Origin: Cognatishimia activa | GTDB taxonomy: Bacteria; Pseudomonadota; Alphaproteobacteria; Rhodobacterales; Rhodobacteraceae | Direction of reading: 5' to 3' | Length of the DNA: 44,869 bases | NCBI RefSeq assembly: GCF_001458335.1 | Contig: NZ_CYTO01000009.1 | Location: 618,306-663,174, forward strand | Notes under the pieces: model-generated | Database searches by the model: none | What the model was told of the DNA's origin: nothing | Seen by the model: the letters and a program-made list of their open reading frames with translations, nothing else | Shown: positions 1 through 44,869 of the stretch, in pieces | Layout: each line of letters starts with the position of its first letter | How positions within the stretch are numbered: the stretch's first letter is position 1 | Translations under genes and position numbers: made by a program

Positions 1-209
1 CCAAAGAGACGGTCGCCATCAAACGCGGCGAAAACGCGGGTCGGACGCTTTCTTACCACAATATTGTGACGTCTTGGAAAACGGTTGGTGAATGGAACGC
101 GCGGCGCGCGAAAACCCTGCGCACGAACGTGCCCGGTGATGCGCCAGTTGTCGTGATCGTTCAGCGTCAGGGCTTTGGCCCTATCGTAGCTGCGGCAGAG
201 CTGCGCTAG
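1..209 (+). CDS. DUF1223 family protein, C-terminal end (partial)
   Basis: The left edge cuts into a reading frame that runs from base 3 to a TAG at 207-209 and encodes the last 68 residues. The stretch with 'RGEN' followed by 'GRTLSYHNIV' and a C-terminal beta-strand-rich end (VVVIVQRQGFGPIVAAAELR) matches what I know of DUF1223, a secreted thioredoxin-like family of unknown function that is widespread in Rhodobacteraceae. The N-terminus with its signal peptide and any cysteines lies outside the window. The gene is followed by a hairpin terminator shared with the convergent purB. Family assignment is from memory of the motif and is fairly secure; no function is known. Confidence 0.75.
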   Translation, partial: KETVAIKRGENAGRTLSYHNIVTSWKTVGEWNARRAKTLRTNVPGDAPVVVIVQRQGFGPIVAAAELR

Positions 210-230
210 AGCACTCAAACTTGCGAATAA

Positions 231-260
231 AAAAGGCCCGGCAAGATGCGCGGGCCTTTT
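231..260. terminator. Bidirectional terminator between DUF1223 gene and purB
   Basis: Ten-base arms AAAAGGCCCG (231-240) and CGGGCCTTTT (251-260) surround a ten-base loop. The A-run on one side and T-run on the other let it work as an intrinsic terminator for both converging genes. Confidence 0.85.
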
Positions 261-282
261 CTAATTCTATGGTTGGTTCGAC

Positions 283-1584
283 TTAGCCAAACACACGTTT
301 GAAAATCGTGTCCACGTGTTTGGTATGGTAGTCCATGTTGAACTTCTCGTTGATGCCGTCTTCGCCCAAGGCTTTCACAACATCACCGTCCGCCAACAGC
401 TCTTCGCGGAAATCTGTGCGGAATTCCCAAACTTTCAACGCGTTACGCTGAACCATGACATAGGCGTCCTCGCGGGAAACACCTGCTTGGGTCAATGCCA
501 GCAACACGCGTTGAGACATCACCAGACCCGGGAATTTGTTCATATTGTCCAGCATGTTCTCTGGGAAGACGAGCATCTTGTCGATCACACCGGTCAGACG
601 CGCCAGCGCGAAATCAAGGGTCACACAGGCATCAGGGCCAATCGCGCGCTCTACAGAAGAGTGTGAGATATCACGCTCGTGCCACAGCGCCACGTTTTCC
701 ATCGCTGGAATCACAGCAGAACGGACCAGACGGGCCAGACCGGTCAGGTTTTCTGTCAGAACCGGGTTCTTCTTGTGTGGCATCGCAGAAGAGCCTTTTT
801 GGCCCATAGAGAAGAACTCCGCGCCTTCCAGCACTTCGGTACGCTGCATGTGACGGATTTCAATCGCGACGTTTTCAATAGAGGAGGCGATGACACCCAG
901 CACGGCAAAGAACATGGCGTGGCGGTCGCGTGGAATGACCTGAGTGGAGATCGGCTCTGGTTTCAGGCCCAGTTTCTTACAAACATGTTCTTCAACCGCA
1001 GGGTCGATATTGGCGAATGTGCCAACCGCGCCAGAGATCGCTCCCGTTGCAATCTCTTCGCGTGCTGCTTTCAGGCGATCCAAGTTGCGGTCCATTTCCG
1101 CATAAAAACGCGCAAATGTCAGACCCATGGTGGTTGGCTCTGCGTGGATGCCGTGGGAGCGGCCGACGCGAACAGTGTCTTTGTGCTCAATCGCACGCTT
1201 TTTCAGCGCGGCCAGCAGGCCTTTCATATCCTCAATCAGGATATCCGCAGAGCGCACCAGTTGGACGTTCAGGCAGGTGTCCAGAACGTCTGAGCTTGTC
1301 ATGCCTTGGTGCACAAAACGCGCTTCTTCAGAACCCACATGTTCCGCAAGGTGGGTCAGGAACGCAATCACATCATGTTTTGTGACCGCTTCGATCTCAT
1401 CAATGCGCGCTACATCGAAATCCACGTCTTTGGCTTTCCAAACCGCGTCGGCATTTTCCCGTGGAATAACCCCCAGATCCGCTTGTGCGTCACAGGCGTG
1501 CGCTTCGATCTCATACCAGATCTTGAATTTGCTTTCAGGGGACCAGATGGCCACCATGTCTGGGCGGGAATAACGTGGGATCAT
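283..1584 (-). CDS. purB: Adenylosuccinate lyase
   Basis: The 433-residue protein catalyses two fumarate-releasing steps of purine synthesis: SAICAR to AICAR and adenylosuccinate to AMP. The fumarase/aspartase superfamily signature GSSAMPHKKNP is present at about residue 265, with the catalytic-histidine motif GRSHGIHAEPTT near 142 and the TSSD substrate loop near 96. Length fits the short bacterial (Bacillus/Thermotoga-like) PurB class. The ATG at 1584 is preceded by AAGGCTG on the minus strand. It stands alone, ending against a shared terminator. Confidence 0.97.
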   Translation of the reverse strand: MIPRYSRPDMVAIWSPESKFKIWYEIEAHACDAQADLGVIPRENADAVWKAKDVDFDVARIDEIEAVTKHDVIAFLTHLAEHVGSEEARFVHQGMTSSDVLDTCLNVQLVRSADILIEDMKGLLAALKKRAIEHKDTVRVGRSHGIHAEPTTMGLTFARFYAEMDRNLDRLKAAREEIATGAISGAVGTFANIDPAVEEHVCKKLGLKPEPISTQVIPRDRHAMFFAVLGVIASSIENVAIEIRHMQRTEVLEGAEFFSMGQKGSSAMPHKKNPVLTENLTGLARLVRSAVIPAMENVALWHERDISHSSVERAIGPDACVTLDFALARLTGVIDKMLVFPENMLDNMNKFPGLVMSQRVLLALTQAGVSREDAYVMVQRNALKVWEFRTDFREELLADGDVVKALGEDGINEKFNMDYHTKHVDTIFKRVFG

Positions 1585-1741
1585 GTCACAGCCTTGTGTT
1601 CTTTAAGAGATGTCGCAGGCCGTATAGACTGGGGGACGGTAAGGAACAAGGCGGCGCACTAGATGATTGCACAAATTCCCCTGTTTTTATGGCCTTTGAG
1701 GCGGGATTTCCTGCCTGCTTGCTATGAAAGGCGCTAACAAA

Positions 1742-2176
1742 ATGCCCCCAAGTCAGCTGAGCGACTTCGTAGGGGCGTGGCGGGTCACGCGTGAGATCGA
1801 AGATCATATCGCAAACACCCAAATCACAGCCGCGGGCGAGGCAGTCTTTACAATGCAGTCTGATCAGGTTGGGGACGGCCTTATCTACAATGAGACGATG
1901 GAAATTACCTTTCCTGGGTCCGCCCCAATGCACGCCACAAGGCGCTACTTTTGGCTTCCAAATGGTGCGGGGCAAATCGCCGTTCATTTTGACGACAATC
2001 GCTACTTCCACGCGGTCGCGCTCGAAACCCCAACGCCAAAGGATCACCATCAATGTGATCCTGACAACTACAACGTTGCCTATGACTTTTCAGATTGGCC
2101 AAATTGGCAAGCAAGCTGGACTGTCAAAGGCCCTCGCAAAGACTATGTGATGCTCAGCCGCTACACGCGCCCCTAA
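1742..2176 (+). CDS. DUF6314 family protein
   Basis: A 144-residue cytosolic protein with no signal peptide. The opening 'LSDFVGAWRVTREIED', a central 'ARRYFW'-like motif (here ATRRYFW) and the 'DNYNVAYDFSDWPNWQASWTVKGPRKDY' end (split: YNVAYDF, WTVKGPRKDY) fit DUF6314, a small beta-barrel-like family common in Rhodobacteraceae. An in-frame ATG lies 18 bases upstream at 1724, but only the ATG at 1742 has a ribosome-binding match (AAAGG about 11 bases before it). It is divergent from purB. Function is unknown. Confidence 0.8.
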   Translation: MPPSQLSDFVGAWRVTREIEDHIANTQITAAGEAVFTMQSDQVGDGLIYNETMEITFPGSAPMHATRRYFWLPNGAGQIAVHFDDNRYFHAVALETPTPKDHHQCDPDNYNVAYDFSDWPNWQASWTVKGPRKDYVMLSRYTRP

Positions 2177-2189
2177 TCCTATTCACCTT

Positions 2190-2271
2190 TGCAGAAATAC
2201 TCTGGGGGAGGGCGAACCTGTTCGCCCGGGGGCGAAGCCCCCTAAAACGAAAACCGGGCGAAGCCCCCTCT
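2190..2271 (-). repeat. Palindromic intergenic repeat ending in GAGTATTT
   Basis: The gap between the DUF6314 gene and the hydrolase holds stacked hairpins: GGGCGAA/TTCGCCC at 2210-2227 and GGGGGC/GCCCCC at 2228-2242, then another GGGCGAAGCCCCC. Read on the minus strand the element ends CTCCCCCAGAGTATTT followed five bases later by CAAAG. The same ending (CTCCCCGGAGTATTT...CAAAG) closes the hairpin inside the gene at 7163-7205. I recall similar GAGTATTT-ended palindromes scattered through roseobacter genomes. It may double as transcription terminator for both convergent genes. Confidence 0.65.
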
Positions 2272-2277
2272 CGTATC

Positions 2278-3495
2278 TCAGTCCTCAGCCAGTTCTGTGA
2301 CCACATGGCTGGACTTCTCCATTGTGCGATGCACTGGGCAGCGGTCAGCGATTTCAAGCAATCGCGCCCGTTGGCTTGCATCCAAGTCCCCAATCAAATG
2401 GATCACGCGCCTAAAGCTGTCGATCCGCTCGCCAGAACCCGTGCCTGCATCCTGTGCGTGCACCTTATTGTGGCTGACATCGACCCAAACATGGTCCAGT
2501 GGCCAACCTTTGCGCCGCGCATACATGCGGATTGTCATGGAGGTACAAGCCCCAAGACCCGCGCTCAGAAACCCATAGGGTGTCATGCCCTTATTGGTGC
2601 CGCCATAGGCCAAAGGCTCATCCGCAACCGTGTGATGAAACGGCCCGGAATTTACGTCTTGCAAGAACCCAGCCGCGTCGGCCTCTGCCACGCGCACGAC
2701 CCCTTCTGGCGCGCCAATCGGCGGGGCAGGAGGGGTGAGCGTCAAATAGCGCGCGGCCCAAGCTGAAATCACCTCTGCGGCGTATTCCGCGTCTTCTGGG
2801 CGGCTGATCAGGTGATCTGCGTCATCCAAGGTGACAAAACTCTTAGGATGTTTTGCCGCTCCAAAAATTTCTGCGGCATTGCTGATATCGACCACATTAT
2901 CCAATGGCGCATGCATCACAAGCAAAGCGCGCTTTAGATCGGCAATCGCCGGGGCCAGTTTTTGGTCGGTGATATCTTCGACGAATTCTTTACGGATCGT
3001 GAAAGGGCGTCCGCCAAGATCCACTTCCGCCAAACCTGCCTCAGATATCTGATCCAACGCGTCGCCAAAATTATGGGTCACGTGATGCGGATCAAACGGT
3101 GCGCCCAGCGTAGCAATGGCTTTCACACTCGGCATGTCACCCGCTGCCCGCAACACCGCCGCCCCGCCCAATGAATGCCCAATCAGCATATTGGGTGCCA
3201 TGCCGCGTTCTTTCAGATAGGCCGCCGCGGCGTGGAGGTCGGCTACGTTGGATGAGAATGTGGTGTTAGAGAACTCACCTTCAGAATGGCCTAACCCTGT
3301 AAAATCAAAACGTAAAACCGCGATGCCCATGGCTGCCAAACGACCCGCAATGCGCCGCGCTGCAGGGATGTCTTTGGAACAGGTAAAGCAATGGGCAAAC
3401 AGCGCCGTCGCCAGATGCGGCCCATCGGGTACATCCAGTCGCGCCGCCAGCTTCTCGCCGCTATGGCCCATAAATGTGATACGTTCCGTGGTCAT
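2278..3495 (-). CDS. Bifunctional alpha/beta hydrolase - OsmC family protein
   Basis: A 405-residue fusion. Residues 1-250 are an alpha/beta hydrolase with a nucleophile elbow GHSLGG (Ser108), an oxyanion-type HCF motif near 35 and a probable catalytic Asp/His region (LDDADHL). Residues about 265-405 are an OsmC-like peroxide/hydroperoxide reductase domain with its two redox cysteines in 'GLGACTSMT' and '[11 protein letters not shown]'. This fusion is a recognised arrangement in proteobacteria; the hydrolase half may deliver or process an ester-type substrate for the peroxidatic half, but no substrate is established. The frame extends 42 codons further upstream, but ATG 3495 is preferred because the upstream ATG at 3621 has no ribosome-binding site and family members start at 'MTTERI..F'. 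No export signal. Confidence 0.88.
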
Positions 3496-3853
3496 ACTTG
3501 GGTCGATCCTTTCTCCTTCGTCATTCAACTTGGGCGAACTGAGAGAAAAACCCAAGGGACCTTTCAGCTTTGTCACGGGATGGTGAGGCGTGGTGAGGAA
3601 ACGGGTAATATTTATGGTCATTCAAAAAAGGAGAAGAAATCCGGTCATCTTAAATCAAATGAATTGGGATAGGAAGAATGCGGATGCTGCACACGCATCG
3701 GGAAGAAATTTTGAACAGGAACTGGCACGGTATCGATTTAGAATGGTCTAAAGCTCATCTGGAATTGAGAAGTGTTCTGGATGGTATCCAAAGCGCGAAT
3801 TTCAGAATACTTTTTTGAGGGTCTGATCTAATTTTTGAATGCCGGTTCTACAA
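3496..3853. other. Gene-free gap, AT-rich
   Basis: This 358-base stretch holds the hydrolase leader at its left end. I see no convincing gene, RNA or strong hairpin in the rest. Base composition drops in GC toward the acyltransferase, consistent with the edge of an acquired segment. Confidence 0.5.
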
Positions 3854-4885
3854 TCAAGCAAACCTCTTTTTGGGCAGATTTCCAAACACGCCAGTTGGTT
3901 CAAATAGCCAGTTTGCTCCCACCTTCCTGAACGAATTACCTAAGATCAAACAGATTATGGTTACCGTAATCGCAAGCAAAGCAACACCGTAATGCGCAAA
4001 GTATGGCAAGGCTTCCAAATCAGAGGAGTTGACAATTATCGCAATCAACAGCGGGTGGATAAGGTAAATTTGCAGAGAGTTTTTTCCCATATATACGAAG
4101 CGCGCGCTGAGAAAACGTGTCTTGCATAGAAACACAGAGATCGAAATTCCCGCACATAGACCAGCAATCCTTGCGAGAGAGTAGGAAATTCCGTGGTCTA
4201 TACTATAGCTTGGGATGCTTGGCATCAAATAGACAAAAAGAGATATTATCGCGGCAATAATGGCGAGTTTTATTGGGTTTTCAGAGACCCAATGAATCGC
4301 GAGTTGACCGTAAAGTGCTGGGATTACGAAGAAAGGCAAATATAGAAAAAGACTTTCTTGTGTGTACGCAAATCCCAGTTCGCCTTTCAGGTAGGAAGAC
4401 GCTCCGACAAACCCGAGAATTATGCAAGCTGCGGTTGCGATCTTCGGCTTTAGCGTCGCCAGTTTTGCGATAGGAAAGTAGAAGGCAAGCGCCCAGATGA
4501 ACCAAATGGGGAACTCGGGGCGGAAAAAACTTTCCAACCAAACCGAAACTTGTTCCCATGCAGTTATCTCGCCATTGATTGGTCGGATAAATAGAAACGC
4601 TACGATAAAAATAATGGACCATAGCGCGTAAATGTAGACAAAGCGCCAGACCTTGCGTGACAGCAGATCGCGCCAGCTTTTGTTGATACTTGAAGCGGCT
4701 AGAAAACCTGAAACCGCAAAAAACAAAGGCATTCTGACCGGATTAAATAAATCAGAGACCGACACAAAGAATGAACTAGAAAGTTCTTCGCTGCGTAACC
4801 TCAACTCACAATGCAACAAGACCACTAGGAAAATGCTCATCCCCTTGGCCAAATCCATCCATTCAATTCTGGTCGAAGAATTCAT
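3854..4885 (-). CDS. Acyltransferase family 3 membrane protein
   Basis: A 343-residue polytopic membrane protein of the OafA/YrhL/NodX acyltransferase-3 family, which O-acylates surface sugars at the inner membrane. The diagnostic start 'RIEWMDLAKGMSIFLVVLLH' has the family's D-x-x-K/R-G core and the catalytic-type His, followed by 'MPLFFAVSGFLA' and about ten hydrophobic segments. The frame opens 14 codons earlier with a TTG, but the ATG at 4885, preceded by GGGGA on the minus strand, gives the standard N-terminus. It stands alone without polysaccharide genes nearby, and its codons are much AT-richer than its neighbours, suggesting horizontal gain. The substrate cannot be told. Confidence 0.85.
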   Translation of the reverse strand: MNSSTRIEWMDLAKGMSIFLVVLLHCELRLRSEELSSSFFVSVSDLFNPVRMPLFFAVSGFLAASSINKSWRDLLSRKVWRFVYIYALWSIIFIVAFLFIRPINGEITAWEQVSVWLESFFRPEFPIWFIWALAFYFPIAKLATLKPKIATAACIILGFVGASSYLKGELGFAYTQESLFLYLPFFVIPALYGQLAIHWVSENPIKLAIIAAIISLFVYLMPSIPSYSIDHGISYSLARIAGLCAGISISVFLCKTRFLSARFVYMGKNSLQIYLIHPLLIAIIVNSSDLEALPYFAHYGVALLAITVTIICLILGNSFRKVGANWLFEPTGVFGNLPKKRFA

Positions 4886-4999
4886 TAAGAAATCCCCATC
4901 TAACGAAACAATCTCAAGAAAATACAAGGCTTGGTTTTTGATAGTAATGTAACGTTTAAAGCGTCAACATGTCGGGCAAGCAACGAAGCTAAAAAATAA

Positions 5000-5025
5000 A
5001 AAAGGCGCTCCGAAGAGCGCCTTTT
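5000..5025 (-). terminator. Terminator of glnBA operon
   Basis: A perfect 11-base stem AAAAGGCGCTC / GAGCGCCTTTT with a CGAA loop lies just beyond the glnA stop. On the minus strand it ends in a T-run. Confidence 0.9.
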
Positions 5026-5042
5026 GCATCGATTTGCTGAAA

Positions 5043-6449
5043 TTAGCAGCTGTAGTACATGCCGAATTCCACTGGGTGTGGAGTGTGTTCGTACAGTTCG
5101 ACTTCTTCCATCTTCAGCTCGATATAGCCTTCGATTTGGTCTTTGGTGAACACGTCACCGGCCAGCAGGAAGTCCATGTCCGCTTGCAGCTCGTCCAGCG
5201 CTTCGCGCAGGGAACCACAGACTGTTGGGATATCTGCAAGTTCTTCCGCTGGAAGATCATACAGGTTCTTATCCATAGCTTCGCCTGGATCGATCTTGTT
5301 CTGAATGCCGTCCAGACCAGCCATCAACAGCGCTGCGAAGCACAGGTATGGGTTGGAGGATGGGTCAGGGAAGCGTGCTTCGACGCGCTTCGCTTTTGGA
5401 GATTCAGTCCAAGGAATACGAACACAGCCAGAACGGTTACGTGCAGAATATGCGCGCAGAACTGGTGCTTCAAAGCCTGGGATCAGACGCTTGTAGGAGT
5501 TGGTGGATGGGTTTGTGAAGGCGTTCAGCGCTTTCGCGTGCTTCAGGATACCACCAATGAAGTACAGAGCTTCTTGGGACAGATCAGCGTATTTGTCGCC
5601 TGCAAACAATGGTTTGCCATCTTTCCAGATGGACATGTTCACGTGCATACCTGTGCCGTTGTCGCCGTAGATTGGCTTTGGCATGAAGGTTGCGGATTTG
5701 CCGTAAGACTGCGCCACGTTGTGGATGATGTACTTGTACTTCTGCAGTTCGTCCGCTTGCTTGGTCAGGCTGTCAAAGATCAGACCCAGCTCGTGCTGAC
5801 AGCTTGCCACCTCGTGGTGGTGCTTGTCCACTTTCATGCCCAGACGCTTCATAGTGGAAAGCATCTCGGAACGAATGTCCTGTGCGTCGTCTGTTGGGTT
5901 TACAGGGAAGTAGCCGCCTTTGATGCCAGGACGGTGACCTGTGTTGCCCATTTCGTATTCTGTGTCTGTGTTCCAGGACGCGTCCTGAGCATCAACTTCG
6001 TAGGATACTTTGTTGATGGAGTTAGAGAAACGAACGTCGTCAAACAGGAAGAATTCAGCTTCTGGGCCCATGTAAGCCGCGTCACCGATACCGGAAGACT
6101 TCAGATATGCTTCTGCTTTTTCCGCTGTGCCACGTGGGTCACGTTCGTAGGCTTCACCCGTGTCTGGTTCAACGATAGAGCAGTGCACGCAGATTGTTTT
6201 TTCCGCATAGAACGGATCAACATATGCAGACTCTGTGTCTACGATCAGTTTCATGTCGGAGTTTTCGATGGATTTCCAGCCGGCAACGGAGGAACCGTCA
6301 AACATGAAGCCTTCTTCAAGGAAGTCTTCGTCGACCAGGTCAACGTCTACAGTTACGTGCTGAAGTTTACCGCGTGTATCAGTGAAACGAATGTCGACAT
6401 ATGCCGCTTCTTCGTCTTTGATCAGCTTGAGAACCGCGTCTGCGCTCAT
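5043..6449 (-). CDS. glnA: Glutamine synthetase type I
   Basis: This 468-residue enzyme makes glutamine from glutamate, ammonia and ATP and is the main entry point for ammonia. Seen features are the beta-grasp start, the glutamate/ATP loop '[18 protein letters not shown]', the 'MHVNMSIW' metal/ammonia region, the '[16 protein letters not shown]' flap and 'NRSGCVRIP'. The adenylylation tyrosine is in 'NLYDLPAEE' (about residue 398), so activity is probably set by GlnE-type adenylylation. It lies 37 bases downstream of glnB in the same direction and ends in a strong hairpin. The ATG at 6449 follows AAAGGGATGAGAGA. Confidence 0.98.
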
Positions 6450-6486
6450 TCTCTCATCCCTTTCGGTTACAGATAATTATGATTGG

Positions 6487-6870
<384 letters not shown>

Positions 6871-7009
6871 TCACGGCGGGGTCACAATTGGCTAAGATGA
6901 CACGGGCTATGCGCGCAGGCCTGATTTGTAAGTGGTGATTAAAAAATAGGCAATATGGATTCAAATTGAGCTGAATTGAATCTCGCGAGCCTAACATCTG
7001 AGGAATTAA

Positions 7010-8671
7010 ATGACTGAACTTTTAACAGCTGCCCAAATGCGCGCCATTGAACAAGCGGCGATTGATTCCGGTGAGGTCACCGGTTTGGAATTGATGGAGC
7101 GCGCGGGGCAGGGAGTGGTTGAGGCCATTTTTGAAGAATGGCCGGAATTGGCGGGCGCAAGTGGCCGAGGGGCCAGCCCCTCGGGCTCCCCGGAGTATTT
7201 AGACAAAGAAGAAGTGCCGTTTCGTGCGGGGGTTTTGTGCGGGCCGGGCAATAATGGCGGTGACGGGTTTGTCGTGGCGCGGCTCTTGCATGAGCGGGGC
7301 TGGGCGGTTGAGGTGTTTCTGTATGGGGAGGCTGAAAAGCTGCCGCCTGACGCGCGGGTAAATTATGAGCGGTGGACGGATCTGGGGGAGGTGAACGACG
7401 TCTCTGTTTGCGCGATGAACAAAGGCTGGAGTTGCGACCTCTTGATTGACGCCTTGTTTGGCACCGGAACGACAAGAGCGCTTCCTGATTTAGGTGAGCT
7501 CTTCTGGAACATGGAAGATATGGTCGATTGCTTCCAAGTAGAGCCTCTACATGAGATCGGAAGACCGGCAATTGTCGCGATCGATTTTCCGAGCGGAGTA
7601 TGTGCAGACAGCGGAAGAGATTTCCCACATCGGGATGAGCATTGGCGGTTCTCTGCGTCGGCACACATCACGGTATGTTTCCATCAACCAAAGCTTGGGC
7701 ATTTTATAGGAGATGCGGTTGAGAAATGCGGGAAAGTTGTCAACAAAGACATAGGATTGCGGCCATCACATGAGTGGCGAAAATCAAATTGGCGACAAAT
7801 CTGCAAGCTGTTGCAAGCAGCCCATCAAGATTGGCTCAGAAAATTAACGGATCAAAACAAGTTTGGGAATGGCCATTCGGTCGTCCTTACCGGTGAACGT
7901 GGTCACACAGGTGCCGCCCGTCTTGCGGCGCGCGGAGCGCTTCGGGTCGGTGCTGGTCTGGTCACATTGTGTGTTCCCGAAGATGCGTGCCAAGAGGTGG
8001 CCTCACAAGTCACATCAATCATGATGAAAACGGTTGATGACGCGGCCGATCTTTCGGCGGCGCTTGAAGACAAACGCATCAACGCGCTGTGCATTGGCCC
8101 AGCCTTAGGGCTAGATCGCGCGAAGCCATTGGTTGCGGCTGCGTTGGATGCCGGGCAGCAAGCCCGGCCTACGGTGCTCGACGCGGATGCTTTGTCAGCC
8201 TTTGCAGATGAACCGAATGCGCTCTTTGCAATGCTCCATGAAAAATGCGTGCTGACGCCCCATGGCGGCGAATTCGCGCGGCTCTTCCCGGATATTTCTG
8301 AAAAGCTTAACGCGGTGCCCACAAAAGGCCCGGCCTATTCCAAGGTCGATGCAACGCGCGAGGCTGCAAAGCGGGCAGGGTGCGTGGTGCTCTTCAAAGG
8401 GGCGGATACGGTGATTGCTGCGCCCGATGGGCGCTGTTCGATCAATTCCGCCCATTACGAGCGATCCGCCCCATGGCTTGCAACAGCCGGCTCTGGCGAT
8501 GTGCTGGCGGGCTTTATTACGGGGCTTTTGGCGAGAGGGTTTGATCCCATGGGGGCCGCCGAAACCGCCGCGTGGTTGCATGTGGAATGCGCGTTGAAGT
8601 TCGGGCCCGGATTGATCGCCGAGGATATCCCGGAACAGCTCCCGGCGGTGTTTCGCGATTTAGGGCTGTAA
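7010..8671 (+). CDS. nnr: Bifunctional NAD(P)H-hydrate epimerase / ADP-dependent dehydratase
   Basis: A 553-residue metabolite-repair enzyme. The N-terminal YjeF epimerase domain (about residues 1-245) interconverts R and S forms of damaged NAD(P)H hydrate; its motif GPGNNGGDGF is near residue 78, with 'LLIDALFGTG' and 'AIDFPSGVCADSGR' downstream. The C-terminal ribokinase-like dehydratase (about 275-553) restores NAD(P)H using ADP or ATP; 'TGAARLAARGALRVGAGLVTL', 'LTPHGGEFARLF', 'KGADTVIA' and 'ATAGSGDVLAGFITGLLARG' are present. Between the first helix and the first beta-strand of the epimerase domain (about residues 49-66) the protein carries a Gly/Ser/Pro-rich insert that comes from a palindromic repeat (see 7163-7205). 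Divergent from glnB. Confidence 0.95.
   Translation: MTELLTAAQMRAIEQAAIDSGEVTGLELMERAGQGVVEAIFEEWPELAGASGRGASPSGSPEYLDKEEVPFRAGVLCGPGNNGGDGFVVARLLHERGWAVEVFLYGEAEKLPPDARVNYERWTDLGEVNDVSVCAMNKGWSCDLLIDALFGTGTTRALPDLGELFWNMEDMVDCFQVEPLHEIGRPAIVAIDFPSGVCADSGRDFPHRDEHWRFSASAHITVCFHQPKLGHFIGDAVEKCGKVVNKDIGLRPSHEWRKSNWRQICKLLQAAHQDWLRKLTDQNKFGNGHSVVLTGERGHTGAARLAARGALRVGAGLVTLCVPEDACQEVASQVTSIMMKTVDDAADLSAALEDKRINALCIGPALGLDRAKPLVAAALDAGQQARPTVLDADALSAFADEPNALFAMLHEKCVLTPHGGEFARLFPDISEKLNAVPTKGPAYSKVDATREAAKRAGCVVLFKGADTVIAAPDGRCSINSAHYERSAPWLATAGSGDVLAGFITGLLARGFDPMGAAETAAWLHVECALKFGPGLIAEDIPEQLPAVFRDLGL
7163..7205 (+). repeat. Palindromic repeat translated within nnr
   Basis: A perfect eight-base hairpin CCGAGGGG / CCCCTCGG (7165-7184, loop CCAG) is followed by CTCCCCGGAGTATTT and, four bases on, CAAAG. 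The same closing sequence ends the intergenic palindrome at 2190-2271. The element is in frame and reads roughly 'SGRGASPSGSPEYLDK', at a place where family members go directly from the first helix to the V-V-L-C-G-P strand. Confidence 0.6.
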
Positions 8672-8754
8672 GGTGCATTTTTCCTCTTACATCCGGTTTC
8701 GAGCTTTGCTAGGTAGCCCGAACGAAACGCTTGAGAGAGTCGTTTCAACCGGAT

Positions 8755-8839
8755 GCGGGTGTGGCGGAATTGGTAGACGCACCAGATTTAGGTTCTGGCG
8801 CCGCAAGGCGTGGGGGTTCAAGTCCCTTCACCCGCACCA
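8755..8839 (+). tRNA. tRNA-Leu (anticodon UAG)
   Basis: An 85-base class II tRNA with a seven-pair acceptor stem GCGGGTG/CACCCGC, D arm, anticodon stem CCAGA/TCTGG around the loop TTTAGGT (anticodon TAG, read UAG for CUN leucine), a long variable arm (CGCCGCAAGGCG) and T arm with GGTTCAAGTCC. The CCA end is encoded (8837-8839). Confidence 0.97.
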
Positions 8840-9019
8840 CTTCTTCTTTAGATTTCATCGATAGATCAGCGGCTAAGAAGAGATGCTTTGGCGGAACTCT
8901 GTCGGTTCGTCTTTTTGACCCACATTCGCCTTGCGCCACTGCGTAAGAACCCCTATTAGAGCCTCTGATTTATTAGGCTGCGGCGCACAATACCGCCCAA
9001 CTTTAAGAAGGATGCCACA

Positions 9020-10354
9020 ATGCAGGTCACCGAGACCCTGAATGAAGGCCTGAAGCGCGGTTACGATATCGTCATCACCGCCGCTGAGCTGGAAGAAAAA
9101 GTCAACGAAAAGCTGGTTGAAGCACAGCCGGAAATCGAAATGAAAGGTTTCCGCAAAGGCAAAGTGCCTATGGCTCTGCTGAAAAAGCAATTCGGTCAGC
9201 GTTTGCTGGGTGAATCCATGCAAGAAGCTGTTGATGGCGCGATGTCCAAGCACTTTGAGGATTCCGGTGACCGTCCTGCTCTGCAGCCAAAAGTCGAAAT
9301 GAAGAACGGCGAAGAGTGGAAAGAAGGCGACGACGTTAACGTCGAAATGTCTTACGAGGCTCTGCCAGAGATCCCAGAAGTTGACCTGAAGTCTATCTCT
9401 CTGGAGAAGCTGGTTGTGAAAGCGGCAGATGCGGATGTTGACGAAGCATTGGCAAACCTCGCGGAAACAGCGCAAGACTTCAAAGCGCGTCGTAAGGGCT
9501 CCAAAGCGAAAGACGGTGACCAAGTGGTCATGGATTTCGTTGGTAAAATCGACGGCGAAGCCTTTGACGGCGGCGCAGGCGAAGACTTCCCACTGGTGCT
9601 GGGTTCCGGTCAATTCATCCCTGGCTTTGAAGAGCAGCTGGTTGGCGTGAAAGCGGAAGAAGAGACAGACGTCACTGTGTCCTTCCCAGAAGATTACCAA
9701 GCCGAGCACTTGGCGGGCAAAGAAGCGGTCTTCTCTTGCACCATCAAAGAAGTGAAAGAGCCGGTTGCTGCGGAAATCAATGACGAGCTGGCGACCAAAT
9801 TTGGTGCCGAAGATCTGGCCGCGCTGAAAACCCAAGTGGGTGAGCGTCTGGAAGCGGAATACGCAGGTGCGTCCCGTCAGGTTCAGAAGCGTGCGCTGCT
9901 TGATGCGCTGGACGCGAAAGTGTCCTTCGATTTGCCGCCATCCCTGGTGGACGCGGAAGCGGGTCAAATCGCGCACCAGCTGTGGCACGAAGAGAACCCT
10001 GAGGTGGAAGGTCACGACCACCCAGAGATCAAGCCAACTGAAGAGCACACAAAACTGGCAGAGCGTCGCGTGCGCCTAGGCCTGTTGCTGGCAGAGCTGG
10101 GCCAAAAAGCAGAGGTTGAAGTGACCGATGCGGAAATGACCCAAGCGATCATGAACCAAGCACGTCAGTACCCAGGCCAAGAGCGTCAGTTCTTTGAGTT
10201 CGTTCAGCAAAACGCACAGATGCAGCAGCAGCTGCGTGCGCCACTGTTTGAAGACAAAGTTGTGGACTATGTTTTCGAACTGGCTGAGATCTCTGACAAA
10301 GAGGTTTCCAAGGACGATCTGCAAAAGGCAGTTGAGGCGCTGGAAGACGAATAA
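9020..10354 (+). CDS. tig: Trigger factor
   Basis: A 444-residue ribosome-associated chaperone with peptidyl-prolyl isomerase activity. The ribosome-binding N-domain carries the signature GFRKGKVP (about residue 44). A FKBP-type domain follows (about 160-245: '[20 protein letters not shown]', split here, and '[11 protein letters not shown]'), then a long alpha-helical C-domain. An AAGAAGG Shine-Dalgarno lies before ATG 9020 and a strong terminator follows. The 180-base gap after the tRNA should carry its promoter. Confidence 0.97.
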
Positions 10355-10377
10355 GTCTTTCCGCCCTAGTGAGAATG

Positions 10378-10408
10378 AAAAGGCTGCCCGAATTGGGCAG
10401 CCTTTTTT
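10378..10408 (+). terminator. Terminator of tig
   Basis: Stem AAAAGGCTGCCC / GGGCAGCCTTTT with a GAATT loop, followed by a run of T, 24 bases after the tig stop. Confidence 0.92.
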
Positions 10409-10455
10409 GTTTTCGATCGGCCTATGCGCTTTGAAACCAAACTTTGAATACAAAA

Positions 10456-10482
10456 GGGGGGCGCTTAAATAAAGCGCCCCCC
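10456..10482 (-). terminator. Terminator of luxI
   Basis: A perfect 11-pair stem GGGGGGCGCTT / AAGCGCCCCCC with a five-base loop. On the minus strand it is followed by TTTTGT, so it fits the end of the luxI transcript. Confidence 0.88.
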
Positions 10483-10540
10483 GGTGTGTTGCGTCGTTGG
10501 GGTACGCAACCCGTCTGGGGGATGATCAGACGGATCTCAG

Positions 10541-11476
10541 TTAAGCCTGTGCGGACGGAAGAACGCTTTTGGAAGAGGGCGCAGCAAGAGGCTGTCGGCG
10601 CTGCGGTAAGCTGCGCGCCATACGTTGCAGCTCTGCAGGATCATCGGTGCCAATTTTCTCGGCCAGAATTGAAAGCAGGCGTGCAGCGGCCACTGCGTCC
10701 TTGTCATCTTGGGCGTTTAGGAATTGTTCATAACAATATTGCTGCAAATCCGATGTTTTTGGTGAGGGTGCCACGATTTCAGGCATAGGTTCTGCCGCGA
10801 TCGAATGGGCGCGTAATTTCGCTTCTTGGCCTTCCTCAAATAATTCGAGCGCGGTGTCGTCGTCCAAGAAAACATCGTGATTGATATTTGCAAATTCGCG
10901 AATGGATGTGATGCGTTCTTCGGTACAGTCCATTAAGGCGACCATGGCTTTGACCACCCCCATGGGTTTGGTGCTGCCGATATAGTCGTATGGCGCATTG
11001 CCAGACCGTTTCATCACTCGGTTCATCACCGGATCAATCACGGCGACAATATCCGCGATCCCTGCGGATTTGGCATATTCAAAAACACCCACCATCAACT
11101 CAGACGTATAGTGCGAAATCGAGTTCCGGCATTTGCCACCTTTCAATTTCTCTGTGTCGATACAAAAGCGAGTGGCTTCCCATATCTGAGTGGATCGGAG
11201 CGGCGGCTCGCCATCCAAAAGGTCAGAAAAGATATCAGCCAACATGTTTGGCCCCGTCGTCTGCAGCAAGCGCATACAGCCCACGACGTCGCCATCGTCA
11301 TCCAGACAAACCAAGTGAGCGGGGTTAAGGCTGTCATAAAGGTCGAATTCTCTTCCGTCCTTTACGTCAACCGCCCAACCTAACCGGTCAGAAAAGACCC
11401 TGGAGCGAAGTTGATAAACTTCATCTAAAACTTGAGTGAATTTGGCTTCGTTTAGCGCATCAATGACTGTGATCAT
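10541..11476 (-). CDS. luxI: N-acyl-homoserine lactone synthase with C-terminal extension
   Basis: A 311-residue LuxI-family enzyme that joins an acyl group from acyl-ACP to S-adenosylmethionine to make an AHL signal. All invariant LuxI residues are visible: Arg24, Phe28, Trp34, Asp45, Asp48, Arg69, Phe83, Glu100 and Arg103. The catalytic domain is complete by about residue 210; typical LuxI proteins end there. The remaining ~100 residues (low-complexity linker, then a helical stretch 'LQQYCYEQFLNAQDDKDAVAAARLL' split around residues 245-270, then a basic/Ser-Ala tail) are extra. The frame opens 19 codons earlier, but ATG 11476 gives the standard N-terminus and follows GGGGTGG. It lies 184 bases downstream of luxR on the same strand. 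Confidence 0.93.
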   Translation of the reverse strand: MITVIDALNEAKFTQVLDEVYQLRSRVFSDRLGWAVDVKDGREFDLYDSLNPAHLVCLDDDGDVVGCMRLLQTTGPNMLADIFSDLLDGEPPLRSTQIWEATRFCIDTEKLKGGKCRNSISHYTSELMVGVFEYAKSAGIADIVAVIDPVMNRVMKRSGNAPYDYIGSTKPMGVVKAMVALMDCTEERITSIREFANINHDVFLDDDTALELFEEGQEAKLRAHSIAAEPMPEIVAPSPKTSDLQQYCYEQFLNAQDDKDAVAAARLLSILAEKIGTDDPAELQRMARSLPQRRQPLAAPSSKSVLPSAQA

Positions 11477-11578
11477 GGCCACCCCTACCCAATGGTTGTT
11501 CGTGGTTAATAATCCTTCAGCGGAACACGCCACGCTATTAGGGGTTTCCCGTAGTTCTCCTAATTTTCGGTAAATTTG

Positions 11579-11590
11579 GCTAAAGTTAGC
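11579..11590. promoter_or_regulatory. Candidate LuxR-binding inverted repeat upstream of luxI
   Basis: In the luxR-luxI gap GCTAA-AG-TTAGC forms a five-base-arm inverted repeat about 103 bases before the luxI start, and a second CTAA/TTAG pair lies at about 11600-11612. The arms are short and the sequence does not match a strong lux-box consensus, so this is only a position-based candidate. Confidence 0.3.
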
Positions 11591-11660
11591 TTAAAATTCT
11601 AACGCGATTAGCAATTGGATTGGGCTCGATAACGAAGATCAGAGACCAAATTAGAGGCAC

Positions 11661-12362
11661 CTAACCAGGGTAAATCAATCCCAAGGCAACGGCTCTGCCG
11701 ACCGCTTGCGCTGTTGTGAGGGTATTCAGCTTCTCTCGTCCGCTGCGCAGATGTACCTCTACTGTGCGGTGGGAAATTGAGAGAATGTCACCGATGTCTT
11801 GCTGGCTCTTACCAGCCGCAGCCCATTGCAGGATTTCCTTTTCGCGCAAAGACAGCTGTGGTCTCAGAAAATATCGCGGCAGCAATTCGGTTTGCATGAC
11901 ATTGTCATGCATGTGCACCGCAGCAACTTGCAGATCACCGATGATCTGGCGCTTTTGATTTTGCCAGGTGTCCAAACTGCAATTCTTTGACACGCTCAGG
12001 AGCCCAAATTCCCCAAACGGGCCTCGGATGGGCACCGATAGACCAACGTCAGGAATTCCAAAATCGCGGCCAGATCCAAAAACGCGATCAAAATTCTCAT
12101 CGCGGTTGAAACGTTGCCAGTCCACTGGCGCAACGCTTTTTGCACTCATGTGAATTGCTGGATCCACGTGGTGCAATTCGTTCTTTGAATAGTGATCTAC
12201 CCAGCTGGCTGGGTAATTGGCGTAAAAACGTACGTCTCCTGAAATCGGGCTCATGGCCGCATAGGATGCAAACTCTATATCGAGCTTGTTGCACAGGTCG
12301 TCGATAAACGCGGGAAAGCGCGCTTCGTTCTCTGGCTGTGTGTTTAGATCAATCAGGTCCAA
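11661..12362 (-). CDS. luxR: LuxR-type quorum-sensing transcriptional regulator
   Basis: A 233-residue AHL receptor. The N-terminal autoinducer-binding domain keeps the ligand-contact residues Trp54, Tyr58, Asp67, Pro68 and Trp82 (equivalent to TraR W57, Y61, D70, P71, W85). The C-terminal GerE/LuxR helix-turn-helix spans about 170-228 with 'LSLREKEILQWAAAGKSQQDIG' (split) and 'ISHRTVEVHL'. The only reasonable start is TTG at 12362, which has AAGAGG seven bases upstream; a TTG start suggests low translation. It precedes luxI on the same strand, so LuxR-AHL probably drives luxI. Confidence 0.93.
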   Translation of the reverse strand: MDLIDLNTQPENEARFPAFIDDLCNKLDIEFASYAAMSPISGDVRFYANYPASWVDHYSKNELHHVDPAIHMSAKSVAPVDWQRFNRDENFDRVFGSGRDFGIPDVGLSVPIRGPFGEFGLLSVSKNCSLDTWQNQKRQIIGDLQVAAVHMHDNVMQTELLPRYFLRPQLSLREKEILQWAAAGKSQQDIGDILSISHRTVEVHLRSGREKLNTLTTAQAVGRAVALGLIYPG

Positions 12363-12400
12363 GTTTTGACCTCTTCACTCCCAAGTCGCAAGTGCCGCGA

Positions 12401-12802
12401 TCAGGAGTTCGCGACACTCAGGTTGTTGCCGGCGTCCAGCGCCATAGACCGCATGAAGGCCAAAACAGCACTGCGCTGACTGGTGGGAAGCTTGCGGTAG
12501 AGCTCCATCATTTCGATAGCGTCACGATCTGACAGAAATTCCATTTTATCAATAGGGGACCCAGCAATATCCGCTGCGTCATCAGAGCGTTTGATGCCTT
12601 CGAAGAAGTAAACAACATCCACCCCAAGCTTTTCGGCGACCGCCCAAAGACGGGACGCGCTCACTCGGTTTGCACCGGTTTCATATTTTTGAATCTGTTG
12701 GAACTTAACGCCAATAGCGTCGCCGAGTTCTGTTTGGCTGATACCCATAGCGTGGCGACGCGCACGGATCCTTTTGCCAACCAAGACATCGATCTTATTC
12801 AT
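12401..12802 (-). CDS. XRE-family helix-turn-helix regulator
   Basis: A 133-residue cytoplasmic regulator. Residues about 8-65 form a Cro/C1-type HTH (GKRIRARRHAMGISQTELG, then 'QQIQKYETGANRVSASRLW'). The C-terminal half (about 90-125) is helical: 'DAIEMMELYRKLPTSQRSAVLAFM' (split). This architecture is common in roseobacters and Rhizobiales as a short SinR-like regulator; the target is not established. It ends 38 bases before luxR in the same direction, so it may be co-transcribed with the quorum-sensing pair. ATG 12802 follows AGGTGA. Confidence 0.9.
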   Translation of the reverse strand: MNKIDVLVGKRIRARRHAMGISQTELGDAIGVKFQQIQKYETGANRVSASRLWAVAEKLGVDVVYFFEGIKRSDDAADIAGSPIDKMEFLSDRDAIEMMELYRKLPTSQRSAVLAFMRSMALDAGNNLSVANS

Positions 12803-12939
12803 ACTTCACCTGTGGTTCTAACTACTAATACGACACAGACAGCGGGGAGCGATCCGTCTCGAGGCGACTTTTATTATTCTGCAAGCCTTTCTGCCTGAAT
12901 TATGGCGTCAGGGCAAATTCTTCGCCTTAGAGTAGTGGT

Positions 12940-12958
12940 GTGCTGAATCATTCAGCAC
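12940..12958. promoter_or_regulatory. 19-bp perfect palindrome (candidate operator)
   Basis: GTGCTGAAT-C-ATTCAGCAC is a perfect inverted repeat with nine-base arms around one central base, in the 213-base gap between the XRE regulator start and the rplI end. There is no T-run on either side, so it does not look like a terminator. Its position 138 bases upstream of the XRE gene makes an operator for this gene, or a LuxR-type site, plausible. Confidence 0.45.
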
Positions 12959-12971
12959 TGGCTTGCATGCG

Positions 12972-12999
12972 AGGCGGCGCGCCTGTGGGCGCGACGCCT
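12972..12999 (-). terminator. GC-rich hairpin downstream of rplI
   Basis: AGGCGGCGCGCC and GGCGCGACGCCT pair over 12 positions with one mismatch around a TGTG loop, 17 bases past the rplI stop. There is no clear T-tract, so it may be a 3'-end stabilising hairpin rather than a classical terminator. Confidence 0.55.
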
Positions 13000-13015
13000 A
13001 TTCTTACAAAGCAGA

Positions 13016-13639
13016 TTAGGACTCTTCGTCCGCTTCAGCTTCTTCTGCAGGTGCGTCTTCAACCAGGTTGTCGTCGTCAGCTGCTGCGGAACCGATATCG
13101 TCGAACAGTTCGGCGATTTCGAATTCTGCTTCTGCTTCTGCTTCCGCGGCCAGTTCCTGAATGGATTTACCGGACGCTTGCAGTTCTGCTTCTTCTTCGG
13201 AACGGGCAACGTTCAGTTCGATTTCAACAGAGACTTCTGGGTGCAGACGAACTTCTACGTTGTGCAAGCCCAGGTCTTTGATCGGAGAGATCAAAGCAAC
13301 TTGCTTACGGTCAACGGTGAAGCCTGCTTCGGTTGCAACTTCTGCTGCGTCACGAGGTGTAACGGAGCCGTAAAGTGCACCAGCATCGGAAGCGGAGCGA
13401 ATCACGATGAACTGCTGGCCAGCCAGCTTCTCACCCAGGGATTCTGCTTCTTGCTTGGTTTCCAAGTTGCGTGCTTCGAGTTGCGCTTTTTGCGCCTCAA
13501 AGGATGCTACGTTGGCGTCAGACGCTGTCAGCGCCTTGCCTTGTGGCAGCAGGAAGTTACGAGCGTAGCCCGGCTTCACATCAACAACTTCGCCCATTTG
13601 GCCCAGTTTGGCCACGCGCTCAAGAAGGATAACTTGCAT
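13016..13639 (-). CDS. rplI: 50S ribosomal protein L9
   Basis: A 207-residue L9. The N-terminal domain '[32 protein letters not shown]' (split) is canonical and the C-domain binding 23S rRNA follows to about residue 148. The last ~58 residues are an acidic Glu/Ala/Asp tail absent from E. coli L9 (149 residues) but, as I recall, usual in Rhodobacteraceae. It is the last gene of rpsF-rpsR-rplI; start has AAGGAG. Confidence 0.97.
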
Positions 13640-13651
13640 AACAGTCTCTCC

Positions 13652-13879
13652 TTATTTCACGGCGTAAGGCAGCAGAGCGAGGAAGCGCGCGCGTTTGATT
13701 GCACGGGCCAGCTCACGCTGTTTTTTGGCGGAAACCGCAGTGATGCGGGAAGGAACAATCTTGCCACGCTCAGAGATGTAGCGTTGCAGAAGTTTTGTGT
13801 CCTTGTAGTCGATCTTAGGCGCATTCTCACCAGAGAATGGGCAGACCTTACGACGGCGGAAAAATGGTTTTGCAGCCAT
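13652..13879 (-). CDS. rpsR: 30S ribosomal protein S18
   Basis: A 75-residue basic protein that binds S6 on the 30S platform. '[10 protein letters not shown]', '[19 protein letters not shown]', '[23 protein letters not shown]' are the family signature. It lies 12 bases before rplI and 25 bases after rpsF; AAGGAC precedes the ATG. Confidence 0.97.
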
Positions 13880-13904
13880 GGTTTACTGTCCTTTCTTCGC
13901 GCTA

Positions 13905-14261
13905 TCAGTTGCGGCGCTCACGGCGGTCGCCGCGATCGTCACGTTTTTGCATCTGAACAGACGGACCTTCCCCGTGTTCGTCAACTTTGATGGTCAGAAC
14001 ACGCATAACATCGTCATGCAGACGCATCAGGCGTTCCATTTCTTGAACAGCAGGCGCAGGTGCGTCTGTTTTCAAGAAAGCGTAGTGGCCCTTGCGGTTC
14101 TTGTTGATTTTGTAGGCCATCGTTTTCACGCCCCAGTACTCGGACTCAACGATGGAACCACCGTTGTCGGAGAGTACGGAACCAAAATGTTCGATAAGAC
14201 CTTCAGCTTGCGTGTTGGACAAGTCCTGACGCGAGATGAAAACATGCTCATACAGTGGCAT
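13905..14261 (-). CDS. rpsF: 30S ribosomal protein S6
   Basis: A 118-residue S6 with the start 'MPLYEHVFISRQDLS', the 'GVKTMAYKINKNRKGHY' RNA/S18-binding strand and a charged, Arg/Asp-rich tail. First gene of the rpsF-rpsR-rplI operon. GGAG lies nine bases before the ATG. The 258-base gap upstream shared with the divergent 14520 gene should hold the promoter. Confidence 0.97.
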   Translation of the reverse strand: MPLYEHVFISRQDLSNTQAEGLIEHFGSVLSDNGGSIVESEYWGVKTMAYKINKNRKGHYAFLKTDAPAPAVQEMERLMRLHDDVMRVLTIKVDEHGEGPSVQMQKRDDRGDRRERRN

Positions 14262-14519
14262 GTGAACTCCAGTTCATTTCAAGCGCATTTCAAAGAGCGA
14301 GACATTAACCTTCCTGCGCCTCACCCACGAGAGACTGCGCGGTTCTAAATATTTGCAAAAAGGATGGCGCTGTATAGCGAATTGCCCGATTTAAGCAAGC
14401 GTTTTTGGGATTTGAAACAAACTGTTTCCGCCACATTTCAGAGGTCTTTGCCCAATTTGTGCCGTTTTCGGGTCGCAGGTTGCAAACATCGTTAATTCCT
14501 GAAGAAAGTCGGGTCAATC

Positions 14520-14993
14520 ATGGTGATAGAAGTCGCGCCCTCCAACAGCTTTCAGTTGTTTAACTCTCTGTACCAAACCGTGCGCCGGACTGTCTCTGTC
14601 GGTATCGGCCTTGGACTGGTTGCCGCTGGTGCCGCGCTTTGGGTGTTGCCTGGCTTTGAAACCGAAACTGCTGGGGTCATGAAGGCGATGATGGGCGTCC
14701 TGTTGATCGCGATTGGGGTCAGCTTTGCCCGCGTTGGCGGTGCCAGCCGGCCAGTCGAACTGGTTTTTGACCGTACCACGCAAGAATGGAAGATGGCCTC
14801 GCGCAAGGGGCTTCGCCGTGGATTTAAGCGTCAGTTTGACCGTATTGCGCCGAGGGGCTCCGTTTTGACGCTGAAAGGGCCTGTGGCAGCGATGTCAGAC
14901 GAGCAGGATGCGCCGCTCTTTGATCTTCATCTTGATGGCCATGCCCGTGCCGTGTTGCGCCAAGAGGCCGCGCGCCTGCACGCAACGGCCTGA
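14520..14993 (+). CDS. Small membrane protein of unknown function
   Basis: A 157-residue protein not recognised by name. Two hydrophobic helices (about residues 25-45 and 57-75) are separated by a short loop, followed by a soluble domain of about 80 residues rich in Arg/Lys at its start ('SRKGLRRGFKRQFDRIAPRG'). The second half looks like a small beta-rich domain. It sits alone between the ribosomal operon and yceI. ATG 14520 has AAGAAAG upstream. Likely an inner-membrane protein conserved in the family; no function can be proposed. Confidence 0.75.
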   Translation: MVIEVAPSNSFQLFNSLYQTVRRTVSVGIGLGLVAAGAALWVLPGFETETAGVMKAMMGVLLIAIGVSFARVGGASRPVELVFDRTTQEWKMASRKGLRRGFKRQFDRIAPRGSVLTLKGPVAAMSDEQDAPLFDLHLDGHARAVLRQEAARLHATA

Positions 14994-15059
14994 CTGCTCA
15001 GCCTATCTGCGATTTGGCAAGAGACCGCCTGTGCGGATCTGCACAAAAATTGTTGAGTG

Positions 15060-15082
15060 AGCGTGAATAGGATTTTCACGCT
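15060..15082. promoter_or_regulatory. Inverted repeat upstream of yceI (candidate operator)
   Basis: AGCGTGAA-N7-TTCACGCT is a perfect eight-base-arm inverted repeat 47 bases before the yceI start. No T-run follows, so a regulator-binding site is more likely than a terminator. Confidence 0.45.
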
Positions 15083-15083
15083 A

Positions 15084-15097
15084 CACATGTTCATGTG
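15084..15097. promoter_or_regulatory. Second palindrome in the yceI leader
   Basis: CACATG-TT-CATGTG is a perfect six-base-arm palindrome directly after the first inverted repeat and 31 bases before the yceI ATG. It may be a second binding site or a leader hairpin. Confidence 0.35.
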
Positions 15098-15128
15098 GCT
15101 TCAGTGTAATCAACCACGGAACTTATCC

Positions 15129-15701
15129 ATGAAATCTCTTATCCTCGCAGCTGGTATGATGGCTGCTGCAACGCTGGCTCATGCCGAAGCAGAAAAGTAT
15201 GTTTTGGACGCGAGCCATAGCCAAATCGTTTTCTCTTACAATCACTTAGGTTACTCCACCACCTACGGCATGTTCTCTGGTTTTGAAGGCGAGATCATGT
15301 TTGATCAAGACGCGCCTGCAGAGTCTTCTGTGTCCGTCGCGTTTCCTGTGACAACCATGTTCACAGGCTGGGAACAGCGCCTCGGTCATTTCATGTCTCC
15401 AGACCTACTGGGCGCATCTGATGATAAAACCGTAAGCTTTGTTTCGACCGGCATCGAGGTGACCGGCGACGACACGGCTTTGATCACTGGCGATTTGACC
15501 ATCAATGAAATCACGAAATCCGTGGTTCTGGATGCGAAACTGAACAAAACCGGCGATCACCCACAGGCGGGCAAGCCTTGGGCTGGCTTTGACGCCACAA
15601 CCACTCTGTTGCGTTCTGACTATGGCGTTGGCATGGCCGCACCATTCGTCAGCGACGAAGTTGAAGTGACCATTTCTATTGAGGCGACGAAGGCAGGCTA
15701 A
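15129..15701 (+). CDS. YceI family periplasmic protein
   Basis: A 190-residue exported lipocalin-like protein. 'MKSLILAAGMMAAATLAHA' is a clear Sec signal peptide with cleavage after AHA. The mature domain has 'YVLDASHSQIVFSYNHLGYS' (split here), 'GDLTINEITKSVVLDA' and the C-terminal 'ATTTLLRSDYGVGMAAPFVSDEVEVTISIE' blocks of YceI, a family that binds isoprenoid-type lipids (polyprenyl pyrophosphate binding shown in a Thermus homologue). The frame opens 24 codons upstream, but only ATG 15129 yields the signal peptide. It faces the cytochrome b561-YceI fusion across a shared terminator, suggesting a functional pair. Confidence 0.92.
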   Translation: MKSLILAAGMMAAATLAHAEAEKYVLDASHSQIVFSYNHLGYSTTYGMFSGFEGEIMFDQDAPAESSVSVAFPVTTMFTGWEQRLGHFMSPDLLGASDDKTVSFVSTGIEVTGDDTALITGDLTINEITKSVVLDAKLNKTGDHPQAGKPWAGFDATTTLLRSDYGVGMAAPFVSDEVEVTISIEATKAG

Positions 15702-15725
15702 GACCTGTCATCACGTCCTAAAAAC

Positions 15726-15761
15726 AAACCCGCCGGAGCGATCCGGCGGGTTTTCTTTTTT
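15726..15761. terminator. Bidirectional terminator between yceI and the b561-YceI gene
   Basis: AAACCCGCCGGA / TCCGGCGGGTTT is a perfect 12-pair stem with a GCGA loop, flanked by A-rich and T-rich runs. Confidence 0.92.
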
Positions 15762-16968
15762 ACTCTTGTCGTTCGGCGGTTAGTGCGACGGACACCCCGA
15801 CGGTAAAGCCAAGATTGCTTTCGTCATTCATGGTTACACCAATCCCATGATCCAGGCGTTGGATAGACGTCTCACCGCGCATGGAGGCCGTGTTACCGTC
15901 GATCTCTAACTGAAATACCAGCTGCAAAGGCATAGCGACCCCTTTCAACGTCAGCGTCCCATCCGCAATATACTCGTCATCACCGTGAGGGGACGGGGCC
16001 AGCTCCGCAGCAAAGGTCGCTGTCGGAAACTCGGCAACATTAAAAAAGTCTGCGCCCATGGCTTGATCGGTCACTGATCCTAAAGTCAGCGAGCCTGTGG
16101 CAATTTCCACAGTGACGTCGCCATGACGACCATCGACGGCTTCTTCTTCAAAGCTGATCTGCGCTGTCCAATCCGCGAAAGTCCCCGTGACGTTTGAACC
16201 AAACTGCAAAACGTCAATCTCAAGCGTGCCTTCAGCAACCTGCCAATCGGAGTCCACTTGAGCGAGCTCAGCGGCTTCAGCCTCATGGTCATGTGAATTG
16301 AAAAAACCGCCAAAGGCTCCGACGGTCATCGCGATCGCCCATACTGCAAGGGCTGCCGCGATGGGCGCAACGCTGCGACCGTGAGGGGCGACCTCTAATT
16401 CAGGCGTACGACCAGGGAGCATGCGTTGCAGTGTCTGGTCCTTGTCGATCACGAAGTGCTTCATAGCGCCGCCGATATGGGCCAGAATGGTCAACCCCAG
16501 CACAATGACCAATAAGAAGTGCAGCGTCGCGGTGAAACTCGCAACCGCTTCCGACTTCGGCACGAAAGGTAGGTTGTTCCCAAAAGGCAGCCAGACCGGC
16601 GCAAAACCGGTGGTGGATGCATGATGAACCCAGCCAGTCAGCGGAACAAGCAACATGGAGCCGTATAAAAGCCAATGCGCGGTCTCTGCTGCGGTCGCTT
16701 CCAGCTTATTGTCTGCGTTCAGCAAGCCAGGTCGCGTTTGGGTGATTGCCCAAAGAATTCGGAAAAACGCTGTAAAGAAAGCCAAAATGCCCACAGTCTT
16801 ATGAGCCGAAAACACATTGGCTTTTAATGAAAGCTGATCGTTGGTTTCAAACGGGAGGTTCTGGGCGATTAGTCCAAGGGCGAAAGCACTCAGGATCAGA
16901 AATGCGGTCATCCAATGGAAGACCTTGGCGATACTGCCGTAATTGGCGTGGGAATTTGTAAGGCTCAT
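15760..16968 (-). CDS. Cytochrome b561 - YceI fusion protein
   Basis: A 402-residue fusion. Residues 1-185 are a four-helix di-heme cytochrome b561 (CybB/YodB type) with haem-ligand histidines in 'FHWMTAF', 'SAHKTVG', 'GWVHHAS'/'TLHFLL' and 'AHIGGAMKHF'. A fifth helix (about 205-225) and a His/Glu linker lead to a C-terminal YceI domain (about 240-402) facing the periplasm. b561 proteins pass electrons from quinol; pairing with YceI suggests a quinone/isoprenoid-handling redox unit, which is inference. An ATG at 16968 is the start; a TTG codon just before it is in frame but unnecessary. Convergent with the free-standing yceI. Confidence 0.9.
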   Translation of the reverse strand: MSLTNSHANYGSIAKVFHWMTAFLILSAFALGLIAQNLPFETNDQLSLKANVFSAHKTVGILAFFTAFFRILWAITQTRPGLLNADNKLEATAAETAHWLLYGSMLLVPLTGWVHHASTTGFAPVWLPFGNNLPFVPKSEAVASFTATLHFLLVIVLGLTILAHIGGAMKHFVIDKDQTLQRMLPGRTPELEVAPHGRSVAPIAAALAVWAIAMTVGAFGGFFNSHDHEAEAAELAQVDSDWQVAEGTLEIDVLQFGSNVTGTFADWTAQISFEEEAVDGRHGDVTVEIATGSLTLGSVTDQAMGADFFNVAEFPTATFAAELAPSPHGDDEYIADGTLTLKGVAMPLQLVFQLEIDGNTASMRGETSIQRLDHGIGVTMNDESNLGFTVGVSVALTAERQE

Positions 16969-17130
16969 CAAAGGGTCCTGCGGGTTGATTGGCTTTGTCT
17001 AGACTACGCATGTTGAGCCATTGCGCAAAGGGGCGCGCAATCTGAAACTCCGTGCGAGCCCGCGCAATGACATTGCAGTCCTGCACAGCACACGGTATTG
17101 CGGATAAAACGCAAAGATTTGGGAGTTCTC

Positions 17131-18069
17131 ATGAGCAGAGCATTCGTTTTTCCAGGGCAGGGCGCACAGACCATCGGCATGGGCAAAGCTTTGGCCGAGG
17201 CTTATCCAGCGGCACAGGCTGTGTTTGATGAAGTGGATGAGGCTCTGGGTGAGAAACTCAGCACTTTGATTTGGGAAGGCGACCAAGCCGAGCTGACCCT
17301 GACCCAAAACGCCCAACCCGCTTTGATGGCCACATCCCTGGCCGCAATGAAAGCGCTTGAGGCGGAAGGGGTTTCCATTGAGGCGGCGTCCTATGTGGCT
17401 GGCCACTCTTTGGGGGAATACTCAGCGCTCGCAGCGGCAGGTTCTTTGACCATCGCAGATACGGCGCGTCTTTTGCGGACACGCGGTGAAGCAATGCAAG
17501 CGGCGGTGCCGGTCGGCGTTGGCGCGATGGCGGCTCTTCTGGGGCTGGATTTCGCAGCGGCTGCAGAAGTTGCCGAGGCATCGGCCCAGGGCGAAGTTTG
17601 CCAAGCAGCCAATGACAATGATCCGGGCCAGGTTGTGGTGTCAGGCCACAAAGCCGCCGTGGAACGTGCGGTCGAGCTGGCAAAAGAAAAAGGCGCAAAA
17701 CGCGCGGTTTTGCTTCCAGTCAGTGCACCATTTCACTGCGCATTGATGCAGCCGGCGGCGGAAGTCATGGCGGAAGCCTTGGCACATGTGAATATCGAAC
17801 GCCCAACGGTCCCAGTGGTCGCCAATGTGCGCGCCCAAGCGGTGACCGATACGGCGACGATCCGGTCTTTGCTCGTTGAGCAGGTGACTGGCTCTGTGCG
17901 CTGGCGTGAATCTGTTGCTTGGATGAGCGGCGAAGGCGTGAGCGAGATTTACGAAATCGGCGCAGGCAAAGCGCTCTCAGGTATGGTGCGCCGCATTGAT
18001 CGTGCGATTGCATGTACCGCCGTGGGCACACCAGATGATGTAAAAGCCGCTGCTGAGAAGCTGGCATAA
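17131..18069 (+). CDS. fabD: Malonyl-CoA:ACP transacylase
   Basis: A 312-residue cytosolic enzyme loading malonyl groups onto ACP. The start 'SRAFVFPGQGAQ', nucleophile motif GHSLGEYSA (Ser93) and 'PVSAPFHCALM' (catalytic His) are all canonical. ATG 17131 follows GGGAG; an in-frame codon 11 residues earlier has no support. First gene of fabD-fabG-acpP; divergent from the b561-YceI gene. Confidence 0.97.
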   Translation: MSRAFVFPGQGAQTIGMGKALAEAYPAAQAVFDEVDEALGEKLSTLIWEGDQAELTLTQNAQPALMATSLAAMKALEAEGVSIEAASYVAGHSLGEYSALAAAGSLTIADTARLLRTRGEAMQAAVPVGVGAMAALLGLDFAAAAEVAEASAQGEVCQAANDNDPGQVVVSGHKAAVERAVELAKEKGAKRAVLLPVSAPFHCALMQPAAEVMAEALAHVNIERPTVPVVANVRAQAVTDTATIRSLLVEQVTGSVRWRESVAWMSGEGVSEIYEIGAGKALSGMVRRIDRAIACTAVGTPDDVKAAAEKLA

Positions 18070-18098
18070 ACCAACTGATTTGAATTTCGGGAGTTCAA

Positions 18099-18836
18099 AT
18101 GTTTGATCTAACAGGTAAATCCGCGCTGGTCACTGGCGCATCGGGTGGCATTGGCGGCGAGATCGCCAAAGCCCTGCACGCCGCGGGCGCAAATGTTGGC
18201 CTTTCTGGCACACGGGTAGAGCCGCTGGAAGCATTGGCCGCCGAGCTTGGCGAGCGCGCATTTGTGCTGCCTTGTAATCTGGGCGACGCGGATGCGGTGA
18301 AAGAGCTGCCAAAACAAGCGATTGAAGCAATGGGTGGCTTGGACATCCTTGTGAACAATGCAGGCATCACCAAAGACCAGATCTTTATGCGCATGTCTGA
18401 TGAAGAATGGCAGCAGGTGATTGATGTGAACCTCACATCAGCGATGCGTCTGTGCCGGGCCGTCATGCGTCCAATGATGAAAGCCCGCTGGGGCCGCATC
18501 ATCAACATCAGCTCTGTGGTTGGCGCAACCGGCAATGCGGGGCAGGTGAACTATGCAGCCTCTAAGGCGGGTATGGTCGGCATGACCAAGTCCATCGCAT
18601 ATGAGGTGGCGAGCCGCGGCATCACAGCAAATGCGGTTGCGCCGGGCTTTATTGCCACTGCGATGACTGACAAGCTGAATGACGATCAAAAAGAAGCGAT
18701 CAACAAGCAAATCCCTGCGAGCCGCATGGGCTCGCCAGCGGAAATCGCCGCTGCTGTGCTTTATCTGGCAAGCGACGAAGCAGGTTATGTCACAGGCAGC
18801 ACCTTGCATGTGAACGGCGGCATGGCCATGTTGTAA
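18099..18836 (+). CDS. fabG: 3-oxoacyl-ACP reductase
   Basis: A 245-residue SDR enzyme using NADPH to reduce beta-ketoacyl-ACP. Cofactor motif TGASGGIG (residues 12-19), 'NNAGIT', catalytic Ser in 'INISSVVG', and YxxxK in 'YAASKAG' are present; the C-terminus 'GYVTGSTLHVNGGMAML' is typical. It starts 29 bases after fabD with GGGAG upstream. Confidence 0.97.
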   Translation: MFDLTGKSALVTGASGGIGGEIAKALHAAGANVGLSGTRVEPLEALAAELGERAFVLPCNLGDADAVKELPKQAIEAMGGLDILVNNAGITKDQIFMRMSDEEWQQVIDVNLTSAMRLCRAVMRPMMKARWGRIINISSVVGATGNAGQVNYAASKAGMVGMTKSIAYEVASRGITANAVAPGFIATAMTDKLNDDQKEAINKQIPASRMGSPAEIAAAVLYLASDEAGYVTGSTLHVNGGMAML

Positions 18837-19068
18837 GCACTTGATTGGCTGGGATGGGGCAAAAACCGCATAGCGGCCTTTCGGGTTTTACAGTGCGAAA
18901 GCGTTTGCCTTGTGCATTTCATATGCTATAGGCGGCGCAGTTTCCGGGTGAGCCGCTGGCTTTTTCGGGGTATCCGGGGGAGCCGGAACAAGAGCCGCCC
19001 ATTTGGGCAATAGATTCTCCGCTTTGCGGAACCACAGGCCTTAAGGCCGATACGAACGAGGAATTGAT
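18837..19068 (+). other. fabG-acpP intergenic leader with several small hairpins
   Basis: The 232-base gap contains AGCC-GCT-GGCT (about 18951-18961), GCCC-ATTT-GGGC (about 18997-19008) and TCCGC-TTT-GCGGA (19017-19029), the last ending 40 bases before the acpP ATG. No gene is seen. acpP is usually expressed far above fabD/fabG, so its own promoter and a structured leader in this gap are plausible. Confidence 0.45.
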
Positions 19069-19302
19069 ATGAGCGACGTCGCAGCACGCGTAAAAAAGAT
19101 CGTTGTAGAACACCTGGGTGTTGAAGAAGACAAAGTTGTCGAAAACGCATCCTTCATCGACGATCTGGGCGCAGACTCTCTGGACACTGTAGAGCTGGTT
19201 ATGGCTTTCGAAGAAGAGTTTGGTATCGAAATCCCTGACGACGCAGCAGAGACCATCCAGTCTTTCGGCGACGCAGTGAAATTCATCTCCGAAGCTGCTT
19301 AA
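19069..19302 (+). CDS. acpP: Acyl carrier protein
   Basis: A 77-residue acidic ACP. Ser37 in '[18 protein letters not shown]' receives the 4'-phosphopantetheine arm. It follows fabD-fabG as usual. GAGG lies eight bases before the ATG. The codon use is the strongly biased type of a highly expressed gene. From codon 31 onward (base 19159) through the terminator the sequence is repeated at 34288. In related genomes fabF follows directly; here fabF is 17.4 kb away. Confidence 0.98.
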
Positions 19303-19355
19303 GCTTCGTTTAGAGATAATTTTAGAAAAACCCTCGCTTCGGCGGGGGTTTTTTT
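19159..19355 (+). repeat. Direct repeat, left copy (acpP 3' half and terminator)
   Basis: Bases 19159-19302 match 34288-34431 at 135 of 144 positions by eye. The similarity continues past the stop (GCTTCGTTTAGAGAT vs GCTTCGTTAGAGAT) and, weaker, into the terminator (GAAAAACC...). Both copies point the same way, 15,129 bp apart. Confidence 0.9.
19326..19355 (+). terminator. Terminator of acpP
   Basis: AAAAACCCTCGC-TTCG-GCGGGGGTTTTTTT: stem with a C(TTCG)G tetraloop and a long T-run, 24 bases after the stop. Confidence 0.95.
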
Positions 19356-19667
19356 GTTGGGTGAGAGTTTGCAACGCGAAATCGTTGTCTGCTTTGCGGA
19401 CAAAACTGCCGTTCGCCGCACTCGCGAAAAACTTCCCAGATCCCTGGTTAAATCTGAAATGTGGCCGAATTTTTGGACATTCGCTGTGATCCATAAACGG
19501 GTCTATTTAGCCGTACGCCGAACATGCCCAATTTCGCCTCGACACTAAAATAGCAAACCTTATTAAGTATTAAAAATCACCCAAGCTCAATTAAGAATAG
19601 CCGCGGCACAAGGAGCGCCGCGGCTGGTTCCGCATTCGATTGGCTTTGCCACCAATCAGAATTCGAG
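19356..19667. other. Gene-free gap between acpP and the sox cluster
   Basis: Apart from the terminator hairpin at 19599-19625, this stretch shows no gene I can support. It has short semi-repetitive bits (GCTTTGCGGA, CCGTTCGCCGC) of a kind I recall from roseobacter intergenic debris. It would hold the left boundary of any inserted block. Confidence 0.45.
19599..19625 (-). terminator. Terminator of the sox operon
   Basis: Perfect nine-base arms AGCCGCGGC / GCCGCGGCT, 43 bases past the soxF stop on the minus strand, followed by an AT-rich tail. Confidence 0.75.
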
Positions 19668-20933
19668 TTAGCTGAACATGTCGTTGGTGATGCCTGTGTA
19701 CCAGCCTTCGGACTCTTCATAGGTGGCCTTGCGCACGTCTGAAGTTTCGCCAGTCGCGCTGATAAAGCCATCAACCTTGGCGATCTTCTCGTCAGTCGCC
19801 TCATATGTGGCACCCACCTTAACACCATCATTTGTGTCGATGAGCGACCAGCAGGTATTGGAGAACTTCGCTGGGAATACACGAGAGCCCGTCAACGCAC
19901 CGCGCACTGCATTTGCGCAGACCTTCGCCTGTGAGTTCGCTGAGAAGCCAGACTTTGGCATGTCGCCCTGTTGGGACGCGTCCCCAAGAACGTAGACATC
20001 AGGATCCGCTTTTGTGGACATATCCGCCGCATTCACGGGCGCCCAGTTGCCGTCGGTGACGCCAGCGATTTCAGCAATGCGACCAGCCTTCATTGCCGGA
20101 ATCACGTTGCAGACATCTGCTTTGGTAACCTCGCCATCGATAGTCACGGTCATGGCCCCTGGATCGACGGAAACGTTGCCACCACCGAAGTCTTCACCGA
20201 TCCAATCGATCATGCCTTCGTAGTGGTTCGCCCAACCCTCTTGGAAGAGAGCCATTTTGGAGAATTTAGGTTTCGGATCGGCCACGATGATTTTCGCGGT
20301 TGGGTTGTTGTTCTTCAGGTAGTGAGCAACCATCGAAACCCGCTCATAAGGCCCAGGAGGGCAACGATATGGGTTTGGTGGCGCAACCATCATAAATGTG
20401 CCGCCTTCTGGCATCGCCGCCAGCTGAGCTTTGAGCAATTCCGATTGAGAACCCGCTTTGTAGGCATGGGGCATCTTGTTTTGAGCGGTGATATCCCAAC
20501 CTTCAACAGCGCCATCAACAAAGTCGATGCCGGGGGATAGGATCAGTTTGTCGTAGTTCAGCGTTGCGCCACCCGCGAGTGTTACGGTCTTCGCAGCACG
20601 ATCAACGCCGGTTGCCCAGTCATGCACAACGTTCACGCCCCGTGCCGCGAGGCCGCCATAGGTATGGCCAATATCCGAAATGCTCTTGAAGCCACCCAAA
20701 TAAAGGTTGGAGAAGAAGCAAGTATAGTAGGTTCGCGTCGGTTCAACCAAGGTCACATCAACCTCGCCTTTGCTGTCCTTCGCAATGTAGCGCGCTGCGG
20801 TCGCACCACCAGCACCGCCGCCGATCACAACAACTCTTGGCTTACCGTGTCCGGCCGCTTGGACTGTTGGTGCCGCCAGCACCGACAAGCCTGCGGCTGA
20901 CGCTCCTAGGAAACTCCGTCTGTTCAATGCCAT
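19668..20933 (-). CDS. soxF: Flavocytochrome c sulfide dehydrogenase flavoprotein subunit
   Basis: A 421-residue periplasmic FAD protein that oxidises sulfide and passes electrons to its cytochrome partner. A Tat signal 'NRRSFLGASAAGLSVLAAP' opens it; the FAD motif VVIGGGAGGATAARYI starts near residue 35, followed by 'TYYTCFFSNLYLGG' and 'LSPGIDF'. The second redox cysteine is in 'FSNTCWSLID' of the C-terminal FCSD domain. The ATG at 20933 follows GGGAGGAG; the frame extends upstream without need. It is last in soxYZBCDEF, 22 bases after soxE. Confidence 0.93.
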   Translation of the reverse strand: MALNRRSFLGASAAGLSVLAAPTVQAAGHGKPRVVVIGGGAGGATAARYIAKDSKGEVDVTLVEPTRTYYTCFFSNLYLGGFKSISDIGHTYGGLAARGVNVVHDWATGVDRAAKTVTLAGGATLNYDKLILSPGIDFVDGAVEGWDITAQNKMPHAYKAGSQSELLKAQLAAMPEGGTFMMVAPPNPYRCPPGPYERVSMVAHYLKNNNPTAKIIVADPKPKFSKMALFQEGWANHYEGMIDWIGEDFGGGNVSVDPGAMTVTIDGEVTKADVCNVIPAMKAGRIAEIAGVTDGNWAPVNAADMSTKADPDVYVLGDASQQGDMPKSGFSANSQAKVCANAVRGALTGSRVFPAKFSNTCWSLIDTNDGVKVGATYEATDEKIAKVDGFISATGETSDVRKATYEESEGWYTGITNDMFS

Positions 20934-20955
20934 TGGTTTTCTCCTCCCGTTCGCA

Positions 20956-21291
20956 TTATTCTCCCAAGCTCTTGAAATAACTCGCAAGAGCCGCGATCTC
21001 ATCATCGGCCAGACGGCCGGTGATCATTTGCATCACCGGGTTTTCCCGGTGTTTTTCGCGATACGCATGCATCGCAATCACGAAATCTTCGGTCTCCCAC
21101 CCGATGATTCCGGGAATTCCATCATTGGCACCGGTCGCCTGATGGCAGGTGGTGCATTCGCTTGAAAGGTATTCGCCATATGCAAAATCCCCTTCGATTG
21201 CCAATATGTCCGGGGCGACCGTAAAGGCCGCCTCTATCGGCTGGACTTCTTCAGCCCGGGTTTCCGAGAAAGGTGGCCAGGTATGCAGCAA
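20956..21291 (-). CDS. soxE: c-type cytochrome, SoxE-like, without visible signal peptide
   Basis: Up to 111 residues with a single haem site CTTCH (about residues 46-50) and a Met ligand in 'NPVMQM', resembling the cytochrome subunit of flavocytochrome c and matching its place before soxF. The frame is closed upstream by a TAA at 21316-21318 and contains no ATG before the haem; the first usable start is TTG 21289-21291, with AAAGGAGG about 12 bases upstream, inside the end of soxD (41-base overlap). No hydrophobic export segment precedes the haem, although c-type cytochromes must be exported. Either the 5' end was lost or a frameshift separates it from its signal. Confidence 0.75.
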   Translation of the reverse strand: MLHTWPPFSETRAEEVQPIEAAFTVAPDILAIEGDFAYGEYLSSECTTCHQATGANDGIPGIIGWETEDFVIAMHAYREKHRENPVMQMITGRLADDEIAALASYFKSLGE

Positions 21292-22537
21292 CGGCTTCCT
21301 GGTCCTCCTTTCGTTTTAGGCCTGCGAAGGCCATTTTTGTGCCTTTCAGATATTTCTTAGGATTCTCCAAAAACGCTGCGAGTGTCTCTGCATCCCAAGT
21401 GCCCCCCGCCGCACCGGCTTCGGTAAGTGCATTGGAATACTTAAATCCATCGACGGACGCGATTTGACTGCCTAACACGTTGTTGAGCACTGGCCCTGTT
21501 TTGTGCTTCGCGCCTTCGCCTACCGCGTGGCAGGATTGGCACTTGCGAAATACTTTCTTACCAGCAGCGGCCAGTTCCGGATCAGGCGTTGCAACTGCCG
21601 CTGTTTTGATGACCGGAGCTTCCTGAACTGTCGTCGTAGAGGGCGTTTCTTGGGGCAGTTCGAGTGCCGCATCGTCCTCGCCTTCTTCTTCGGTCTCCGG
21701 CGTCACATCCAAAACAGAGGCGCGCATGGTAATGTCGACGCTGTCTTTGCAGTCAGACATACATGGCTCGTCACGCCAAATTGGATATTCCTCGGTGTCG
21801 CGGCCTTCCACGACGAAACCGTCGGCGTTGTGCATCTCAACGTCCATGAAATTTTCATGGCTTAGTTCGAAGTCATCATCGACCAAGTCGTTGGAATAGA
21901 GAATGTAGGCGACAATCGCGTAGACCTCATCATCGGTCAGCGTCTGCGCGCCACCGAATGGCATTGAACGATGCACATAGTCCCAAACGGTAGATAGATA
22001 GGGCCAGTAGGAGCCAACCGTTTTGACAGGGTCCTTATCTGCAAGCGTGTCAAATCCACCGGCCAGAACAGGCCAATTGTCTACACCCTCGGCAAAGTCA
22101 CCATGGCAGGCTGCACAATAGGTCGCAAAGACTTCTTCGCCGGTATAGACGTCACCCTTGCCCGGCGGAAGCCCACGACCATCAGGCAAAACATCGACAT
22201 CCCATGCTGCGATCTCTTCTTGGTGTGCTTCACGACCAAGACCAAGGCTCTCTACCAAACGAGGCGCTGGTTGGGTCAATGATCCGCCACTGGCGACCTG
22301 CAATGCAGCGGTTGCTCGCACATCTTCAATTTCGGCCTTCAAAGCATTCGCCGTGGCAACTTCTGTTGCCGCCTGCGCACGTGCATCGTCTGCCTGCACA
22401 AGCACCTGTTCGACCCGATCCTGCAACAGTTCAATTTCCGTATCACCGTGCTCTCTAGAGGACAAACCATAGGCAACCCCAAGCACGAGCGCGGTCCCGC
22501 CCAATGCCGGGACAAGAATATTAGGAGACTTCGACAT
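21251..22537 (-). CDS. soxD: SoxD diheme cytochrome c, sulfane dehydrogenase subunit
   Basis: A 428-residue protein with two haem sites, CAACH (about 143) and CQSCH (about 336), in two cytochrome c domains joined by an acidic Pro/Thr linker. It accepts electrons from SoxC when the sulfane sulfur on SoxYZ is oxidised. One N-terminal hydrophobic segment acts as signal or anchor, then a coiled-coil-like stretch (about 35-80). It overlaps the soxC stop by 17 bases, indicating translational coupling; GGGGAGG precedes its ATG. Confidence 0.95.
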   Translation of the reverse strand: MSKSPNILVPALGGTALVLGVAYGLSSREHGDTEIELLQDRVEQVLVQADDARAQAATEVATANALKAEIEDVRATAALQVASGGSLTQPAPRLVESLGLGREAHQEEIAAWDVDVLPDGRGLPPGKGDVYTGEEVFATYCAACHGDFAEGVDNWPVLAGGFDTLADKDPVKTVGSYWPYLSTVWDYVHRSMPFGGAQTLTDDEVYAIVAYILYSNDLVDDDFELSHENFMDVEMHNADGFVVEGRDTEEYPIWRDEPCMSDCKDSVDITMRASVLDVTPETEEEGEDDAALELPQETPSTTTVQEAPVIKTAAVATPDPELAAAGKKVFRKCQSCHAVGEGAKHKTGPVLNNVLGSQIASVDGFKYSNALTEAGAAGGTWDAETLAAFLENPKKYLKGTKMAFAGLKRKEDQEAVAAYLATFLGNPG

Positions 22538-23795
22538 TTTCTGCCTCCCCGTCTTTGTTTACAAACCAAGTCTGGATGCAGTTGTTGTGGTAAACGGAGT
22601 TTTCACCGCGAACTTCGCGCAATGCGTCTTTGGTCGGCTGCACGTATCCGGTCTCATCCATGGCACGGGCCTGTAGCAGCATCTCTTCGCCATCCCACTC
22701 CGTATCAAGATAGAAACGCGTCAGCGCTTTGCTGTCACCTTGTTTGCCAAGACGCGCCGTCTCCCAGTTCATGCCGCCATCTTTGGAGACATCCACACGG
22801 GTGATTTTGCCGTGCCCAGACCAGGCGAGACCTGAGATCACCAAAGGACCGGGACCATGGGGGATTGGCGACTGTGGGCTTGGCGACGTAATGACGGATT
22901 TCGCGTCCATGACCCAGGTCCATTTACGTGCCGTGCCATCTTCTAACACATCCGTGTATTTGGACGTCTCTTCGCGGCTTTCGACAGCCATATCAGTCAC
23001 TTCGATACGACGAAGCCATTTTACCCACATGTTTCCTTCCCAACCGGGGACAACCAAACGCACGGGGTAGCCATGTTCTTTGCGGAGTGCTTCTCCATTT
23101 GCTTTGAAGGCGACGATCACGTCGTCCAGTGCCTTTTCCATTGGAATAGAGCGCCCATTCGAGGACGCGTCTGCGCCTTCGACATACACCCATTTATCAG
23201 ACAGGTCGCCAGCGCGATCCAACCCTGCTTCTTTCAAGAGAAGCCGGAGCGGCACGCCCGTGTACTCCATGTTATGGATCATACCGTGAGTGAACTGGAC
23301 GCCGTTCAACTGTGCGCCAGCCCATTCCATGCCCGTGTTTGCCGCACATTCGCAGAAGTAGACGTGGTTTTCCCGCGGAAAGCGTTCAATATCTTCATAG
23401 GTGAAGACCAAAGGCGTATCAACCAACCCATTGATCATCAGGCGATAATCTTCTTTACGCAGCTCGATCGCACCCGAGTGGTGGCGCTCAAACGCACAGC
23501 CCTGGGGCGTGATCGTCCCGTCCAAAGCATGGATCGGCGTGAAGTTGATCGACGAGATTGGATCCGCCGTCAGCCAAGGCACGTTGCGACGGATCACGTC
23601 GCTTTCAAACTCTATTGGCAGCCCATAGGGCGTTTCATCCACTCCCTCACCTGTTATCGACGCCCAGTCCTGCAATTCTGTAATGAGCGGATCCGGTTGC
23701 GACGCAGCTGCTCCCCCAGCCGCGGTCGCACCGGCTAAGGCGACACTACCCCTTAGAAATGCTCGACGAGACGATGATAGATTTATGTCATCCAT
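22521..23795 (-). CDS. soxC: SoxC sulfane dehydrogenase, molybdopterin subunit
   Basis: A 424-residue periplasmic molybdenum enzyme of the sulfite-oxidase family. A Tat signal 'SSSRRAFLRGSVALAG' opens it. The Mo-ligand cysteine is in 'CECAANTGMEW'; 'GYPVRLVVPGWEGNMWVKWLRRIEV' (split) is the family core and a C-terminal dimerisation domain follows. ATG 23795 has GGGGAGGAG upstream; the frame runs 58 codons further up but overlaps soxB. With SoxD it oxidises the SoxY-bound sulfane sulfur, giving complete thiosulfate oxidation without sulfur globules. Confidence 0.95.
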   Translation of the reverse strand: MDDINLSSSRRAFLRGSVALAGATAAGGAAASQPDPLITELQDWASITGEGVDETPYGLPIEFESDVIRRNVPWLTADPISSINFTPIHALDGTITPQGCAFERHHSGAIELRKEDYRLMINGLVDTPLVFTYEDIERFPRENHVYFCECAANTGMEWAGAQLNGVQFTHGMIHNMEYTGVPLRLLLKEAGLDRAGDLSDKWVYVEGADASSNGRSIPMEKALDDVIVAFKANGEALRKEHGYPVRLVVPGWEGNMWVKWLRRIEVTDMAVESREETSKYTDVLEDGTARKWTWVMDAKSVITSPSPQSPIPHGPGPLVISGLAWSGHGKITRVDVSKDGGMNWETARLGKQGDSKALTRFYLDTEWDGEEMLLQARAMDETGYVQPTKDALREVRGENSVYHNNCIQTWFVNKDGEAENVEVS

Positions 23796-23814
23796 TGATG
23801 TCTCCTCCCCTTCG

Positions 23815-25512
23815 TTAAGCGCCGACAATGTCGACGTTGTTGTTCTCCGACACGGAAACCGTGCCGAGTTTTCGAATATGTGCTTCAACCACATCCCAAA
23901 TCTGAGGACCTTCGGTACCTTCGTTGACCGAGGCCCAACCAGCGACGGAATAGGACTTGGATGGATCAACTTTTTCGCCTGTCCGCAAAAGGGTCAGGTC
24001 CGAAATCCGCGCACCCTGCGGTTGGTTAATGTCGATCCGATAGCTAAGCCCACCGGTGCGCACCATGTCACCGCCCTGTTGATAATAAGGGTCCGGGTTG
24101 AAGATGTTGTCGGCCACATCTTCCAATACGGCCATCAGCGTTTCACCCGTCATTTCGGTACGATAGGCTTCGCCGTAGGTCATAGAGGTCACGTTCCAGA
24201 TGTCTTCACGCGTAATATCTTGACCCGGAATAAGCGATGGCCCCCATCGGACGCCTGGGCTTAGGGCAATCTCGGCCTCTCGCTCGGACAGAAGCGCATC
24301 ACAGATCAGGTCATCCCAGGACCCGTTGAAATTGCCACGGCGATAAAGCGTACCGTCGGTTTGACCGATCACTTCACGCATTGCTACTTCATGGGGCGCG
24401 CGTTCCGCCTCGATCACTGCCGCGACTTCTGGGTCTGGTGCAATCACATCAGAGAAAATCGGGATAAGCTTGTGACGATACCCCATCATACGGCCATCGC
24501 GCACATCCAGATCAACGCGTGATACGAATTTCCCGTTGGACCCGGAGGCAACAACGATCGTCTGACCGACAACAACCGGCTCTGGCAGTGCGTCATGGGT
24601 GTGTCCAGACAGGATCACATCGATGCCGCTGACCACCGAAGCCATCTTTTTGTCGACGTCAAAACCGTTATGGCTGAGGACAACCACACAATCCGCGCCG
24701 GCGGCGCGCACTTCGTCGACCATGGCCTGCATGTTCTCATCTCGAATACCGAAAGAAAACTCCGGGAACATCCAACCGGGGTTGGCAATCGGCATGTATG
24801 GGAACGCCTGGCCGATGACAGCGATTTTGCTGCCGCCACGTTCAAAGAACTTATAGGGCGGGAAGAGTTCTGCTGGCTCATCCCATTCCGCGTCAAAGAT
24901 GTTCTGGCCTAGGGCTGCGAAAGGAAGGCCTTCGACGATCTCGTTTACGCGCTCGGATCCAAGCGTGAACTCCCAATGGAAGGTCATTGCATCTGGCTTG
25001 AGTGCGTTCATCACGTTGACCATATCTTGGCCTTGCGTGTGATAGCATGTGTAAGACCCGTGCCAAGTGTCGCCACCGTCCAGCAAAATGGCATCGGGGC
25101 GGTCAGCTCGGATCGCGTTAATGGCGGTTGCAATACGATCCAAGCCTCCGACACGCCCGTAACCTTTTGCCAACGCGGCAAAATCACCAGAACTCAACGC
25201 ATAATGGCTCGGGCCACCATCAGCGATACCGTATAATTTGCGGAAATTGCCGCCGGTCAGATGAGGCACCGCACCTTTGTTGCTTCCAACACCGATGTTT
25301 ACGGAGGGCTCGCGGAAATAGATCGGTTTCAGCTGCGCATGAATATCCGTCACATGGATCAAGGAAACGTTTCCGAAGGTTTCGAACTGAAACAGGTCGT
25401 CTTGGGTTAGGCTTTGTTGAGCGGCCAACCGCGCCCAATTGCCAAAACCAGAAGCCCCGAGCATCGCGGATGCAGCCATTCCGACTTGAAGAAAGTCACG
25501 ACGGGAGATCAT
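23815..25512 (-). CDS. soxB: SoxB thiosulfohydrolase
   Basis: A 565-residue dimanganese enzyme of the 5'-nucleotidase family that releases sulfate from SoxY-cysteine-S-thiosulfonate. Tat signal 'ISRRDFLQVGMAASAML'; metal-binding motifs 'HVTDIHAQL', 'DGGDTWHGS', 'SHNGFDVD' and 'SGHTHDALPEP' are all present. It lies 85 bases after soxZ; soxA, normally between them, is missing. The ATG at 25512 lacks a good Shine-Dalgarno, unlike its operon mates. Confidence 0.97.
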   Translation of the reverse strand: MISRRDFLQVGMAASAMLGASGFGNWARLAAQQSLTQDDLFQFETFGNVSLIHVTDIHAQLKPIYFREPSVNIGVGSNKGAVPHLTGGNFRKLYGIADGGPSHYALSSGDFAALAKGYGRVGGLDRIATAINAIRADRPDAILLDGGDTWHGSYTCYHTQGQDMVNVMNALKPDAMTFHWEFTLGSERVNEIVEGLPFAALGQNIFDAEWDEPAELFPPYKFFERGGSKIAVIGQAFPYMPIANPGWMFPEFSFGIRDENMQAMVDEVRAAGADCVVVLSHNGFDVDKKMASVVSGIDVILSGHTHDALPEPVVVGQTIVVASGSNGKFVSRVDLDVRDGRMMGYRHKLIPIFSDVIAPDPEVAAVIEAERAPHEVAMREVIGQTDGTLYRRGNFNGSWDDLICDALLSEREAEIALSPGVRWGPSLIPGQDITREDIWNVTSMTYGEAYRTEMTGETLMAVLEDVADNIFNPDPYYQQGGDMVRTGGLSYRIDINQPQGARISDLTLLRTGEKVDPSKSYSVAGWASVNEGTEGPQIWDVVEAHIRKLGTVSVSENNNVDIVGA

Positions 25513-25597
25513 GGTCGTCTAACCGTTATCATATATGCGCATGTATTCATGTGTATGTCGCGGGTCCGCATTGAATTGGATTGGCTGCTAAAGGGGG

Positions 25598-25927
25598 TTA
25601 GGCGATGGCGATTTTCTTCTTCGCTTCGTACACAGACCCATCGTCGTCGTACCAAGTGAACTGGAACTCTCCAGCTTCGGGCACAACCGCTTCGAACTCG
25701 AAATATGGATTTGTGGAGATCGACGTTTCGAGCGCCACATCAATAATGTTCTGACCATTAAAGTCAGCTGTGAAACGATTGATAATGGATCGTGGGATCA
25801 ACGCACCGTCGTCGCCGTGACGCTGCCCGCTTTCCATCTTGTGGCTGATTAGCGTCTTAACGGTGACTGTATCGCCAGCAGCCGCTGTCTTCGGCACTTT
25901 CACGCGGGGTTTTACACCTTTTGCCAT
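25598..25927 (-). CDS. soxZ: SoxZ sulfur-carrier complex subunit
   Basis: A 109-residue immunoglobulin-like protein that pairs with SoxY. 'RVKVPKTAAAGDTVTVKTLISHKMESGQR' (split), 'INRFTADFNG' and 'FTWYDDDGSVYEAKKKI' are diagnostic. No signal peptide: it is exported with SoxY through Tat. Starts 18 bases after soxY; GGAG present. Confidence 0.96.
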   Translation of the reverse strand: MAKGVKPRVKVPKTAAAGDTVTVKTLISHKMESGQRHGDDGALIPRSIINRFTADFNGQNIIDVALETSISTNPYFEFEAVVPEAGEFQFTWYDDDGSVYEAKKKIAIA

Positions 25928-25945
25928 GGGTAGCTCCTTCGTATG

Positions 25946-26368
25946 TTAGCCGCCGCAGCCGCCGATTGTGACTTTGACATTGGCTTCAGCGCGCTGGAAT
26001 GATCCGTCTTCCATTTGCGCAATGGCGATAACATTCTGCGTCGTCGCCAATCGGATGCGCGTGGAGGCAAAGCGTGACCCGCTCAGCGGACCGAACGTGA
26101 ACGCACCGACCTTTGGCGTCGGGTTCCCGTCTGCAAAAATTGCAACGGCCACTGCACCTGGTGCATCAAACTCTATTGGAACCGAATTTCCGTTCTCAGC
26201 GATTTCTGGTGCCGAGATTGATAGATCGCCTGCGCCTGGCGCCGTTCCACCTGTGAATTCAGAAATTGCATCTTCTGCAAGGCTCGCAAAAGCAGGCACG
26301 GCTGGCAGACCAGCGAAGGCGATTGCCCCACCGCTGATCGCGAGAACCTGTCGTCTTGAGAATGTCAT
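25946..26368 (-). CDS. soxY: SoxY covalent sulfur carrier
   Basis: A 140-residue Tat-exported protein (signal 'FSRRQVLAISGGAIAFAGLP') ending in the swinging arm GGCGG, whose cysteine carries the sulfur intermediates of the Sox pathway. ATG 26368 has GGAGAAGCGG upstream; the frame extends 13 codons further without support. First gene of soxYZBCDEF here, preceded by a 313-base regulatory gap with an ATTC-N8-GAAT palindrome instead of soxW and soxX. Confidence 0.95.
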   Translation of the reverse strand: MTFSRRQVLAISGGAIAFAGLPAVPAFASLAEDAISEFTGGTAPGAGDLSISAPEIAENGNSVPIEFDAPGAVAVAIFADGNPTPKVGAFTFGPLSGSRFASTRIRLATTQNVIAIAQMEDGSFQRAEANVKVTIGGCGG

Positions 26369-26681
26369 CCGCTTCTCCAGTATCGTGCCAAAGGCACGTG
26401 ATTCCAATTAGGTGCAGGATACGGATGCGCAGACTGAGTCCAGTCTCGCTGCTTGTGCGCGATAGCCTAAATGGCTTCGCCTCCTCCCCTGCGGGTGTAA
26501 ACCCTTGCCTGTACACTAAGGCACACCAACGAAATTTCGCAACAACAAATTCATTATTTTGAATTTATTAATATGTTGCGCCTGCACAATGATTTTCCAA
26601 TCACAGCTTTAATTATTGGGTCTTCCAAACGCTGCGGTGCAGAAAGTCACGTGACCGGCGATACGAAAGGATACCTCAATC
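26369..26681 (-). other. soxV-soxY gap where soxW and soxX are expected
   Basis: No reading frame with a CxxCH haem site or thioredoxin motif is found on either strand in these 313 bases. It is AT-rich in the middle (26540-26620) and carries the candidate SoxR operator at 26547-26566, so it now looks like the promoter region of soxYZBCDEF. Confidence 0.7.
26547..26566. promoter_or_regulatory. Candidate SoxR/SqrR operator upstream of soxY
   Basis: AAATTC-ATTATTTT-GAATTT is a perfect six-base-arm inverted repeat with an eight-base spacer. It contains ATTC-N8-GAAT, the consensus reported for the persulfide-responsive ArsR repressor SqrR of Rhodobacter capsulatus. It lies 179 bases upstream of the soxY start. 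Confidence 0.65.
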
Positions 26682-27419
26682 TCATCCTATTTTTCCGAAC
26701 TCGGGAACCTGCGCTAGGATCCAATAAGCAAAAATTGAGATGGAATCAGAGGCGATCAGCAGCGCGAAAACGATCAGCAACACACCCATCACACGCTCAA
26801 TATGAGCGAGTTTAGATCGGAACCGCCCAATCCAATTCAGAAACGGGACGATAAAGGCCGCAGCGAAAATAAAAGGCAATGTCATTCCCAAACCGTAGGA
26901 GATCAGTAGAGAAGCCCCTTCAAAAACCTGCTCTTGCCCTGCCGCCATAAACAAAATCGCCGCCAAAATTGGCCCAACACAAGGCGTCCATCCAAAGGCA
27001 AAGGCAAGACCAAGCATAAAGGCTCCCATTAAGGTGCTGCCGTTTGAGGTTGAAACGCTCACGCCAGTCTGCTTCAGCAAGAAGTTCAATTTGAACACCC
27101 CGAGAAACTGCAGCCCCATTGCAAGTACGATCGCTGCAGCTAGCCAGCGCAGCACATCAAAATAGTCGCGTAGCGCTTGCCCTAGGGTCGTCGAGACCAA
27201 GCCCAGCAACACAAAAACGGTAATCATACCCATTGAAAACACGATGGACGTCAGGATCATATGCCATCGCACACGGCTGGGTATTGAACCTTGCTCCGCC
27301 ATTTGGTGCACGCTTCTTCCCGCCAAGTAGGTCAGGTAGAAAGGCACTATTGGCAATATGCAGGGGGAAACGAAAGACAACAACCCGGCGCCAAATGCGG
27401 CAAACAACCCGATATCCAT
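26682..27419 (-). CDS. soxV: CcdA-type thiol-disulfide membrane transporter (SoxV)
   Basis: A 245-residue protein with six hydrophobic helices. The two redox cysteines are in 'SPCILP' and 'TPCVGP', the CcdA/DsbD hallmark. It carries reducing power across the membrane to periplasmic partners, in Paracoccus to SoxW, which keeps SoxY active. soxW is absent here, so SoxS or another thioredoxin may take the electrons. It is divergent from soxS, 74 bases apart, with a shared operator. Confidence 0.92.
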   Translation of the reverse strand: MDIGLFAAFGAGLLSFVSPCILPIVPFYLTYLAGRSVHQMAEQGSIPSRVRWHMILTSIVFSMGMITVFVLLGLVSTTLGQALRDYFDVLRWLAAAIVLAMGLQFLGVFKLNFLLKQTGVSVSTSNGSTLMGAFMLGLAFAFGWTPCVGPILAAILFMAAGQEQVFEGASLLISYGLGMTLPFIFAAAFIVPFLNWIGRFRSKLAHIERVMGVLLIVFALLIASDSISIFAYWILAQVPEFGKIG

Positions 27420-27441
27420 GCGCTCTCCTTCGCCTTGATAA

Positions 27442-27457
27442 ATTCAAATATTTGATT
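27442..27457. promoter_or_regulatory. Candidate SoxR/SqrR operator between soxV and soxS
   Basis: ATTC-AAATATTT-GATT is a one-base variant of ATTC-N8-GAAT and contains the perfect palindrome TCAAATATTTGA (27444-27455). It sits in the 74-base divergent promoter region, 37 bases before soxS. Confidence 0.6.
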
Positions 27458-27493
27458 ATGTTTGACGGAAACGCTCCAAGAACGGAAGTCTGA

Positions 27494-27877
27494 ATGTTGC
27501 GAAGCTTCGTTTTGTCAGCGGCTATGACTGTCGCATTTTTTTCGCTCGCTAAGGCAGAGACCGTTCTTTTGATGGCCGAAGAACGTGGCTGCTATTGGTG
27601 TGCGAGGTGGACCGAAGAGATCGGACCCATCTATCCAAAGACAGCCGTTGGCAAAACCGCTCCGCTCATTCGCTACAATCGCCGGGATGAAACACCGGAT
27701 GTCTTACTTACAAATTCCGTGCGCTTTACCCCGACCTTCATTTTGGCCCATGATGGGCAGGAAGTTGGACGCATTGAAGGCTATCCCGGCGAAGATTTTT
27801 TCTGGGCTCTCCTTAAATCGCTGTTCACAGACGCGAATATCGCAATAGACGAAACTGGAAAGACAAATGACAGCTGA
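27494..27877 (+). CDS. soxS: SoxS periplasmic thioredoxin-like protein
   Basis: A 127-residue exported thioredoxin-fold protein. Signal 'MLRSFVLSAAMTVAFFSLAKA' is followed by the redox motif CYWC (about residues 33-36) and the cis-Pro segment 'VRFTPTFIL'. In Paracoccus SoxS reactivates SoxY by cleaving wrong disulfides/persulfides. Its stop overlaps the soxR start by 11 bases. Confidence 0.92.
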   Translation: MLRSFVLSAAMTVAFFSLAKAETVLLMAEERGCYWCARWTEEIGPIYPKTAVGKTAPLIRYNRRDETPDVLLTNSVRFTPTFILAHDGQEVGRIEGYPGEDFFWALLKSLFTDANIAIDETGKTNDS

Positions 27878-28238
27878 AGCCGCGCAACCTTCTCAAACCA
27901 CATCGCGTTTGCCGGTCTTTGACAAGAATATGTGCCATGAAGACATGGAACGTATGATGACAAATGCAGAAACCGCATCGAATTTTCTTAAGGCGATAAG
28001 CCATGAAGGTAGATTGATGATCTTGTGCCATTTGGCGACAGGCGAAAAATCGGTGACAGAACTCGAAGAACTGTTGTCAGCGCGGCAATCCGCGGTCTCT
28101 CAACAGCTAACACGGTTGCGACTTGAGGGGCTCGTTTCGCCACGTCGGGAAGGTAAGGCAATCTATTATCGCCTAAAAGATGACAGACCAAAGAAAATCA
28201 TGGAAGTTGTTTACGAGATGTTTTGCTCGGCGGAGTAG
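27867..28238 (+). CDS. soxR: SoxR/SqrR-type ArsR-family repressor
   Basis: A 123-residue winged-helix repressor. 'AISHEGRLMILCHLA', the recognition helix 'SARQSAVSQQLTRLR' and the wing 'RREGKAIYYRL' are typical. Cys54 and Cys120 fall at the positions of the SqrR pair that forms a tetrasulfide bridge with persulfides; Cys23 is extra. It probably represses the sox genes until sulfane sulfur is present, through the ATTC-N8-GAAT palindromes at 26547 and 27442. Translationally coupled with soxS and followed 47 bases later by yedE. Confidence 0.93.
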   Translation: MTAEAAQPSQTTSRLPVFDKNMCHEDMERMMTNAETASNFLKAISHEGRLMILCHLATGEKSVTELEELLSARQSAVSQQLTRLRLEGLVSPRREGKAIYYRLKDDRPKKIMEVVYEMFCSAE

Positions 28239-28285
28239 AAGAGTAAACGACTTTGTTGCACAGCCGTATCGGGGAGGAGACGGAC

Positions 28286-29341
28286 GTGTTGGAAACGATT
28301 GGCGAAGCAAATTTTGCTGCAATTATTGGGCTTTTTGGCGGCTTGATCCTTGGGCTGGCCGCACGCGTTGGGCGGTTTTGCACCCTTGGGGCCATCGAAG
28401 ACTTCCAATACGGGCACGACAGTCGCCGTCTCAGAATGTGGGGGCTGGCTATCGGTATTGCGGTGATCGGCAGCCACATTGCACTGCAATTTGAAACATT
28501 TACGGCAGCAGATACCGCCTACCTGGATCGAGTTTGGAACCCGATTGCGACAATCATCGGTGGGTTGATGTTTGGCTATGGGATGGCCCTTTCTGGTAAC
28601 TGCGGCTACGGCGCTCTGGCCCGCCTTGGCGGCGGCGATTTGCGATCTTTCGTCGTTGTCATAGTCATGGGATTGTCTGCATACTTCGTTATGTCAGGCC
28701 CTTTGGCTCATGCGCGAGTCGCCATTTTTCCAGTCATAACCGGAACAGATGCGCCGCAAGGTATAAGCCAATGGATGGAAGCACAGCTTGGCATTTCAAT
28801 GCTTGCCGGTGGTCTGCTCATTGGCGGCTTGATCACAACGGTTAGCCTTGCAAATAGACGCTTTATCGACTCTCCCAAGCAAGTTATTTGGGGCGCGTTG
28901 GTCGGGATTGCGATTGTTACGGGTTGGATCGGGACGGGGTACGTTGCGACAAATGGGTTTGGCCTTGAGCCAGTCGAGACCCATTCATTTGCAGCACCGA
29001 TAGGCGACACGATTTTTTATGGTATGACCGCATCAGGAAACACACTTTCATTTTCAGTGGGCTCGGTCATCGGCGTTCTTGCTGGTGCTGCATTGGGCTC
29101 ATACTCAAAAGGACATTTCCGCTGGGAGGCTTGCGAAGACCCACGCGAGCTGCGCCGCCAGATTTTTGGGGCAGCCTTAATGGGCCCAGGCGCAATCTTG
29201 GCGGTAGGTTGCAGCGTCGGGCAGGGAATTTCAGCCTTTTCCATCCTCGCCTTCAGCGCCCCGGTTGCTTTGGTCGCGATTTTTGTCGGCGCAACGATCG
29301 GCTTACGGCAATTGATATCAGGGTTTGCGGCGGCTGAGTGA
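28286..29341 (+). CDS. YeeE/YedE family sulfur-compound transporter
   Basis: A 351-residue protein with about nine to ten membrane helices. The conserved cysteines lie in 'GRFCTLGA', 'GNCGYGALARLGGGD' and 'AVGCSVGQGISAFS', as in the thiosulfate channel YeeE, where they relay thiosulfate by S-H-S hydrogen bonds. The frame opens with TTG at 28253, but GTG 28286 has GGGGAGGAG six bases upstream, so it is the better start. It follows soxS-soxR and likely imports or exports thiosulfate or another sulfur anion of the pathway. Confidence 0.9.
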   Translation: MLETIGEANFAAIIGLFGGLILGLAARVGRFCTLGAIEDFQYGHDSRRLRMWGLAIGIAVIGSHIALQFETFTAADTAYLDRVWNPIATIIGGLMFGYGMALSGNCGYGALARLGGGDLRSFVVVIVMGLSAYFVMSGPLAHARVAIFPVITGTDAPQGISQWMEAQLGISMLAGGLLIGGLITTVSLANRRFIDSPKQVIWGALVGIAIVTGWIGTGYVATNGFGLEPVETHSFAAPIGDTIFYGMTASGNTLSFSVGSVIGVLAGAALGSYSKGHFRWEACEDPRELRRQIFGAALMGPGAILAVGCSVGQGISAFSILAFSAPVALVAIFVGATIGLRQLISGFAAAE

Positions 29342-29583
29342 TCTAATCAATTTTTTTATGCCTATTGGAAATGAGTGGCCGCCTTTAAAACGATGCCTCG
29401 CTTCTAGTGTCTGCTGCAGCTTGAAGCCGTCAGGAGATGATTTCAAAGCAAAGGACCGCTCTTGGTCGACTGTCCAACGCACCAATTTTTTGCGTGAGCA
29501 GCATGTTGCTTGTGCAGCATTACTCACTCTGGGCTCATAACTGTCATTCGCCGCACCGCAAAACAAAAAAGTAGACAAGTACA
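29342..29583. other. Gap after yedE, no supported gene
   Basis: Short open frames exist on both strands (for example 29325-29540 plus, 29318-29584 minus), but they mirror each other and I recognise neither. It could be decayed coding sequence. Confidence 0.4.
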
Positions 29584-29612
29584 AAAAAGGCCACCCAACC
29601 GGGTGGCCTTTC
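29584..29612. terminator. Bidirectional terminator between yedE and the binding-protein gene
   Basis: AAAGGCCACCC-AACC-GGGTGGCCTTT: 11-pair stem with A-run and T-run flanks, in a convergent gap. Confidence 0.9.
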
Positions 29613-29634
29613 TCATTGTAAATTCAGCTCAAAC

Positions 29635-30414
29635 TCACTCAGACGCCAACCCCCATTTCGCACCCAAGCTGTCAAAGAAGCCTTGTTCCTTCTTCAGGCC
29701 AATCCAGGTGTTCACATAGTTGATCCAAACCTGATCCGCCTGCGGCAGCAGCATCGCCACTGGGGTCGGGGAGCGGCCTTCTTCAACCGGCACGATCATC
29801 AGGTTGTCGTATTTCTCAACCAAAGTCGCCGCTTCGATGTTAGAGGTGATGTTGGCATCCGCGCGGCCAGACAGCACTTCTTGAAAGTCGCGCGCGGGGG
29901 CTTCGACAATGCGGTGCTGTGCATCTGGGAAATAGGCTTTCACTTGCGCTTCTTGGGTGGTGCCCAAGGTCGCGGCCACAGAGACATCCGCCTTGTTCAG
30001 ATCATCCCAACCGGTGAAACGGTCGGCGTTCTTCTTCAAGGTCAGTGGCACGGTCACCAAAGCGAAGTAGCTGTCAGAATAGCCCGCCACTTTGGCGCGG
30101 GAGGCTGACACAGATGCGGAACCGGTCATGTCGTACTGGCCAGAGGTCACGCCGGACACCAGAGTTTTCCAATCGGTTGGGACAAATTCAATCTCAACGC
30201 CCAGATCTTTGGCCAGCTCGGTCATGACGTCGATGTCATAGCCTTTGTACGTGTTGGTGGCGACGTCGCGCATGGTCATTGGGTTCCAGTCGCCGGTTGT
30301 GCCGACTTTCAGAACCCCTGCGGATAGGATTTCATTCAGTGCTGACTGCGCCGATGCTTGTAGTGCACTTGTGGCCAATACCGCCGCGGCGGCTGCAACT
30401 TTAAGAAATTTCAT
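29635..30414 (-). CDS. ABC transporter substrate-binding protein, polar amino acid type
   Basis: A 259-residue periplasmic protein with signal 'MKFLKVAAAAAVLATSALQASA' and a type II bilobal fold of the family 3 solute-binding proteins ('LKVGTTGDWNPMTMRD', 'YKGYDIDVMTELAKDLGVEIEFV' split, 'GQYDMTGSASVSASRA', 'ARDFQEVLSGRADA'). The sequence also resembles cyclohexadienyl dehydratase (PheC), which shares the fold. The divergent ATPase and permease genes argue for transport. ATG 30414 has AAGGAAAA upstream. The ligand is unknown. Confidence 0.85.
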   Translation of the reverse strand: MKFLKVAAAAAVLATSALQASAQSALNEILSAGVLKVGTTGDWNPMTMRDVATNTYKGYDIDVMTELAKDLGVEIEFVPTDWKTLVSGVTSGQYDMTGSASVSASRAKVAGYSDSYFALVTVPLTLKKNADRFTGWDDLNKADVSVAATLGTTQEAQVKAYFPDAQHRIVEAPARDFQEVLSGRADANITSNIEAATLVEKYDNLMIVPVEEGRSPTPVAMLLPQADQVWINYVNTWIGLKKEQGFFDSLGAKWGLASE

Positions 30415-30539
30415 GGATTTTCCTTCCAACACATCTACTTGATGAAACTGGAACTAGGGTTGCATGGTGAATAGTAAATGCAAACAGTCTAAAAACACGC
30501 AAAACCGCAAAAAAACATCACATTTTGACGAGCAGGCCC

Positions 30540-31295
30540 ATGACCACATCCCAGACTGAGACCAAGCCCATCATTTCGATGGAAAATGTGTCCAAACACT
30601 TTGGGGATTTTCAGGCTTTAAAGAACGTCAATCTGGACGTGGCTCTGGGGGAGCGGGTGGTGGTGTGTGGTCCATCTGGGTCGGGGAAGTCGACGCTGAT
30701 CCGCTGCATAAACCGGCTCGAGCGTCATGATGCTGGGCGCATTACTGTGGACGGCACAGAGCTGACCAATGATGCGGCCATGGAAAAGGTGCGCGGTTCC
30801 GTGGGCATGGTCTTTCAGCAGTTCAATCTGTTCCCGCATTTGACCATCCTAGAAAACCTCTGTTTGGGGCCGCGTCGGGTGCTGGGGCTCTCCCCTAAGG
30901 ACGCACGGGACAGGGCGTTGACCTACTTGGAACGGGTGCAGATCCGGGACCAAGCGGACAAATACCCGCGGCAACTGTCTGGTGGGCAACAGCAGCGGGT
31001 GGCGATTGCGCGCTCACTTTGCATGGAGCCGCGGATTTTGCTGTTTGATGAACCAACGTCCGCGCTTGACCCCGAAATGATTGCTGAGGTGCTGGAGGTC
31101 ATGACGGAACTTGCCGGCAGCGGCATGACGATGATTGTGGTGACCCACGAAATGGGCTTTGCGCGCCGGGTGGCGGATCGGATGGTCTTTATGGATCAGG
31201 GGGAGATCGTTGAAGTCGGCCCCGCGGAAGAGGTGTTTTCTGCGCCGAAATCCAAGCGCTTTGCGCAGTTCATCAATCAAATCTTGAACCACTGA
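30540..31295 (+). CDS. ABC transporter ATP-binding protein, amino acid type
   Basis: A 251-residue ATPase. Walker [11 protein letters not shown]-loop '[12 protein letters not shown]', signature LSGGQQQR, Walker B '[14 protein letters not shown]' and switch His in 'THEMGFAR' match the GlnQ/HisP/EhuA type. ATG 30540 is chosen; an earlier TTG at 30525 adds only five residues. The permease gene starts ten bases after its stop. Confidence 0.94.
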
Positions 31296-31305
31296 GGATA
31301 GAGCC

Positions 31306-32043
31306 ATGAAAAACCTTCTCATCCTCGGTACCTCTCTGTTTTTGCTTAGCGGCTGTTCGGGCAATTGGGGCTGGTACGTGGTGGACCCAACCACGCCATC
31401 AGGATTCAATAACCTCAAATTCATGGCCAGCGGGGCGATTTATACGATCCAGATGTCGCTGACGGCCATAGCGATTTCGGTTGTCGTCGGCCTGCTGGTG
31501 GCCTTGCCGGGCTTGTCAGAGAAACGCGGCTGGCGGGTTTTTAACCGCACCTATGTCGAAATCGTGCGCGCCGTACCGGTATTGGTGCTGATCCTCTGGG
31601 TTTATTACGGACTGCCTGCCATCACAGGGATCACCCTTGGCGTCTTTTGGGCTGGCGTTTTTGCCTTAGCGTTAAGCGACAGCGCCTTTCAGGCAGAGAT
31701 TTTCCGCGCGGGCATCCAGTCCATTGGACGCGGCCAATACGAGGCGGCGCAATCCATTTCTCTGAATTACCGCGACACCATGCGCTATGTGATCTTGCCG
31801 CAAGCGATCCGGCGCATATTGCCAGCCTTGGGCAATCAGTTTGTCTATATGCTGAAGATGTCTTCGCTCGTGTCCGTCATTGGCATGCAGGAGCTCACGC
31901 GGAAAGCCAACGAGTTGGTGGTGGCAGAATATCGACCGCTCGAAATCTATACGATCCTCGTCCTAGAATATTTGGTTCTCATCCTCATCGTCTCTGCGGG
32001 GGTTCGGTGGTTGGAACGGCGGTTGATGGGGGACGAGGTCTGA
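31306..32043 (+). CDS. ABC transporter permease, amino acid type, with N-terminal lipobox
   Basis: A 245-residue permease of the HisMQ family with about five membrane helices and the EAA loop 'EAAQSISLNYRDTMRYVILPQAIRRILPAL' (split here). Its N-terminus 'MKNLLILGTSLFLLSGCSGNWGWYV' (split) reads as a lipoprotein signal with lipobox LLSGC, unusual for a polytopic permease. ATG 31306 follows GAGGATAGAG. Only one permease gene is present, so it probably forms a homodimer. Confidence 0.92.
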   Translation: MKNLLILGTSLFLLSGCSGNWGWYVVDPTTPSGFNNLKFMASGAIYTIQMSLTAIAISVVVGLLVALPGLSEKRGWRVFNRTYVEIVRAVPVLVLILWVYYGLPAITGITLGVFWAGVFALALSDSAFQAEIFRAGIQSIGRGQYEAAQSISLNYRDTMRYVILPQAIRRILPALGNQFVYMLKMSSLVSVIGMQELTRKANELVVAEYRPLEIYTILVLEYLVLILIVSAGVRWLERRLMGDEV

Positions 32044-32149
32044 TCAAACTCCGCTTGATCAACGTTATATCATAACATATTTTCAGCGCCGACGAGGTGC
32101 ATAATGATGCGAAGTTTCGCGCCGTTTGCGCAGTTAAGGAAAGCTTTTT

Positions 32150-33253
32150 ATGACAGACTCCAAAGCCAATGACATCAGGGTGCCTGTGACGATTCTCACA
32201 GGGTTTCTGGGTGCCGGCAAAACCACGCTTCTGAACGCGATTTTAAACGATGCGTCCAACGGGCGCGCAGCCGTGATTGTAAACGAGTTCGGTGAAGAAG
32301 GGCTAGATCACGATCTGATCGAGGAATCCGGGGACGAAATCACCCTGATGCAATCGGGCTGCCTGTGCTGCTCGGTCCGGGGTGATCTGTCAAAAACCAT
32401 CATGCTGTTGCTTTCACGGCGGGCCTACAAGCAATTGGAGTTTGAGCGGATTGTGATTGAGACCACGGGTCTGGCTGATCCCGGCCCGATATTGCAAACG
32501 CTGCTGGTGGATCGACACCTTGCAAAGACCACGAAGATGGATGGCGTGGTGACTGTTGCGGATGCGGTCAATGGGCCAGCAACTCTGGATGCGCAGTTTG
32601 AGGCGGTGTCTCAGGCAGCAACGGCGGATTTGATTGTGGTGAGCAAAACCGATCTGGTGTCCCCCTCTGAAGTCACCGCATTTGAAGATCGCCTAAGCCG
32701 TCTGAACCCAGCAGCCCAGATTGTCCATTCTGTGAAAGGGCAGGGGATCTCGGATAAAATCTATGGGTTAAGTGCTCTGACGCCGGATGCCAAGACGTCG
32801 GATGTCTTGGCGTGGACCAGCGATGCGAAGGCTACGGCGTCTGCACCTTTAGGCGCGACACAGCCAGCCAAAGCCGATCCTTTGGCCAACCTATCGGGCT
32901 TTGCCTCTACGAAATCGACACCGGTGGCCAGCTCCATGCATGACGACCGGATCGGATCCGCGTCAATTGTGTTGGATGACCCGATCCCGGACGTGGTGTT
33001 TGACCGGTGGCTGGATACGTTGATTTCTTTGCGGGGCCCTGACGTGCTGCGCATCAAGGGGATTGTGTTCCTTGAAAGCGTCGACCTGCCATTCGTGTTC
33101 CACGGCGTCCAACACGTTTTTGATCCACCCGTACAGCTTAAGGAATGGTCCAAAGAGGACCGCCGTTCGCGCATTGTGGTGATTGCCCGCGATTTAAGCC
33201 AGCCAGAGATACAAGCGAGCCTTGAGATGCTCAAAATGCGCGAAAAAGCTTAA
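32150..33253 (+). CDS. CobW/COG0523 family metal-chaperone GTPase
   Basis: A 367-residue G3E GTPase. Walker A 'GFLGAGKTT', metal motif 'GCLCCS' (CxCC, about residues 70-75), 'ETTGLADPGPI' and the base-specificity motif 'SKTDL' are present; a CobW C-terminal domain occupies about 265-360 after a low-complexity Ala/Thr/Asp linker (about 220-255). The family loads zinc, cobalt or other metals into target enzymes; no cobalamin or zinc-uptake genes flank it, so the metal is unknown. Confidence 0.92.
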   Translation: MTDSKANDIRVPVTILTGFLGAGKTTLLNAILNDASNGRAAVIVNEFGEEGLDHDLIEESGDEITLMQSGCLCCSVRGDLSKTIMLLLSRRAYKQLEFERIVIETTGLADPGPILQTLLVDRHLAKTTKMDGVVTVADAVNGPATLDAQFEAVSQAATADLIVVSKTDLVSPSEVTAFEDRLSRLNPAAQIVHSVKGQGISDKIYGLSALTPDAKTSDVLAWTSDAKATASAPLGATQPAKADPLANLSGFASTKSTPVASSMHDDRIGSASIVLDDPIPDVVFDRWLDTLISLRGPDVLRIKGIVFLESVDLPFVFHGVQHVFDPPVQLKEWSKEDRRSRIVVIARDLSQPEIQASLEMLKMREKA

Positions 33254-33263
33254 ACAACGATAT

Positions 33264-33298
33264 GCAGCCTCTACCTTTATCGGTGGAGGCTGTTTCCT
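33264..33298 (+). terminator. Terminator of the cobW-type gene
   Basis: CAGCCTCTACC and GGTGGAGGCTG pair (one mismatch) around a short loop and are followed by TTTCCTT, just after the stop. Confidence 0.7.
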
Positions 33299-33442
33299 TC
33301 CAGAAGCGATTATTTTGGCCCAAGTCGGTTTTGTGCCCAAACCCGCCGATTTGGGATCAGGAGAAAGCCGGGTTACTGTAGAAGCTTGTCCCAAAGGGCG
33401 TGTGTGCCCGATCGCGGGACGCGATGAGCTTTGGAGGAAGGC

Positions 33443-34186
33443 ATGATTGTATATCCCACATTGGAATTGCAGAACGGCAAATGCGTGACGCTGGAGCGTG
33501 GACGCCTTGAGGAACCAGCAATCTGGCATGTGGACCCGGTGGAGACGGCGCAGGGTTTTGCTGCGGATGGGGCCGAATGGGTGCATGTGACTGACTTGGA
33601 TGCCGTCGCCGGTGAAGGCGACAATGACGCCTTGATCGAAGAGATGATCCGCACAGTGCCTGCCTCCGTGCAGATCGGCGGCGGCATGCGGTCCCGCGAA
33701 CGCATTGAGCATTGGATCGACAAAGGCGCAGGCCGTGTGGTGGTGGGCACTCTGGCAGTGCAAGACCCAAGCACGGTGCAGGAACTGGCCATGCGCTACC
33801 CGGATCAGATCGTGCTGGCGGTGGACATTTTCCAAGGCAAGCTGATGACCGAAGGCTGGCGCAATCCCGGCGCGATGGTGCCCGAGGATTTTGTGCGCGC
33901 TTATGATGACGCGCCGCTCGCTGGGGTGATCGTGACGGATATCGATGCCGACATCGGCGATCAGGACGGCCAGCTTGGGGTAATCTCGGGTCTGTCTGCA
34001 GCCACGCGCCACCCGGTGATTGCACGGGGCACTGTGCACGTGGCCGATGACGTGTCGCGCCTGAAATACGTGGCCAATATCAGCGGCACAATGGTGGGGC
34101 GGTCGCTTTTTGCCAAGGATTTGGATTTGAAAGAGGCCTTAGAGCTGGCGCAGGAAGCACCGGAGCCGAAGGCTCAGTTTGTTTAA
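33443..34186 (+). CDS. HisA-like TIM-barrel protein, divergent paralogue
   Basis: A 247-residue (beta/alpha)8 barrel related to the histidine-pathway isomerase HisA: 'VQIGGGMRSRERIEHWIDKGAGRVVVGT' (split), 'LAVDIFQGKLMTEGW' and a C-terminal 'MVGRSLFAKDLDLKEAL'. The first catalytic Asp (position 8 in HisA) is Glu8 here, while the second (Asp128) is kept, and the usual ASGG phosphate loop reads ARGT. No other his gene is nearby. It is therefore probably not the housekeeping HisA. ATG 33443 follows GGAGGAAGG; a TTG 12 bases upstream is in frame. Confidence 0.8.
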   Translation: MIVYPTLELQNGKCVTLERGRLEEPAIWHVDPVETAQGFAADGAEWVHVTDLDAVAGEGDNDALIEEMIRTVPASVQIGGGMRSRERIEHWIDKGAGRVVVGTLAVQDPSTVQELAMRYPDQIVLAVDIFQGKLMTEGWRNPGAMVPEDFVRAYDDAPLAGVIVTDIDADIGDQDGQLGVISGLSAATRHPVIARGTVHVADDVSRLKYVANISGTMVGRSLFAKDLDLKEALELAQEAPEPKAQFV

Positions 34187-34198
34187 GGAACGGGTTTA

Positions 34199-34223
34199 GG
34201 AGCGCGTTTTCCCGTGGCGCTCC
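34199..34223 (+). other. Hairpin after the HisA-like gene
   Basis: GGAGCGC / GCGCTCC, a perfect seven-base stem with an 11-base loop, 13 bases past the stop and upstream of the stronger terminator. Confidence 0.5.
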
Positions 34224-34252
34224 AGCGACTTTGATGCGACCCGGATCCTAGA

Positions 34253-34287
34253 AACCGCGCTCCTGAGAAGGGGCGCGGTTGTTTTTT
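34253..34287 (+). terminator. Terminator of the HisA-like gene; ends at the acpP-repeat junction
   Basis: AACCGCGCTCC / GGGGCGCGGTT form an 11-pair stem (one T-G) around TGAGAA and end in GTTTTTT. The base after the T-run (34288) is the first base of the acpP repeat. Confidence 0.92.
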
Positions 34288-34431
34288 GACGATCTGGGCG
34301 CAGACTCTCTGGACACCGTAGTGCTGGTTATGGCTTTCGAAGAAGAGTTCGGCATCGAAATCCCTGACGACGCAGCAGAGACCATCCAGTCTTTCGGCGA
34401 CGCATTGAAATTCATTTCCGGAGCTTCTTAG
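34288..34431 (+). pseudogene. acpP: acpP 3' fragment (codons 31-77), second copy
   Basis: The frame reads [11 protein letters not shown]... to a TAG at 34429-34431 and matches codons 31-77 plus stop of acpP. By eye nine of 144 bases differ, four of them amino-acid changes (Glu41 to Val, Val to Leu, Glu to Gly, Ala to Ser); changing the helix-II Glu next to the pantetheine serine and the ratio of changes suggest loss of constraint. There is no start codon or first helix. Similarity continues weakly through about 34485 over the decayed terminator. It lies directly after a terminator, so it is a remnant and not an expressed ACP. Confidence 0.93.
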
Positions 34432-34527
34432 GCTTCGTTAGAGATCAAGTCGGAAAAACCTCGCGCAAGCGGTGGGGGGCTTGGGGAAGGGAGGACGCCA
34501 AGTAGTTCTAAGTCGTTTGATTGCAGA

Positions 34528-36540
34528 CTAATTTTCTGCGGCGATGGCCTTTTCCAAAATATCGTATAGCTCAGGCGCGACGGTAAAACCTTTTGGAGTC
34601 GTAAACGAATTTATTAAAGCGTCGTCGTAGCCGTACTTTTTTGCGATAGGTTTTAGCGCTTTATGCAGTTTTTTACCTTTTACAGTCGCTGGTGATTGCT
34701 CTCCTGCAGCTTGCCATAGATCTTCCGCTTTTGGACACCCACCATCAGGCCATAGAGAGCGCATGATTTGTTTTCTTTTCTCAAAAAACTCTTTCCGGAC
34801 TCGTACTACATTACTCGCGGCTTCGGTCCTCCACTCTTCGGCAGTTGCCTCACTGATCCCATAAAGCGCCGACAAATACTTTGCAGAACAAAAGTATCCC
34901 TCTAAGTCCGATCCCGCCGTTACCCAGGGATAAACTCCGTCAGTGGAAAAGCTTTTGCGCCACATTTCTGCTTCGTCTTCCGTCATGAAGTCGCCATCTC
35001 GGTGAATGCCTGCTTTTACTTTGAGTTCACCATCGATAAGCAAACCCTCCAAAAATTTATCTTTTGGCAGGTTTTCGATTCCAAAACATCGGCACACGGA
35101 AACTTGAGCCGACAATTTTGGCCATTGTCGGAGAATTGCGCGAAGAGGTTTGTCGTCTTTGTCTTCTGCGAATAGCAGGATAGATTTATCCAATCCTCCC
35201 CAACCTAAGAGCCTGCGGATTGCTTCATCATCTTGGGTTTGAACAGTCCCGTCACGCATCCAAACCAATTTTGAGGCTAAGCTGGCTGCTCGAACTATAT
35301 TGGGGCTGTGCGTGGTCAAAATGATTTGTGTTTCGAATTCAATTGAAGCCGCTTCTAATGCTTCGACCAAACGTTCTTGCTTATCAGGATGCAAGTGGGC
35401 ATCCGGTTCGTCGATAAGCATAATTTTCGGCCTAAACAAAATTAGATAAGCAAAGATTTGTACGACTTGAAGGATGCCCGTGGCGGCAGTTTCGAGGGGC
35501 CGAACGTTTCCGCTTTTGGTGTCTTTGATTGTAGCCGAGATGTGAAAATCTTCTCGTTCATCAAATGAAACACCAATTGATGAATTCGGATGAACACTAG
35601 CAATTAGGCGATTGAGTGCATTTAGCCTAGTTCTGCCAGCACCTGGTTCGCTGTCGAAGCTGCTATCAGTACTTAAGTTGTACAAAATATTCCGCAGCAC
35701 TCCTCCGGCATCACCGCTAGATGCTTGTCGACGGAGTGTCGGTTGCGCCAAAATTGCTTCGCTCTCAGAGAGGCCGGCTAGTCCAGGGATGTAGGCTGTA
35801 ATAAATTGTACGCGTTGCTTATAAGGTGTTACAGCGCTTCCACCTTCCATGTAGGCTGTAATGCCCCCTTTGTTTCTAGCTGCTCTAATTTTAACGGAAG
35901 CTTGCGTCTGGCCGTCTGTATCGGATTCGTGCCTGAAATAAACTTCAACCGCTTCGGATTTTGATCCAGTCTTTAGCTCACCGTTGTGTAGTGTTTTAAG
36001 CGGTTCGCTAGACGGGATATAGTCCAGTCTTTCGAAAGAGATCATTTCCTTTTGGTTTTTAGGCAGGACATAGCTAGCGGCTCTCGCGGCCCAATGGATG
36101 GCTTGGAGCACTGATGATTTGCCGCACCCATTTGGACCAACAAGTATAGTGACATCACCTATTGGAATTTTAGCTTCTTGCGCTGCTTTAAAATTCCTAA
36201 CCGTTATTTCGGTCAGTCTAGACCAGCGTTTGGCGCGCGAAGAACGGGTGTCTACAACACGCGAACCGGTTAGTTCTTCAATAGTTCCTTCCGGTTCGGG
36301 CGCATCAAAAGCGTTGAGGCTGACTTCTCGCGAATTTTGACCATCAGCGACACCAAGTTCATCTAAAATTGCAATGTCTGTGTCTTCACTAAATTCTAGC
36401 AAATAGCCGTAAATTTCGCCTTCTTTTCCAACTCGTTCTATGAGGTGCCAGCTGGTTGTCTCTAAATACTCAATGTCTATTTCCCAATCAGTTGCAATGT
36501 CTTTTGCAGTTGGCTCAGACTGTGGTTCAAATCCGCTCAT
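34528..36540 (-). CDS. OLD-like AAA ATPase with TOPRIM/DUF4435-like C-terminus (candidate defence protein)
   Basis: A 670-residue protein with no close family name known to me. Residues 1-108 are an acidic domain I do not recognise. An ABC/SMC-like ATPase follows: 'ITVRNFKAA' start, Walker A GPNGCGKSS (135-143), Walker B LIDEPDAHLHP (375-385) and H-loop TTHSP (409-413). Residues about 453-550 ('LLFAEDKDD', 'GIHRDGDFMT', 'SDLEGYF') look like a TOPRIM or DUF4435 acidic nuclease-like domain, as in OLD, Gabija GajA or PARIS proteins. A helical tail ends it. The frame continues upstream antisense to fabF, but ATG 36540 is the last sensible start. AT-rich codons unlike its neighbours indicate transfer. 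It stands alone on the minus strand between the acpP remnant and fabF. Confidence 0.8.
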   Translation of the reverse strand: MSGFEPQSEPTAKDIATDWEIDIEYLETTSWHLIERVGKEGEIYGYLLEFSEDTDIAILDELGVADGQNSREVSLNAFDAPEPEGTIEELTGSRVVDTRSSRAKRWSRLTEITVRNFKAAQEAKIPIGDVTILVGPNGCGKSSVLQAIHWAARAASYVLPKNQKEMISFERLDYIPSSEPLKTLHNGELKTGSKSEAVEVYFRHESDTDGQTQASVKIRAARNKGGITAYMEGGSAVTPYKQRVQFITAYIPGLAGLSESEAILAQPTLRRQASSGDAGGVLRNILYNLSTDSSFDSEPGAGRTRLNALNRLIASVHPNSSIGVSFDEREDFHISATIKDTKSGNVRPLETAATGILQVVQIFAYLILFRPKIMLIDEPDAHLHPDKQERLVEALEAASIEFETQIILTTHSPNIVRAASLASKLVWMRDGTVQTQDDEAIRRLLGWGGLDKSILLFAEDKDDKPLRAILRQWPKLSAQVSVCRCFGIENLPKDKFLEGLLIDGELKVKAGIHRDGDFMTEDEAEMWRKSFSTDGVYPWVTAGSDLEGYFCSAKYLSALYGISEATAEEWRTEAASNVVRVRKEFFEKRKQIMRSLWPDGGCPKAEDLWQAAGEQSPATVKGKKLHKALKPIAKKYGYDDALINSFTTPKGFTVAPELYDILEKAIAAEN

Positions 36541-36732
36541 GAAAGTACTTTTCTCGTTTAAATTTGATTTAGTATACGAAAATACGAATTTCATTAAAGC
36601 GGTGATTGCGCTCATTGCCTTAAATGTCCTCAAGACAATCCAGCCAATTTCCACCAACCCCTCAACCCACTCTTGCCCCTGCCACCCAAGCCTTGGTATG
36701 AGCATGCAACGAATTGAGGAAAGGGCAGCGAA

Positions 36733-37989
36733 ATGCGGCGTGTCGTCATTACTGGTCTGGGGCTTGTGACCCCTCTGGCTTCTGGTGTGGAAGAAAGCTG
36801 GACGCGGATTTTGGACGGGCAATCCGGTGCCGGTCCGATCACCCGGTTTGATGCGGAAAATGTCACCACCAAATATGCCTGCGAAGTGCCTTTGGGCGAT
36901 GGCTCTGATGGGACGTTCAATGCCGATGATTGGCTGGCCCCAAAAGAACGTCGTAAAGTCGATGACTTTATCCTTTACGGCATTGCCGCCGCCGAGATGG
37001 CCGTGCAAGACGCCGCTTGGACCCCTGAGGGCGAAGAGGATCGTCTGCGCACCGGTGTCATGATTGGCTCTGGTATCGGTGGTCTGAACTCCATTGCGGA
37101 AACCGCGATCCTGATCAAAGAGCGTGGGCCGCGGCGCGTGTCTCCGTTCTTTATTCCGGGGGCGTTGATCAACCTGATTTCTGGCCAAGTGTCTATTCGC
37201 TATGGCTTTAAAGGGCCGAACCACTCGGTTGTGACCGCCTGTTCCACGGGCGCGCACGCGATTGGCGATGCGAGCCGGTTGATCAAGAATGGCGATGCGG
37301 ATGTGATGATTGCCGGCGGCGCGGAAGCGGCGATTGGTGAGATTGGTATCGCGGGCTTTAACGCCTGTAAGGCGCTGTCCACCAAACGTGCCGATGACCC
37401 GAAAGCGGCGTCCCGTCCATATGATGAGGACCGCGATGGGTTTGTCATGGGTGAAGGCGCGGGTGTTGTCGTGCTAGAAGAGTATGACCACGCGGTGGCC
37501 CGTGGTGCGAAGATTTACGCAGAGGTGCTGGGGTATGGTCTGTCTGGCGATGCCTATCACATCACTGCGCCATCTGAGGATGGTGAGGGCGGTGAACGCT
37601 CTATGCGCGCAGCTCTTAAGGACGCAGGTCTGGAGCCAGCGGCGATTGACTATATCAACGCGCATGGCACATCCACCATGGCCGACAGCATTGAGCTGGG
37701 CGCGGTGGAGCGCATGATGGGCGATGCGGCGGCGAATGTGACCATGTCTTCCACGAAATCCATGACCGGCCACCTCTTGGGCGCGGCGGGCGCGATTGAA
37801 GCGATCTTCTCGGTTCTGGCGATCCGGGATCAAGTGGCACCGCCGACCATCAACCTGGACAATCCAGCGGTTGAAACCAAAGTCGATCTTGCGCCGAACG
37901 CAAAGGTGGAGCGTGAGATCAATGTGGCGCTGTCCAATTCCTTCGGGTTTGGCGGCACCAATGCCTCGGTGATCTTCGGAAAGGTCTAA
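36733..37989 (+). CDS. fabF: 3-oxoacyl-ACP synthase II
   Basis: A 418-residue condensing enzyme of fatty-acid elongation. Active Cys170 in 'TACSTGAHAIG' and the two histidines in 'NAHGTSTMADS' and 'STKSMTGHLLGAAG' form the Cys-His-His triad; 'FGFGGTNAS' closes it. GAGGAAAGGG precedes the ATG. It is separated from its usual partner acpP by 17.4 kb. mltG starts four bases after its stop. Confidence 0.97.
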   Translation: MRRVVITGLGLVTPLASGVEESWTRILDGQSGAGPITRFDAENVTTKYACEVPLGDGSDGTFNADDWLAPKERRKVDDFILYGIAAAEMAVQDAAWTPEGEEDRLRTGVMIGSGIGGLNSIAETAILIKERGPRRVSPFFIPGALINLISGQVSIRYGFKGPNHSVVTACSTGAHAIGDASRLIKNGDADVMIAGGAEAAIGEIGIAGFNACKALSTKRADDPKAASRPYDEDRDGFVMGEGAGVVVLEEYDHAVARGAKIYAEVLGYGLSGDAYHITAPSEDGEGGERSMRAALKDAGLEPAAIDYINAHGTSTMADSIELGAVERMMGDAAANVTMSSTKSMTGHLLGAAGAIEAIFSVLAIRDQVAPPTINLDNPAVETKVDLAPNAKVEREINVALSNSFGFGGTNASVIFGKV

Positions 37990-37993
37990 ATCC

Positions 37994-39145
37994 ATGTGGC
38001 GGAGCATCGCGTCGAACGCGCTGACGTTGTTGATAGTCGCGATGTTCCTATTGGGTGGTGTCATCCTTTGGGGACAGAGCCAGTATAAGGCCGCGGGCCC
38101 GTTGGCCGATGCGATCTGTGTAAAGGTCGAACGTGGCTCTAATATGCGCCGCGTGTCGGGGCAGCTGGAAGCGGCTGGAGCGGTGACCAATGGCGCGCTG
38201 TTCCGTATTGGTGCGGATTATGCGGAAAAGTCTCAGCAACTGAAAGCCGGGTCTTTCTTGGTGCCTGCGGGTGCGTCCATGGAAGAGATCACAGATATTG
38301 TGACCCGCGGCGGGGCGTCCACCTGCGGCACTGAAGTGGTTTACCGCATCGGTGTGACCCGCGCGACGGTGCAGGTGCGAGAGCTTGATCCTGCGACCAA
38401 TCGGTTTGTCGATGTGGTGTCCTTTGAGCCTGCTGAGGCGGAAGCACCAGAGATTTTCACCAAGGTGCGCGCGCAGTCGGACACGCGCTATCGCATTGCG
38501 ATGGCAGAGGGTGTGACCAGCTGGCAAGTTGTTGATGTGCTTGGCAAGATTGACCTGCTGAGCGGTGAAGTTGAGGTGCCAGCAGAAGGCACCTTGGCGC
38601 CAGATTCCTATGAGATCAGCGAAGGGGATACCCGGGCCTCTGTCATCGACCGTATGCAGTTGGCGCAGGCGACAGCAGTCGAAGAAATCTGGGCTGCTCG
38701 CGATCCCGAAGTGCCGTTGTCTGACCCGGTTGAACTGCTGATCTTGGCGTCGATCGTTGAGAAAGAGACCGGTGTTGCGGAAGAACGTCGTCAGGTGGCG
38801 AGCGTGTTTGCGAACCGTCTGAACCGCGGCATGCGTCTGCAGACTGACCCGACAGTGATCTATGGCATCACGAAGGGTGAGGGCACGTTGGGTCGTGGTC
38901 TGCGCCGCAGCGAATTGCAGCGTGAGACACCGTGGAACACCTATCAGATTGATGGTCTGCCCGTGACGCCCATTGCCAATCCGGGCCGTGCGAGCCTTGA
39001 GGCGGCGGCGAACCCTGATACCACAGAGTACATCTTCTTTGTGGCGGATGGCACCGGTGGCCACGCCTTTGCGACCACATTGGCAGAGCATAACCGCAAT
39101 GTTGCCAAATGGCGTGAGATTGAGGCCGAGCGGGCCAACCAGTAG
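37994..39145 (+). CDS. mltG: Endolytic transglycosylase MltG
   Basis: A 383-residue inner-membrane enzyme that cuts nascent peptidoglycan strands. One N-terminal membrane helix (about 8-28), a LysM-like domain, then the YceG catalytic domain with the glutamate in 'LASIVEKETGVAEER', 'RLQTDPTVIYG' and 'PGRASLEAAANP'. The fabF-mltG pair is conserved in Rhodobacteraceae. Confidence 0.95.
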   Translation: MWRSIASNALTLLIVAMFLLGGVILWGQSQYKAAGPLADAICVKVERGSNMRRVSGQLEAAGAVTNGALFRIGADYAEKSQQLKAGSFLVPAGASMEEITDIVTRGGASTCGTEVVYRIGVTRATVQVRELDPATNRFVDVVSFEPAEAEAPEIFTKVRAQSDTRYRIAMAEGVTSWQVVDVLGKIDLLSGEVEVPAEGTLAPDSYEISEGDTRASVIDRMQLAQATAVEEIWAARDPEVPLSDPVELLILASIVEKETGVAEERRQVASVFANRLNRGMRLQTDPTVIYGITKGEGTLGRGLRRSELQRETPWNTYQIDGLPVTPIANPGRASLEAAANPDTTEYIFFVADGTGGHAFATTLAEHNRNVAKWREIEAERANQ

Positions 39146-39154
39146 CTTGTCTGG

Positions 39155-39991
39155 CTACTCGTAGCCTCCTGTTAAATCACGCCAGATCACCGGGGCCAGT
39201 TGTGGCCCGATCTTGTAATACCAATGGTCATGCCTGGGAATGTTCACGTAAGTCACATCATGGCCCGCATCGGAGAGCATTCTGGCCGCGCGCTGCATAT
39301 TCTCCTGTGGAAACAGATGGTCGTGTTCGCCCGTGTAAAGGTACAGTGGAACCGGAGTGTTTGATCTGCGAAGCGCATTTGCTCGTGTTGCGGACCCGTG
39401 ACTGGCCATCGCACGCCATAAAGGGTTATCTTCTCCGGCTAAGCTCTGCACAAAAATTCCTCCTGCAGAATGGCCCATCACGTAGACTTGCTTACGGTCG
39501 ATTGGATAATGGTTTTCAGCCTCATTCCGCAGTGCTTGCATAAAGGGCAGACCATCGTCACTTAAGTTCCAAGTTTGCGGATTCTGTGCTTCTGGAGCAA
39601 TCAAGACAATGCCTTGTCGCTGAGCGGTCTCGCGCCACATGTCTATCATCGAGGTACCAGGTCGGTTTGATCCGTGAAGCAAGATCAAAGTCGGAAAAGG
39701 TCCAAAACCACCAGGTGATGTCCCAAACCAAGTGCGTTTGGTTGAGGCGTTTTCAGGGAATGTGAACGTATGCCTTTTGGCTATGTTCACCGGTGGCGTG
39801 TAGGTCGCGCTTTCTTTCCTTAGGTCGAAGTTTTGTAAACTATCGTAAGCTTTGAGCCGTCCAGGAGTTTGGTTTTCTGCACCAGCTAACGCGCGATCTT
39901 TTATGTCACTGTTTGCCGGTGGGAAAAGAATGACTATTGCGGCGACAGCGACTGTAATTGTCGCCAGAAATACAGAGAAAAAACGTAGCAT
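39155..39991 (-). CDS. Exported alpha/beta hydrolase, polyhydroxybutyrate-depolymerase/LpqC-like
   Basis: A 278-residue protein with an N-terminal hydrophobic helix (about 5-24) acting as signal or anchor. The hydrolase core has 'LILLHGSNRPG' (oxyanion region), nucleophile GHSAGG near residue 170, Asp in 'TGEHDHLFP' and His in 'PRHDHWYYK'. It resembles LpqC/PHB depolymerase-type esterases; the substrate is unknown. Convergent with mltG, with nine bases between them. Confidence 0.82.
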   Translation of the reverse strand: MLRFFSVFLATITVAVAAIVILFPPANSDIKDRALAGAENQTPGRLKAYDSLQNFDLRKESATYTPPVNIAKRHTFTFPENASTKRTWFGTSPGGFGPFPTLILLHGSNRPGTSMIDMWRETAQRQGIVLIAPEAQNPQTWNLSDDGLPFMQALRNEAENHYPIDRKQVYVMGHSAGGIFVQSLAGEDNPLWRAMASHGSATRANALRRSNTPVPLYLYTGEHDHLFPQENMQRAARMLSDAGHDVTYVNIPRHDHWYYKIGPQLAPVIWRDLTGGYE

Positions 39992-40082
39992 TTGTTGAAA
40001 GCCCGAACATCATTAAAATTGAATTGAGGGTTGATTAACAAATCTAGGTGGCCGTTTTATGGCTCAACTTGGCCGAATATTC

Positions 40083-40118
40083 AAAGAAAAAGGGCGCAGC
40101 CATCTGCGCCCTTTCTTT
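40083..40118 (-). terminator. Terminator of the aldo/keto reductase gene
   Basis: AAAGGGCGCAG-CCAT-CTGCGCCCTTT with A- and T-rich flanks; minus-strand reading ends in TTTTTCTTT. Confidence 0.9.
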
Positions 40119-40125
40119 GTTTTGG

Positions 40126-41193
40126 TTAACCCGCGTCGCGGATGCCGCCGCGCCCCAAGGACGGGCTTGGGTTTGCGTCGTGCAGGTCTTCAATGGCGTT
40201 CAGCACATCTTCTGACAGGGTGACGTCTTCGGCCGACAGAACCTCTTCCAACTGTTCAATCGATGTCGCGCCGATGATGTTTGACCCCAGATAGGGGCGG
40301 GAGTTCACAAAGGCGATGGCCAGTTGGGTTGGCGTCAGTCCGTTGTCAATTGCCAGCTCGACGTATTTGCGGACGATGTCGCTGTCGCGGTTTGCGTGGT
40401 GTCTGCCCATAATATTTGCGCCCCATGGCAGGGTGAAGCGGGCGTTGTCGGGTTGTTTGCCGTCTAGGTATTTGCCCGACAAAATGCCGCCCGCCAGAGG
40501 GGAGTAGGCCAGCAAGTCGACCTTTTCTTTCATGGCAACTTCGCCAGTCGCTGTGTCCCAGTTGCGTTGCAGCAAGGAATAGGGGTTTTGGCTGGACTGA
40601 ATGCGTGGAAGGCCTTTGGTTTCAGCCAGTTGCAAGTATTTCATGATCCCCCAAGGGGTTTCATTGGACACGCCAATCTCGCGGATTTTGCCTTTTTCGA
40701 TCATGCGACCCAAGGCGTCCAACATGCCTTCCATGTCTTCGCCGCTCAGTTCCGTATGCAGATGCGGTTGGAAATCCCGTTGTGCGAAGAAGTTGGTTTG
40801 GCGCTGCGGCCAGTGGAGTTGGTAAAGGTCGATCACATCGGTTTTCAGGCGCTTCAGAGAGCCGTCTACGGCCTCTTCGACATCCGCTGGCATTAAGCCA
40901 CGACCCCGGCAGAGCGGCGCAGGGCCGGCCATTTTGGTGGCGAGGATGACTTCGTTGCGACGCCCGGTTTTTTCAAACCATTGGCCGATGATGTCTTCGG
41001 TGCCGCCGGTGCTGTCCTGGCCCGCTGGGACCGGGTAGATTTCGGCGGTGTCCCAGAAGTTCACGCCGTGATCCAGCGCGAGGTCCATTTGGGCGGCGCC
41101 TTCATCATAGGTGTTCTGCATGCCCCAGGTCATGGTGCCCAGGCAGATGCGGGAAACGTTCAGGTCGCTGGTGCCAAGCTTGCGGTATTTCAT
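40126..41193 (-). CDS. Aldo/keto reductase, Tas-like
   Basis: A 355-residue NADPH-dependent reductase of the AKR superfamily, (beta/alpha)8 barrel. The catalytic tetrad is visible as Asp and Tyr in 'NFWDTAEIYPV', Lys in 'LATKMAG' and His in 'LYQLHWPQR'; 'GVSNETPWG' and the NADP loop 'IIGATSIEQLEE' follow. Closest to the E. coli Tas group. ATG 41193 has AGGGG upstream; the frame extends 23 codons without support. The carbonyl substrate is unknown. Confidence 0.93.
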   Translation of the reverse strand: MKYRKLGTSDLNVSRICLGTMTWGMQNTYDEGAAQMDLALDHGVNFWDTAEIYPVPAGQDSTGGTEDIIGQWFEKTGRRNEVILATKMAGPAPLCRGRGLMPADVEEAVDGSLKRLKTDVIDLYQLHWPQRQTNFFAQRDFQPHLHTELSGEDMEGMLDALGRMIEKGKIREIGVSNETPWGIMKYLQLAETKGLPRIQSSQNPYSLLQRNWDTATGEVAMKEKVDLLAYSPLAGGILSGKYLDGKQPDNARFTLPWGANIMGRHHANRDSDIVRKYVELAIDNGLTPTQLAIAFVNSRPYLGSNIIGATSIEQLEEVLSAEDVTLSEDVLNAIEDLHDANPSPSLGRGGIRDAG

Positions 41194-41334
41194 CAGATGC
41201 CCCTGTTTAAATTGTTCTGAAATAAATGGGACCCGCCGGAGGGCAGGTCTCTTTGATTGCAAAGTAAGAGGTATTGCGTGGAATTAAACCACTTACCAAG
41301 TGGTAACGCCGCAAAAAATTTGCGGCTTTGTGTG

Positions 41335-42699
41335 TCAGCCGTTCCAAAGCTCTGTGTCTGGGTGGAATTGCGACCAGGCAAACCAGAAAGCTTGGTGGCT
41401 TCCGAGTGGCTCTCCAGAAGCGTTGACGGCTTTTACGCCGCCTGCATCCAAGACGAGGCGGATGTTTTCATGCGTGATGTCTTTGCCGCGTTTTAAGGCT
41501 GAAACAGCTTTGCTGCGCTGAAAGGCGATGGGTTGGCCAGAAGCGGTGATGACGCCGATGATGTCTTCGTGCACAGGCAGGCGGGGGTCCACGTCGCCGA
41601 CAGGGAAGATCGGGCCGCCCGCGTCACGACCATTGCGGAAATCAAAATTGCGACCCAAAGCCAGTTCTTCAATTAAAACAGTGGTTTCTGGGTGCGCTTT
41701 CTTCCATTCACCCCATGTGGTGGTGATCACATTGGCCTGATTGAGCGTGATGCCTTTCTTGGCCAAGGGTCCCGTGACCGCATTGCCTTTGAACGTGTCA
41801 AAGACCGAATAGCTGGTGATGTCATACATGACTTTATTGGACCGGATCAGCATACCAGAGGTACGCAGCACTGGGCGCTTGATGCCTTTGGGCAGATCGT
41901 CGGTGAAATAGGCCTGAGCCGCGCCGCAAAGGGTGCAATAGGGGATTGCGAGGTCGCGGCCACCGAGTGTGTCGTTGACCATCTCGCGCACTTCCATGAT
42001 CTGGCGGGGGTAGGCGCGGTATTCGCCGTTCACTTCAATGCCGAAGACAATGTCGCGGTTTTTCAGCCATTTGGCCTCCTCTGCGGATTGCACTTCGGGA
42101 TTATCGGCGGCTGGAATGCAGTTGCAGCGGTCATCGGTGGTGTCATAGGGGCGATTGTCGATGAAAACGCCACCCCAGGACACATGGCGCCAGTCGATGT
42201 CGCCCTCGACAAAAAGCGGTTCCCATTGCGGCACCACAGAGGTGAAGATCTCGCGTTTCACGCGCAGATAGTTCGGCGGTGCAGGGATGTCCCAAGCGAT
42301 GAGGTGGTCGGTGATCACACCCCAATGGTTGCGTCTGGGTGGGGAAATGCCCAGCAGTGCGGCGGCGGAGTTGGCGAGGGCTTGGTTAAGCTGCGCGTTG
42401 GAAGCAAACCGCATGAGGTCAGCAACGATCCAAGCCACACGTGCGTCGCCTGAATTCGTGATCCTGTGCAGGCTGATGTTTTGCGGGTCGCCCCATTGGC
42501 CTTCCAGCATGCTGTCGATGAAGGCGACTTGGATCGCGGTTTCCAGTTCGCTGGAGAGTGGGCCGGTTTTGATGGCGGGCGGTTGTCCGAATTGGTCGAT
42601 GGCGTGATCAGTTTGGGCCGTTGCTGGGAGGGGCAGAGCAGTGAGCGCAAGGAGAAGCGCTAAGGACAGTGCTGCTTTGAAACGGGGTATCTGAGCCAT
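41335..42699 (-). CDS. DUF3179 domain-containing exported protein
   Basis: A 454-residue protein with a Sec signal ('ALSLALLLALTALPLPATAQ'). The DUF3179 core, about 200-430, carries 'VFGIEVNGEYRAYP', the conserved 'IPYCTLCGAAQAY' (two cysteines) and 'DTFKGNAVTGPL'. The family is extracytoplasmic with no known activity; the CxxC might bind a metal. ATG 42699 follows AAAGGG. Confidence 0.88.
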   Translation of the reverse strand: MAQIPRFKAALSLALLLALTALPLPATAQTDHAIDQFGQPPAIKTGPLSSELETAIQVAFIDSMLEGQWGDPQNISLHRITNSGDARVAWIVADLMRFASNAQLNQALANSAAALLGISPPRRNHWGVITDHLIAWDIPAPPNYLRVKREIFTSVVPQWEPLFVEGDIDWRHVSWGGVFIDNRPYDTTDDRCNCIPAADNPEVQSAEEAKWLKNRDIVFGIEVNGEYRAYPRQIMEVREMVNDTLGGRDLAIPYCTLCGAAQAYFTDDLPKGIKRPVLRTSGMLIRSNKVMYDITSYSVFDTFKGNAVTGPLAKKGITLNQANVITTTWGEWKKAHPETTVLIEELALGRNFDFRNGRDAGGPIFPVGDVDPRLPVHEDIIGVITASGQPIAFQRSKAVSALKRGKDITHENIRLVLDAGGVKAVNASGEPLGSHQAFWFAWSQFHPDTELWNG

Positions 42700-42870
42700 T
42701 GGGCTACCCTTTGCTGAGATTAGGTTGGGCATAGAGTTCACGGAAATCCATTCAACAGCCAATCACGTTTGGGTTAGATTGGAGATGAGTTCGAATAAAT
42801 TAACCTGATTGGATCAAATATTTGCCGTATTATCCGGACAGGAAGAGTGGATTGATAAAGGACTTTTCCG

Positions 42871-43662
42871 ATGAATATTGATGATTTGATGAAGCGAACC
42901 ACTGACCTGATGATGGGTTTGTCTGGTTTTGATCTTGAGCGTCAGGCGAAGCTTTTGCCCGAGTGTGAAGCTTTGAAGAAAGAACTGGTTGCTGCGGCAC
43001 AGGCCCATCCTGAACTCGCGGAATTGGAACAGCTGAGTGAAGCGTTGGAAATGAGCGTTAGGTTGCATGCAGAGCTCATGGAAAATCCGTCGCTCGCTGC
43101 TGACATCGAGGACCGTATGAAGCAGCCAATTGAGCCGGAGACAGCAATTTTTGAAGCTATTGATGACTGCGATTTGGAAGCCGTTCGTGCGGCGCTAAGT
43201 GACTGGGATATCAACAAACAAATTGGTCAATATGACAAGACTGCGCTTTATGCGGCGATGTCCAACATGCTTGGCGTATCTTTGGACGTTATTTCCCTGC
43301 TTTTGGATCATGGCGCGGATCCAAGTTTGGGACTGACCCATACGAATGTTTTGCATGGTTTGGGCTTTGCAAATCTGAACGATGTTGATGCCACAGCACT
43401 TTCGAAAATTGTCCTTCGCTGTGTCGAGCTTGGAGCAGATATTGAACAGCGGTCTGAAAACTTGGAATGGACACCCCTGATCACTGCTGTTTCAGAGTGG
43501 AACCCGGTCGCAACAGAAGCGCTTTTGTTGGCGGGTGCGGATATAAAAGCGCGTGCAGGCGACACCGGGAAGGGCTGTTTTTCGGGTGCTGGTGTGTTTG
43601 CTTTTGCAAATGGCCATGCGCCAACGATGGCAGTTTTGAAGTCCTACTCCAAAGCGAATTGA
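42871..43662 (+). CDS. Ankyrin-repeat-like protein
   Basis: A 263-residue soluble protein. Residues 1-85 are helical and acidic. From about residue 90 there are three to four degenerate ankyrin repeats ('AIFEAIDDCDLEAVRAAL', 'TALYAAMSNM..VISLLLDHGADP', 'TPLITAVSEWNPVATEALLLAGADI'). No signal peptide. AAAGGAC precedes the ATG. Probably a protein-binding module; the partner is unknown. Confidence 0.8.
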   Translation: MNIDDLMKRTTDLMMGLSGFDLERQAKLLPECEALKKELVAAAQAHPELAELEQLSEALEMSVRLHAELMENPSLAADIEDRMKQPIEPETAIFEAIDDCDLEAVRAALSDWDINKQIGQYDKTALYAAMSNMLGVSLDVISLLLDHGADPSLGLTHTNVLHGLGFANLNDVDATALSKIVLRCVELGADIEQRSENLEWTPLITAVSEWNPVATEALLLAGADIKARAGDTGKGCFSGAGVFAFANGHAPTMAVLKSYSKAN

Positions 43663-43717
43663 TCGATGTTTTTTAGGCTGCGATCTGTCGGTTAACGCTC
43701 TGTAAATAAACGAATTA

Positions 43718-43746
43718 TTGACAATCGTCACGGTCCTTGTTAAAGA
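43718..43746 (+). promoter_or_regulatory. Candidate sigma-70 promoter of the GTA-like cluster
   Basis: A perfect -35 TTGACA (43718-43723) lies 17 bases before TAAAGA (43741-43746), about 100 bases upstream of the g1 start. The -10 match is weak. Confidence 0.4.
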
Positions 43747-43844
43747 TATGACATGCTGGAAGAAATGGGCGCGGCCTTGGGGAAACCTGAAGGCTGTTTT
43801 CATTTCGCTCGTGTGGGAGGCAACAACACGAGAGGCGAAAACAA

Positions 43845-44195
43845 ATGCAACAATCAAAAACGCCGGAAAATGGCTCTTCCGTTGAAGAAGAGTTTGATGC
43901 GGTTCGCCAGACTTTGGCGCATCTGACCCAGTCTTTGCGGGGTCTAGAGGATGAGGTCATGGCAGGTGATGCCGCGTCGGTGCGGGAGGCGAGCAAATTG
44001 CTGAGCGATATCCGCACCTGGAGCCGTTTGGCCATAGAAATGGAGGCTCGTTTTGAAGAGCGACGAAAACAACAAGCAGGTATTGTCGATGGATATGCGC
44101 TCGACCTTATTGAGGCCCGACGGACGATCGGGTGCCGATTGGCTCGTTTGCGAAGATGTTGCCGTGAGGGACAGGTTTCTGGATGGGTTAAGTGA
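43845..44195 (+). CDS. Gene transfer agent protein g1-like (small terminase-type)
   Basis: A 116-residue helical, charged protein directly upstream of the large terminase, in the position of RcGTA g1. The middle 'EMEARFEERRKQQAGIVDGYALDLIEARR' (split) resembles roseobacter GTA g1 proteins as I remember them; g1 acts as the small terminase in DNA packaging. GAGAGG precedes the ATG. Its end overlaps the terminase start in another frame. Confidence 0.75.
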   Translation: MQQSKTPENGSSVEEEFDAVRQTLAHLTQSLRGLEDEVMAGDAASVREASKLLSDIRTWSRLAIEMEARFEERRKQQAGIVDGYALDLIEARRTIGCRLARLRRCCREGQVSGWVK

Positions 44196-44838
44196 GGGAG
44201 AGCTGTTGGCTCTCCCTTATTTGTTTGAGTTCTGGGCGATGGGGCATCAGTTGCCCCCCGTCTTGGCGAATGGTGGCGATTGGAAGACCTGGGTTGTGAT
44301 GGGTGGCCGGGGGGCTGGGAAGACCCGTGCGGGGGCGGAATGGGTGCGCTGCATGGTCGAAGGGGCGAAACCGTTGGATGTGGGGAAGGCGGCGCGGGTG
44401 GCTTTGGTGGGCGAAACCTTGGAGCAGGTGCGCGAGGTGATGGTGCATGGGGAGAGTGGGATTATTGCCTGTTCACCGCCGGATCGAAAACCTGTCTGGC
44501 ATGAAACGCGGCGGCGGTTGACTTGGCCGAATGGGGCCATGGCGCAGGCGTTTTCCGCCCATGACCCGGAACGGCTGCGGGGGCCGCAGTTTGATGCGGC
44601 TTGGGTGGATGAGTTGGCGAAGTGGAAGAATGCACAAGAGACCTGGGACATGCTGCAATTCGGGCTGCGCTTGGGGGATCATCCGCAACAGGTGGTGACG
44701 ACGACGCCGCGCAATGTGCCGGTGTTGCGCAAGCTGTTGGAGGTGGAGAGCACGGTGCAGACCCATGCCACAACGCAGGACAATCGGGCAAATTTGGCGG
44801 AGAGTTTTTTGGCGGAAGTTGAACGGCGCTATGAATAG
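44164..44838 (+). CDS. GTA large terminase, truncated after the ATPase domain
   Basis: A packaging motor of the RcGTA g2/TerL type. Walker A 'GGRGAGKTRAGAEWVR', Walker B 'FDAAWVDELAKWK' and coupling motif 'VVTTTPRNVPVLRKLL' are present. The frame stops at TAG 44836-44838 just after 'AEVERRYE', where full-length homologues go on for roughly 150-200 residues with the RNase-H-like nuclease. The 31 bases beyond do not resume that sequence in any frame. The frame opens at 44053 (TTG), but GTG 44164 fits the family N-terminus better; the start is uncertain. As it stands the nuclease half is missing. Confidence 0.8.
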   Translation: MRDRFLDGLSEGELLALPYLFEFWAMGHQLPPVLANGGDWKTWVVMGGRGAGKTRAGAEWVRCMVEGAKPLDVGKAARVALVGETLEQVREVMVHGESGIIACSPPDRKPVWHETRRRLTWPNGAMAQAFSAHDPERLRGPQFDAAWVDELAKWKNAQETWDMLQFGLRLGDHPQQVVTTTPRNVPVLRKLLEVESTVQTHATTQDNRANLAESFLAEVERRYE

Positions 44839-44869
44839 CCCCTAGTTTCCTAGACGCCTTCTTGTTTGT

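Follow-up and report, generated by a model that had tools for sequence, protein, structure and literature searches.

A duplicated acpP 3' end at the acpP–fabF locus of Cognatishimia activa probably records two stacked gene cassettes

The window analysed here, the whole 44,869-nucleotide stretch of the Cognatishimia activa genome under study, contains a long series of genes between acpP and fabF. On the left core flank, fabG (18099–18836, plus strand; recognised as an open reading frame in synteny with relatives) is followed by an intact acpP (19069–19302, plus strand) and by a strongly folding terminator hairpin with a T-run (19323–19356, plus strand; fold z −5.9), which a pattern scan did not return. 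A sox module begins with seven minus-strand genes: a flavocytochrome c sulfide dehydrogenase flavoprotein of the SoxF/FccB type (19668–21005; Pfam FCSD_central, 1e-47); a SoxD-like cytochrome c (21251–22537; Pfam Cytochrom_C), named from its position beside soxC; the sulfite dehydrogenase gene soxC (22521–23837, with a provisional start codon; NCBIfam TIGR04555, 587 bits against a cut-off of 420); soxB (23815–25512; Pfam 5_nucleotid_C and Metallophos), named from its position in the sox cluster, with a product 87% identical to SoxB of the congener G001; soxZ (25598–25927; Pfam SoxZ); soxY (25946–26407; Pfam SoxY); and, in the soxV position, a gene for a CcdA/DsbD-TM-like protein (26682–27419; Pfam DsbD_TM). 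On the plus strand follow a small protein in the soxS position (27494–27877), thioredoxin-like by eye and 53% identical to the equivalent protein of the G001 sox region, for which Pfam and NCBIfam profile searches gave no match; an ArsR-type regulator in the soxR position (27867–28238; NCBIfam HTH_metalloreg, above cut-off); and, as the end of the module, a YeeE/YedE-type sulfur transport protein (28253–29341; Pfam Sulf_transp), which is also present in the G001 sox locus.

Next lies an amino-acid-type ABC transporter module (29635–32043) with genes for a binding protein (29635–30432, minus strand), an ATPase (30525–31295, plus strand) and a permease (31306–32043, plus strand), all assigned by Pfam. 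It is followed on the plus strand by a CobW-family GTPase gene (32150–33253; Pfam cobW), the HisA-like gene hisA2 (33431–34186; Pfam His_biosynth) and a terminator hairpin with a T-run (34253–34287), whose last base is the junction with a partial second copy of acpP, here called acpP' (34288–34439, plus strand), consisting of codons 31 to the stop and 8 further nucleotides. These assignments agree with the preliminary description, which had placed sox, ABC transporter, CobW and HisA-like genes between the two copies; a correction concerns the right side, where acpP' and fabF are separated by a minus-strand AAA/OLD-like ATPase gene (34528–36540; 670 amino acids from a likely ATG at 36540; Pfam AAA_15 and AAA_21). 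Searches with this gene, for which 34528–36504 served as the query, gave weaker matches to many defence ATPase models, in NCBIfam far below the cut-off, so that a defence role would be a guess. Its GC content is 46%, compared with 54% for the 15.1-kb block between the acpP copies and 54% for the rest of the window, and the available flanks of 20 related loci contain neither acpP nor fabF. The right core flank is formed by fabF (36733–37989, plus strand; identified by synteny), whose front, from −61 to +7 (36672–36739, plus strand), is the counterpart of a fragment found in the congener G003, and by the YceG-like gene mltG (37994–39145, plus strand), named from synteny. No site-specific recombinase is found among the 16 genes between acpP and fabF, which have other assignments or no match, in agreement with the earlier observation that no integrase is seen inside the block.

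Codons 31–78 of acpP (19159–19302) are present again at 34288–34431 in direct orientation, ungapped and with 135 of 144 nucleotides identical. With a repeat finder the match grows to 152 nt (94% identity, spacing 15,129); the best alignment scores 272, whereas 30 dinucleotide shuffles reach no more than 28. The nine differences, four of them changing residues, that had been counted by eye are borne out: relative to the left copy, the right copy has E42V, V70L, E75G and A77S, synonymous changes at codons 40, 51, 52 and 73, and TAG in place of the stop codon TAA. Also as first described, the left gene is intact and the right copy, which has no acpP start, begins with codon 31 directly after the T-run of another gene's terminator (hairpin 34253–34280, z −4.7); just upstream, the two copies share only 4 of 10 positions. 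The place matching the left terminator has no fold beyond chance in the right copy (z −1.0). A gene 3' end is thus repeated in direct orientation at the two borders of the block, as in a gene-end island.

Deviations from eight congeners that are peculiar to the left copy affect codons 40, 51 and 52 and the first base of codon 77; those peculiar to the right copy affect codons 42, 70, 73 and 75 and the stop. Of 80 relatives, all conserve the site changed at codon 42 and 77 conserve that changed at codon 70, so the right copy looks free of constraint and in decay. The two copies nevertheless look like close kin: they are about equally distant from G003 (5 and 6 differences) and have in common a T at position 141, which occurs in none of the eight congeners and in 4 of 80 wider relatives. 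Any donor must therefore have been very close, or the event internal, a point that counts against the one-sided mechanism preferred below. Over the short sequence of codons 1–30, the nearest congener is G007 (2 differences), with G003 at 6 differences. A search of the block for further acpP remnants found none (best other match 22, reverse strand 24). In a table of 394 genomes, two acpP matches at 1e-12 occur in G000 and G089 only; the idea that a second copy of acpP is common was rejected, since the G089 copy is a full-length ACP, 57% identical, on another contig.

The modules of the block occur apart from one another. One of the eight congeners (G001) has a close SoxB, at a different place in the genome, and the 19.9 kb examined around its sox genes contain neither the transporter nor the hisA-like gene; the same three transporter genes recur in the 13 examined regions with relatives of the permease, without sox, cobW or hisA-like matches; and hisA2 without the remaining block genes is found in many acpP–fabF gaps. 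The separate occurrence of sox, transporter and hisA2 disfavours the 15.1-kb block as one mobile unit.

Acyl carrier protein loci were compared in 100 relatives (20 of the 39 nearest and 80 family members, the latter taken from the head of the match list and hence biased to close acpP), together with ten shorter loci. In 87 of the 100 loci fabF is within reach, in 13 it is not, and in 4 the gap is too short for the acpP test. The 87 gaps measure 140 to 7,958 nt (median 1,075), 29 being shorter than 400 nt and 57 at least 600 nt long, and their contents vary: a HigBA-like pair and GNAT, arginase-family, PilZ, HisA-like and SDR genes, among others, the HisA-like gene being present in 23 of the first 80 loci. 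Variable content between conserved flanks is the mark of a hotspot, and the acpP–fabF gap in relatives is such a variable cassette spot. No integrase appears among the families listed for 118 of 120 gap open reading frames (the best 25 of 70 and 25 of 30 families), a scope within which a lone weak match may have been missed. The preliminary description had looked to relatives with contiguous acpP and fabF and a single acpP for support, and these exist, 24 of 69 gaps being shorter than 400 nt; as counter-evidence it had named relatives with the same sox, ABC transporter and HisA-like genes between acpP and fabF but no second fragment, and this expectation is half borne out, since in G001, G003 and G006 a HisA-like gene adjoins fabF and no acpP fragment is present, but the sox genes are absent there.

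Remnants of the flanking genes are present in some of these gaps. Alignment of acpP and its tail to each gap on both strands, with a reverse-strand background of at most 31, gives scores above background in G007 (88) and G004 (74), besides the window (272). Both congeners have an acpP 3' scar that starts at codon 66 behind a HigBA-like cassette, exact over 44 nt in G007; in G004, 165 nt separate the stop of the scar from fabF, as in an empty gap, and a 293-residue open reading frame lies between scar and fabF in G007. On the opposite flank, the closest relative, G003, has a fabF 5' scar (−61 to +7) between an SDR gene and hisA2, with a score of 91; 100 mononucleotide shuffles reach at most 31, and the next locus 37. 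This scar is closer to the fabF fronts of G004 (116) and G007 (111) than to that of G003 itself (91) or of the window (87), suggesting that the present fabF front of G003 may be a newcomer. Scars occur in 3 of 8 congeners and 0 of 98 loci from other genera (the fabF side being testable in 6 and 66 of these, respectively), for which the Fisher p of 0.0003 is overstated because the eight congeners are related and the G004 and G007 scars are probably one shared event. The join points differ: codon 31 of acpP in the window, codon 66 in G004 and G007, and position +7 of fabF in G003. Minor matches in G001 (27 against a shuffle maximum of 26; 21 nt) and G013 (29 against 26, reverse strand 27; 17 nt) were rejected as lying away from the acpP end, and a gapped fabF match at −124 to −84 in the locus L292 (score 37) was not counted.

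Taken in either direction, the explanation to which we give a probability of roughly 0.64 is that the locus consists of two tandem cassettes, acpP followed by sox, transporter, cobW and hisA2, then acpP' followed by the AAA gene and fabF, stacked by a one-sided mechanism. Under this mechanism, acpP' would be the stranded 3' end of the resident acpP, and the acpP–fabF gap would be an integrase-free spot at which cassettes are exchanged through recombination in the flanking essential genes. Incoming DNA carrying acpP with its cassette, possibly preceded by fabG, would recombine homologously in fabG or in acpP before codon 31, and its other end would form an illegitimate join at codon 31 of the resident acpP; a whole acpP would be rebuilt from the incoming copy, and the resident 3' end would be stranded behind the new cassette. 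In G003 the process would be mirrored, with fabF as the anchor. As a general rule, one border would be made by homology in an essential flanking gene and the other by an illegitimate join, the scar-forming join falling in the anchor gene between the crossover and the gap. Because a recognisable stump needs a join inside the gene, scars would undercount events. The scars of the congeners, at 44 and 68 nt, offer little length for RecA to act on, and the crossover probably took place beyond the repeat. The non-homologous joins are visible at the borders in the window and in G003; locating the homologous border requires the donor sequence. A parent allele, either acpP–sox…hisA2–fabF alone or acpP–AAA–fabF alone, was not found among the relatives examined. 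That no scar was found in the 98 loci from other genera counts against a general mechanism, unless old scars decay.

Which half of the locus arrived last is a separate matter, on which the one-sided mechanism leans, at about three to two, towards the sox half as the newcomer. Between the window and G003, hisA2 is 77% identical, mltG 93% and fabF 96%, and divergence of hisA2 far beyond that of mltG and fabF is expected if gap contents are exchanged. The window and G003 still group as sisters in a tree of hisA2 (support 0.94), a pairing that would also fit a native hisA2 and hence the opposite direction. The 130 nt before fabF are 75% identical to G004, 74% to G007, 69% to G005 and G008 and 68% to G003, and this kinship, judged from short sequences, runs counter to that of fabF and mltG; it suggests a join of two allele types and does not indicate their order of arrival. 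In G004 an acpP stump stands beside an almost empty fabF side, which counts for the sox half as newcomer. The reverse order, in which hisA2 would be native and a donor carrying acpP'–AAA–fabF would have entered anchored at fabF, takes the smaller share of the probability given above: it draws on the position of hisA2 next to fabF, as in G003, G001 and G006, on the hisA2 sisterhood and on the low GC content of the AAA gene, but the divergence of hisA2 from G003, far above that of mltG, and the old acpP end next to the near-empty fabF side of G004 speak against it.

The preliminary description likened the repeats to the integration of an element into a gene end. With the acpP 3' end as the attachment site and an integrase since lost or supplied from elsewhere, such an event would leave an intact gene on the left and a displaced 3' end on the right, and the pattern recurs with other cargo in G004 and G007. 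PMC8224337 reports acpP on eight predicted Rhodobacteraceae prophages, three of which also carry fabF and fabG. Our own scan for phage sites covered 49 loci on viral contigs, six of which were inspected, and 45 phage records, none of these in the band above 80% identity. On the contig L231, phage head genes lie directly behind host-like fabD–fabG–acpP, the single observation favouring site-specific integration; this 7-kb contig has no acpP repeat (scores 24 and 22). L227, L228 and L254 carry host fab genes with terminase, portal or head genes (PHROGs) beyond fabF or mltG, an arrangement like that of a gene transfer agent cluster adjoining host genes; on L229 there are host fab genes only, and on L230 an ACP gene without fab genes. 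Against a gene-end element stand two scarred genes with three join points and an integrase found neither in the block nor among the listed matches to gap frames: the duplicated piece begins at codon 31 here but at codon 66 in G004 and G007, the mirror scar of G003 involves fabF, and the modules of the block occur apart. Site-specific integration of one 15-kb element is not supported; one-sided stacking is preferred, and we regard gene-end integration as unlikely.

Homologous recombination with acpP-bearing DNA, which had been offered as an alternative, comes close to the preferred reading, but the circular form then envisaged has to be judged separately. If a circle (a plasmid or excised DNA) with a truncated acpP end and the block had entered acpP by a Campbell-type single crossover, exactly the observed structure would result, and 152 nt at 94% identity is enough to consider it; the 44-nt and 68-nt scars of the relatives are hard to explain by this route, however, as crossovers would be needed within the stumps, and of the plasmid records (searched by megablast only) seven match, each over 2% of the query or less, and none covers the block. 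We hold it to be as improbable as gene-end integration. Slightly less probable still is a tandem duplication of the acpP–fabF region, giving a merodiploid with another cassette in one copy, after which a deletion would have fused the hisA2 terminator to codon 31. Transformation is reported to produce tandem duplications in S. pneumoniae (PMC3784515), and the near-equal distances of the two copies from G003 agree with such an origin, but two steps are required and the block holds no other acpP remnant.

A more far-reaching and quite tentative idea is that the acpP–fabF spot in this genus could be an open-ended natural cassette array without a dedicated enzyme, in which stranded ends would record events and offer homology for the next exchange or for excising a whole cassette; since an arriving cassette would rebuild one of the two essential genes, the cell would survive the illegitimate join. 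Mobile elements are absent from many bacterial hotspots, and exchange by way of core-gene flanks has been deduced mainly by statistics. If the stacking reading is true, each stranded essential-gene end, on either flank, would amount to the physical footprint of one event whose join point can be seen; the mechanism would become testable through strain comparison, and hotspots could be searched for short, decaying copies of the ends of their flanking core genes. In the part of the literature covered on acpP as an island or integration site, in gene transfer agents or as a duplicated gene end, we recognised no paper describing this duplication.

In islands that integrate at the 3' ends of tRNA or protein genes, the element side restores the gene and the displaced 3' end persists as a direct repeat; the present locus differs in that no integrase was found, the join point is not fixed and two target genes are involved. 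The minimal mobile elements of Neisseria are alternative cassettes between the same conserved genes, as here; stacking with core-gene scars is, to our knowledge, not part of their description. Hotspots flanked by core genes and free of mobile elements are described in PMC5635113 (2017), and resemble the present case in having variable genes between two conserved core genes without need of a mobile element; there, double crossovers are deduced statistically, whereas here fragments of the core genes persist as scars, and cassettes stand one behind the other instead of replacing each other. Homology-facilitated illegitimate recombination has been reported for conjugation in E. coli and for three competent species (PMC3240628) and is proposed in PMC5361080 for the immunity gene arrays of the type VI secretion system (T6SS) of Vibrio cholerae. 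In those arrays, as would be the case here, a module anchored by one-sided homology pushes the old end behind it, and successive insertions build up arrays; as presented there, immunity genes and effector 3' ends are displaced in V. cholerae, whereas at the acpP–fabF locus it is the ends of essential fatty-acid genes, on both flanks.

The first 30 codons of acpP in the window (19069-19158) are closest to those of one congener, Cognatishimia genome G007, with 2 differences, whereas the 3' half of the gene is closest to that of G003, the closest relative; from these differing nearest relatives of the two halves, a crossover inside acpP is possible, judged on few sites. Alignment of the DNA between acpP and fabF in G003 identifies a fabF 5' remnant (-61 to +7) at 1890-1958 nt after acpP; when this remnant is compared with fabF fronts, those of two other congeners (G004 and G007) score above G003's own. 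Another family genome, G266, has ORFs resembling fabF and mltG in inverted orientation, roughly 3-5 kb downstream of its acpP.

Within the block that follows acpP in the window, the sox cluster (region 25513-26681) is compact: soxZ and soxB are separated by 85 nt, too little to accommodate soxA, and only 274 nt lie between soxY and the CcdA gene; the corresponding distances between matches at the sox locus of the congener G001 are 947 nt and 1,192 nt. A genome search for SoxA (TIGR04484) found no match in the genome that contains the window, and the same search gave 1e-66 in G001. Comparison by hand of two match lists (thresholds of 1e-150 for SoxB and 1e-15 for SoxA) indicates that 12 of the 226 SoxB-positive family genomes have no SoxA match. 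The AAA ATPase gene upstream of fabF (34528-36540) is patchy in distribution: three genome_contigs records contain relatives at 74-75%, and among 393 other family genomes a match at 1e-150 occurs in just 1.

In a further family genome (G338), acpP is followed by terminase and portal genes, and fabF was not found within 19 kb. On one 7-kb viral-collection contig (L231), fabD-fabG-acpP is immediately adjacent to phage head genes of the opposite strand, with neither fabF nor an acpP repeat present; this contig may be a prophage border or an assembly chimera. Three other viral-collection contigs that carry acpP or fabF (L227, L228 and L254) represent host fab loci; past fabF or mltG they continue into terminase, portal or head genes, an arrangement that would fit a gene transfer agent cluster at this place. 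PMC8224337 reports acpP as a prophage auxiliary gene; the prophage acpP described there may represent host neighbourhood instead.
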